The translations under genes and the position numbers were made by a program. Source: Bryum argenteum (Eukaryota; Streptophyta; Bryopsida; Bryales; Bryaceae). Taken from it: a stretch of 64,000 bases of DNA. A model generated the notes under the pieces. The model worked only from the letters and a program-made list of their open reading frames with translations. It was not told where the DNA came from and did no database searches. This document shows positions 1 through 64,000 of the stretch, one piece after another. The stretch lies in contig CM073321.1 in assembly GCA_037043015.1 (NCBI GenBank), positions 39,514,420 through 39,578,419 on the forward strand, written 5' to 3'. Numbering within the stretch: the first letter of the stretch is position 1; every line of letters starts with the position of its first letter.

Positions 1-1205
1 GTGGCGAATGAATATATGGCATTTCGAATGAGGAGTGCACCATTTCATGAGATGTTGGATCCTATTGAGTCGAAATGTTCTCCCTTTGTTTGGTGGGAAA
101 TTGAAGGGTTTGTTGGAAAACTCCTTGCTCCGATTGCAAAGCGAATCCTAGCTCAAACGGTGTCATCGTCAGCGTGCGAACGCAATTGGAGCAGTTACTC
201 TTTCGTTCACGATAGGAAGCGGAATCGATTGCTACGGAAAGGGTCGATGACTTGGTCTTTGTATACACCAACTCAAAGTTACTTGCAAACGCAAAGTTAA
301 CGGATGAGAAGAGGTGGTACTTGGAGAACTTGGATGTAGAGGATCGTGACGTACGTGACTCCGAGGATGAAGAAACCCCCCATAACTCAATTGATGAAGG
401 CTTTTCGGATCACGTTTTAAAGGACCTAGAAGATGACCTCAATAGCATCCCCGCTATGAGCTTGCAAGATGCTTTGAACGTCCCGAACACCACGTATGAC
501 TTTGTTGACGATGAAGCTGAGGCGGATGATCCAGATGAATTGTTGCCCCTAGCTCATTTACCACGGTTTCAAAAGGATACCGACAAAGTCACTTGTGATA
601 ATACCCCTCGTACCGGACTAACTCCAAATACGGACGAGAATGTTGTTTAGAATGTGAAAATCGTGGGGGATGATATTCATGGCCGTACAGTAACGTTTGA
701 TCCAATAACGAGAAATATGACGTCCGCCACTACGGACGAACCAGCGTTGCCTGCTGTTGCCTCTCGGTCTCTATTTCAAAAATGTGATTTAGAGGTCCCT
801 ACAGTGATGGAGAAATCTTCCAAACGTTTGGTGTCACTTTCAAATCAAGTGCGACCCGAACCAAGACGTACCAATTCCGGCGGAATCTCTAGTGACTCGG
901 ATGTACCGCTTCTTCAATTGGGATACAAGAACCTTCCAGGAGGTTCAGGGCTACGGAAGAAGGAGCCTCCAAGAGTTATGACGAAACGTAAAGCTCCAAT
1001 GCTTTCGTTTCTTCATGATAAACCGAAGAATCCCCTTGATGCCATTGAGAATGCGGGAAAATTCAAGATCATTCATTCGGGAAGTCACAAACGAAGAATC
1101 AAACAAGAAGTTAGTAGTGATTTCGAAGATGACCCTACGGGATCTAGCGGAGCTGAAGTCAAAGGAGACAGCGATTACGCAATTCCCACCGATGTGGATG
1201 AATAG
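1..1205 (+). pseudogene. hAT-family transposase, C-terminal remnant
   Basis: The first 230 bases encode a segment ending in SSSACERNWSSYSFVHDRKRNRL, which matches the hAT C-terminal dimerisation domain. The expected continuation (VDDLVFVYTNSKLL) lies in another frame from about 231, so one indel separates them. That frame then runs as an acidic tail to an in-frame TAG at 648-650 and continues open to 1,205 with a Lys/Arg-rich end. The catalytic part lies before the window. hAT transposases cut and paste DNA in the nucleus, but this copy cannot give an intact product as read. It converges with gene A. An intron at the frame change is possible, but I see no good GT-AG pair, so I treat it as decay. 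Confidence 0.8.
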
Positions 1206-1480
1206 AAATTAATTACATGCTCAGACACGTAGTAGAGGTCTAGCATACTTCGTGTATGTTTCGGGTAGTATAGCTCGTGAAACTTTATTACCAAACAGTT
1301 GATGTGTTCGTACTTTATTTTGTCTGAAAATGTCGGTGAATAGTCAACAAAAGACTATTACATCATAAGAAATAAAAAACTTCATTACAAAAACCATGCA
1401 TTACAAATCCAAAATGGTATGCGACTCTATTCCGGGAACTATAACCGTTCTAAACCGTCTACGCTTCTATTGGATTTCTA
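1206..1480. other. intergenic, between converging 3' ends
   Basis: Short AT-rich spacer between the hAT remnant and gene A. It should hold the 3' untranslated ends of both. I see no repeat or RNA gene in it. Confidence 0.5.
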
Positions 1481-4400
1481 TTACATCGCAACTGAATGCT
1501 CTTCTGTATCAATCGTATGTGCTATACTACGAGTCCGGGGTCTTTGGCTTGGTCTAGCAATCCTACCGCCCTCATCGTATTCTTGCTCCACTGCAGCAAT
1601 TTCTCTGTTGTTGCCCGACATCCAACTCTCGTCGCTCTCATTGCCATCATCCCTTTTCCGTTTCTTGGGTGGGTTAGCATTTTTGGAACGGAAGATTTTC
1701 ATGGCCTCCTCGATTTGTCCCACCACATCCTTTACAAAGGAGTCCTCTGCCGTGATAGACACCAATAACTCCGGCTTGGGGTCCTTGATCATTGTCGTCC
1801 AATGAGTAATGATGTTCTTAATGCGCCACTCAAATTTCTCTACCGCCTCCCAGAAAGTACAGTCTGCGTCTTTGAAAGATTCCTCCTTCGTTGAAATCCG
1901 TAAGTGTGCGGCCTCTTCCAATTTCGCTAGGACTAAAACCCTTCCAATCGGGCTATCATCGTACTTCTTGTACTCCTCTTCATACTCAATGTCACTTGTT
2001 ACCTCATGCCACAAACCATCTTCTCCCTTCTCCACTCTCTTTGGAGGGAATCGGAAACGATTGTGTTCAGTACTCCAATGTCCTCCAAAGTTGCGGCAAA
2101 ACATCTCTCGTTGCTCGCTGTCTTCAATATCTCGCGCCCTAATCTCCACCTCGTAGTCACGTGTCATCTAAAGCAATGGATCTCTCTCGCCTACATACTG
2201 CTTGAGGAGCTGGTGTTTTGATGTTGAACTATCCCATTCAAGTGCTTTCCCCAACTCACGAAAGTTGTGAAGTTTCTTTGGAAGTTGATCCAAAGGGAGA
2301 TTCCATCGGTTGAACTCGTGCCCAGGTGGCATGACATCGCGCATCTCCATCACTTCGTAGAATCTCGTGCTAATTGGAGAACGACATATAGGACATGATG
2401 ATTTTCCCCGGGCAGTGCTTGCTATGCAAGTAACATGAAAGTTATGGCCACATTGGCCCAGTGTGTACGCTCCTTCTGGACCGAAATGATATCGGCACAT
2501 GCCACATTTTTCCTTAAGTATTGTCGGGGGTCGCATGTGTAAACTATATTTCGATTTGATTCCACAAAATGCGATGAGAATGAGTTGTATGGCACCCATC
2601 CTTCTGCCACTTCCAAACTCCAATCAATATCATCATCTTTTCCCATCTGATTGAAATTTGTTCGCTCCATCATCTCCTCCACATCACCCCAAATAGTGAC
2701 CTTAGTAGGTTCGTGTTCTCGTAATCTTTCGTATTTTTTAAATTCCTCCAATGATGTATTCACATGTTCACTCGAACCATATGATTTGGCGGCGATCTTC
2801 TTCAGATCATGTTGTGCCTTTGAAACCATGGCCTCCCTATCTTGAAGTCGGTGAACCCAAGCCAACCAAGGCAATATGTTCTCTTCGCGTGGTGTATCCA
2901 CATTTCTTAATGCCATTCGTATGGATTCTAGTTCAGCTCGTGCCTCATCTCTCGTGCTTCATCATTGCCTCCAATTGCATTTCCAATGTTTCTTTAGGAC
3001 ATTGATTATGTAGGCAAGCTTTTCCCTTCGAATGTGTATCATCCTCTACACGCACGCCTCTCCTTCCATTGTCCTCCGATTCCGTATCATCTTCCAAATT
3101 GATGATTTGTTTTCCTTTATCCTGCGTATTGAACCGTACTTCCTTCTCATGAATGTCCTCTGCTATCTCAGTAGGCCCAGGCTCGCGTGATGGAGTACCT
3201 TTCATCTCGGGCCATCACTCTTATTATTCCCATCATAATTAGACAGGAAAAGATCACCTTCCCTTTCGATCCTTTCTTCAATTTTTGAAATTGGAGAAAT
3301 ATCTTTTGGGTTTAGGGGAAGATCTTCCACATCACCTTCTTCGGGAGCATTCAAAATGTTCATCGCTTCCTCCATGAGTTTGCAGTAGTACGGGGATTTT
3401 CTGCGCTCATATCCATTAAGTTTGAAATCATAAACCACCTTTTCAATCACGGCAATTGCTACGGAATACTTTGCCTCAAGACTAGAAATATCCTCCAAAT
3501 CCTTTATCCTTGATTTCATAAATGGGAGAAATTTCTCTGATATCTTCCCGTAGTCTATAGCTGCGTCTAGCATTCGAGGCATCATTAGGGCAAAAGTTTT
3601 AGACATTTCTAAAAACTGTGGAGCCAGAGCAGCAAGAACTTCAGTCCCCATTTTCATATCGGCCCCAGCTTCCAATATTGAGGTTTTTTTGGTCTCTTCC
3701 CACTTCAACTTCGTCACACCATCCGGAGCCGAACCCTCGTATAAGATCTTCGCCATTTCTTCACAATAAGTGAGAAACTCTCTCAGTTTCTTGTTGCTTG
3801 GTACTCCTTCATATATCTCTTCGAAATTTGACATCCAATCCTTCTCCATCAGCAGAGTAATGGAATCTGGCATGGATGTTGTTTCCATTGGTTTACTTGG
3901 CCCTACCTCATTCGATTTTGGATTCGAGAAGGTCAAATTTAGGCCATTGGGAATAATAGGGTTATCTGGAATGAGAGGAGAGAGTACCTCTTCCACTACA
4001 TTCTCTAAGTCCCCCACCTGATCTTGCACTGCATTCGCCTCTTCCAGTGACTGTTCTCCAACTGCTTTTACATCCCGAAGCCTATCAACTGAAGATTGTT
4101 CGTTTGATAGACCATCCGTGGCAAGAGGAATGTCTTTATCCTTTGTAACAACATTCTCATCATCTGTTGTATCCTCCACAGCCTTTGTTTTTTTTTTTTT
4201 CCCTCAACAGCTCCAAAACATGCTTTGTTAAGGCTGATTGCGGATCAAAGCAATCTGGGATATGCTTCTGCTTCCTCTCAATTCGAAGCAGATGTTGAGT
4301 ATTAGTTTGGTACGTGCTCCAATTTATCTTCCGCTGCAGTATCAACTCAGCATACACCATTGCCAACAATTGGTAACAAAAGTACCCTTTTGTTTTGGCA

Positions 4401-4585
4401 CGATCCCCGAACAAGGCCCGCCATACTTCCTCTGCACGGTGGATAAAGTGATCATCCTTGCATGTTGCCGGGTTGCAAGAAAAGTTCTTGGTATGAACTG
4501 TATGACATTCTTTAGGCCAAAGTTTGCCAATGTGAAACATCTTCACATATTTCTTGCAAATTTGAGCGGTCCAATACTCCGTCAC
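1481..4585 (-). pseudogene. gene A: coiled-coil / RING-H2 protein, broken
   Basis: Five open segments on one strand look like one former gene of about 1,000 codons. The 5' segment (4,585-4,160) has the motif CKKYVKMxHxxKLWP and a block ending INWST, both shared with gene B. Next come a helical, charged middle (4,179-3,202), a short acidic stretch (3,205-2,945), a charged segment (2,916-2,422), a RING-H2 finger (2,623-2,168) and a basic tail (2,167-1,481). The finger shows CGMC, CGHNFHVTC and CPIC, the full cross-brace set typical of E3 ubiquitin ligases. Lesions: frame changes at an A13 run near 4,190, at an ATGA overlap near 3,203 and near 2,515, a further break near 2,930, and an in-frame TAG at 2,168. 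The 5' end opens on a GC-rich island with a TATA box. I do not recognise the whole protein. Confidence 0.6.
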
Positions 4586-4919
4586 CTCCGATTTCCCAAC
4601 CGTTCGCTTTAATGTCTTCCTTCTCTAAAATCTCCCAATTCACCCATGAGTTGCACCTTTTTGTTTATTCCTCTTCTTAGGCGCCTCTCACGATATCATC
4701 AATTCTCCACCTCCATGCTCGTGTTCACGTTCTCAGTCGACGTCATCGTGCAAGTATCACCGAAAGATCCACGGGACGAAGTAGCCGCAACAAATGTGAA
4801 AAAAACCGACCGCCTTCTCCTCTCCAACTAGAATGCAGCAGGCGCCTTAGCAACTTGAGAACATTCGAATTGGGTTACCATGAGGAGAGAAAGTGGTGCA
4901 AAATGAAGCCGGACGGCCC

Positions 4920-4927
4920 TTTTTATA
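4920..4927 (-). promoter_or_regulatory. TATA box of gene A
   Basis: Read on the minus strand this is TATAAAAA, at the gene-side edge of a GC-rich palindrome island. Gene A's first recognisable codons lie about 330 bp downstream. Gene C has TATAAAA in the same position relative to its island, which supports a real core promoter. Confidence 0.6.
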
Positions 4928-4929
4928 GT

Positions 4930-5120
4930 GCCCTCATGCCGGACCGCCAACCGAACCGCCGACCGGCCTGGCCGTCGGAAAGCCCGACCCGCCGACCGAT
5001 CATTGGGCCGGCCGACCGATCCGGACCGCCGACCGATCCCCGGACCGCCGATCGATCGCCGGACCGCCGGCCTGGCCGACCGATCGACCGCCCGAACCTT
5101 CGCGACGCGGGCTCGGGCGG
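4930..5120. repeat. GC-rich palindrome island 1
   Basis: About 190 bp of strongly GC-rich sequence inside AT-rich DNA, made of repeated GCCGACCGATC units and their complements. The unit is half of the perfect palindrome GGCCGACCGATCGGTCGGCC seen whole in island 4. It lies immediately upstream of gene A. Translations through it give Pro/Arg-rich shadows, not genes. Confidence 0.75.
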
Positions 5121-5416
5121 ATCGCGCCGCCGCCGCTCTAAACCCTAACCCAAAAATTTCTTGGGCCCGTTTACAAACCCTAGGCATCAACCAATGAGAA
5201 TCTAACTCTCTCTAAAATTTTAAATTTGGGCCCTCGAAGTGGGCATTAGGACTTTATATTGCAAGATCCACTGTATGATCCACTTTGTAAAGTACAGCTA
5301 AAGTTAAGGCCCACTTTAAGTCTAAGTGGGCTCAACTCCAAATGGGCCCAACTTCAAATGGCCTCTAATATAAAGTGGCCGTAAAAAGTGCCAAAACCCC
5401 TCAAAACCACCTTGTT

Positions 5417-5540
5417 ATGAATTTCACTTCAATCTGAAAATGATGAAATTTCGTAAATTCTCTTGTGTACTAATACATTATCATCTCGCAATCTATGAGG
5501 CTCTATGAATCAAACTTTTATCCACATGACTTACAACAGT
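5417..5540 (+). repeat. direct repeat R1, copy 1 of 2
   Basis: Begins ATGAATTTCACTTCAATCT and runs through a block containing ATGATGAAATTTCGTA and TCTCTTGTGTACTAA. It matches 8,462-8,586 at high identity in the same orientation, about 3 kb away. No coding potential seen. Confidence 0.7.
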
Positions 5541-6394
5541 ATGTGTATTAGGGCATCCTCAATGGACACTAAATAAACGCCCTTTGTACCAAATTCTATG
5601 TTTTGAGTGATTTTGAATTAGAAAATACAATTACCATCGTTAGAAGCGCATGTAAATAAACGTGAGATAGATCTCAAGAAAAAAGATATGTGGATAAAAC
5701 TTTCTTCCCGAATTGTGTGAACTTTCTCTACCAATTTGAAGTTGTTTTTCTTAGGTTTGTTTTAGGTTTTTTTTGAAAAGTAGACCTAGATGCTTAAAAG
5801 TTCCTGCTTAACCGTCTCCCTTGGAACAAATTTCTTATACTAATAGGATAATTATAAACTGGTAATCATTGTTCTTCAACAAGATAGATAGATAAGAACT
5901 CCAATTTTCATATCGAATATAACAATTGTATATAAATATAACCAAAGAACTCACAACAAAAAATAGTCTCTACCTTCTTACCCACGAGTTTATATATCCA
6001 CCTAAAAGTCTTTCTATAGTCTTTTACTTTCCTATTTCTAAAAACAAATCTTATTAATAGATCAATTAGAGAAATCTAACTCTTCATGTATTTAAACTAT
6101 TTATATTTAAAGTAGGATGTGTATATTTATATATATACTATGTATTAATAAATTAGAATATGTATATTTATGTATGTACTTTCTATTTTCAAAGTGGAAT
6201 ATGTATATGAAGGTATTTATTATATATAATATATATTATAATTGTATTGTATTATGGTTGAATATATAATAAATATATTATTTACTATATACATGTATAG
6301 TATGTATATTTATCTATTTACTTTTTGATTTATAGTTCTAGCACACAAAGTAGAATTGATTTGCACTACTTCTAAATATGTATTTAAAGAGAAC

Positions 6395-6605
6395 CACTAT
6401 TTATATAGAACTAGTTTACCTCTAAATATATTTTTAGCCTTAAATCGCTATTTATGTAGAGTGACTTTACCTCTAACTATGTTTTTAGCGATAACCGCTA
6501 TTTATGTAGAGTGACTTTACCTCTAAATATGTTTTTAGCGAAAAACCGCTATTTATGTAGAGTGACTTTACCTCTAAATATGTTTTTAGCAAAAACCGCT
6601 CTATC
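6395..6605 (+). repeat. tandem repeat, about 51-bp unit, 4 copies
   Basis: Four consecutive units with a 50-51 bp period share CCGCTATTTATGTAGAGTGA followed by CTTTACCTCTAAATATG. The first unit has diverged most. Minisatellite in AT-rich DNA, with no coding frame. Confidence 0.75.
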
Positions 6606-6998
6606 TTTTCTTGTATAGTGTATATATATTATTTATTTAATTCTTTTCATTTTAGAGGGGACCCGAGTTGAGAACCAACATTCGGGATGAGACTATAACA
6701 TGTCCAATATATAATAAAGGAATTAGCCTACAAAGGTTTGTAAAATAATGTATTGGATATGGAAAAATAAAAGTATTAGCTAGGAAAAATTAATAAATCC
6801 TAGACCATAAACCTTATATCCTATGCACAAGTGATTTTATCCACAATATACTCTAAATGAAAAAGCGATGGCTATTCAAAACATTCTATTCTCTAATCAA
6901 TCCATCGAAGTTTCTAATATAAGAATAATCAACTTCTTTTAACATAAAATAGAAGTACTATACGTGTACAAGATCAAATATGATTATAACTTTATAAG

Positions 6999-7170
6999 TT
7001 GATGCCATTATTGCCATATGTTAAAAACTTATAGGGTGCGATATTTTCATAAATTTATTTCTAACGCTTTTTACTTCTCTTAATTTATGATCACAAAATA
7101 GAAAACAATAGAACTGTATTTCTATTACCTTTGTAAGAGGTAAATAAATAATTACTCAAATAAATACACA
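6999..7170 (+). repeat. direct repeat R2, copy 1 of 2
   Basis: About 170 bp starting GTTGATGCCAT and ending in TTTGTAAGAGGTAAATAAAT. It recurs at 8,970-9,145 in the same orientation with a few indels. With R1 and R3 it indicates that 5.4-7.3 kb and 8.4-9.5 kb derive from related sequence. Confidence 0.7.
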
Positions 7171-7859
7171 ACGATGGAGTTATTTCTAAATGCACATCAA
7201 ATAATATAGACCATAAAATGTGGACAACTTAAGGGCTAAATAGGAAGTTTAAATATTGACTAATACGGTAATACCAAAGTTATGAAGACAAAATACTCAC
7301 ACATGCTCACCTACATTTAATATATACTTAGCTCTCTCCAATGTTAGACATAAGTATACTCTCATCAAGGAATAGCTAAAAAGTCTCGAACGTGATATGA
7401 GAGGATTTAGGGCCACCTCAAAGTGCACAATAGGGGCCAAGCCATTAATGGGGCCAATACATGAGAACATCTCGTTGTGAGAATGGATCAATTTTTGACA
7501 AAAGTTGGGACATTCAAGAAATGAATGTCAATTCATGGCCTAAAAGCGTTTTCTTGATTCAAATTAAGAAAGAATATTTTTAAGAAATAAAATCAATGAG
7601 AACAAATCAAAAACATGGACTCTAGCTAATAATAAGAATTGGCCCCATAACCTTCGTTTTCCTTCTAGAAATGGGCACCAACTCCCAACACCTTCACAAA
7701 TGGGGGAATCGGCATGGGAGATATGTTGGCCTTGACTCCTCTTGTAAAGAGTCCCTTATTATAGACTTATTTAGAGCCTAGAGTATCTTTGTCATAAAAC
7801 ATTCTTGTTTCTGACAAAGAGATCTTCCCGACATTCCCTTGTCAGAACATTCCCTACCC

Positions 7860-8195
7860 TGATTTAGACGCCACGTGGACGCGAGACGCTAAATATAGAA
7901 ATGCAAATATGCAATGCACGGAAGTCAGAGAAGTTGAGGAAACGGGGAGTTTTGGGGAGAGGCAAGAAGAGGAGGGGGAAGGAGGTACGCAGGCCGACCG
8001 ACGGATAGTCGACCGGTCGGTCGCCAGGCCGACCGCAGGCCGCCCGGTCGGTCTCCGGGCCGGTCCGCGGTCGCTAGGCCGGTCTCCGGTCGCCTGGTCG
8101 GTCGGTAGGCCGCTCATGCGGTCCCTCAGATCGGCCGGCCGGGCACGAGCGGCCCAGATTGACCGATCGTACATCGCCATCGAGCCGGCCGCTTG
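7860..8195. repeat. GC-rich palindrome island 2, orphan
   Basis: Repeated GGCCGACCG, GTCGGTCG and GGCCGGTC units in an AT-rich setting, like islands 1, 3 and 4. Its left flank is pyrimidine-rich on the minus strand, as in a leader. No gene follows on either side, so it may be a stranded promoter or element end. Confidence 0.6.
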
Positions 8196-8199
8196 GGGT

Positions 8200-10610
8200 T
8201 TTTTTTTCCTTTTTTTTTAATTCTTAGTTTCCAATGTATTACTGAAATCTTTCAAAATTTCATAGGATCCTTTTTATATTTTAATCCCTCTCAGATTTCT
8301 GTTATTAGATTCTCAGTGATTATTACACAATGAAAAAAGGAATCCTATGTTGATTTGTGAAATGCTATATATTCTTTATTCACGGATAGGGTTCAGTGGT
8401 TTAGGGTTTAGGATTTAGGTTTATGGTTTACTTGGAGATTTCATAATTGCAGTAGCTTTGTTATATGAATTTTCACTTCAATCTAGAAATGATGAAATTT
8501 CGTACATTCTCTTGTGTACTAACATATTATGATCTCGTAAACTATGAGGCTATATGACTCAACTTTGGGGCACATGACCTACAACTATAACTCTATTTCA
8601 ATATTGCATGGTTGAGAATGTAAGTTGAGCATCCTCATTTTAATATAGGACCCTTATTTTGGAAATGCGAGATTTGGTAAAAAATGGGCATTAAGTTTGG
8701 GGAGTCTATAATCTTAGATGCTATGTTGAATGTTGAAAATACTACCAATATATTCCTTGCAATAAACTCGTGATTTATTCCATGTCAATAACCTCTTCAA
8801 ACAAAAATAAATAAAAAATAGATTATTTTGCACATAATAACAATGCGATGGAGAAAAGTGGCATTGTAATCGATTAAAAATATAATTCAATACTACACCA
8901 TACATACACGAATCCATTATTTTCATTCCACACACAATTGAGTTTCCAAAGATTTCCAACACCAATCTTTATTAGTTGATGCCATATGTTAAAAACTTTT
9001 AGAGTTGGATATTTTCAAAAATTTATTTGTCTCCCTTTTTACTTCTCTTTATTTGTGATCGCGAAATAGAAAACAATAGAATCGTGTTTCTATTACCTTT
9101 GTAAGAGGTAAATAAATAATTATTCAAATAAATACAATAAAAAAAATGCTACTAATAATTATGTAAAAAGAATATGTGCAAATTAAGTACAATTATATGT
9201 ACTACAATATAAATATACTCCTAGCTTAGTTCAAGGGTGTCAAACAAAAATAGCCAATAATAGAATGAGTTGTTTAGGCACAATGTTTTTTAAGTTAAGA
9301 GTATTCTTATGTCTAAATGTGGTCAATCTAAGGCCTAACACGGTAATACCAAAGTTATGAAACTAAATGGTCACACATGCTCTATAACTCTATTACAATA
9401 TTACATGGTTGAGAATGTAAATTGTGCATCTTCATTTTAATATAGGACCCTTATTTTGGAAATGCGTCATTTGGTTAAAAATAGGCACTACGTTTGGGGA
9501 GTATATAATCTTAGATCCTATTGCAAAAAAAAAAAAACTTATTTTGTTCCTATAAGTCAATTTGAAGTATTCTAATTATAATGTGAATAAGAATGATATT
9601 AGAAAATATGAGTAATTATTATATACGGTATAAATAAAACCACGTCCATTTACATAAAATTCAAGTGGGTTAGACTGAATGAATTTGAAAGAAACATATA
9701 TGATAATGAAATTAAAGAGTATATGATGAAAGTAAATGATGAAATTTTGCTTTTAGAATTAAAATTTTTTCTAAATATAGTATGTAGGTTGTAGAGTTTA
9801 ATATTCTCAGTATACATATAATGAACGTTTGAACTCAATACTATTGTAAAAATACGAAATGCTAGAATGAAATCCAATAAGTACATATAATTCATACAGG
9901 AAGCCAAAAGAATACAAAGCATGAATGTGAGAAAGATTCATTCTAATGTAGGAGTTAGGAGTACTGATTAAACGCATTTTATATTATTTATATGCATTCT
10001 CTATGCTTAAACATTACCTCTACATAAGTTAATTTATATCCATAAGAGTCTTATAGAAATATAATATTTTAAACCTACATTCACATGGAAGACACAAATT
10101 AGGATCTGATAGATTCTATCATCCCTGGTTCTAAATTTGGGACGCATGTATGTATAATGGAATTTATATGTTATATGTTTTATACGTACACATATTTTCA
10201 TGAATGCCAATAGCCTTCTATTATAGTTCATGAGAAAATATATTTTTCTGCTAATACATGTTCATTGTAAGTTTGTAACCCTTAACCCCAAATGCCCAAG
10301 GGGGTGTAGACTCTAGAGCCTAGAAACACACGTTTTGCAAAGTGCGAGAGATGAAAATGAAGGTTAGCAATCTAGATCTCAACCGTACAACATTGTAGAA
10401 GACTTGGTTTAGGTCATGTGGAGGAAATTTGGACTCCAAGACCTGAACTATTAAAAAAAAATTCCTTTCTTCGTGGGCCATGGGAAAGCATGCCCCATGT
10501 TTGAAAAAATCAAAAAACAAGACCTGGTTCTCCATCGGCGTTCATTTTCTTTTTTGCAATGGAAATCCACCATTTGTCTCAAAAAAATAAATAAATAAAC
10601 AAACAACGAA
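8200..10610. other. AT-rich geneless stretch
   Basis: No supported gene. Contains second copies of repeats R1 (8,462-8,586) and R2 (8,970-9,145). Repeat R3 occurs twice, at 8,575-8,720 and 9,370-9,520, sharing TATAGGACCCTTATTTTGGA. A few TTTAGG-like runs lie near 8,395-8,430. Frames in it are short and uninformative. Confidence 0.5.
8462..8586 (+). repeat. direct repeat R1, copy 2 of 2
   Basis: Second copy of the block at 5,417-5,540, same orientation, small substitutions and indels. Confidence 0.7.
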
Positions 10611-10614
10611 GACC

Positions 10615-10920
10615 TGCCGACCGAACGGGGGGACAGCCGACCGCCTTGGAGGCCGGCGACCGCATCAGACGGCCAGCGACCGCCCTCGCGACCCCGTCGG
10701 ACGGCCGCCGTCAGATCCGTCGGCCGCAGTGAATCGGTCGGCCGCGATGGACCGGTCGGATCCGACGGCCGCGACGGATCTGTCGGCCAATCGGGCGGCC
10801 TGGATCGGTCGCCAATGCGGCCATCGGATTGGCCGACCGATCCTGGCCGACCGATGGCGGAATCGACCGCTGCCGACCGAGATCGGACGGCCGGGGGGAA
10901 CGGGCGAATGCCGACCGGGG
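10615..10920. repeat. GC-rich palindrome island 3
   Basis: About 300 bp of GCCGACCG, CGGTCGGCC and GATCGGTCG units directly upstream of gene B. No clear TATA box lies at its gene-side edge, unlike islands 1 and 4. Long frames through it are compositional artefacts. Confidence 0.75.
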
Positions 10921-11046
10921 TCTTTTTTCCTCACTCTGGTGTGCGCCCTGGTTGCTGTGGTTTTCCATGTCGACTGCGCTCCTCGGAGTCCCCTCTTGAT
11001 AACTGACGCCTTTTTTTTGCAGTTTTTTTTCTTGTGGCTGAAGAAT

Positions 11047-12630
11047 ATGCCGAGGGAACGACGTACTAGTGCACCCAAGGGCAAGGCCCCGGAGATGGAC
11101 TGGGAAGCAACTGATGATCCAAATTGTGTCGCCGAAGATGGATGGGAAGATGAACCGGCGAGAATTTGGAATTGCACCATGTGCAAGCGATATGTGAAGA
11201 TGAAACACCTCATGAAGTTATGGCCAAGAAATCAAGCGATTATATCGGGGCCACGACGCGAAGGTCTAGCCAGCAGTTGCACAAGTCAACAATTCACGCT
11301 TTGATATGATGAAGTGACCATTGCCGTTGGAGTACGGAATACTAGGCCGAAAATCATGTTATATTCCAACATGGCTATGGTTTGGGCAGAAATCGTTCTA
11401 CATAAGAACGTGAACTGGAGCACCGTAACAGGTTTGAATGTTGCCGAATTGGATCGGAGCAATGATTTCATACCAACTAGTTGGCTTGGACCCAGTGATT
11501 GTATGCCCCTTTGGTCAAATCGGACATATACGGAGATGTCGGAAGTTCAAGATGAAGAAAGTACACCTCCAAGGAGATATGGAGGTCAAACACGAATTTC
11601 TCAGGATACACCTCCGAGGGGATACGAGGGTCAAACACAACATCAACAAAATACACCTCCGAGGGGATACGAAGGTCAAACTGAACATCAACAACATACA
11701 CCTCCGAGGGGATATGGGGGTCACACAGCAGATAATTATAATCGCAGCAATAACAGGGGTATGGTACCAATATCTTTTGGCATAGGAAGTGGTGGGTATT
11801 ATCCCGGTAGCAATATATACGGTCCAGGAACCACTACTCCTGAGACATATAGGGCAGAGCATCCAAGGGATACGTACCAATCCAGAGGCCAACACGATAC
11901 AAGTCCGAATGCTGGAGGAAGATATATGCCAACATATCCTCGGGATACATACGAGTCAGGAGGCCGATACGGTGGAATGAGTGCTCCGGAGAGCTATACG
12001 CCGACATATCCTCGGGAATTTAACGATGTTCCCGGCCAATATGGTAGAGGTACCAGTAGTCCAGAGTACCATATCCCAACACATCCAACGGACACATACG
12101 AGTCTCGAGGCCAGTATGGGAGAGGACCTAACATTCGAGAAAGGTACCCCACAACGTATCCTACTGGATCATACGATGCTCACAACCAATACGGTAGAGG
12201 ACCTGAGGTTCCAGATAGCTTTAGACCAACGTATCCAAGAGATACGCATGATCATCACGGCGAGTACGGTAGAGCTATTACCAATCCCGAGTACCGTACT
12301 CCAAGTCAAGCAAGAGATGAATACGAGCCCAGTTGGAATTACCGGAACAAGGATCGTGAAGAGCATATCACTCAGTATCCATATCCTGGGTATGGCCAAT
12401 ATGCATATGGAAGTAACAACACTCCCCCGCCACCATTCCGAACTCGTGAAGAAGAAGATGCAGAGTTTGAAAGACAACTACGAGAGGCAACAATTCAAAG
12501 TCAAGCGGAGTGCATCCGCAAGCTTGAAAATGATCGTATTTATGACGAGCAGCGCTTGTATGATGCTTATTCGCGAGGGCGGTTCTCAGACCAAGCACGG
12601 CCAAGTGGAACACATGATGATAAGGACTAG
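11047..12630 (+). pseudogene. gene B: repeat-rich protein with gene-A-like N-terminus
   Basis: The start at 11,047 (MPRERRTS) lies 25 nt after a strong acceptor (polypyrimidine tract plus GCAG, 11,019-11,022), so a leader intron is likely. The N-terminus has WNCTMCKRYVKMKHLMKLWP, similar to gene A's CKKYVKM region, and later NMAMVWAEIVLHKNVNWST, similar to gene A's INWST block. An in-frame TGA at 11,302-11,304 separates these parts. About four 16-residue units with TPPRGYEGQT follow, then about eight units of roughly 25 residues around PTYPRDTYESGGRYG. A short charged helix near the C-terminus may be a coiled coil. Function unknown; a DNA- or protein-binding head on a disordered low-complexity body is my inference. 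A GC island sits just upstream. Confidence 0.6.
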
Positions 12631-13783
12631 GATGCAAAGTAATTATACATTTACATATAGGCATGTTGTAATGTACTGTACGTACATGTAGTATTTGGAT
12701 GAGAACTCTATTCTCCATATGGTAGAGGTCATTTTTTAAGACCTTCTTAACCATGTTTTGTTGTTAAACAGACATCATATGAATGATATAAGGAATGTAG
12801 GACCATGACCTATATTACACATTTATTTGAGTAAATATGTTATGATTCCATTTATTAACCACTAAGAATTTTAGTGTTTTTGTACTCTCGGAGTATGTAC
12901 AAATTATTTTTATCTATTTAATACATTCAACCGTAAGATCGTGAACCGAAGCCTATTTTAAGTTACTATTTTAAAAAGTGACCTTAGGATGTTTATCATT
13001 TGCGAGATCCTAACATCCAAATTTTGTTTAAAACTTTATTTGGGATTTGCTCCGGAGGCAGTGTCTCCACGGTGCAAAGGGGGAGTTGGATATTGTTACC
13101 AACAAAATTTTGGTCATATTTTTTCCCATGTATGTAATCAAGTGTAGTAAATTCATGCAAAATATGGGAGCCTCATTCCTCTTGATTGACATTCTTACAA
13201 GTTATTTTCTAAAAGCAGGTCCGAAAACAATACTATAGTAAAACATGCACGTCGTTACGTATATTTCGTATTATAAAGAACTTAAAGTGGAGTATGTGAG
13301 TGTAGGAGTTTGTGATTTTGAGGTAACTTATTTCTAATGATTTTCCATAATCTAAAATTTTGAAAATTTGAAATATGTAATTCATAATTTACTAATACAT
13401 TTTGAGCTTGTGTTGGTAATTTCTGGAGGCTGCCACTGTAAAATTGGTAAATATTATGACTTAAATATTTTTGGAATTTCAGTAGTGATTGGCTTATAAA
13501 CATATGAGAAGAAAAATAGAAGATAAATCGCTAATTTTGAATTACCCAACCAACACTTAAAAATTGAATCAATAGGTTTTTTTGGGCTTTACCCTAAAGG
13601 CCTCATCCAAATGGTGCAAAGGGGAAAATATTATAATAAACATAAGTGTGCTTGGTGGGCCAAAATTTGAAAGGCATGCAATGCATTTGAAACAAAGAGT
13701 ATTGTTGGAGTGAAAATAGAACATGCATACTAATTCATAAACTATAATAAAACCGATATGAGTAAAACAAATTCTACGTTTTT
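12631..13783. other. intergenic, AT-rich
   Basis: Spacer between the 3' ends of genes B and C, which converge. It should hold their 3' untranslated regions. I see no further structure. Confidence 0.45.
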
Positions 13784-15267
13784 CTATTTGTAATTCGTCC
13801 GAAAATGCTCATGAGGCGTGGGCCAATGAAACATTTCGCTAAAGCGTGAGATGATATGGGACAACCCTCCAGCGCCGTCACGGCTCTCGTTGCATACTCT
13901 ATCCATGTAAAGATGGAAAGCTTGTACAAGGTCTTCATTGGAGAATACCGAAGTATTTTGGTTTCCACGTTGCAAGCTCTCGTACGCCGTAGACATGGTC
14001 ATCCCATTAATTCTTTGTGCTATGCGGGCCGTGGCAAACTCCTCCGAAGCAATCGAGTATTTTGGAATAACCTGTAAATCCTCACCCGCTTTGTACAAGA
14101 ACGCCATTTGTGGATCTACCCAATAACGTTTTCGCAGGGTCTCCACCATGTCCTCACGTTTTGTGAATGTATAAAGGGATTGCATTGGTTCCTGAACCGT
14201 TGTGGAAAAGCCCCAATCGCATACTCCGATATACACTCGTGATTCATCAGCAGGGAAGTGGAGAAGGATATTATCTAGAGATATATTGTTATGGAGGTGG
14301 TGGCTCCTGTGGACCTCGTTCATGATATGCAACAACGCCCAAACAAGCTCTGTCCGTTTTTTACGGAATCGAATCAGTTGATGAGCCCAAATAACCTCGT
14401 CATCGAGTTAATTCCCAAAGTTCAAATGTACAAAAACATCGTCACCATAATCCATATCGCGGTTCAGCATCTCTCGAATAGTCCCGCCATTCCACCAGAA
14501 CGCATAGCCCTGATTCTTCACTGGATGAATGGCCACAAAGCGGATCACACCAGGGTGTCTAATCCTTATCGCCATAGACTCATTCATATGCTCCAATTTT
14601 GCCAACTCCGGTCGTGTCAACAAGTGAATGGAAGTTTTTGCAGCAAATTCCCAAAATGGTTCAATGCCTGCAATACCTTCAAAGCGAACTTTGATAATAG
14701 TACCATACCGTCCCTTCAACCTCGTCTTGTCAACTCGTATGATTTGGGCTGTATCCGGAATGGTAACCAAATGAGTCAATCGCATGGTTTGAGTTTGTCG
14801 TCCCTCAAGGGATTGCCACCATGTTCCAGAGCCTCGACGGTGTGAATTCTTTGAAAATGCCCTCATTTGGGCAGAAAAACAATCAGCCTATTCACCACGT
14901 CAACGAAATCCTCATCACCCTCCCGAAACATCCTTCTATATTTGGCTATTACAACCTTGGGATTCCAGAGTGCATCCTTCACCCTATTATCCATCCACCA
15001 CATGAACCCCCGTTTCTCTGTCTCTGCTACCCACCTCGGATGCTGAAGCACTTCTATCATGAGTTCTCTAATTTCGAGCTTGAACTTCTCGATGCCCTCC
15101 TCCTGATATCTCACATATTTGCTTTCCAATGCTCGAAGATCATTGGCCTCATAGAATTTGACGGTAAATTCTATCAAGAATGCCTTACAAGCGTCAACCG
15201 GGACCTCATGAGCCTCGAACTTCTCAAACAAGTTGGCACGAGCCTTCCTCTTCTTCTCCTTTGGCAT
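13784..15267 (-). pseudogene. gene C: protein-kinase-like, degenerate
   Basis: The first segment (15,267-14,863) is a helical N-terminal domain starting MPKEKKRKARAN. The kinase-like segments follow. A glycine-rich stretch KGRYGTI and AAK, a candidate VAIK lysine, appear at 14,866-14,408, with HPGVIRF and WNGGTIREML further on. The catalytic-loop region reads LHNNISLDNILLHF, so the usual HRD aspartate is Asn and the loop lysine is Ser. The DFG position reads CDWG. Lesions: a frame change at the ATGA overlap near 14,863 and an in-frame TAA at 14,408-14,410, after which the frame stays open. Either a pseudokinase family or a decayed copy of an active one. Its promoter lies in GC island 4. Confidence 0.65.
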
Positions 15268-15479
15268 CTTGATCCCAAAAAAGGAAATATGTAAAGAAAG
15301 TGTAGTAAGTTATAACAAAAACTTTTAAAAAAAAAACAACAAAAACTCCCCCTGTATAATGAGTCACTTCCTTCCTCCAAAAGACAAGGAGCCAGTGGAC
15401 AGGAAGTACAAAAATTCCCAGCCGGAGACACTCCGCATCCTCTCTTCGTGAGAAATGGAGAAAAGAAGTGGAGGAATAG

Positions 15480-15900
15480 AAGGTCGGTCGGCCTTTTATA
15501 GCGGCGGACGGCCGGCCCTGGATCCGACGGCCGATCCGTCGCCTGGCCGACCGATCGGACGGCCCGCCCGGATGGCCGACGGCCGATCCATCTGGCCGAC
15601 TGATCCGTCGGCCGCGGCCGCCTGGCCGACCGATCTGTCGGCCGCGCCCGGATCCGACGGCCGTCGGGCATGCGGACGGCCCGCCCGCCTGGCCGACCGA
15701 TTCGACCGATCGGACGGCCCGACCGCCTGGCCGACCGATCGGTCGGCCGCGCCCGGATCCAATGGCCGTCGGGCATGCGGACGGCGGGCCGATCCAACGG
15801 CCTGCAGGCGCTTACAGATCCGACGGCGTGGTTTTGCTGCGGTCGGCCGCCGTCCGATCTGACGGAGCGACCGGAGGTCGGTTGGCCAGACCAGGGATCA
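15480..15900. repeat. GC-rich palindrome island 4
   Basis: The clearest island. Units of the form CTGGCCGACCGATCNGTCGGCC recur about every 50-60 bp, and one copy near 15,729-15,750 contains the perfect 20-bp palindrome GGCCGACCGATCGGTCGGCC. It lies upstream of gene C. The long Pro/Arg/Gly frames on both strands are composition artefacts. Confidence 0.8.
15494..15500 (-). promoter_or_regulatory. TATA box of gene C
   Basis: Minus-strand TATAAAA at the gene-side edge of GC island 4, about 230 bp upstream of the gene C start codon. Same placement as the TATA box of gene A. Confidence 0.6.
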
Positions 15901-16069
15901 AATTTTGACGGCTGAGATGTGGCCAGGTGGATATTCCAACGGCCCCAGAAGTTACCAGGGACCGGGGTTACTCGCATTTAACCCCCCGGACCATGGTCCC
16001 GGTCGACATAGTCCGGACTACGTCCGCGGACTAGGTTTACCCCGAACGTCGACCGATTTGACAACCCTG

Positions 16070-19000
16070 TGTGTACCAGAAGAGACCAAAAGCAAAACAT
16101 AAATCTATTCTTGTTGTCAGAAGCTGGGTTGTCTAGTTGCACATGCAGGACAGGAGATAGAGGCTCCGCCACCCCAAAAACTTCACTTTCAAGAAGAAGA
16201 GAGTTTAAACACCCTTCTTTTCCAAACAATACAGCTTCGAATAAAAGCAGCGACCCTGAATTTGCGAATAATGATGAATACGAGATCGGAACAGCTACTA
16301 GATCTCGTAAAAGCTTTAATATTGATCCAACAATGTGATTGCAATCACTTGGATAAATATCGAGCCGAAAATGAGCATACCGGACATCGCTATGCCCGTG
16401 CGCAATCATGCCAGTCACAGCAATTGGAAGCTTCATCAATGCATCATTTGCCTTTGTTTTATGTGAAAATACAGGGCACGCGGTCTTTGCATGATCCATT
16501 TTGTCATCTCTCGGCTTCTGAATAGAAAGAGAACGATTTGAGTAATAATACTCACGATGCGTTTCTTGATGATGCAAATGCTTCTCTAGCTTCTTGATCC
16601 ACATATTCTCTTCACATGAATCAGGTTCCATTACTTGATCATTGTCTCCATCCTGTCACAGGTTGAGCAACGAGCAAAGTTGTCCCCCGGCGCCTTCTTT
16701 GAATACTCAGAAAATTTTGACCTCCTAATCCTACTAAGTGTGCTCTGAGAAATGGGATTTAAGCCCAACCTCTTGTCGGAACCCATTTTCTTGATTGAGT
16801 ACTTCATAAGTGTAATGCGCAATAAGAGTACGTATAGTGTGTAAAATCCGACCTAAGTGTGTAGTAGGCCGTATACTATAAGGCAAATAAAGTTTGGATA
16901 GTATACCAAATTATTAGATAATAGTTTAGAATAAAAAGGACTATTTCTGGAACCCGTATTTCTCATTTAAAATGCGAGGAAGGACTATCAGAAGCCGGAC
17001 TAGGGTTTTAAGTACGGCGGCAAAAGGACGAAGTCGCCAGAATACAACAATGACGGAAATGGCGAATGACGGCTCCGCACCAGGCCAGGGTATGATGGCC
17101 GGATTAAAATCCGTTCTCAAGAGGATCAAGGAGGTCGGATCCATTCCGACCTATATAGACACACCAGCACAGACTCTGGTCGCTCGTCCTCCTCTAGTGA
17201 ATATGCATCCATATGAAAGCGACGAGAAGCACGAGGTAGCAGTACAGACTTGGAATCCGGATTGAGAATCCGGCCTAGAATTAGAAAGCCAGATTAGAAT
17301 CCGGCCTAGGTTTGAGGAGGTAGATTCGAATCCGGCCTAGGTTTAGAAATCTGGCCTATGGCAGTAGGTAGGATCTTTTTGGGAAAGCGAGCCGCTTTCC
17401 GTAGTGTAGGCCTAGTAGGGCGGCCGCCGCTAAGTTTTTAGGTTTCAGAGGTCTTTGACTTTGAGTACTTATAGGTGAAGGTTTTGTCACCTAAAACATT
17501 CCTTACTTGTTAGTCAACAAACCTCTTACGCGCATATCCAGTTTGATCCTTACTCTGTCTCCCTTTGAGGTTGAATGCTTAGAAGTAGAATCTACTGTGT
17601 CTTTGTCGTAATTGGGAGTTAGGAATCCGGATTCCTTGCTAGATCGTTTCTGTGGAGTTGAGGTTGGGTTGGGCGTATTCTTGAGTGCCTTGTGTCTTGA
17701 GCTGGTCTAGATGTCTAAGAGAGGGAAACTACTGTGGTAAACACTTTACGGTTTGGGAGGGTCTGGGAGTAGAGTGTACGAGGTCGGATTCCAATCCGAC
17801 CTCCAACTGCTACAGACTTAGGTTCCTCTGTAGTCTCAGAGGACGGATCAAGCAGAGTACGTGACCAGAATACGTGTAGACGTCTTCTAGCCGGATTCGG
17901 ATCTCTTGGAGTTCGTCACTGTAGTAAGTGTGATAGGGCAACCAGGACGGCTTGCGTAACCTGCTAATTCGGACAGCCAGGATGGATTAGTTGTGAGGAC
18001 GTAATGTTTGCCTAAACGTGTGTGTGTTTCTATGGGAAGAGTCTAAGTGTGGAAGTTTCCGCCATGGTAAACAAGGGAAAGAGTCTTTGTGCACCCCCTC
18101 TGGGAAAGGGATATCCTTGCCATGCAAGGCTAAAACATAATTTGGGACTAGAAACGTTTGGTGGTTGGGTGTTTTAGCACTACTTTATCTTGGTCACTTC
18201 ACAGAATCCTTGGAACAATACACGAGTCACCTAAACACGGGTATTACACTAATAAACGTGTAAGGAAAGACAAAGTGAATACATGGCGTCCGACACCTCT
18301 CATTGATGTCATTAATCCCCGGTATGGCATCCTTCCATCTGAAGGACGACGGCAAGGACCGAGACACAACCTTCTCACCAGATGTCAACATCTTTGTCCT
18401 GTGAGGCATATGATCAGCAGCATTGTCAATGAATGTCTTTTGAGTACCTACAGCTTGCTTAACATGCAATCGTGGTTTCTTCTGACCAACATTACCAGGT
18501 GGCGAGCACGTAGTCCAGCTGCAGCTTCTGCCTTCCTCCTGTAGAATGTTGAAATCGAAACTCCACTTATATGTTGCCATGCACGCGCGCAAACGTCGAT
18601 GCCTACAGTCGTTACCATCATCGTGCCGTCTGGTGCCTAATGAAAACGATTATGAACATCTATCTTGAAATGTGACTTAAATATAAAACCCGACGCCTTG
18701 TACATCTGCTTTTGGAGAGCCATAATTTTGTCTCGAGGGAAAGGTTGGCAACAATCCTGGCTGCAACAAATTTTGCTTGCAACCAAGTTGACTGAATCTA
18801 ACGTCAAGAGCTCCTCTTCTCTCTTGGTCCTTAAGAATTGTGAGTTCCGTTGTCCCAACTCATACGGTCACACCCCCTTTCTCTTTGGATGATTGCGGGC
18901 ATAAACAACGACATTAAATTGATCAACTCGTAAATGATCAAGTAGTGACCAACCCTCATGGATAGCATGGCTAAGCTTCCAACTCCTAGTTTCATATATG

Positions 19001-19388
19001 GTCTCAGCAGGTACGAAGTTGAAATTCAAGCACTTCACGATCTGCACAACTACCTGATCTTCACATACGGGCTCGTCATTACTCTCTAACATTCTTTCAG
19101 CGTCCAGAGTCTGACAAATGCCTTCACCTACAACGCCCCCACTATTGTTGAGAAGTGCCACAAATTTCGTAACCCATTTATTTCTGGGCAGTGTGAGGCA
19201 ATCTTTTAAATGGTCCGGAAGAACAAGCTCGGAAGGGACATCCAAGTCCTATAAGACCACAAACAAAGACGAATCAGTACGAATGAATAAACTCAAGACA
19301 AGAATATATTAAGCAAAATTAGTAAATCCAATAAGTCAGAAAAAAGACGCTGAAAATCTCCGTCGCCATTGGATTCACTCAGTTCCAT
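16070..19388 (-). pseudogene. transposase-like gene, element I-left copy
   Basis: Start ATG at 19,388, six nt after an acceptor (TTCAG) ending the array-bearing leader intron; the first residues read MELSESNGDGDFQ. The short intron seen in the 62.6-kb copy has lost its donor here (TT in place of GT). Conserved parts are CCSQDCCQPFPRDKI, then KIDVHNRFH, GIDVCARAW, DKMDHAKTA, TGMIAHGH and QLDNPASDNKNRF. The family resembles proteins annotated DUF7869, where D..D and HTHxDID motifs suggest a DDE-like nuclease; that reading is from memory. Nonsense changes at 18,868-18,870 (TGA for CGA) and 18,637-18,639 (TAG for CAG) are C-to-T relative to the 63-kb copy. The C-terminus with HTHxDID is missing. 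Confidence 0.75.
16774..18295. mobile_element. LTR-like insert (solo LTR or short LTR element), 1,522 bp
   Basis: Starts TGTCGGAACCC and ends GTCCGACA, so it has TG...CA ends with a short inverted repeat. It is flanked by the 5-bp duplication CCTCT at 16,769-16,773 and 18,296-18,300. Coding sequence on both sides joins directly when compared with the 63-kb copy. Inside are a TATATAG near 17,150 and several imperfect palindromes such as GGTCGGATTCCAATCCGACC at about 17,791-17,810. No second LTR, polymerase or long frame was seen, so a solo LTR is the simplest reading. Orientation is unclear. Confidence 0.75.
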
Positions 19389-19394
19389 GATTAC

Positions 19395-20524
19395 CTGAAT
19401 GCCAGCAGTAAACACAAAATCATGAGTAATCACTGGTAAATTAATACACCTCTAGTCAGAAATGTGTATAACTATTAAGAATGTATGGCCATTTAGCTCG
19501 ACTTGAGCTAAATGGTCATCAAGATAACTGTCTATGACTCACTCCGGAGCAAGTGTATAAAGAAGACCATTTAGCTTGAGTCGAGCTAAATGGTCATCCA
19601 GCTTCAACAGCTTCAAGGTGAGCGTGATGGACAGTTACATTGATGACCATTTAGCTCGACTCGAGCTAAATGGTCTTCAAGATATTTGTTCATCACGCTA
19701 ACCTTGAAGCATTTCTAAAAGGAAGACCATTTAGCTTGAGTCGAGCTAAATAGTCATCCAGCTTTAATAGCTTCGAGGTGAGCGTCATGAACAGTTATCT
19801 TAGTGACCATTTAGCTCGACTCGAGCTAAATGGCCTTCAAGATAAGTGTCGACTTGAGCTAAATGGCCTTCAAGATAAGTGTCGACTCGAGCTAAATGGT
19901 CATCTAGCTTCAACTGCGTCGACACTTATCTTGAAGCCCATTTAGCTCGAGTCGAGCTTAATGGGCATCAAGAAAACACTTCATCACGCTCACGATGCAT
20001 GTCTATAAAGAAGACGATTTAGCTCGACTTGAGCTAAATAATCCTCTTACAATCATCTCCCAAGAAAAATCAAATAATACTTAGGTGGATGACCATTCAG
20101 CTCGAGTCCTCCTATGAATCATCAAGTACACGACTTCGTGAACTTGAAGCATTTTGATGTGGATGCCCATTTAGCTCAAATTGAGCTAAATGGTCTTCCT
20201 ATGAATCATTCAAGTACACGACTTCGTGAACTCGAAGCATTTGTATGTGGATGCCCATTTAGCTCGACTCGAGCTAAATAAGCTTGTCCATATTTCATGC
20301 ATTTGCGATAAGAATTGCCTCGATATTCGTGCATAGTAATTTGTGAGAATGATTCTTGGGAACTGTGCACAAGTAAAATAGTATACTTGCCTCGATTTCG
20401 GTGCACACCAACTCCGACGAAATCCAATTTGCCATCAGGAATGCACCACGATGAAGGCAACATATGACCAATCAACAACAAATTCTTGTTACACATTGAA
20501 ATTGAGGTTATTGATCGAACTCAC
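19395..20524 (-). other. leader intron of element I-left transposase
   Basis: Donor GTGAGT at 20,524 (minus) and acceptor AG at 19,395, 1,130 nt, ending six nt before the start codon. The same intron occurs in the inverted copy at 61,377-62,577 with donor GTAAGT. It houses the palindrome array. Confidence 0.6.
19489..20280. repeat. palindrome array a (ATGG-flanked type)
   Basis: About nine full or near-full copies of the palindrome with core TTAGCTCGANTCGAGCTAA, extended outward to CCAT...ATGG, plus degenerate copies. Spacers of 50-90 bp are themselves related and alternate in orientation, for example the block around GTTCATCACGCT and its complement. Confidence 0.85.
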
Positions 20525-20960
20525 CCTCACGCCGTGCACAATAGCTGCAATACTTGAACGAAGGCCATGGACATCCTCAAAAGCAGCACGCGCATCATCT
20601 CCAGAGCTACTAAGAGTCCCAAACCCTAATCAGAATTTACTAAAGCAGAAGCACAAATGGAAAACGGAGTATAGGCGAAACGTAGTATAGTGAGACGAAG
20701 GGCAGAGGTGCGGAGGTGCGGAGGTAAGGCGAAGGGCAAATGTGTGAAAATACGAAGGTGCGGAGGAGCAAAAGAACGGAGCAGCAGATGAGCGAAGGAG
20801 CGGGATAGTGCGCAATGAGAAGGAAGAGACAGCAACACCAAGCGGGAAGAGAAATGACGGCAAAAAAGAGCACAAACTGGACAGAGAAAGGGCGCCAAAA
20901 ATAGCCACTAACGGTCAGAGAATTTTGAGTAAAAGCGATGTGGTTGGGAACTTCGGGAGG
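20525..20960 (-). other. 5' leader / promoter region of element I-left transposase
   Basis: Read on the minus strand this is strongly pyrimidine-biased, with repeated CTTCGC, CTCCTGCTC-like runs, followed by a conserved leader exon. It matches 60,880-61,376 inverted. Three overlapping frames in it are compositional. No clear TATA box. Confidence 0.45.
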
Positions 20961-22240
20961 AACGGGGACATCTTGGGGGAGTAAAAATCATTTGAAGTTT
21001 AGTCACCAAGAATTGTAATTAAAAAAAACCTAACTTTAATAATAGAGCTTTTACCATTGTTGCAAACATTTTTTACCACAATTCACCCGACCACACAACG
21101 GGAAAAAGAAACTTCAATCTAGTTGTTAAAGAGATAGTGTCATTTGTTATTAGAACCTTAGTTTACAAGATTACCTTAAATAGAGTATAGGGAGAAAAAC
21201 ATAAAAATGATTAAATTACATGAAACTTATACTTATTAAATGTTTAGAGGGAACACAAATTGTTCTCATCGTGTACCCTAGATTGATGTAGTCTTGAATG
21301 ATTTAATGTTATTTTATACTAAATTAAGTACGCAGGACTTCGAAGAGTTTGAATTCATAGAGCTGTGATAAAGTATCAAATGGAGAGTAGAATTATTGAG
21401 AAATTATGTGAATCTATTTGCATTCTTTCCATATTTCAATTCTAACAATTGTTAGGTTTATTTTGGTGAATTAGCATGTGAAATGATGGATGCTATTATC
21501 ATTCGCTAAGCCTTTATGTCTAGCGTTTATGCTCAATTTATCAAAACCGACAAGTGATGTGAGGTATTGTAACATTCGTACTTACCAAAATACGTGTAAT
21601 ACTAAAAGACTAATACTTTGCACTTTACAACGGTTATAGTAAATATAATATTGAGTTTTTTTAAATGTGATTCTATAAGATTAGTTTCTACTTAATTAGG
21701 TATGCTATATTAAGTATGATATTCAATAGGTTGAATGTGGAACATTTTAAACATAATATTCAATATATTTATGTGAGATACTATTATATAAGTATTTAGA
21801 CAGTGAATAAATTGAGGAATTATAAGTTTATTACTTAGCTTTTTCAACTTTATTATCTCCATATATGATATTTAAAATATAAAATTATTGGTTTAGAATT
21901 AAGTCTTGTTAACATTCAATGAGTAAATATATTTTACAGGTTTAGTATTCTATGTGTGATATTCAAATGTTATAATATTTAGTTTTACTTCAATTCTTAT
22001 GCTAAGATGATTTTTATAGAATGGTATCCTAAACCTATTTTCAAAAATTTTGAATGTATCCGCATTTAAGCTTTCTTCCACAAAGTTGCTATCTAGCTTC
22101 TCTTTACATTTCAATCCTAAATCATTAACTTCAAAAATAATTAACCTTTAATCCTAAACCCTTTACCCTATAACCAAAATCTTAATTTCTAAACTCTATA
22201 GCCTAAATTCTATACACTAAATCCTATACTAAATCCTTAA
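20960..22240. other. central AT-rich DNA of element I-left
   Basis: No gene. Matches 59,360-60,880 in inverted orientation, except for about 400 bp present only in that copy (roughly 60,372-60,780). The match stops sharply at about 22,236, which I take as a breakpoint. Confidence 0.6.
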
Positions 22241-22568
22241 AACCTCGTATTCGTTATATTGGGAAATATGCAGGATTTTGGGAGGTTGAAAGGGATTTAT
22301 GAGGCCTAAAAGCTGTACAATTGGCGCGTAAATTGTACAATTTAAATGACTTGATAACCAAAATATGATAGGGAGATGCTATAAACGTGAGTTTCGCACA
22401 TGTATTGAATGCCAGGTGTTGTTGGAAAGTGCAAATCGACACAAAAGCCATAGTATAAGAGGGGAGTTTGAGAATATTATTGAAATCTCCGAACTTTATA
22501 TATGATATATTACTCAAAGAGTAATTAATACATAGTTTATTCATTGTATTCAAAAGTAATTCAGCTAT

Positions 22569-23400
22569 CACTACCTAATGCGTTCCACCATATGCGATGA
22601 TACGAGACTTTATGAACGCACGTTGACGCTGACGTGTCCATCCGTAATCATTATCTTGCATCATAGGGCTATCCGGCGATCGTTGCAACCGTCGTCTTCG
22701 ATTATCCTCGATGCTTGATTTAGGAAGTGAGTGGCGCGCGCGTTTCGGAAAGGCTCCTAGTCGCTTCTTTTACATCGTCGAGAAACCAAGAGGCACTTTG
22801 GGGCTCACGAAGGTCCTTCCCGCACATAATGAATTCAACTCCGTCTTAGATATCAATTCCGCAAATTAAGGAGATTACAATCGTGTAACATACCTATTCA
22901 TGTATCTTGCGCGGACATCGAAGTTAGCTCGACTCGAGCTAATATAAGCTCTCGTAACAAAAGCATTGTACTTCATACTTTAGGAACCTAAAACCATTTT
23001 CATAGCACGATTACAAATGAAATCGGAAACAATGCTTCAAAGAGAGAAGAAAACTAACCTTTGGTGACAAATCTTGAGTAACGTCCAAGTCGTCATACAA
23101 CACGCGATTGGTTCGCCCACATCTATTCTCGATCTGTTTAACATTATGACCTACTGAAAGTGACCTCACGGGCGAAGGCGACTTATCCAAGTCACGTACT
23201 TGACAGGTCGCCACGGGATCATTTACCACTCCATCGTCGCGACCATGGTGGAGAAATCCATGGTTGATCGAGCCGTTGCGGATCGCATTAATAGACCTCT
23301 ACTCCGGAGTGTTGGCCCTACTCTCCTCCCCATTGATAAACGAATCTACCAAGCACGACAACCCCCTGCGGAACCTATTATAAATGATTGACACGATAAT
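22569..23400 (-). pseudogene. unknown 3' gene of element II, broken
   Basis: Two exon-like stretches. The first (about 23,390-23,060) reads through NDPVATCQVRDLDKSPSPVR and YDDLDVTQDLSPK to a donor-like GGTTAG near 23,057, with one in-frame TAG. The second (about 22,870-22,569) follows an acceptor-like CTAAG and reads MCGKDLREPQSASWFLDDV, then, one frame change later, DYGWTRQRQRAF to a final stop near 22,570. The gap between them contains a palindrome, as in the other introns of this element. I do not recognise the family. Confidence 0.4.
22922..22943. repeat. single palindrome, intron of unknown 3' gene
   Basis: GTTAGCTCGACTCGAGCTAA, a slightly trimmed copy, in the candidate intron between the two exon-like stretches. 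Confidence 0.7.
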
Positions 23401-23581
23401 CGACGGATAAACAGATTTGTCGATTGAGCTCATTCGAGAACATACAATATTCAAAATTAGACTCCTAATTACACTTCACTGACGATCTATACTGATTAAC
23501 AAAACTTGTTAATTACAATGTAGGAAAAACGAAACCAGGGTGAAAAATACAAAACTAAAACAAAGCTGGATGTACAAAGAC

Positions 23582-24744
23582 TCAAGAGGCAAGAAGAATA
23601 GAATCGTTGCTAATCGACATGGCCCTTAGGATGTCGGCATATATAGAACAAGTTGTTCTATCATCGTAAAACATAGGACGCCCAAAAAGATGGGAAGTGC
23701 GGTACTCCTTGAGTGATCCGGGAACTCGTGTAGCTCTATGAGATATGGCAAAATCTCGTCTAGTAAAACGGAGTCCTCTTGACCCTATTGACCTTGGAAG
23801 TCCACGAAGGTCTGAAAAAGAACATTCTCACTAAGATTTAACATGTGCTTAATCGGACTATCGTCAATAAAAGAGTATTGGCCTCTGTATATAGACCATC
23901 ATAGCTATTAAAAGGTGGCGGACATGGTCTTGAGGAAAATATCTTTTTGGGTTCTGGTTCCTTCATGAAGATAGTTCGCCCCCAACATTCCGCACGGGCA
24001 CTCTATCACGATCTTCTTGACCGAGAATTCGTAATGGCTTAATAGGTTTTATCGGACCAAAGAGATAATCACAAATTGCTTGAGTCGTTGTTGTCATCAT
24101 AGAACTCCAAACCGTGATAGTGGCGAACGCCGCGCCAACCCGGAGAGGAAGTCTTTACAACCGGGCCTTACCCACACAAGTTTCTTCCCCACCTCGGTTG
24201 GCACCGCGGCCGAGTGTACTTGGATGTCACGGTTTACGGATCCCTTAGCTTCCCAAGTTGGGGAACAATAATGAGAGGATCCCATTGAGGTCGATGACAA
24301 CATTTAACCAAGCTTTGCCCGACTCTCTTGGAATAAAACCTATTTCTTCACTAGAATTTTCGAGAGACCGTGGCGTTCCTAACCTGGATAGCAAGCACGT
24401 CGCACGAGGACAACATTATCGGGGTTTCTCTGCGAGAGGTTTAATAAATTCAAAGACAACATCTTGTAGTACAAATATTCGATGATCTCTAAAGATAAGA
24501 ATGGATTGATGAAAAGTACTGGATATCGTCATTGCTCATCTCGTCATCATCGTGAAGGCCCATTGATCCTAGCGGTGTTGGGTGCAATCTACATCATCAC
24601 CCAATGTAGGATCATTGCCGAGAAGCGATGCTTGATGTAATTGGGAGTGTCCTCGGGAGGATGCGAGTCATGGCGAACAAGATCAACAAATACATCTTCC
24701 ATGACCGGAGTATCGATATCTTCATCCTCATCCTCTACATCCAT
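23582..24744 (-). pseudogene. FCP1/NLI-type phosphatase-like (HAD fold), broken
   Basis: Start candidate ATG at 24,744 opens an acidic N-terminus (MDVEDEDEDIDTP). In three alternating frames the region gives, in the right order: LNVVIDLNGIL at about 24,280-24,310, VRPGCKDFLSGLARR at about 24,130-24,175, TVWSSMM at about 24,096-24,120, FLKTMSATF near 23,940, and DDSPIKHMLNLSENVL at about 23,822-23,870. These match the FCP1/NLI-interacting-factor phosphatase domain, which dephosphorylates Ser in partners such as the RNA polymerase II tail. The catalytic DxDx motif reads DLNG, lacking the second Asp, so the ancestor may already have been inactive. At least four frameshifts make it a pseudogene. 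Just upstream lies a palindrome (24,837-24,860), probably in a leader intron. Confidence 0.65.
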
Positions 24745-24835
24745 TCAACGCAATACAAGGTCATTGAAATCGAGGCAAACACGTGTGGTGGAAGGAGGAG
24801 TGTGAATCGAGCAGAATGCCTATGTGGTGATTGGC

Positions 24836-24861
24836 AATTTAGCTCGAGTCGAGCTAAAATG
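24836..24861. repeat. single palindrome upstream of FCP1-like gene
   Basis: Full copy with G at the centre, about 90 bp upstream of the FCP1-like start codon. Confidence 0.75.
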
Positions 24862-25854
24862 AACGCGGTAACGCCTTTGTATTAATTACAAAAAATGTTT
24901 GAGAGTTTGTATCAAAAAAGTGTTCTACCGGTTTTTACAACTCAATAACTATACAAGATATACCCATTATCTAAGAAGAAGTGGGACTGTGGTATTCTCT
25001 TGCACCTCGGCCTCTCAGTCGGTATTCCGCGGAATTGACGTAGGTGGATGCTTATTTCTTGGCTCGACGATAGCGTGGGTTTGGAGGTGCAGTGTCGGGG
25101 AAGAGGGCGTTGCCCCCATGGAAAGTACCGCATCTAAACTTTGAGTACTAGGCAATCGCAATTGCGTGCGAGGCGGAGGAGGAGGAGGAAGTGCGGATGG
25201 ATTTAAGCCACCTAGTGCTCTACTAAACATATCCATTATATCCGGTGTCTTTTGTTAGCCTCCTTATTCGGCGTCGCGCGAGCGAAACTCATCGACCATT
25301 CGACAATCGCGGCTTGCTCTTCCTCAAGTTTCTTCTGCAGTTCTGAAATCACCGCAGCTTCGGAGAACCTTGACTTGGGCGATTCCTTGGCCATTGCAGA
25401 GCCTTTCCGCTTTCGACTTGCGGAGCCCCTGCCACGCTTGTATTTGAACCGCTACGCGATTCGGGGTATTGCGCGCAGATTGTCGGAGCCGTCTGCGGGA
25501 GGTTTTGAAATCAATTTGTCGGATCCGCACAGAGAGGCGTCTACCTCGGCCGACCCCGCTGGCGCGAGCGCGCCTTCCGCTTCGTCTTCCCCGGCGCTAG
25601 AGGCAACTTCTTCCACATCATCATCATCTTCTTCTCCTTCACCGTCATCGCCCTTCATACTATCGTCATCAGCTTCCACCTTAGCTTTCCCCTTCAGGAG
25701 GGCTCTTCCGATGATAGGGAAGGTATTAGCATCGACAGGATATCCGTTGATCTTTGAAGTCATTCGGATCAAGATTAACACCGATCTGATATGCCTGGTG
25801 TATGTCAACGGAGTCGTCCTTGTCGGCTATGACAAACGATTCAGAAGCTACCAT

Positions 25855-26283
25855 CTGCAGGACGACGATGAGAAGTCAGACAAAGGCATTTAGCTCGATT
25901 CGAGCTAAACTACATGCTACGAAGGAAATGAACGAGTTCATAACATAGAAGGAAATCAGAAGTATCAGAGGTATCACTTAGTTTAGCTCGACTCGAGCTA
26001 AACTACATGTGAAGGAATCTATTCATGTCTCGAAGCATGCAACTATCTGAGTTTAGCTCGATTCGAGCTAAACTTCATTCTCAAGAATGCAATCAAGGTA
26101 TAGAAGAAATGCGGCTTCAGGGACATGGAATGACATAGTTTAGCTCGACTCGAGCTAAACTATATTACGAGCAGAGCAGACCGACCGGATTTCAATGATG
26201 TCAGAGGAATTGAAGTGATTCAGGGAAGGAAAGGGTACTGACCCTGTTTAGCTCGAGTCGAGCTAAACTGGGCTGTATCTTAC
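25855..26283 (-). other. intron with five palindromes, ParB/MTase-like gene (element II)
   Basis: Donor ATG|GTAAGA at 26,283 and acceptor CCTGCAG|ATGG at 25,855, 429 nt. It interrupts the region right after the motif-I-like SGSKAVTAS. Exon ends join in a sensible frame. Confidence 0.65.
25886..26268. repeat. palindrome array b (AAAC type), 5 copies, intronic
   Basis: Copies near 25,889, 25,981, 26,051, 26,138 and 26,245, each with the 10-bp arms intact and the central base varying (T, C, T, C, G). Wholly inside the 429-nt intron. Confidence 0.85.
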
Positions 26284-27651
26284 CATGCTTGCTGTAACGG
26301 CTTTTGATCCGGAATAGATAAGGCAGATAGACTCATTGGGGCCGCAGAAAAGCTTGATGACTTGAAGGTAGAATTCCATTCTCAGCTCGTTGGGGAACAT
26401 GCTATACTCCACCTCATTGTACTTTCGGGGCTTCTCGTACAGAATGTGTTTGGGGGCTGTGTAGATAGATTTTATTTCCCCGCGGATCCTCACGGATGTG
26501 TGCTTGAGGAAGAGAAGTCGCACGGGCTCCAGTGCCTGCCTACTCTTAGCGGCAAACCCTCCAAGACGCTCGTTGGCGGCAGGCTCGTAAATGGACTGGA
26601 TCAACTCGTATTCCACACCTTCGAAGAACGAACTGGTCTTGGCAAAGTGCTGTACATGCTCAAGGTCCTTCTCATCCCCGCATATGAACGCCCCAGACAG
26701 AACGACCTTTAGAGAAGGCCTATCTTGTCCTCCGAGAACTTTCATGAAAATCTCAAAGAACGGTTTCTCGATAGTAGACTTCGCCTTTCCAGCGGACTCC
26801 GGAACGAGTCCAAGTCGATGATCCCGAAATTGATGTCCTCGCCGTCATTACTCCAGGAAGCTGCTTCCCAGTCATGAAGCTTCATCGGGTTCTCCCTTTG
26901 GAAGAACCGAGTATGAGCAATTCCACTCGTAGGTTCGAATTTCTTTCGGACTTCAAGGAATACGCGGAAGAACTCTTTGGCGTATGGAGAGAGAACCTCA
27001 TGTGTTGCTATTCCGGTGCATAGTCGCCTTCTGGTTGGCGTAGTATGACTCCGGAACACCCCACTCGAGAAGCACTCGCTTCGACGCTTTTGTGACGTGG
27101 TAGTCCTGCTTAAACTTCTTCCACGCCTGAACGTCAAGTTCGTCGCCCTTGAAAATACCGAGCGTAGGATCGATCTTGTGAAGCTGGAGCTGGGCGATAG
27201 CTTTGCGCTTCAATCGTTCTACGTAATCCTTCCATACGTAGCAGTCCTCGAGATGAGACTTACGCTGCTTGAGCACAACCTTCGGGTATTTCAGTTTCCT
27301 TGATGGCCCTGACTCGTTCAAGATGTGCCTGCAGAGCTTCTCGTGGTCCTTCTCGGAGAGGTTGCCAAGGAATTTAAAAAACTCTCGATTGAGAGTTGTA
27401 TCTTTGTCCGGAATAAAGCCCTCCTTGTCCTTGAACTTGGATCCGTCCATGGACTCGAGGTCGACGAGGTCTCCTTGGGCTGCGCAAGTAATCACAGATT
27501 CCCAGAGCTTATACAGGTTCTCTGGTGCAGTGATGATCTTGATCTCGTTAGTAAGGGTAAGCAATTTCTTGCCGCCCTTCTTGTTTAGTTCCCTTTGATG
27601 ATTGACAACGTCGATCATTGAGAACCTCTCGCTTACAGCCGCAAAGAATTT

Positions 27652-27963
27652 CTGCAAAATCGAATACAGGTAATTCGAGTAAGTATCGACTGTGGCTATA
27701 CAATTTAGCTCGAATCGAGCTAAACCAAAGGGATTCATGTTCACAATAATGCATTTTAAGTTTAGCTCGAATCGAGCTAAACTGCAGATGCAGTAGTGTT
27801 TAGCTCGATTCGAGCTAAACTGAACTGCATCTGCAGTTTAGCTCGATTCGAGCTAAACAGTACTGCATGTGCAGTTTAGCTCGATTCGAGCTAAACTTAA
27901 CTGCATCTTCAGTTTAGCTCGACTCGAGCTAAACATTTGACACAGTGGATCAAAAATGCTTAC
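27652..27963 (-). other. intron with six palindromes, ParB/MTase-like gene (element II)
   Basis: Donor GAT|GTAAGC at 27,963 and acceptor TTTTGCAG at 27,652, 312 nt. Its position equals the 137-nt intron 52,132-52,268 of the element I copy, which has a single palindrome. Copies start near 27,702, 27,760, 27,800, 27,836, 27,874 and 27,912, and several spacers carry GCAGATGCAGT-like inverted blocks. Confidence 0.7.
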
Positions 27964-29449
27964 ATCGTAAAGCGATTGCTTGGCTTGCAGCGCGCTTTGG
28001 CTTTATTCGTTGCCCTGCCACCCCGGTTGCATCGCGTTTTGGTGGAGGACACCCGAACTCTACCCACACTTTCCGAGCGGCGAGGATATTTGTTGCCCAC
28101 GTCGGCTTAAACTAAGCGAAGTGATTCACTCTGTTATAAAAAGCTGAAATTTTTCGCAGCTTGTCCACATCTTTTGTCCAGACTATGTACGTATTCCAAG
28201 TCCGGAAGTCCTTCTTAATAGGCTCGGGGACGGTGTCTTTCTGAATCATCTCCTTCGACGCAGCCACGTTGTACTGGCCGTTAATGATGTATAATTCGCA
28301 GTCCGTCATATCCCATTCGTCCTTGGGCTTGAACTTCAAGTCGGGCATGACGCACAGAGTCTGCTTGTGTGACCGGTCCGGCAAATTAATGAGGTAGTTC
28401 AGGAGGCTGGTTTGCCCCCTCTTCTCGAAGGCCCGGATTGTCCACGACGCCGGTGCTTCCTTCATCTTCATGGTGTCAATTTCCAATTTCCGCTGGGGAT
28501 TATTTTCGAAGACAAATGCGTCTTGGCAGTCCGAGAAGAATTTCTGGTATATGACATTGCAGTTGGTGTAGTCAATGTCTTCTACCTTGTCGACAATCAT
28601 AGGGATCTCTGAGACGGCGTCGTTGATAGCGTTCGCCAAATCCTCTTCGGATATGAGCTTGTTGCGTCTCGCGTCATCAGCTAGCTTCCTCGACCGTCTC
28701 TTTTGAGGCGATGACAATCCAGGGGTTCCAGAACTATTCGCCCCTGTGGATGTTACCAGGGGTTGATGATGGTGGACTCGTGTGGTGGTCCCGCTATCTA
28801 TGGGACTCCCCTGTCCCGGTAAGGCTCGAACGCTCGAAGAGAGGTCATTTGAGCTACTTGTTTTGCTTTTGTTGCAACCGATGCTCGAATGATGGAGTTG
28901 ACGACGTTCCTGAGCTTGAAGGACAGAGCTTTAGCTTTGAGCGGCCCATCGTTCTTCGACCTCCACTTTCCTTCAAGGATTTCAGCCCTGAGAGTGGATT
29001 TGACTTCGTCGAAATGTGATGCCTCTAAACTCTCGACCATTGCTACAAAGATCGAAGGGCGTCGCTCTTTGTGTTAATGGCTAGGATGAAATTGTAAGGG
29101 GTCGACCCTGGAGAAGAGCAAATGATCTTGATCACCTCCGGCGACTCGCAATCAAGCTCGGTGATTTTCGAGTCGACATCGATTGTCATATGATCAGCTA
29201 CGGGACCCTGGTAGCTTACACCGACCGTAAGGTGTGACGTGTGCGCAGCCCAAAGTGCTATCCAGGTTTTGACCTTGCTTGCGTCCTTGAATTCGTAGCA
29301 ATCAAGGTTCAAGGTATCATCGCCATCATCGTCTTGATCCACCGGTGCCCTTGGCTTGAAGAAGTGGCCGAGCAAGCCCTTCACTCTCTGCTCCTTTGCA
29401 TTCATCAAGAAATGTTTGAGTTCAGTGAATGTTTTTGATGTGACCGTTA

Positions 29450-31050
29450 TAGTTTAGCTCGACTCGAGCTAAACTGACTAGTAATCATCAGTCTTTTTTC
29501 TGATCGTGAAGTTTAGCTCGAATCGAGCTAAACTTCATATTTTGTGATTCCTTGTTTAGGGTCGCAGAGTTTAGCTCGATTCGAGCTAAACCGAGTGAGC
29601 TATTAGAGCGAGTTTGTAGGTCGCATTTAGCTCGAGTCGAGCTAAACTACCTCGACAAGAGTATGCATATTCAAATCGAGCTAAATCCTAACAAGAAATA
29701 AATCCATAACAAGAAATATTGAAGGTATAATCCTAGAAACGAAGGGTCAAAGTTTAGCTCGAGTCGAGCTAAACTTAGTTTAATCTGATGTGAGTTGGTT
29801 ACTTGATTTAGCTCGATCACAATAGTCTCATTATTGACATGTTTTATTTAGCTCGAATCGAGCTAAACTTTATTCTTTGAGAATCGGAAAATTTACATTA
29901 GCTCGAGTCCTTTTTGGGGTAATTGCGGACACACTTAGCGTCACGGTTTAGCTCGAATCGAGCTAAACTGAGTTAGATATTGGGCGAGGTTTATTCATTA
30001 GTTTAGCTCGACTCGAGCTTAACGAATTAGATTTGAAATAATTGTAATGATATCGTTTAGTTTAGCTCGATTCGAGCTAAACTTTGAGTTTGAGGATTAG
30101 AAAACAAATATTACCTCACTTTATTTTGGTTCATTCAGACTTACTCAGGGTCTTAGTTTAGCTCGACTCGAGCTAAACTGAGTTTCATATTGGGCGAGTT
30201 GGATGCCTCGGTTTAGCTCGACTCGAGCTAAACTTACCGATTTCAAATAAGCGTAATGAAATTGTTTAGTTTAGCTCGAATCGAGCTAAACATTAGACTT
30301 TGAGGACTTGAATATTTACATTAGCTATCTTACATTCGGACTTACGTAGGGTCTAGTTTAGCTCGAATCGAGCTAAACGGATCTGATTTTAGCTCGACTC
30401 ATTTGAACTTCCCGATTTTCAGATGATTTTATTGAAATCGTTTAGTTTAGCTCGATTCGAGCTAAACTTTAGAGTTTGAGGATTTGATTGTTTTCATTAC
30501 CTCACTCTAATTTTTAGTAAATTTAGTCTTACTTAGACTCTAAATGTAGCGAATCGAGCTAAACTGAATGGTTATCTCTCCAATCTATAAGTCTAGTTTA
30601 GCTCGAGTCGAGCTAAACTGAGGCACATTTTGCGCCAGTTGGATTCCCAAGTTTAGCTCGACTCGAGCCAAACTGGTTAGGTTTCTTTAATATTTTTATA
30701 GCGTGTAGTTTAGCTCGATTCGAGCTAAACGTTTATTCCTTAAGGTTAGTCAGGCTCTAAGTTCTGTTAGTATTGATTAGGTCTATTGTAAATATTTTAG
30801 GGTCACGAGTTTAGCTCGAGTCGAGCTAAAACTTACTAACAACCGGTGCAAGTTGGGTGCCTAAGTTTAGCTCGACTCGAGCTAAACAGATTGGACTTAG
30901 GTAGTTCTCAGGTGGACGTATAGTTTAGCTCGAATCGAGCTAAACTTCTTAGTCTAAGGTTGAAAATAGTTATGTTTCTAAGTGCATTCCTTCCAAGGTT
31001 CATTCTACTCACTCTAAGGAGCTTAGTTTAGCTCGATTCGAGCTAAACTT
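29450..31050. repeat. palindrome array c (AAAC type), about 21 copies
   Basis: About 21 full copies and five half-sites over 1.6 kb just upstream of the first recognised exon of the ParB/MTase-like gene. A higher-order unit of about 270 bp with three palindromes repeats, marked by spacers containing ATATTGGGCGAG, then GATTTCAAATAA, then TTTGAGGATTAGAAAA. Arms are far better conserved than spacers. Probably in one long intron; I could not fix its donor. Confidence 0.85.
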
Positions 31051-31059
31051 TTAGCATCA

Positions 31060-33040
31060 CCGTATCCATTTCTACGAGTTAGAGGTGGTTTCGGTCTTGC
31101 AAGTTTTTGACTTAGCACCTTTCTCCCATTCCAGCCATTCGTAAGCTAGAGTCCATTTTTTGATGATCTTCTTACGCCTTGTCGTATATCTCGCACAACA
31201 TACGAGCGTAGAGTTGATTAACAAAAGCAATAACAATGTTCAAACTCAACTGCGATTCCAATATCCTTCTGTGATTACATACTCCGCTGTCAATACTAAC
31301 ATCGCTGTGAATACAAAATCTCGAAATTCTGCTGGCAAAGCAAACTACAAACTCTGATGTTACTGTATAGGAAATTACAAACCTTCTAAACTTCATTTCA
31401 TATGTTTGATCATTCAAAGTAGGGATCATCAACTCAATCTAGAATCAATCGTCAATGTAGAATCACTCGTCAATCTAGAAACACAAACACATGTACCTCA
31501 AACCCTACTACAAATCCTTTACAAGCGAGGCACTTTGAACACTAGAAAATACATAGTTCATAATCCCTAAACTAGACAAGGTCTTCTTTCGTACTATTTC
31601 TAACCTTGCAAAACGTGATTTCAGCCTCAGTTTCAAGCAAACTACTAGATCTGTTTGAGTTTGAATTGAAGTCTCTAATCTCATCACAGCTGACCTACAA
31701 GTGCAAAATTCAGTTGCTTTGATTACTAACAAAAAGCGTGAACAATTGCTGGATCTTCTGCAAACTAGTTCAACTTAATCCTTACAAATTCCAGACTCAA
31801 TTACTGATTCATACTCTAGTATTTGAAATACAAGACTTCCGCAGGCTCTTAACTAAAATTACATGAAATCGAAAAGGTGATAAACGCAGTCAACTCAATA
31901 ATACAGAAATGAAATCACAACTACAGAAAATGCAATCGCAGAAATACAGAATTGATATCGAAAAGCTGAATTCTTACAGAACCACGTCTACAGGAACCAA
32001 ATCGCTTTATTGTATGTCTACCTTCGTGTCTGAAATATCCAAAGCTGACGGTGATGGATTTAAAAAAGGAGATGCAAGCTCACCGAATTTCTGGATACGT
32101 CAGAACTGTGGCCACAGTCTTCGCCAATGCGCCAACAGCAAATGCTTGGAAGGCACTCAACAGAGCTGGCTTCAACCGAGACTGGGTTGTGCTTACAGGC
32201 ACCTCGGGTTCAAACAACCATTCCTTCAGCTGTTCAAACACAGTGTACTGCGAAAAACACCCGACAAAAACCATTAAGAAAAGCCCCACAACGTTTTTGA
32301 GCAGCATATCTGTTCAAAGAAACCATGGAGGAGGAGATAAAAAAAAACAGCAAAACTAAACCAATCTGGATATAGACCTGGATGGCCGGATTCGGAACTA
32401 GGACAAGCGATGCACCAAGCCCGCGTAGCCCTCGGCGATTCGTCAATGCGCCTCCCCTCCCTCCAAAGCGCCTCAGCGACGCCTCGCGCAACGTCAACGC
32501 AGCGCCTCCAACAGCGCCTCCAACGCACCCTCCAACAGCGCCTTTTCCCTCGCGGCACTTCAAACCCCACTACTGCTCCTACTGAAACACAAAACCCTGA
32601 AACTTCCAAAACTACCGAAACACCAGAACCCCGAACGTACCAAAACTACTCTAAGTCACTTACAAAAACCCCACACCCAATTCTAAGTGCTACTCGCAGT
32701 CGCGACGGAAAGCGCGAAAATGCGAAAATCATACACGAAAAGCAGCGAAAAAGAAGAGAAGCGCGAAAATGCCGGAGCTACAGTGCGAAGTGAGAAGGAG
32801 AGAAATGAAACTGAGGGTGGGAGAAAGAGAATGGGAGGTGAAAGGCGGCGGTGGTTTGTACACAATCATGATTTGTACACAATCATCATGAATACTAACG
32901 AGGCCATCATTTTAACTGCCGAGGCCATCATTTTTACTGCCGAGGCTTTCATTATACGAGGGGAATCATTTTTAAAAAGTTTGATTTATTCCACCATTTT
33001 CCACTTGAATGTAGTACTCGTATTCATATTTTCTAACTTC
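31060..33040 (-). other. 5' region of element II ParB/MTase-like gene
   Basis: No supported coding sequence. 32,300-32,860 is compositionally biased, with repeated GCGCCTCCAACAGCGCC-like runs and a purine-rich stretch near 32,740-32,850, similar in character to the leaders at 20.6-20.9, 54.8-55.1 and 60.9-61.2 kb. I take it as promoter and leader. Exon 1 of the gene was not found. Confidence 0.4.
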
Positions 33041-33099
33041 TAAATTTTAATTCATTCACTTTCAGTACTCGTCTTCTTTTGAGCTCCATTAGAATCTCA

Positions 33100-34225
33100 A
33101 TTCACACATAGTATTTTTTAATTATAATTGTATTACTATTAGTTTCCATTCACTTTTATAACGCATCTTTTTTTCGCAACATTAAAATGTTATTTCAAAC
33201 ACGCTAAGTTTAATTTGAAGTGTAATAATATAAGTTTCCATTCACTTTTATTACACATCTTTTTTAGAGCAACATTAGAATGCTAATTCAAATAGGCTAA
33301 GTTTAATTCTAAGTGTAATAATATTAGTTTCCATTCACTTTTATTACACATCTTTTTTAGAGCAACATTAGAATGCTAATTCAAATAGGTTAAGTTTAAT
33401 TCTAAGTGTAATAATATAAGTTTCCATTCACTTTTATAACGCATCTTTTTTTCGCAACATTAAAATGTTATTTCAAACACGCTAAGTTTAATTTTAAGTG
33501 TAATAATATAAGTTTCCATTCACTTTTATTACACATCTTTTTTAGAGCAACATTAGAATGCTAATTCAAATAGGTTAAGTTTAATTCTAAGTGTAATAAT
33601 ATAAGTTTCCATTCACTTTTATTACACATCTTTTTTAGAGCAACATTAGAATGCTAATTCAAATAGTTTAAGTTTAATTCTAAGTGTAATAATATTAGTT
33701 TTCATTCACTTTTATTACTCACATTTTTTAGAGCAACATTAGAATGCTAATTCAAATAGGTTAAGTTTAATTCTAAGTGTAATAATATTAGTTTCCATTC
33801 ACTTTTATTACTCATATTTTTTAGAAACAACATTAGAATGCTAATTCAAATAGGCTAAGTTTAATTCTAATTCTTGTAATAATATTAGTTTCCATTCACT
33901 TTTATTACTCACATTTTTTAGAGCAACATTAGAATGCTAATTCAAATAGGTTAAGTTTAATTCTAAGTGTAATAATATAAGTTTCCATTCACTTTTATTA
34001 CTCACATTTTTTAGAGCAACATTAGAATGCTAATTCAAATAGTTTAAGTTTAATTCTAAGTGTAATAATATTAGTTTTCATTCACTTTTATTACTCACAT
34101 TTTTTAGAGCAACATTAGAATGCTAATTCAAATAGTTTAAGTTTAATTCTAAGTGTAATAATATTAGTTTCCATTCACTTTTATTACTCACATTTTTTAG
34201 AGCAACATTAGAATGCTAATTTGAT
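33100..34225 (+). repeat. 93-bp tandem array, about 12 units, element II centre
   Basis: Units share TTTCCATTCACTTTTATTAC, then TTTTTTAGAGCAACATTAG and TTAAGTTTAATTCTAAGTG, with a 92-94 bp period. Two units near 33,141 and 33,419 share the variant ATAACGCATC. The array lies between the divergent genes. Confidence 0.85.
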
Positions 34226-34435
34226 GTTTAATATTGTGTACTCTATTTTAAGTATGTGAAATTTACATTGCGATTCTAGTCACCAATTTCAACCATGTTC
34301 ATTTCCAACCATGTTAATTTAAGACGCGTCTATTTGCCAAGTGCTTCGAAGTGCCGTGTGAAACACCGTGGGGAAACCGTATCCATGACGAGCTTGCTCA
34401 AGCACCGTGCGCAATGTAGTTACCGCAATTGATTA

Positions 34436-34613
34436 AGTGGGAGCGGAATTACTTTAACCCTAATTACACGTAAAGAGGCAGGAGTCACACCTAGAATTGG
34501 CCATTGCGTAGCGAATCGAGCACTTGGAGGCTGCTCCCCTCCGCGGAGTTGGTGCTACAATCGTTTCATCGATAGATCATTGTAGGAATGATCACCGTGA
34601 TTCCGCTCCCACT
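34436..34613. mobile_element. possible small inverted-repeat element (about 178 bp)
   Basis: AAGTGGGAGCGGAAT at 34,436 faces its exact complement ATTCCGCTCCCACTT at the right end. The inside has higher GC than the surroundings. No flanking duplication was found, so a MITE-like insert is only a candidate. Confidence 0.4.
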
Positions 34614-35879
34614 TGGTTCCTCCATTGAGTCAATCAGGTAGTTGCTACTGTAGACTGTCGGCTAAAGGCACAACAAGTTTTTTATGGATATTTTTAAAAT
34701 AATGCTATAAGAAATTCGTTGAGATTTGAATTTTAAAAAATTGGTAATGGTTTAAATTTTAAATTTCGTTATTCCTTGACATGTGCCTAGTTTTCCCTAG
34801 CACAATATTTAATATGTGAAATCATTATTACTTTTTAATTAGTATATGCTATACATACGTAGTATCCTTTAATAAAGATTTAAGTGTTTAATTTCCAAGA
34901 TTTGTTCAATCATTTTAATGTACATAAGTATCACTTTTGAATTCAAATCTTCGTACATGGTTTATTTTCCAAAGTTTGGAAATCACAAGGTACAAAAGTA
35001 TTGCATTCAAGTATAATAGGTTCTATTGGTTTCTAACTTTTGTCCATAAGTAATCACTACACATTTCCAAATAATGCCATGTATTCCAAACATACCTTTA
35101 CATAGAAATTACATGTACAAGTATAGGATTTATTACAAATATATAATATTTCCTATATTGGTAATTATGCCTATTTAATACATTATTATAGGAATACATT
35201 ATGTATAGTAATTTATAGTACGTTATTTAACATCATTATGAATATAGTGCAAAATTTAATTATAATTTTGAACGTTATCATCTTATAGCATGGTTATAGT
35301 TAACTACAATTATAATGATATTATTATTTATTACTAATAACTATTTATGTTCGTATATAATTTAAACTAAATAGCTTAGATGAGGATAAAGTACTTAAAA
35401 TATTAATTTGGGATAATGAGCACATTTCACATTAAAGGGTGATCATAGTACATTAATGTCCGTTATAAATGTAAGTATCTATTTCACTTAAGATGAGTAT
35501 TTCGTTTCAATTTCTTTATTAGAAATCATTGACATAAGGTCACCTATAATTGACCAAATATTTTGATTTATGCTTTGATGTAACATAGCAAGGTATTCTA
35601 ACTATTTGCACACAAATTGATAGATAATTTAAGAATTTCTATCAGAGTTACTTAACTTCGAGCATAAAACCTAGCATAAATAATTAAGAATATAGAGTTG
35701 CTCTTGCAAGATGATTAGATGAACAAAAGCCTAAAATTATGAGTGATAGCAAACGTACAAATTAAAGTTTTCGTAATGCTGTAGATGTTGTATGTGATGC
35801 TTACAATAGCAATCCAAGTTAAGTATTGAGGATTCACAGTATAGTGTTTCGGATTTAGAGTTTTGGAGTTTAGGATATA

Positions 35880-35964
35880 GGGGTTAGGTTTTAGGGTTTA
35901 GGGTTTAGGGTTTAGGGTTTAGGGTTTGGGATTCAGGGTTTAGGGTTTAGGGTTTAGGGTTTAT
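35880..35964 (+). repeat. interstitial telomeric repeat (TTTAGGG)n
   Basis: About ten TTTAGGG units with a few variants (TTTGGGA, TTCAGGG). This is the plant-type telomere unit. Ordinary sequence continues on both sides, so it is interstitial. Confidence 0.9.
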
Positions 35965-37089
35965 GTTGTGTGCAGAATGGTGCAATTTAGTTATTTTTCC
36001 ATGTTGTTATACCTTAAGCTAACAATTTTGCTAAAATTCTGGTTTAGGGTTTTCAGAATATTACTTGTTGAATACATTATATTCCATACATTCATACCTT
36101 GATTTTGATGTAATAATATATGATTTATATTATTTGTTGCAAAGCAAGTTGAAGGCCTTTTATGAAGTAGCATATTTATTTGGAGTTTTTCATTTTGATA
36201 CAATTTTTATGCACTTAAGTTAATATTGCATTGAGATTGGTAGTCAAATTGTTTCACTTTGTTATTTTTGAGAATTCAATATTTCTATGTTTTTGAGGAA
36301 ACTCCTTCATATTGACAATGAAGTATATATAAAACCAAATTTTTTACGAAACATGACACACTATGATTAATACTCATATTAAATGTATTCAATATGAGGG
36401 ACTTTGGAATGCCACAAAACGCTTAAAAAACACCCAAGTGAAGACTAAAGATGAATAATTACAATCCATTATATACAATATATCCATTCAAGTTGACATG
36501 TGAAACATACTATATCTACATGCAATAAAACCCCATGTAGTGAGACTAATAAAGAATCCAATCACATTAAGCAATACACATCATCCTCAATGTCCATAAA
36601 AACAATTAAATTACTCGTTTCTCTATTCATTTATTAGAACATTATAAATTTATTTCCTAACTACGGTGAAAATGAGTATTACTAACTTAGAAGATTATAA
36701 CTTTCAAACTTAGAGTATTTGAGTATGCCTAACTTTTAATTGCATGGTCAATAATGGCATGATAACTTTGAAATGCATGCTTTCATTGGAAGCCTATTTC
36801 GGCCAATGAGTGTAATATTACGATTGATCTTGTAGCAGGAATGTACAGAATTCGTCGAAGTAGGCAGGAATGGCGGGTGGATTCCCGCTTGAATTACATG
36901 GATGCTACTTCTATGTAGAAATATAGGGAGAAGAAATTTTCCCGCCGGAATCTCACCACCGATTTTCCTGACAAATCGCATTTGTATTTCCCGCCTCATC
37001 TCGAGATAAGGTGGAGCGTGGGAAAGGCCAGACGAATCTGAATGACCTCTGAGAACGTGGCCATGTTGATTCCTTTTTCCTCATTTTCT

Positions 37090-37189
37090 GAAGGTGATGC
37101 TCCTCCTTCGCGGTTTCGAGCTCCGTCGGCGTTTCAGATTCCAGCACGCTGCACGTAGGGATCAAGATGTACTCCACACAAGCGTCAAG
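37090..37189 (+). other. 5' leader exon of element II transposase
   Basis: GC-richer stretch ending GCGTCAAG|GTAAGA, a strong splice donor at 37,190. Its promoter should lie just upstream (36.75-37.09 kb); no clear TATA box. Confidence 0.5.
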
Positions 37190-39225
37190 GTAAGACTCCA
37201 CGCATATGGCAGTTTATTGAATTGTGTCTTTGGTATCGTACGTGCTTCTTGCATTTTACAATTCAACTTCGGCGTCATAAACCCTAAACCCAGAGAAGCG
37301 TTCCACATGCGTCGTGGACGCCTTTGCTGTGATGCTTAAGATTGTGTGTTTTCAATGTAAGTGCAGGCAAGCCTTCATTTTCAATGCATCCGTCTCGAGT
37401 GCAAACCTATTGCTTTCAGAGAATTAGGAGAAGCGGTACTCCGAAATATGCGCTGTGATTATCGGGAGAGAAAGAGTGAAGACATTTAGCTCGAGTCGAG
37501 CTAAATACCAGGAGTACCACAGTGACGCAGTTTAGCTCGAATCGAGCTAAATTGCGGGGCTTGTATAGTCGAGTAATTTAGCTCGAATTGAGCTAAATTG
37601 CGGGGCTTGTATAGTCGAGTAATTTAGCTCGACTCGAGCTAAACTACAGGACTTTGCAAAGTTGAGAGATTTAGCTCGACTCGAGCTAAACTATGACTAA
37701 TTGTAGACATAAAAGTTTAGCTCGATTCGAGCTAAACTCCATGTTCAATAGAGTTTGTTGAAAGCTAACCAGTTTAGCTCGAGTCGAGCTAAACTACATA
37801 ATCCAGCTGGCGCAAACTGTGCCTCAGTTTAGCTCGACTCGAGGTCAATTAGACGTTTAAGTTTGAGAAAATTGAAATCCATTCAGTTTAGCTCGAGTCG
37901 AGCTAAACTAAGGCACCCCACTCGCCCAATATGTAACTCAGTTTAGCTCGACTCGAGCTAAGCGTGACCTAAGTATGTCCGAATTTACCTAAATAGAAGA
38001 GTGAGCTAATGAAAACATTCTAATCCTCAAACTATAAAGTTTAGCTCGAGTCGAGCTAAACTTAACTATTTCATTACAATCATTTGATATCTGGTAAGTT
38101 TAGCTCGTATCGAGATAAGGCGAGGTATCAACCTCGCCCAATATGTAACTAAGTTTAGCTCGATTCGAGCTAAAGCGTGACCCTAAGTGTGTCCGAATTT
38201 ACAAAAAAAGGCAGAGTGAGTTGATGTATATATTCTAGTTCTCCAAGTACGAAGTTTAGCTCGATTCGAGCTAAACTTAACGATTTCATTACAAGCCTTT
38301 GAAATCGGTAAGTTTAGCTCGAGTCGAGCTAATCTAAAGATTCAATGTCGCCCGAAGATGTAACTCGTTTTGCTTAAGTCAAGCTAAACGTGACTCTAAG
38401 AAAGTCGAATTTACCGATATAGAAAAGAGAATCGATGTAATTAGTGAAATCCTTAGACTCAAGTTTAGCTCGATTCGAGCTAAAGCGACCGATTTCATTA
38501 CGAGACTCTTGAAAGGCGAGACTTAGCAAACTCGAGCAATTTAGCTCGATTCGAGTCAAGTATACGACCTCGAAAGTCGAACACTTAAGCTCGAGTCGAG
38601 GTGAATAATCCAAATTATCTAGTCCAAGAATTAAATTTGGACTTGATTTATATAAGGTGGTTTACCCACTCGACTCGAGCTAAAGCTAAGATATATTGTA
38701 GTTGATAAGTTTAGCTCGAGTCGAGCTAAAGTGTAAGGCATCCGATACTACGTCGGTTTAGCTCGATTCGAGCTAAATTGCAAAGATAATCGATCTCGAA
38801 AGTGTTTGCTCCATTCTAGCTAAACTGTCGAACTCATTTTCGCAAGGAAGTTTACTTGGAGTCCAACTATTCTTTTTATCAATCAATTCTTCGAGGCGTT
38901 TAGCTCGATTGGAACTATTTAGCGTTACATGTCAATATCTAAGGTTTACCTCGTCTTCAGCTAAGACCTTGGACTCTATTAACTATGGTGGATGTGATGA
39001 CATACACTTCTTCAAAAATCGACGTTAAGTTTGTGACACTCCAATTTGTAACATTCATTTTCAATAAATCCGTTTCAAACTACATGTGCTCGCCTTCTAA
39101 AGGGCGTTGGTTAGATCAACTGGAGCTATACTATAGAAGGAGTCGTTATATCAATATTGTCAGGGACTTTGCTGTGATCAATAGCCTTTCCTATAACTTG
39201 TTTCTATTTTCTTGTGCATCTGCAG
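37190..39225 (+). other. leader intron of element II transposase
   Basis: Donor GTAAGA at 37,190 and acceptor CATCTGCAG ending at 39,225, 2,036 nt. It ends one nt before the ATG at 39,227. It contains palindrome array d. Confidence 0.65.
37482..38960. repeat. palindrome array d (AAAC type), about 17 full copies
   Basis: About 17 full copies plus degraded ones. Spacers such as CACTCGCCCAATATGTAACT are complements of those in array c, so the two arrays lie in the same orientation relative to each gene. Copies decay towards the right end (38.3-38.96 kb). Confidence 0.85.
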
Positions 39226-39226
39226 C

Positions 39227-42109
39227 ATGGACACCTCATCCGCTGAGGAGGAGTCCGTTGTTCTACTAGTGAATCCGGATATTCCAGAGTTTGAGGTTGT
39301 TCCACCTCGGCTCTGGTCGGGAAGAACTGTGGCGTTACTTGACAGCGATGGTCTCAAAATTGCTGAAGGTTTACCTCGGAATTTACAATCCAGTGCCCTT
39401 ACTGATACTTCTGGACCCCTCGGTGAATCGGTTATTGTTGTGCAAATTTCAACTTTGTTTGTGCCTGTGGACGATCCTGACGACTGGATTTACTCCTTCA
39501 AGTCGTGGCCCATTGATCGAGTTCTTTTGGACGCTGTAAGTCTGTTGCACCATACCCAGCGGGATGTGTACAACCGATGGGTTAAAGAACAGGGTCGGGT
39601 CAATGGTAGACGCACTCGTACGTATGACAATTCCAAAAGGAATGTTCCTACTCCAGCACCTCGCAGAGCAAAAAACTTGTTGACTCAGCAGTCAATCAAC
39701 GAAGTCGCATCGAATACCTGTTGTAGCCGAAATTGTGTCCAACACTACCCTAGAGACAAGATAAAGGTTCTTAGGTCTCGCATGTATGAAAACACAACGG
39801 TGCAGTTCAGAAATCACATCAAATTAGATGTTCATCGACAATTTCATACCAACGCTAATGGGCGGAATGTGGTGACATTTGAAGGCATAGACGTATGTCC
39901 GTTAGCGTGGATGCAAATTATGGGTGTTAGTTCTAGCGTCTTTTATCGCAACGCTTTGAACGCATTTCTTTGGGTTCAAGCCCAACATCATGGGAATCTT
40001 TGGAAAACGAAAGCCCGGGGTCATACTGTTGTAGCTTTGTCTTGGGCGCATTACTTGCTAGGCATGCTGACCACATGCCTCACAAGTCTCATAGCCTCTC
40101 CTCAGGGGAGAAGGTTGTAACGAAGATACTTCCTGCAAGTTTTAAGTGGAAAAATCAGATTCCGCCTATATGCGAACATCTTCTTTGAATGCGGGCTTCC
40201 ACCGTTATGTCGCCTTCAAGCATTAGCAAAATCCGCCGACTTAGCTATCCCGAGTACTACGCGAAGAGGCAGGAGACAATTTCGCACGGTGCTCAAAGTG
40301 TGATGAATTTGACTCCTTGATGAAGCTCACCTTACCAGGAAGTCAATCTGCACTTTTATGGTCGAGGAAACTAAGTGCGCACTTGGACTCGGCGTTTGCT
40401 CATAGGGATTTGTATTACCTCAATCGTTTTAGGTCGAAGACAATGCCTCATGAGGTTCTTACTATTATGCATGACAAGATGGACCACTCGAAGACAGCCT
40501 CCCCTGCCTTATCCCACAAGGTGAAGAACTTAGATGGTCTCATGAAATTGCCTATAGCGGTAACAGGCATTTTAGCTCATGGACATGTAGATCAGCGCTA
40601 TGCGCATTTTGGATTAGATATTTTCTCACATGATGCAAATTACACTGTGGGGTCATTTGCGAAGCTGCTACGCAATCTGGAGGCTCCGCCGAAATCCTCC
40701 TCCAGACAACTTTTTTCAGAGGCATCTTCGCATCCTCTTTACGCAGCTCTTCTTCATGGTTCAGAGATGTGTTTGGATCCACTTGGCCCGATTCCAGATA
40801 TTTTGGTTCCACCTAGGCCATTGCCCCCTATATTAAATGTACAAATGGACAATGCTGTTAGTGACAACAAAAATAGGTTTGTCTTTAGTTTCTGGTCCCT
40901 TCTCGTAGCCAAACGGGTATTTCGAGAAGTATATGTTAATTTTATGCTAGTTGGTCACACTCATGATGACATAGATGCATTATTTGGTCGTTGGAGCATG
41001 GCGTTTGCATAAGGAGGATTATCCTACTATCCCTCTTCTCATGAAATCTTTCATGAAGCTAGAGTCACTTCCTGTCATTCCTCACCTCGTTCAAGAGGTT
41101 CCTAACTTCAAATCTTTCATTCAAGAGTGGTTGCTGGAGGGTGATGAAGCATTGGTTGGACATACAAAAGCGCATCAGTTCAAGTTCTTCCTCGATGCAC
41201 GTGGGTGCCCGGTTATGAAGTACAAAATTTTTTGCCATGACGATGAATGGCTTTCTAGAAGTGATGAGGGGGGCATTAAGTTATGGAAGGAGGATTCAGA
41301 GGGTAGATCGCTATGGCCTAGGGGGGTACCACAAGTCGTGCGACCAATGCGAGATCGTCATTTGCCGGAGATTGTGAAAGAAAGGAGTTTGAGGATTTGT
41401 TGACCATTGGGAGCGATTATCACGTGAGTCAATCGAACCAAGGTGACTGTATGAGCCTCTCTCATACTATTGGAGCAACGTAAAGGATGCTCTTTGTATA
41501 CCTATGGATACACTAATATCACAGCAGCCTGGTATCCCGTCAACTCTTGAAGAAGCTCCGGAGTTGGAACATGGGTTTTGGCCATCAACTCGTCTCGCGC
41601 ATGCTGTAGAAGATGAGTTTACATTGGAGGGGACACTTCGTGAAGAGTACGGCGAGGACGACCACTTTGTAGGTCAAAGACGTAATCGACCAGCTCCGTC
41701 ATTCCGAGTTGGACGAGATCTTTACAAGGGATAATTTGTTGCACTACGTCCATGTGGCACAGATGGCCGTCCATTTTGGATAGGGCGTGCTATGTCTGAT
41801 CCAAATTCAAACCCAGACTTACCTAATACCGTAGAAATCCAGTTATTTCGTCCCATATCACGGGATAGGGATGTTCAAAAGTATTATACAGGTTGGGATG
41901 TAAACAAAAAGCTACGTTGGACGGTGGAGAGAGGCGTCGACGTTTCATCTCAAAGTACGGATGCCATTTTCACAGCATGGAAATCTAGAACAAGGCAACC
42001 TTGGGGGGACGACGGAATGAGGCAAGATATGACTATTTCAATACCTGAAATTCAAATCAATATCATAAAGGCCTCTTTGGGAGAACTTGCCACATCTTCA
42101 GAAGAGTAG
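39227..42109 (+). pseudogene. transposase-like gene, element II copy (longest)
   Basis: ATG at 39,227 (MDTSSAEEESVV) follows the leader-intron acceptor. Order: an N-terminal domain of about 150 residues; CCSRNCVQHYPRDKI, KLDVHRQFH and GIDVC (to 40,120); DKMDHSKTASPALSHK, TGILAHGH, VQMDNAVSDNKNRF and VGHTHDDIDALFGRW (40,317-41,012); then a C-terminal region to 42,109 with CGTDGRPFWIGRA and YTGWDVNKKLRW. The spaced DKMDH, QMDN and HTHDDID acids suggest a metal-dependent nuclease, by analogy with families annotated DUF7869. At least three frame changes (about 40,080-40,320, 41,000, 41,400-41,500) and a TAA near 41,733 break it. It is the only copy here with the complete C-terminus. Confidence 0.75.
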
Positions 42110-42463
42110 TAGTCCATCAATAATGCTCTACGCATCCGATATCCGACTCTTAGACCCTTTAGTTTGTATTCTAATATATAGTCGTAAGTGAATTTCATAT
42201 TATAATGTATTTTGTTCATTTCCTATTATATATTCAAATTATGGGTTGATGCAATCCAATTCTTCATATTACGATGTTGATCCAATCTACGACAAGTGAT
42301 TATCATATTGCTAACACAAGGGTCTTAATCACTCTGTTTTATTTTCTTCATCTCATGTCATGCTTTCTACATAATGTTTTGATCTAAGTGGACCTCCCAA
42401 TTTAATGGAAATTTTATTTTCATAATACATATGCTTACGGTGTGGCCAATAACTGAGTGAATT
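42110..42463. other. 3' flank of element II transposase and junction
   Basis: AT-rich, no gene. Somewhere between here and 42,480 element II sequence meets the truncated 3' end of the retrotransposon. Neither a 3' LTR nor a polypurine tract was recognised. Confidence 0.4.
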
Positions 42464-43798
42464 TTAGCTCCATTGAACTCCATGTATTAATTTGGGAGAT
42501 TGTTCTTCTCCCATTATAACGAATACGAGGTTATACCTTTCCACCATCTCCTTTGCATTGGCCATGTACTTGGCCTCAACCCATGTTGCTTCCTTCTCAT
42601 GGTACCCCCGCCACTTCACCAAGTATTCTTTGCCCTTCTTCTTGGTGTTCCGGCATTTCAAAATGCCTTCTACCTCGAACTCTAGGTGGTCACCAACTAG
42701 TTCGGGTGGAGGCCGCAACACTTGCTTGCGTTCCGGCCTCACCTTATCTTCGTGATATGGTTTGAGCAGTGACACATGGAAGGTGGGGTGAACCTTGATC
42801 TCCGGTGGTAAGTCCAACTTATAAACATCCTCAAACAACCGTTTTGCAATGACAAATGGACCCGCATACTTTGCCATGAATTTGGGAGTCAAGCCATCCG
42901 GTAAGGTGAAGTTCTTCACATTCAACCACACCTTTTGGCCCCCCTCATACTCCTCATGCCGCCCTTTGTTAACTTGTTTCACATACCTCTTTTGTGCCTT
43001 GTCTAAGTACCACTTGGTCTTCTCAAGTAGTTGCTCTCTCTTGGCCACAAAGTCTTCAGCAACTTGGCTTCGTTCCAACTCCGATTGCAGTCCCTCCAAA
43101 GCTAGGTCGGCAGGCATAAGTGGCTCAATTCCATAAGCCACCTTGAACGGTGATTGCCCCGTAGCTGAATGCCTTGATGCATTGTAGCTAAACTCCGCCA
43201 AACCCAAGTACTCACTCCAATCACTTTGGTCTGCACTCACATAGTTGCGAAGGTATTGATTCAAGACCCCATTCACCCGTTCCGTTTGCCCATCGGTTTG
43301 AGGGTGAAAAGCCGTACTAAATGTCAACTTTGTCTTCATCCTCCTAAACAAGTGCCTCCAAAATGCACTTGTAAACTTGGGGTCTCTATCAGATACAATC
43401 ACCTTTGGCAATCCATGGTGCCGCCACCAAACGTTGAAAAAGAGCACCGTGGTTTCAAAGGCGGACGCCGTCCCTTTTGTTGGCTCCATCCTTGCCAACT
43501 TACTAAACCTATCAACCACCACAAAGATGGCGTCACTCCCTCGTGACTCCGGAAGGCTTGTAATGAAATCCATAGAGACACACTCCCATGGACCATCCGG
43601 GATAGGCAAAGGCCTTAACAAACCCACTTGCTTTCGGTATGACGCCCGGTTGGCTTGACAAGTGATACAAGTTTTCACATAATGGGCAATGTCTTCCTTC
43701 ATCCCCGGGCCAATAGAACCTCTTTGAAACCGAGCAAATGGTAGATTTCTCCCCCCTATGCCCGGCCAAGGGGTTGTCATGCTCCTCCTTGAGCACAC
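42464..43798 (-). CDS. integrase C-terminal part with chromodomain
   Basis: A 444-codon frame following the main pol frame after a one-base shift near 43,710. It starts inside the zinc-binding domain (CITCQANRA is the CC half). The catalytic core acids are all visible: the Asp in MDFITSLP, the Asp in VSDRDPKF and the Glu in GQTERVN. The C-terminal chromodomain reads [19 protein letters not shown] with KWRGY and ATWVEAKYM. Integrase joins retrotransposon cDNA to host DNA, and chromodomains steer chromoviruses to particular chromatin marks. The catalytic part looks intact but the frameshift separates it from the rest. The last residues (after ERYNLVF) may be read into foreign sequence. Confidence 0.85.
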
Positions 43799-46700
43799 TC
43801 AACCTCAACTTGCCCTTTGGAACATACACCCTATTTTGCTTGAACTTGATCATACCTTGGTGAAGCCGGATACCTTTGGGCTTCTTGCCACACCTAAGTT
43901 CATCTAAGAACTTTTGAGCCTCGGGGTCTTTCATATATGCCTCCCTTATCCGCTTTGCCAAATTACCTTCTCCCGCATACATCACTCTCAAGACTTGCGT
44001 GGTGCTTGGCCTATGTTCATCCTTCCGGCTTAGTGCGTCCGGCACCACGTTCTCCCGGCCCGGCTTGTGGATCAACTCCGCATTCATAAGCACTAAGGTA
44101 TCATACCACCTCAATTGCTTTGGTGTGACTTTGGTTTGTGTCTCAAAGTATTTCAATGAAACATTATCGGTGAATACCTTGGTCTTGTGGAGATCAAGGT
44201 AATGTTGCCATGTCTTCAAACAATGCACCACGGCAAACATCTCCTTTTCATGCATTGGCCAATTGATTTGAGTGCCATCCAATTTCTTGCTCTCAAATGC
44301 AATTGGCCTTCCTTTTTGCATGAGCACTCCCCCGATGGCAAAGTCACTTGCATCGGTATGCACCTCAAAAGGCTTCTCAAACTCGGGGAACTTCAATACC
44401 GGCGGGGAGGAGAGTTTCTCCTTGAGTTCTTGAAAGGCTTGCTCACATGACTCGGTCCACTCCAAGGTCAAGTTCTTCTTAAGCAAATCGGACATGGGCT
44501 TAGCAATCTTGGAGAAGTTCTTTATGAACCTCCTATAATAATTAGCCAACCCAAGAAATGACCTCACTCCTTTTTGTGAAGTAGGTCGGCTCCACTTCTT
44601 GATTGCTTCTACCTTCTTGTGGTCCGGTTTGACACCTTGCCCCGTCATAATGTGTCCCAAGAACTCAATCTCTTGCAAGCCAAACTCACTTTTCTCCCCA
44701 TTTGCATACAATTTATTGTCCCTAAGTTTTTGAAGCACAATTGCAAGGTGTTGTGCATGCTCTTCCTCGGTTTTGGAGAACACCAATATGTCATCAATGT
44801 AGACAATGACAAACACATCCATCTCTTGATGGAACACCGTATTCATAAGGATTGTGAACGTTGATGGGGCGTTGCACAACCCAAAAGGCATCACCAAAAA
44901 CTCATAAGACCCATATCTAGTCCTACAAGCGGCTTTCTCCACATCCTCGGCCGCAATCAAGATTTGGTAATATCCCGACTTCAAGTTGATCCGGCTAAAA
45001 TACTTGGCCCCCGCCAACCGGTCAAAGAGATCATCAATTCGAGGCAAAGGGTAGTTGTTTTTGATGGTGATCTTATTGAGCGCCCGGGAATCCACGCACA
45101 TGCGTAGTTTCCCTCCTTTCTTGTCCACAAACAAGACCGGTGCTCCATAAGGTGACTTGCTTTGGAGGATATATCCCTTTGCCAAAAGCTCATTGAGTTG
45201 TTTCTTCAACTCTACCAACTCCCTTTGGTTCATCCGGTAAGGTGCCTTGGATGGCGGTGCCGCTCCCGGCACCAACTCGATCTTGTGATCAACCTCTCTT
45301 CGTGGCGGTAACTCATCCGGCAACTCCTCCATGAGAACATCACCAAAGCCTTGGATGACCTCCCGAATACACTTGGGAGGTGTTGAGTTAGAAGTAGGCT
45401 TATTCCCTTCAACTCCCAAATCGGTCCTTAGCATTATCAAGAACCGGGTTTCCTCTAACTCCTCTAAGTTCACCAAGTTGATTCTACTCCCTAATATCTT
45501 GGGTGCCTTGGTGAACTCCAACTCAATCTCTTTGCCTTCGGGGTTGACAACCACAGTCAATGGCCGCCTCCTTATATCCACCCCATAGGTGTCAAAGAAA
45601 GTATTACCCAAGATGAGATCAATCCCATCCATCTCACAAACCGTGAAGTTTTCCACAAATGTGAAGTTTTGACACTTCACTTCTACTCCCGTAGCTACAA
45701 GGCATGTTTGGTGAGGCTTGCTTTTTGCAAACCTCACTTGGACGGGCTTGCTTGCCTTGCTCAAATGCAAGCCCATCCTCTTCGCAGCTTCCGGACTTAT
45801 GAACGAGTGGGTTGCCCTTGTATCCAACAGAAAGCAATTGTCACTTTTACCAACAACCCCTTTTAGGAACAACAAGCTACCACCTAACTTGGAGCAACTT
45901 GCTCTTGCAATGAAACCCCCTTCCAATAGGTGACTTGTAACAAGGATTTTCCTATTTTCCAAACTCACCTTTGGTTTGGAGCAATCCTTTGCCATGTGGC
46001 CCTTTTCTCCACAATTGTAACAAGTTATGTGACTTGTCTCTTTCTTGGACTTGTCCCCACTTTTGGTTTTGTCCTTGGCAAACTTGTCCTTCCCATCCTT
46101 GGAAGGCCCACCCTCACCGCCTTTATGCTTTTGCCAACCATGTCTCTTGTGTTGGCGCTTTGACTGCGACTTGCCTTGCTCTCCGGTGGAAGTCCCTTCT
46201 TTAAAAGTCTTCCGGTGACCTTCATCATCACCAATTCTTTCTGCCAACTTGAGCAAATCGGCACAAGTTTCTGGCAGCTTTGGCATCCTGAATAATGCCC
46301 GCTCCGCCCAACCTTGGAGTCCATTGAAGAAAATGACCTTTTTGGCCAATTCATCTAACTTCGGGAGCACATTTAAATGTTCATTGAAATCCCTCACATA
46401 GGTATGAAGGGTGCCCGTTTGCTTCAATCGCACAAGGGCCATGCCATCCCGAATGTCTTGGTACTCCGGGGTAAAGCGCTCACTTAGGATCTTCTTGAAA
46501 CGGGTCCAAGTTAAGTTGCTCACTACTCCCGCATTTTCATCCCGGAAACGAGTCCACCACAAAAGAGCATGCTCTTTCAAGAAGGTCACGACAATGGTGA
46601 TCTTGTCCTCTTCACGAGCTCTTTGGGCCTCAAAGTAGAGCTCAGGTTCCACAATGAAGTCCTTGACCTTGTTTGCCTCGCCCAATCCCGTGAAGGAAGA

Positions 46701-46833
46701 GGGCAAGTTAGTCTTGCACAACTTGCGGGAAGAAGGGCTTGATGCCCTCCCCTTGAGCTCCTTGATCTCTTTTTGCATGACTTGAAGAGTTTTGACAAGC
46801 TCATTGAACATTTCATCTCGTGCCTTCTGCTTG
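43710..46833 (-). CDS. gag-pol polyprotein body (Gag, PR, RT, RNase H, start of IN)
   Basis: A long open frame of about 1,040 codons to the frameshift near 43,710. It contains a retrotransposon-gag domain, a CCHC knuckle [14 protein letters not shown] (about 45,980-46,020), a protease active site reading [10 protein letters not shown] (about 45,801-45,836), an RT with YIDDILVFS (about 44,776-44,812), an RNase H with HTDASD and [10 protein letters not shown], and [11 protein letters not shown], the HH half of the integrase zinc finger. The protease site has Arg where D[ST]GA is expected, so it is probably inactive. The frame is otherwise free of stops, which suggests a fairly young insertion. 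Its 5' end is split by the CACTA element at 46,837. Confidence 0.9.
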
Positions 46834-46836
46834 TAG

Positions 46837-49438
46837 CACTAGTAGAAAATCGCCAATAAATGACTGGGCTAAATGACTCTGTTTACAGTCATATGTACCA
46901 AAATCAATCGTACGGTGACTAGGGACGCTCGATGAAGCCTGTGTCATAGAAAGTGAGTAATATCGACCATTTGGTCGAAATGACTTGGGCTTCATCCGTC
47001 CGCTGTCATCCGCCTTCGTAGCCGACGTGGTTGCTGACATGGCCGATTTTTCGAAGGAGTTCTCCACCTCAGCCAAAATGGCGGGACCTACGTTCTGACA
47101 TGGACGTTGACTAGATTTGGGGCAGGGAGGTAGGTTGACCGGAAATCCTACGTGGAAGCGCGGGATCTGACGTGGCGAAATTTGTGCACCCTTACTATGT
47201 GACTTAAAAATGACTTGATGGTTTTTTTGGTAGTCGACGTGTTTACTGTCGTTGGTCCACGTGTCTAGGCCATTTTTAGAGTATAACTCGTGGCAAAGTT
47301 ATTGTCATGCCAAAGTCATAACAGAGACATTTCTTAGTTATTTATTAATATAAAGTAGACAATGTGTCTAAGTTTGGTTAGTCCACGTGTCTAGGCTAGT
47401 TTTACGGTGTAATTCATGTTGCGGGAGGGGGGGGGGCGATATTTGTTGTCATATCACTGTCATATCGGTGTCATTTTGAAGTCGTTGATTGCGCTAAATG
47501 ACTACTCATTTGCAAGTCATACAATGATTGTGTTAAAGTCATTGATGAGTAATATTATTATTTTATTACTGGCTATAATACATAAGTCATAACATCGTCA
47601 AAGATGTGTCATTATGTACATGTGCTTGCACTATGGCTACAAAATGACTAACAAGGCTACACTATAACTATTAGCTATTTGCCAACAATATTTTTGAAAT
47701 AAAACTCCTGCTTGCTGCTGAAAATGCCACTCATGTGGCATGGTACTAACTTGGACCTTGTCATATTTAGAATAAAACAAAACACCTCCTGCACAACTGT
47801 AAATTACACCAAACAATTTAGAAATACAACACAATCAAGTAGGAAATGTGCATCATGGATTTATACTAGTTATACTTTGGTTCCCTACGAGTCATTCTTT
47901 AGTCATATTTTGGTACTTCCAAATCATTTCTAAGTCATTTTGATGTCATTTCTAAGTCGTACTATAGTATTAAGATCAAAACCCTAAAATTTCAGCCCTA
48001 GTATGGCGGCGCCGACAATATTAGGGTTTTCAAGACTGTCCAGGTACGTGAAGATTGAGTGCTGAAAAAATTTGGTAGGCTTCATTATTGGCATGTGTGT
48101 ATTCTCTCATCTTTGTTTAAGTGTTAGGCTGCTAAAAACATTACTTTAGGGTTTCTAATCACCATCTGCTTGAACTTCCTACCGCTCTTGCAAACAGAAA
48201 AAGAAGAAAGGAAAGGAAGGAAATAGACATACCTTCACAACCATGCTTCTCCACACTCCTTACTCAGAGATGGCATCATAACACCTAAACTCACAAAAAG
48301 AACCAAAAAAAAATGCATGTCTAATGAGTAATGTTTGTGCTTTCTCTAACTACTACAAATCAACTACTCTAAACCAAAGGCAATAAGTGCAAGGTAATCA
48401 AGAGAAGAGAGGAACTTTAATAAAAAAAACTCAAGAAAAAGAGAGCTTCAGATTAAGAGGAGAGAGAGTAATCTAAACTTCAGAAAATAGTACAAGAAAA
48501 AGAGAGTTTGAGAGATGGAGCAGACCATTACATGTGGTGCAGTTAGGGTTAGGGTTTGATAAGGTCCACTACACTAATTTATGACCATTTTGCCTACACT
48601 ATTTGTTGTTGAAAAAAAAATCTTGATTACACAATGACTACAAAATGATACCAAGTCATCCACATCAGATAATTATTTCCAAATATATGAAATACAAAAC
48701 AAAATAGAAGAGCCATATAGGGAAAAAAATATAAAGGTAACTACGGTTCTTGTCAAGAAATGACTACAGCATGACTCCAACTTATCTACGTCACAAAAAA
48801 AAAACACCCATGTACTCATTCTACAGTCATATATGAAGACTCCTTTGAGTCCATGCTAGCAGAGTATATTAATTAGATAAGAATGAACTCGAAGTTCTTG
48901 CCAACTCAGCCGAATAGAAAATTTCCCCTACCGAAATGAGTGCAGAATGACTAAGAAATATCCACGTCAGAAAATGATTAAAACACAGAAAAACTAAATA
49001 TTAAAAGCTAGAAGCCACGTATGATACCAAAAAACAGTCCCATTTTCCACCACATCTTTATGACTGCGAAATGACTTCTACTTATCCAAGTCAGCATATA
49101 GTTATCCTCCCAAAATTATGGATACAAAGTATACAAGCCACGTCGTATTACATAAACTTGCCGTAAAAATAGAGCATAGTCAGACCGATGGTGAGACGTA
49201 TCCATGACTGCGAAATCACTAGCGTCTGGCCACGTCGGCAAGCGAGATGAGAAGCTGTGGATGGAAATGAAATTCCGCCACTTTCATCTCTCAAGCTATT
49301 TGTAAATGACAGGCGAATGACTAGGACCATTTTTTTGAAAAATCTTTAGTCGTATCAGCGGATTTAGTCAATCTTTAGTCATTTGGGCCACAGAGTCATT
49401 TAATTCCCGGTCACCAAAACACGTTTTTTCTACTAGTG
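46837..49438. mobile_element. CACTA-type non-autonomous element, 2,602 bp
   Basis: Left end CACTAGTAGAAAA, right end its exact complement, flanked on both sides by the 3-bp duplication TAG (46,834-46,836 and 49,439-49,441). These are CACTA (CMC) superfamily hallmarks. Subterminal DNA on both sides is full of AATGACT and AGTCATT motifs, as expected of transposase-binding repeats. No transposase frame is present, so it must be mobilised in trans. It lies inside gag; the reading frame on its two sides is continuous if it is left out. Confidence 0.92.
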
Positions 49439-49441
49439 TAG

Positions 49442-49662
49442 CCTCGTTTCCCGGGAACGGGACTTGAGGGAACTTCTTCCTCATCATGGTGAGTCTCCTC
49501 CTCACCACTAGCAACTTCCCTTGGGTCCCCTTGCTCCTCTTGAATTTCCTCCCGCTCTTCCGAGACATCTTGAGAAAACTCCTCATTAGGGACATCCCCA
49601 GCCTCAAGGGCTTGACTACGTGTGTTCAGGCCAAGTCGCGAGCTTCCGGCCCCTCGTGCCAT
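49442..49662 (-). CDS. gag N-terminus, split from the rest by CACTA
   Basis: Begins at 49,662 (MARGAGSSRLGLN) and is rich in Glu. It stays open to the CACTA border at 49,441 and is in frame with the gag body resuming at 46,836 on the other side. This is the N-terminal part of the same Gag. Any frame reading on into the CACTA right end is an artefact. Confidence 0.8.
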
Positions 49663-51019
49663 CCTACTCTTGATTGGATCCCGTAACGTAGCCTCTTCTT
49701 GACAAGTGTGGCGGCCCTAATTACTCCCAACTCCTTTTTCTTCAAGTAAGCCTTACTTGGTAGCGGAATCACGACTTACTTTGTTGGTAGCAACCGGCCA
49801 CAACTTAGCTAACACTGCACATTCCAAGCACACACAATGTTAGCACCATTTCTAGTCAAGGTGTCCAACCCACCTTGACTCCTCCAACTCATTACCCGGA
49901 ACCCGTAAACCGGAACTTCCACAAAACATATGGGCATGCCACTTGGTGGCACGGGGCGGCCTTCCACACATGTCCAAGCTCCCAAGGGTGGCACTACTCA
50001 CCCCCGGAGCTAACCGCCCTTGCATATTGTCCAACTCCCCACTAGTCCCCTTCCATTCATGTCTACACTCTCCATTCGGGACATTACCGGAAACCGGCAC
50101 TACTTTACACGGGGACTAGTTTGGAGCGGGACACTTTTCCAACCCAATGTTTTGGGATGCACACCACAAGCATCCCATAGTGCCCAAGGTGCGGGAGTGA
50201 GGCTCCATCCCAAGCCTCACCCCTTAGAGCCACCCCGGCTCTCCTCGGCACCATGTGGAAGTGAGGAGGGAGACCAACCCTCCTCATAGTACTCTCTGGA
50301 GTCTTCGGTAGCCCCCCTCTTGTGTTGAGGGGCCTTCCGTGACACACTTTTGTTTTGGAAGACCACCCGTTTTTGCCTTAGCCTCAAAAACGGGCCGTAT
50401 CTTCTTCTCGGGCTAACTTGAAGCTCAGTTATCCAAATGGGACGTGCGAGCCCATTTTCGACATCTACTCTTTGAGTAGATGTCGATAGACTCCTCACTT
50501 GTCCCAATCGGAGCTTCTATGTGGGAGCTATGCTCCTCTGAACATTCGGGAGTCCCGGGAGGCAGCAGTCCCGGAGTCCCGAAGTCCCGATGCTTTGGAG
50601 AGCCATATCTCCCAAAGCATTGCTTTGCTCCTCACGAGCCTTAGCATTTTGGAAAGCTCTTGTCCAGAGCTTTCCAAAGACATGCAACATGCCGCCATCC
50701 AAGAAGGACGACATTTTGAGTCCCGAAAGGTAACACTCCGGACTGTCCCGGAACGCGCTCCAACTTTGGAGAGCCATATCTCATGACTTACAACTCCAAA
50801 TTGCGCGTTCTTTGGACCTATGGGTGCGTGCTTGAACAAGGTTTCCAACCATGTAAAGCACACCACCAAGTTCGTCCCGAACACGACGCCATTGCGTGCT
50901 GTTTGCTCGGGACTCCACTTAGTCACTTCACCTTGTCTCTTGACAAGCCCGGGACGTCACTCCCGGGGTCCTCTTGGCTCACCACGGTGTTCGGGCATCC
51001 TTTTGAAAGGAATGTGACA
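49663..51019 (-). other. putative 5' LTR and leader of the chromovirus
   Basis: About 1.35 kb with more even base composition than its neighbours. The outer end reads TGTCACATTCC on the minus strand at 51,019. A candidate inner LTR end (GCCGCCACA) lies near 49,707. No partner LTR is available for comparison. Frames in it are short and unlike gag-pol. Confidence 0.55.
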
Positions 51020-52170
51020 ACAAGGAAGAGGAGGGGGAGCAAGTGCTTCTCTGAAGCTTATCCCTCTGCAATGCCGTTGAAACGCTCATTGCTGGCAGAC
51101 ATGTAGTTGGCTGCGTTGCGAGCGTACTCGTCCTTCAACTTCTTGTCGACGTAAACCATTGCCTGGCAGTGACGATCAACGTTGGAGGTGATGAACATCC
51201 AAACCTCAGGATTCTTGATGTGAGGATCGGTCACTGTGTCTGCCCACACATCAAGGAATTCTTGGAAGTATGGACTCTCAATGTCGTCCACTCTACTTCC
51301 ACTCCCTGGGACAAATCGCAAATCAATCAAGCCTATATCACACTTGCTAGATTGGTTCCATGCGTAGTTCTTGTCCCAAATCTCGAATTTGAATTCGGAA
51401 GAGTAAAAGAGCCGCGTGTAAACAATTGGTGCAGGAGGTTCAAATGTCCCTTTGACATCCAGAAACTTCTTGAAGAACTCGGCTGCATATTCCGAAATCT
51501 CTGCTGCTCTCCTATTCTTTGTCTGCTTTTGACGGTAGAGAGTAAAGAACGAGTCGCCCGGGACCGAGAGAAGCATGGACATAGTCTGACGAGTCAGATT
51601 GTATTCCACCTTAAATTTCCTCCAGTTGTTGACTTCGAAGTGCCACTCGGAGTCGAACAAACCCAAGAAGGGCTTGAGGTTGTGCAATTCCCTCGCGACA
51701 GTGTTCTTCCTCTTCCGATTCTCGACCCACTGCTTTGCACTCATACACTGGAAGTACTTCTTAGCAGGCTTCCTCACGACCACCTTAGGGTAGGGCAATG
51801 TCCGATCCGGAGTCTCGTTCAGCAAGTGCTGCGCCAACACATCGAGGTCCTCTGCGTCTAACTGCCCCATTCCCTTGAAGAACTCCCTGCTCAAGGTAAA
51901 CTTCTTTGCGGCGGTTTCCCAATCTTTCGCCTGATTGAATGGGAGCTCGGTGTCGGGGTCGATCAGCTCTCCAAGACCGTAGTCTGTGATGAACCTCTTC
52001 TACAACTCGTAGACGTCGTCCGGAGATGTGATGATGAGGAGCTCGTTGCGAAGGTCGGACGGTCTGACGATCTTGTCCTTCGCGTTAGTCTTGATGCTGA
52101 TGAACCTCTTCACCATAGCAGCCGCGAATGCCTGCACCAAAGCCAAACGATTAGGAAACAACCTATGCTG

Positions 52171-52193
52171 TTTTAGCTCGAGTCGAGCTAAAA
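52171..52193. repeat. single palindrome in intron 2 of ParB-like gene
   Basis: Full copy, central G, inside the 137-nt intron 52,132-52,268. Confidence 0.85.
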
Positions 52194-53630
52194 CGACGTC
52201 CCCAAAAACTTCGACAGACAATGCAAACAACGCCAACCAGAAAAAGAAAAGAACAAGTAATCTCATACCTCATAACGCTTACGGTTATCTACTTCAACCG
52301 GTGTTTCACGTTGATGTGGCTTCTTCAGTTTTTGAGGGCGGCCATAGTCTTCCCAAACCTTTCTGGCGCCCATGATGTTCGTTGCCCAAGAAGGTATGAA
52401 CGTGCCAGCATTGTTCCTCTTATTCGCCATGGCCGACACGTCCAGAATCTTGCCAATGTCGGAATGCCACACAACATGGGCTTTCCATTTCTGAAGGGCA
52501 AGGATCTTCGAGTCGTCGATCTTCTTGTCACGAATTAACTGTTTCGCAGCCTCAACGTGGTGCTGCCCGTCGATAATTCGGAACCGACAAGATTGGACCA
52601 GATCTTCCCAATCCCACATCTCAGGCTCATCTTTAATCTTCGGCATAATGATGATGGTTTGCCTGGAAGTAACATCGAGGGAATTCATCAAGATGATCTT
52701 GTAATGCGCTATTCCGGGCGGTTCCAGAGATCGCACGATAAACCTTGGTTCGGCAGGGTCGAGCAGGTCGATCGACACGTCAAGCGGATTGTCACGACCG
52801 AAGATATAACACTCTGCACAGTTGTCCCAATAGTCCTTCAGAGACTTCGTCGCTTCCTCATACTTGATCTCCTTCTCCGAGACAGCCACGTTCATTGTAG
52901 GGTTCATGAACGTAAGTGTGCTGCCGGAAGATTTGCTCCTTTTGGAGCCAGAGCTGGATGAGATCGGGTTTGGCCGCTTTGATCCCTGCCCGCCTAGACT
53001 TCCCTCTGGAGTGCCTAGACCCGACGGAGCATTCTCGGATGGAGCCTGCAACAGTAGACTCCCGGACCGTTTCATCGGAGCCTTGCCTTTCTTCTTTGCA
53101 GTCTCGAAATCAGACAGAGCCTTCCAGATCTGCGCAGTGTATGGAATGTAAGATCTGACGAAGGCTTTCGTCGAAGACACATTGGGCTGCAATCTCGTGT
53201 CGATATGATGAAGCTGAGTGGCATCCACCTTGCCGACCATATAATTGAGGATGAAGTCGTGGGAGAAACGGACTTCATTGGGGGGAAAAACAATAGTGAA
53301 GACGAAACCTTCGACCTCCACTGCTTCGAACTTGATCAGGAGGATTTCGTCTTCATAAGTAACAAGTTCGATGAAGGCATCAAGACACAGAGGCAAAAAT
53401 GCCCCGTGAGACCCCGATTGTTGATAGAAGAAGAAATGGGTCTTGTTCATCGGACGAATAGACCAAGAGTTAATGGAATTCGTCTTGGGGGTCCTCAACC
53501 TCCCCCATTGCACGTCCACAGCAATAGCTGCAAGCGGATCGTCTGCTGCTTCGAGGTGTACTGGTGCAAGGAATCCCTCCAGGGCTTGTATGTTATAAGT
53601 GACCTGTGGATAACAAATTAACAGAGGGTG

Positions 53631-53654
53631 AATTAGCTCGATTCGAGCTAAATG
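53631..53654. repeat. single palindrome in intron 1 of ParB-like gene
   Basis: Copy with central T inside the 92-nt intron 53,604-53,695. Confidence 0.85.
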
Positions 53655-53913
53655 GACACATTAGATGGGAACATCGATATCAAGTGGAGTATTACCTCAG
53701 GAACAGACTCTTGCTGCTCCGCATCCATGTCGACTTCCATTTCAGGCTCGGCAGGTGCATTCGCAGCCATCTGAACAATTCTGGCAGTATGTTTGGTTCT
53801 CGGCATCACTGTCATTCAACAAACAAGAATCACATGTAAGATTCACAAGGGCAGTAAAACATCATCATTATCTTGACGATCAAATCCGACATGTCTTGAT
53901 TAGGTGGCGAGAT

Positions 53914-54445
53914 CAATTAGCTCGACTCGAGCTAAATGGGCTTGACCTCAAAACGACGATTGAGACCATGTAGCTCGAGTCAGGCTTAATATGCATGACC
54001 CTGAACCTAATAGTAAGTCCATTTAGCTCGACTCGAGCTAAATGGGCTTGACATCTAATACGGAAAATGGTCTCGACGAGTAAAATGGTCAAGATGTGAT
54101 GAGTCGAGCTAAATGGAATTAACGAGTTAACATGCTTGTTTGGCCTTCATCTGCAACATGGCAGTGAGTACATTTAGCTCGACTCGAGCTAAATAGGCTT
54201 ACTTCTCTGATTCAGGTCAAGTCCATTTAGCTCGACTCGAGCTAAATGGGCCTGATCCTGTTTGAGGTCCGTGACCATTTAGCTCGAGTCGAGCTACATG
54301 GGCTTACAGTCCTGTAGCAGGTCAAGCCCATTTAGCTCAAGTCGAGCTAAATGGGCTTGCACTGAATCAGAGCAGTAAGCCCATTTAGCTCGAGTCGAGC
54401 TAAATGGGCTTACTGCCTTGTTGAAGGACAAGCCCATTTAGCTCG
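53914..54445. repeat. palindrome array e (ATGG-flanked type), about 9 copies
   Basis: Copies near 53,917, 54,021, 54,173, 54,224, 54,277, 54,329, 54,384 and 54,432, plus degenerate ones. It lies upstream of exon 1, in a leader intron whose acceptor GACAG ends at 53,809, two nt before the ATG. Confidence 0.85.
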
Positions 54446-54501
54446 ACTCGAGCTAAATGGGCGTGGTGGTCTTGGAGATAAATAATTTAATGAAGTTAAA
54501 T

Positions 54502-54587
54502 TGGCATCGAGCTAAATGGGCATCAAGCTAAATGGGCATCGAGCTAAATGGGCATCGAGCTAAATGAGCACCGAGCTAAATGAGCTG
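54502..54587 (+). repeat. tandem half-sites of the palindrome
   Basis: Five to six head-to-tail copies of a 16-bp unit GCATCGAGCTAAATGG, i.e. one palindrome arm without its mirror arm. Confidence 0.8.
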
Positions 54588-54729
54588 AAAGTTGTAAATG
54601 AGCGCATTTCAACAGCAAAACTCAAATTGGAAGACCTCCATTACTCCACGAGCAACATTCCATAACATTGTGCCCTGCAATGTACTGAAAAAGCTATGAA
54701 ACTGCAAATTGATTCCAAAACCTAAAAGT

Positions 54730-55250
54730 CCAGAATTACGAACTTACAAGATAGCTCGTCAAACATTGCGCTGAAATGCGCAGGCAGGAGCGATGGAGGA
54801 GGCAGGTGCGATGGAGGAGGCGCGAAAAGCAGCGACAACGAGCGTAGGAAGGACGTGGAAAGCAGCAACAGCGGGAGCGATAAGAAACGATGCGAAAACG
54901 ATAAGAAACGACCTCGTCACAGCTCGATGAGAACCTCGGCGAGAGCAGAGAGATGCGCAGATGGAGGGTGCGAGCGACACAACGGAGGGCGCGAGAGACA
55001 CAGCGGAGGGTGCGACGTTGGAAACGACGAGCGAGAGCGACAACGCGGGAGGACACACAGGAGCGACACAGCGGAGGGAGGGTTGGTGTGAGGCAGGCGG
55101 ACTGCTGTTGGCAGTGGCCGTTCCCGCCCAAGCAGCCCGTCCGCCGCCTTTTGAAGGCAGCCCGGGCTGCCCACGCGGCCTTGTCTGCCCGGGCTGCCCG
55201 GATTTGTCGGATTTTTTTTCTTTTTTTTTTTTTTTGAAACTTTAAAAGTT
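54730..55250 (-). other. 5' leader / promoter of element I-right ParB-like gene
   Basis: GC-rich, purine-biased on the plus strand with repeated GCGAGAG, GACACAGCGGAGG units, ending in a T-run near 55,210-55,235. Same character as the transposase leader. Cys/Ser/Arg-rich frames are compositional. Confidence 0.45.
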
Positions 55251-56933
55251 TTTGTTTATTTTATTTGTTTTTGTTCATTTTATATGTAATCTCTAAAACT
55301 CATGTGTGAAGATTTGAACAAATTTAAATAAGGAGTTGGTGCATGGGTATGGATAAAAACATGGGAAGAAAATATTTTGTGTACTTCATACCCTATATAA
55401 GCCATGGAAATAATTCTAGTGCCAAAAACAAATACTAAATCATTATTCAAAAAACATTTGGTTTCACTAGGACTACTTGAAGTTTTGAATGAGGGGGTGG
55501 TGCCTTTGTTTAGGAAAAAAAGGGGTTGAAATTTTTTTTGAAATTTTCCTAGGTGATTTGTACCCTATAAAGTATATAGGGTGTGTTTTAGAAGCATGCA
55601 AGAAATAAAAGTAATTCTGAAGAAGTACACAAGTTGAATTAGACTTATCAAAATAGGAGGCGCTTGGAGATGCATTTAATAAAAATTAATGGAAAGGGGT
55701 TTTTATATGTGAAGTAGGTTGTGAGTCGCTCGCACCCTCCATCTGCGCTGCTAATAAGGACTCTATAAAAATTATCGAATCATCAAAATAATTTTTAAGA
55801 AATCGGAACTATTTTTCCCGATTTACTTTAGATTACCTCTATCGAACAGAACTTTGAATAATTTGTAGAAAATATAAAGAAGATGAGAAAAAATATTTTT
55901 AAATCTTAGATTAACTAATTATGACCCTATTAATATGATGGTGATATTTATAAATTTTTGAGAAAGACGCATCTATATGCTATGAGTTTCTTACAAAAGT
56001 TTTAACGCATTGGAACTTTGAATAATAAGGGAAAAATAAATAAAATGCGGGAAAAGAAGATTTTTGTACTGTGACTAGCTAATAATAACCTTATAAAAAT
56101 TATGGGATCATAAAATATATCATAGGAGTAACGCATCTACGTGTCATCATTTACGTGGACCTTCAAGAAATTTGAATAAGGGGGTGAATAAGAAAATGAT
56201 GGAAAGAAGGTAATTTTAATATCTAAAATTGCTGAATAGAACCATATGAATGTGGTGGAAGTGTTAAAAATATCATAGGACAAATGAATTAGATTAGTTC
56301 ATTTTTATGGTCAAAACTTAAATTAATTCGTAGGCAATCAAAATAAAGTGAATAAAGATATTTTTAAATCCTAGAGTAATTATCCTATAAAAATGATAGC
56401 GATATCCATAACATTTATTACTTCTGCAGAACAAATCTATACGCTATGAGTTTTTTGCAAACATTTCAATACATGCAAACTTTGAACAATAAGTGAAATG
56501 TAAATAAATATATTACAAGAATAGGATTGTCGTACTTGCATTACCCTATACCGTTCTTAGTTACAAAACTGAAATAATTAGAAAAATATCATAATAAAAG
56601 TATCAAATCTACATGTCAACATTTACAAAAACAATTCTAAGTTTGAATAGGTATATGATTATCATTGCTAAAACACCTAAATAAGACCATATATTTGTGA
56701 TCCATGTGTTAAAAATATTATATGCTAGGAAAAACTAGGTGACTGTGGAAAGAAAATGAGAATTGAATAATTTGACAAAATTTAAAGTAAATATAAACAA
56801 CAAATGTAGGCGCAAAAAGAGAGTGTAAGTGGTTTTTATAACTTTAAGAGAAAATAAATTCTTAATTATGTATTTGTATGAATTACTAATTAAGTTGTAT
56901 ATATAAAACTGAATAAAATCTGATTCAATCTTG

Positions 56934-56970
<37 letters not shown>

Positions 56971-59360
56971 AGTATGATAGATTTTTACTTCAGCTTTCTT
57001 ATAGATCATGAAAGCATGATGTTCAAAGGCAAAAAATAAATCTTTTTAGACAATATTAGATAATTTTAGACAACCTTTGAATTTAATGTAGCATATATTG
57101 CAGTTGTGTGCAATATTCACGATCATTGTTTTAAAAGAGCCTCAAACCTTAACTCTTAATGAATGGTGAATTGTGAAACATGTATGCCTTCCTTAGATTT
57201 GTGAGCCAATTCTTAAGCTCCTTTTTCAGCATAAAATGTGTTGTATTGTCAGTTATTGTTCATTTGAATGTATGAACAAGTAGTGATCACCTGTAAATTG
57301 CAAAACAATAATTACCATTAATTTTAAATTAACAGTTAATAATTCATGAAATTCATATTTATTTATTCAAGTATATTTTTTAGATTTTATAGATGTTCCT
57401 GGATTTTGTACATGTTGTGTAATCTTAAACTTATTTAAATATGAGAAATCAAAGCAGTTTTATTTATTTAGAATCAAACATGTCAGTTATCCTTAAAGCA
57501 GCAACTGAAGGTAGACTCGAAATATCGCATGTTTCAATTTGTCACGTTAAAAGTTATAAACAATATCAATTACAAATATTTGCCTACCTGATCTAGTAAG
57601 TTACCAATGGTAAAAGTTTTGGATATATTATAGATTAATAACCATACTATGTACATGTTTAAGCATGTGTCCTGTTTTCAAATGCACTTTAGGTACACCC
57701 AAGAACTAATATGAATCCCAAGTGATTCTAGAAATCTAATTTTATCATTTTATCTAATTAATGCATAGAACCAAAGTCCAATTAAATTTACTTATAATCC
57801 GCTTATTTATGTTTAAATATTAAATTCAAAAGACAAATCCCAATGGATTTTATCAAAATTAGTGAATAGAACCAATGTTTATACAATTAAGAGCGTATTA
57901 TTTATATTTTCATTCCTGACGATCATAATTCAGGAGGAAAACTGTACGCCCAATGTAATGAGCGAGATTGTAAGATTTGAATCATACAAGAAGAACCACT
58001 TGCACTTCTACTACATCGCTTTCTATTCCGATTGCTTACATTCCTTAAAGGAAATATGAGGGACGACACGGAACTTGTCTTAAGTTTCAATTTGGTGCAT
58101 AAAGTTTGAAGCAAACACTCGAATGTTTTGCATTCTACCATGTGCACTGAGAATTGGCGCTACTTTCTTATTGCTGTGGAGCTGTTAGATTCACAAAAGT
58201 ACAACGTTTTTTGTTACAAATTTTGCGATTTCGCTGCTGCCACAACAAATACACATAGGCAAACCTAAGATTCTCAAGATTGTAAGGTACAGAATTACGG
58301 AAAAACATTTTCGATTGTTCATACACAACTCTCTTTAGTAAAACATGCACGATGTTTGATATACACCGTTGGTGATGTAATGATTTTATAATTTACCTTT
58401 ATTACATTATTATCTTCTATTATAGCAAAATTTTATAAGATCCAAAATCCATTGTAAATGTTATAATATTGTAATTTATTGTTGATAGATTGTTGTCCAT
58501 GATTGTATGGACCAAACGTGATTTAGGTATATTTAATATATGATGGTTTAATATCACATAACTTGACATGATATGATATAATAATATTTATTTTAATATA
58601 ATTTAATATAGTAAAATAGAATATATAAGCATTTTCCGTAATATTTAATATACATTTATAAGAAATATATTTTTATATAGTATAATATAGTAAAATAAAA
58701 CATATTAGTATATTGAATAAAAATTAATTTAGTTTAATATAATATAATAATTAATTTGATTTGATATAGGTTAAAAAACTATAAAACTATAAAACTTTGT
58801 GTAATGTAAACCGGCCATTTGAAAAATTCATAGTAATTATTCATATTCACTACTGCGAAAGTAAAGGGTTTCCAATGTTACAAACATTGCTTACTTGGAC
58901 ATTCAATGTTTCATTGCATCATTGCAAACCCCCCTCTTTCCGAGTAGTGATTGCAACACTGAAACGTGAAATCTGATTAATCAAATATTGTTGTAAATTT
59001 GAGAAAATTCTCGCATTCTTTCCTATACCACAACTCGTAATATACGCCTCACATTATAATAATTTTAACATAGTTTAATAAGTGGTAATTTTTTATTTAA
59101 ACTTGGTTTAATTATTTTTTTTACATTTGGTTTTAATTATTTATTCTACAAAACAATTTAATCTTGAGATTCTTTAAAAATTTACGTAATACTAATAAAT
59201 ACCTTTAACTAGATTTCCTCAAAAATTATATAGTGTTCGACAGAAGAATTCTAAAATTTGTGTTTTATGATATTTTTCCATTGATACTGATTGAAATTCA
59301 AAGTAACTACCAGGCAAGTTTATAATCTTTTATACGGTAGAAGTTATGATTCAAACTTAA
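55250..59360. other. AT-rich centre of element I-right
   Basis: No supported gene. Contains a (TA)n run at 56,937-56,966. The stretch 57,900-58,350 has more even base composition but no convincing frame. Confidence 0.5.
56937..56966. repeat. (TA)n microsatellite
   Basis: About 14 TA dinucleotides in a row. Confidence 0.9.
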
Positions 59361-60880
59361 ATAAGTGTTTAGGGTTAAGGGTTTAGTATAGGATTTAGTG
59401 TATAGAATTTTGGCTTTAGAGTTTACGAATTAACATTTTGGTTATAGTGTATAGGGTTGAGGATTAAGGGTTAATTAATTTTAAAGATAATGATTTAGGA
59501 TTGAAATGTAAAGAGAAGTTAGATAGCAACTTTGTGGAAGAAAGCGTAGATGCGGATACATTCTAAATTTTTGAAAACAAGTTTAGAATACCATACTAAA
59601 AAAATCATCTTAGCATAAGACTTGAAGTAAAACTTAATATTATTAAGTTTGAATACCACACATAGAATATTAAACCTGTAAAATTTACTCACTGAATGTT
59701 AACAAGACTTAATTCTTAACTAATAATTATATATTTCAAATATCATATATGGTAATAATACTTGAAAAAGCTAAGTATTAAACTTATAATTCCTCGACTT
59801 ATTCACTGTCTAAATACTTATATAATGGTATCTCACATAAATATATTGAACATTGTGTTTACAATAGGCATTTGTAAAATACAACATTCAACCTATTGAA
59901 TATCATACTTAATATAGCATACCTAATTAGGTAGAAACTAATCTTATAGAATCACATTTTAAAAAATTCAATATTATATTTACTATAACCGTTGTAAAGT
60001 GCAAAGTATTAGTCTTTTAATATTACACGTATTTTATGAATTCAAACTCTTTAGAGTCCTGCGCACTCAATTTAGTATGAAATAAAATTAAATCAGTCAA
60101 GATTACATCAATCCAAGGTACACGACGAGAACAATTTGTGTTCCCTCTAAACATTTAATAAGTTAGTATAAATATCATGTAATTTAATCATTTTCTATCT
60201 TTCTCCCTATACACTATTTAAGGTAATCTTGTAAACAATGGTCCAAATAACAAATGACACTATCTCTTTAACAACTAAATTGAAGTTTCTTTTTCTCGTT
60301 GTGTAGTCGGATGAATTGCGGTAAAAAATGTTTGCAACAATGGCAAAAGTATTATTATTATTAAAGTTATTGATGTATAAAATATCAAACATTAAGTTAG
60401 TTATGGTCTAGGGACTAGAGCTTTTCATTACGGTTTTATGGTTTGATGTAAATTGACTAATTTCCAATCAAACAGAAGAGGTGTCTTCACTAAAGTGCAT
60501 TCCATTAATTCATACTTTATTGCTAAGTTTAGAATACAAACTAGACTTGATTTGGAGCAAAACCCAAGTGATGAAGAAGATATGGCTATTCATCCAAAAC
60601 CGACCTCGGATGAAGAAGATATGGCTATTCAAAATTCTGCCTTCTCTCCAAAATGTCGTTTTTTGACATTCGGCGCATTTAGGGGTTAACATTCTAGTGC
60701 CCAATATGAGAATATTTTGTTGATTTGACTTTGGGTTATCCAATTTCCTCGCGAATCCGGTTTTTTTTATTACAATTATGTAATTTCTATTTTTAGAAAT
60801 ATTCCAGATTTCTCGGTGACTTAACTTCAAATGATTTTTACTGGCCCAAGATGTCCTCGTTCCTCCCAAAGTTTCCAAGA
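59360..60880. other. centre of element I-right matching element I-left
   Basis: Inverted match to 20,960-22,236. About 400 bp near 60,372-60,780 are unmatched and contain a short duplication (GATGAAGAAGATATGGCTAT, twice, near 60,570 and 60,611). Confidence 0.6.
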
Positions 60881-61376
60881 TGTCCCCGTTCCTCGTGAAG
60901 CTCCTCGTTCCTCCCGACGTTCCACACAACATCGCTTATACTCAAAATTCTCTGACCGTTACCGGCCTCTTTTGGCGCCCTTTCTCTGCTGAGTTCGTGC
61001 TCTTTTTTGGCGCCATTTCTCTTCCCGCTTGGTCTTGCTCTCTCCTCATTTGCGCACTATGCGCTTTCCGCTCCTCTTCTGCTCCACTCCTGTGCTCTTT
61101 CCGCTCCTTCGCTCCTGCTCCGCTCCTGTGCTCTTTCCGCTCCTCTCCTGCTCCGCTCCTCTTGCCCTTCGCCTCACCTCCGCACCTTCGCATCTCTGCC
61201 CTTCGTCTCAGTACACTACGTTTCGCCTAAAGTCCGTTTTCCATTTGTGCTTCCGGTTTTGTAAATTTTGATTAGGGTTTGCGACTCTTAGTAGCTCTGG
61301 AGTTGATTCGCGTGCTGCTTTTGAGGATGCCCAGGGCCTTCGTTGAAGTATTGCAGCTGTCAAGCACGGTGTGAGC
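60880..61376 (+). other. 5' leader of element I-right transposase
   Basis: Pyrimidine-rich CTCCTGCTCCGCTCCT-like repeats followed by a conserved leader exon ending GAGC|GTAAGT at 61,377. Frames in the repeats are artefacts. Confidence 0.45.
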
Positions 61377-62577
61377 GTAAGTTCGATCAATAACCTCAAT
61401 TTCAATGTATAACAAGAATTTGTTGTTGATTGGTCATATCTTGCCTTCATCGTGGTGCATTCCTGATGGCAATGTGGATATCATCGGAGTAGTTGTGCAC
61501 GGAAATCGAGGCAAATATACTATTTTACTTGTGCACAGTTCCCAAGAATGATTCTCACTATTTGCTGTGCACGAATATCGAGGCCGTTTCATATAACAAA
61601 TGCATGAAATATGGACAAGCTCATGAAGTCCTGTACTTAAGGATTCATTGGAAGACCATTTAGCTCGACTCGAGCTAAATGGGCTTTTTGCTCTGATTCA
61701 GTGCAAGCCCATTTAGCTCGACTCGAGCTAAATGGGCTTACTGCCCTGTAGCAGGTGAAGCCCATTTAGCTCGACTCGAGCTAAATGGGCGTACTGCGCT
61801 GATTCAATGCAAGCCCATTTAGCTCGACTCAAGCTAAATGGTCACGGACCTTAAACAAGGTTAGGCCCATTTAGCTCGAGTCGAGCTAAATAGGCTTGCA
61901 CTGAATCAGCGCAGTACGCCCATTTAGCTCGAGTCGAGCTAAATGGGCTTCACCTGCTACAGGGCAGTAAGCCCATTTAGCTCGAGTCGAGCTAAATGGT
62001 CATGTAGCTTTAACTGCGTCGTGGTGAGTGGTGAACAGTTATCTTGAAGACCATTTAGCTCGACTCGAGCTAAATGGTCATTAAAAGAACTGTTCATCAC
62101 GCTTACCTCGAAGCTGTTGAAGCTTGATGACCATTTAGCTCGAGTCGAGCTAAATGGTCTTCCTCTTCGACATGCTTCGGGGTAAGCGTCATGTATTAAG
62201 ATCTTCAAGACCATTTTGCTCGAGTCGAGCTAAATCGTCATCCACCTTTAACTTCTTCGCGCTGAGTGGTGAAAAGTTATTTTGAAGACCATTTAGCTCG
62301 AGTCGAGCTAACTGGTCATTAAGAAAACTGTTCACCACGCTTACCTCGAAGGTGTTCATGTATTAAGATCTTTAAGATCATTTAGCTCGATTGGATCTTA
62401 ATGGTCTTCAAAATACACGTGCATCGTGAGTAAGTGGTGGATTCTTATCTTGAAGCCCATTTAGCTTGAGTCGAGCTAAATGGTCATAATTTCTCAATGG
62501 TCTTAGACATTTCTGACTGCACGTAGATTAAGTTACCAGTGATTTCTCATGATTGTTTGTTTATTGCTGGCATTCAG
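61377..62577 (+). other. leader intron of element I-right transposase
   Basis: GTAAGT donor at 61,377, GGCATTCAG acceptor at 62,577, 1,201 nt, six nt upstream of the ATG. Conserved in the inverted copy. Confidence 0.65.
61651..62483. repeat. palindrome array f (ATGG-flanked type), about 12 copies
   Basis: About 12 copies with CCAT...ATGG flanks every 50-90 bp. One spacer is CTGCCCTGTAGCAGGTGAAG and its complement recurs near 61,945, so spacers form longer inverted repeats. Confidence 0.85.
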
Positions 62578-62583
62578 GTTATC

Positions 62584-64000
62584 ATGGAATTGAGTGAATC
62601 CGATGGCGACGGTGATTTTCAGCGTCTTTTTTCAGAGGTATTGGACTTACTTATTTTGCATAATACAATTTTGTTCTGAGTTTATCCATTCGTACTAATT
62701 CGTCTATGTATGTGGTCTTTTAGGACTTGGATGGTCCTTCTGAGCTTGTTCTTCCTGACCATTAAAAGATTGCCCCGGACTGCCCAGAAGTAAATGGGTT
62801 ACGAAATTTGTGACACTTCTCAACGATAGTTGGGACGTTGTTGGTGAAGGCATTTGTCAGACTCTGGACGCTGAAAGAATGCTTGAGAGTAATGACGAAC
62901 CCGTATGTGAAGATCAAGTAGTTGTGCAGATCGTGAAGTGCTTGAATTTCGACTTCGTACCTGCTGAGACCATTTATGGAACGAGGAGCTGGAAGCTCAG
63001 CCAAACTATGCATGAGGGTTGGTTACTACTTGATCATTTACGAGTTGATCATTTCAACGTCGCTGTTTATGCCCGCGATCATCCTAAAAAGAAGGGGGTG
63101 CGACCGTATGATTTGGGAGAACGGAACCAACGATTTGTAAGGACCAAGCGGGAGGACGAGCTCCAAACGTTAGATTCAGTCAACTTGATTGCAAGCAAGA
63201 TTTGCTGCAGCAAGAACTGTTGCCAACCTTTCCCTCGAGAGAAAATTATGGCTCTCTGAAAGCAGATGTACGAGGCGTCGGGTTTTAAATTTAAGTCACA
63301 TTTCAAAATAGATGTTCATAATCGTTTTCATCAGGCACCGGACGGCACGATGATGGTAACGACTGAAGGCATTGACGTTTGCGCGCGTGCATGGCAACAT
63401 ATAAGTGGAGTTCCGATTTCAACATTCTACAGGAGGAAGGCAGAGGCTGCAGCTGGACTACGTGCTCGCCACCATGGGAATGTTGGTCAGAAGAAACCAC
63501 GATTGCATGCAAAGCAAGCTGTAGCTACTCTGAAGACATCCATTGACAATGCTGCTGATCATATGCCTCACCGGACGAAGATGTTGACATCTGGTGAGAA
63601 GGTTGTGTCTCGGTCCTTGCCATCGTCCTTCAGATGGAAGGATGCCATACCCGGGATCAATGACATCAATGAGAGGTTGAGCTTGAAGTCTATTTCTCAG
63701 AGCACACTGAGCAGGATTAGGAGGTCAAAATTTTCTGAGTATTCAAAGAAGGCGCCGAGGGACAACTTTGCTCGTTGCTCAACTTGTGACAGGATGGAGA
63801 CAATGATCAAGTCTATGGTACCTGATTCATGTGAAGAGAATATGTGGATCAAGAAGCTTGAGGAGCATTTGCATCATCAAGAAACGCATCGTGAGTATTA
63901 TTATTCAAATCGTTCTCTTTCTATTCAGAGGCCAAGAGATGTGCTTTGTATAATACATGACAAAATGGATCATGCAAAGACTGCGTGCCCTGTATTTTCA
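62584..64000 (+). pseudogene. transposase-like gene, element I-right copy (runs off the window)
   Basis: ATG at 62,584 opens MELSESDGDGDFQRLFSE, exon 1 to 62,637. An 86-nt intron (62,638-62,723) follows, then exon 2 with SELVLPDH. A one-base loss at the T-run near 62,764 shifts the frame, which reopens with DVVGEGICQTLDAERM. Then come CCSKNCCQPFPREKI, a TGA at 63,257-63,259, the DVHNRFH and GIDVCARAW blocks, SISQSTLSRIRRSKFSEYS, and DKMDHAKTACPVFS at the window edge. The catalytic remainder lies beyond. This copy has no insert where element I-left has its 1.5-kb one, which establishes the pre-insertion state. Confidence 0.75.

Follow-up and report, generated by a model that had tools for sequence, protein, structure and literature searches.

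Among described transposons, the closest parallels to the locus reported here come from two quarters. The available portion of one study describes VANC21 of VANDAL21 in Arabidopsis as binding short motifs in tandem-repeat arrays, which occupy introns of two genes, VANC21 and VANB21, and the region upstream of a third, VANA21 (PMC5735166), and the accessible part of a second has VANC inducing the loss of silent marks in VANDAL, with target repeats that are said to diverge rapidly (PMC10398659). Sola1-1_Ec32 from Ectocarpus, according to the portion of the paper available, carries a transposon-encoded accessory protein combining a ParB-like part with an N4/N6 DNA methyltransferase, and accessory proteins of this composition are said to be on record for green and red algae as well (PMC12477816). 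The present locus is a stretch of 64,000 nucleotides from the moss Bryum argenteum (the window), in which a palindrome recurs beside the genes of a large DNA transposon. We judge the chances to be about even (roughly 0.5) that these palindromes are double-stranded DNA recognition sites for a dimeric protein encoded by the transposon, likeliest its ParB-like protein, which would keep the element's own copies expressed against silencing.

A scan of the window for the palindrome core gave 88 matches at ≤3 mismatches, 67 of them exact, spanning 19,493–62,479, where shuffling leads one to expect 0.02. A first-pass annotation, made from the sequence by eye of a model, had estimated about 80 copies of one palindrome in at least eleven places, and both figures are borne out, the eleven groups in which the copies fall lying where it had put them. 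The arms are mostly 10–15 bp long around a free central base, and the copies within arrays are tandem, mostly 38–152 bp apart, while exact copies also occur singly, as at 52,173, where an intron contains just one.

The carrier of the palindromes is a TIR DNA transposon of 19–21 kb, whose TSD measures 4 bp and whose two genes, one for a DUF7869 protein and one for a ParB-like protein, are divergent. This arrangement was seen wherever both genes were fetched, with the arrays between them, on the 5' side of either gene. The type I TIR, AACACGTAATTCGTTATAATGG, taken from the common end in the aligned downstream ends of type I copies, is found at 608 + 622 places in the genome (reversed control, 0) and delimits, for instance, element E (C1:507,054–528,556; 21.5 kb). 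Eight of nine type I pairs and both MITEs have a TSD of 4 bp, read by eye as CAAG for element E and as TTAA for the MITE at L010. Position 65,146, a candidate for a type I element end, was rejected, the aligned downstream ends identifying it as a local rearrangement. The type II TIR, AACCTCGTATTCGTTATAWTGGGA, which the window revealed through an inverted repeat of 24 bp, occurs at 87 genome places at ≤2 mismatches; the 67 ends at ≤1 mismatch can be joined into 23 pairs of opposed orientation no more than 40 kb apart, and every pair comprises one ParB-side and one DUF-side end as told by one base of the TIR. The length of these pairs is 18.9–20.4 kb in 19 of the 23, and at least 16 contain a DUF7869 hit, a lower bound because the 24 hits used were chosen by eye from a partial list. 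A 4-bp TSD was seen in eight of the ten type II pairs tested; the type II copy in the window has no 4-bp TSD and its flanks differ. Elements of the Sola superfamily have a TSD of 4 bp, as does the moss element. The attribution of the palindromes to one transposon family in the first-pass annotation is supported.

The window contains one complete type II element (22,241–42,532; 20,292 bp), defined by its 24-bp inverted repeat, ends and flanks, which holds 56 of the 88 palindromes. Its TIRs, also identified through the genome pairs, lie at 22,241–22,264 on the ParB-like-gene side (plus strand) and at 42,509–42,532 on the DUF7869 side (minus strand), and the core scan places single palindromes at 22,924–22,942, 684 bp from the left end, and at 24,839–24,857. 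The ParB-like gene, on the minus strand, consists of the 3' part of exon 1 (27,964–28,717; an ORF with 23–30% amino acid identity to type I, whose 5' extent may be greater), intron 1 (27,652–27,963; GT–AG, six palindromes at 27,705–27,932), exon 2 (26,284–27,651; from tblastn between copies, with the frame broken here) and intron 2 (25,855–26,283; GT–AG, five palindromes at 25,890–26,266), past which the similarity of exon 3 was judged by eye. An array of 21 palindromes lies upstream of exon 1 (29,454–31,046). A second array, of 22 (37,486–38,918), is partly an inverted copy of the first at 29.8–30.9 kb and lies upstream of the DUF7869 gene within the GT–AG interval 37,190–39,225. That gene (39,212–41,012, plus strand; PF25273, E=1e-32) is represented by two ORFs with the frame broken here; its homology reaches about 42.1 kb, with matches to L010 as far as 42,110, and the related locus L053 has a single ORF of 1036 aa.

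The remaining palindromes accompany type I genes. A rearranged type I copy has its DUF7869 gene at 15,978–19,227 (minus strand; Pfam and tblastn between copies) with nine palindromes upstream (19,493–20,277), inside the GT–AG interval 19,395–20,524. Further along, the minus strand carries type I ParB-like exon 2 (51,020–52,131; cut off at 51,020, as seen by comparison between copies), intron 1 (52,132–52,268; GT–AG with an in-frame joint, one palindrome at 52,173–52,191) and exon 1 (52,269–53,519; ORF 52,263–53,519), for which the structure model predicts a ParB-like fold at residues ~240–372. Closely upstream of this exon a palindrome at 53,633–53,651 falls within the GT–AG interval 53,604–53,695, followed by an array of eight at 53,917–54,456. 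An array of 13 (61,660–62,479), within the GT–AG interval 61,377–62,577, lies upstream of a type I DUF7869 gene (62,780–64,000, plus strand; tblastn between copies), which continues beyond the end of the window and matches other copies to 65,146.

The first-pass annotation had set seven introns and placed nearly all palindromes inside them. All seven intervals begin with GT and end with AG on the coding strand, borders that give weak support as the intervals were probably picked for them, and jointly they contain 57 of the 88 palindromes. Three lie between identified coding exons and account for 12 copies (six in 27,652–27,963, five in 25,855–26,283 and one in 52,132–52,268); the other four, with 45 copies, are putative leader introns predicted from sequence only. 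The 31 copies that fall in no assigned intron comprise 29 upstream of ParB-like exon 1 and two singles. The proportion in introns is therefore at most 57 of 88, well short of nearly all. As a regular location of the palindrome, introns nevertheless stand: judged by eye, at least one palindrome is present in every testable ParB-like intron 1 (10 of 10 fetched copies) and in the stretch directly 3' of exon 2 (8 of 8, leaving out an isolated exon fragment at L019 and the copies that end earlier, namely L023/24 and the type I copy of the window). Three of five type I copies matched the exon-edge strings on both sides of intron 1, and the other two matched one string. The palindromes avoid coding exons in elements II and E: none of the 56 in element II lies in its coding exons, as far as these have been set, against 13.8 expected, and of the 45 in element E, where the expectation is 10.6, a single copy touches an ORF, at a tail extending beyond the exon. 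A palindrome is translated beside an exon in six of 78 homologous proteins, where shuffles give about 0.35 (0.05 + 0.3); these are five of nine homologues of exon 2, one of 61 of DUF7869 and none of eight of exon 1, and most of the 72 proteins in which it is absent would not extend to a palindrome.

In the whole genome (258.8 Mb, 25 contigs) the palindrome occurs at 11,514 places at ≤2 mismatches, compared with three for the reversed control. Twenty stretches of 10 kb were fetched at or beside the first listed of these places on contig C1, and 17 contain an ORF matching the ParB-like or DUF7869 protein, an uncontrolled count that covers a small part of the 11,514; of the three others (L016, L018 and L027), L016 separates two such genes. 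A sample independent of the palindrome consisted of 12 of 151 listed DUF7869 matches on nine contigs, chosen blind to palindromes from a listing in which 150 of 1,609 candidates had been scored, and each locus was read from 1.2 to 3.6 kb upstream of the match (2.4 kb). Core matches at ≤3 mismatches are present at all 12 loci and at none in the scrambled control, in a sample that leans to relatives of the window copy because the query was the window's own DUF7869. Eight of the loci carry 12–25 copies of this palindrome (class A); the other four have 3–5 core matches, none exact, because they bear a different palindrome, class B. A genome-wide satellite unlinked to the genes, an outcome named in advance as contradicting the first-pass annotation, is not what these 12 loci present.

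The constraint on the motif was profiled by position over 315 copies at ≤4 mismatches, hence selected for similarity. Information amounts to 1.4–1.9 bits at each of positions 1–9 on either side, positions −1 and +1 are conserved at 96–98%, and the centre is C or G in 263 copies; of 261 core changes, 100 are transitions at the two CpGs, either C-to-T or G-to-A. The copies were also compared with the core required to be exact in one sequence only, over 183 HSPs of ≥1000 columns. Here the arms are 0.93–0.95 identical as against 0.58–0.79 for the flanks and 0.37–0.72 for the central base (218 site comparisons, mutually non-independent, the alignment register within arrays not being guaranteed), and the arm value stays at 0.93–0.95 in each of the five identity bands with sites. 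That arms stay intact while spacers drift, as had been noticed at first pass, holds in this comparison, which controls for how the copies were found. The explanation then offered, selection or gene conversion, is upheld in its first part, whereas gene conversion alone is unlikely because it would homogenise the spacers along with the arms. Slippage and gene conversion spreading a neutral satellite would produce tandem arrays of this spacing and two arrays of one element that are partly inverted copies of each other, but we give this explanation hardly any credence in view of arms conserved over diverged spacers, of exact single copies such as that at 52,173, and of palindromes at each of 12 loci picked blind to them.

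Changes in the arms are one-sided in 237 cells and compensated in eight, the pattern to be expected if the palindrome is a DNA dyad whose half-sites are independent. This bears on the proposal that the palindromes act in RNA, as intron hairpins or inter-copy duplexes with roles in splicing or small RNAs, for which perfect inverted symmetry within introns and the symmetrical way in which class B departs from class A could be adduced. The one-sidedness of changes within copies runs counter to it, and gene-oriented mismatches in 267 copies give no sign of RNA pairing, G–U wobbles (26) being about as frequent as A–C mismatches (23; other, 69). With positions −1 and +1, which would be loop positions in a hairpin, also strongly conserved, action in RNA appears very improbable.

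The class B palindrome, TYAACTCGANTCGAGTTRA, is present as eight sites at each of the four DUF7869 loci, with A/T at positions −6/+6 in place of G/C in 32 of 32 printed sites, and at 2,449 places genome-wide at ≤1 mismatch (reversed control, 3). At L066, a locus placed in class B by motif class only, a ParB-like gene with ~27–37% identity to types I and II in aligned pieces adjoins class B arrays; its own class B sites, at 1,508, 1,584 and 3,023, lie in the gap separating exon 1 from exon 2 and directly after exon 2, and no class A site is present at ≤2 mismatches. As judged from these sequences, a switch in DUF7869 clade is accompanied by a switch in motif class, and a symmetrical, lineage-specific change over whole arrays fits a dimeric binder that would have altered its specificity. 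Were the palindromes instead sites for a host factor, a transcription activator or insulator exploited by the element as enhancers, arrays 5' of both genes would be expected, and so would a core common to element types whose ParB-like proteins are ~30% identical. An unchanged host factor, however, sits poorly with a motif symmetrically altered in some loci, and the motif accompanies element genes in 17 of the 20 fetched stretches (few of the 11,514 places), which leaves the host-factor explanation decidedly unlikely.

In the ParB-like protein, residues 240–372 of exon 1 are predicted to adopt the ParB N-terminal fold: the top 13 structural rows are all ParB-family chains, from a model of mean pLDDT 56 with a best Foldseek E of 0.05 and none ≤0.001. 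The usual nucleotide motif of ParB is of the GERR type; at that place the moss proteins have GQHH or GQHC in lieu of this CTP-binding motif. Searches with the ParB-like exons gave no Pfam hit beyond a weak one to DndB (0.15), weak PHROGs matches at best (a ParB-like PHROG at 0.076 and 0.26) and none among PDB sequences; the remaining weak Pfam and PHROG hits are mutually incoherent. No DNA-binding domain was identified in the protein, the exon 2 model being unusable (pLDDT 35). A full methyltransferase domain is unsupported, as only a motif-I-like stretch aligns (hhalign 33.8, against 17.9 for the reversed sequence and 28.4 for the best of 40 shuffles) and the Pfam matches of the exons include no methyltransferase family. 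Pfam scans of the element's ORFs returned DUF7869 only and no MuDR-type transposase; with regard to a possible RNase H-fold transposase, the DUF7869 protein has no match among PDB sequences, and invariant Asp and His residues are found among 14 homologues. In viral contigs, neither an exact palindrome nor a relative of the ParB-like protein turned up. The core is the same in types I and II though their ParB-like proteins are only ~30% identical, whereas VANC repeats are said to diverge rapidly, an observation that speaks against the ParB-like protein as binder.

On another reading the palindromes would be bound by a transposition complex or by the DUF7869 protein as transposase, and the subterminal motifs of En/Spm elements provide a likeness. 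Single palindromes lie 460–684 bp from the end at three of four element ends examined, MITEs of 151–166 bp retain two degenerate palindrome-like stretches (by eye), compatible also with a function in transposition, and the motif class follows the DUF7869 clade. Most copies, however, lie in introns and 5' of the genes, at a distance of kilobases from the element ends, and the right end of element II has no palindrome within 1.5 kb even at 6 mismatches, so that we consider transposase sites unlikely.

According to the reading that we prefer, a dimeric, transposon-encoded DNA-binding protein would recognise the palindromes in double-stranded DNA. The structural prediction points to the ParB-like protein as the probable binder, which would mark the non-coding stretches of its own copies, that is, the 5' regions of both genes and the introns. 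By analogy it may spread from the palindromes in the manner of a clamp, and marked copies would stay expressed, host silencing being countered as by VANC for VANDAL. ParB, Noc and KorB bind palindromes, and the half-sites of the KorB operator, which we take to be TTTAGCSGCTAAA, resemble the outer arms of the moss palindrome. A more specific form, in which a eukaryotic ParB–parS-like system loads a ParB-fold clamp at parS-like palindromes, spreads and shields the copies, motif and protein having co-diverged into at least two specificities, is possible though doubtful.

Our literature search, with subscription papers mostly outside its reach, brought to light no description of a ParB-like gene accompanied by arrays of parS-like palindromes, and the motif halves and the TIR as text strings gave, among the matches listed, works unrelated by title. 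The belief expressed at first pass that no described element resembles this one is not supported in view of VANDAL21, where motif arrays occupy introns (in VANC21 and VANB21) and an upstream region (that of VANA21) according to the accessible portion of the source (PMC5735166). With VANDAL21 and VANDAL6, as portrayed in the available parts of the two reports, the moss element has in common that it is a multi-gene DNA transposon, that a short motif is densely arrayed in its introns and upstream non-coding sequence, and that this motif shows turnover as tandem repeats and variants specific to lineages; the VANC motifs given there are of 8–9 bases, with palindromes unmentioned in either paper (PMC5735166, PMC10398659). 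The moss motif, unlike that of VANDAL, is a 19-bp dyad palindrome retained across distant element types, and its gene pair is DUF7869 and ParB-like, with a TSD of 4 bp. Sola1-1_Ec32, in the portion of its description available, is likewise a giant DNA transposon (21.5 kb, compared with 20.3 and 21.5 kb for two moss copies) whose ParB-like gene and transposase occupy opposite strands, and the main text of that paper mentions no palindromes (PMC12477816); in the moss element, by contrast, the methyltransferase part is at most degenerate. From the bacterial CTP-dependent clamps, ParB–parS, Noc–NBS and KorB–OB, it differs as a eukaryotic transposon with an altered nucleotide motif, for which clamp action is proposed here. 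The coexistence in a single genome of arrays of class A and of class B makes protein–DNA co-evolution directly testable and, if our reading is true, the moss element would be a second case, unrelated to VANDAL, of transposons marking and protecting themselves by sequence-specific binding in introns, here built on a bacterial-type ParB fold.

Within a single element, the palindrome array lying beside one gene partly repeats the array beside the other in inverted orientation, with 75-81% identity; in the window 29847-30381 pairs in this way with 37938-38484, and 54171-54465 with 61704-61998. A tandem repeat at 54497-54582 is built of a 16-bp unit, TAAATGGGCATCGAGC, that is similar to half of the palindrome. 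Elsewhere in the genome, the type I TIR is found on MITEs of 151-166 bp at three loci (L010, at 7888-8053, L051 and L052), each of which carries two stretches that, judged by eye, resemble degenerate palindromes.

The left flank of the type II element in the window (22241..42532) matches copies of the type I element, and its right end is adjoined by Ty3/gypsy ORFs (42464-46811); these flanks may account for the missing target site duplication of this copy. Between its two genes the element contains a 93-bp tandem array of 12.5 copies (33053-34221) and a telomere-like TAGGGTT array of 17 copies (35842-35963).

A near-duplicate of window positions 328-16069, with 93-96% identity in the two long aligned blocks, is present on contig C1 at 529,288-545,000. 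The shared stretch, which runs up to the edge of the sequence examined, includes one ORF that is kinase-like and another that is repetitive. Of the 87 type II TIR ends in the assembly, 54 fall on C1, a contig of 44.1 Mb that makes up 17% of the genome. C1 may be a sex chromosome, since two of the DUF7869 homologues are Ceratodon genes with KC19_VG names, which lie on a 110.5-Mb contig.
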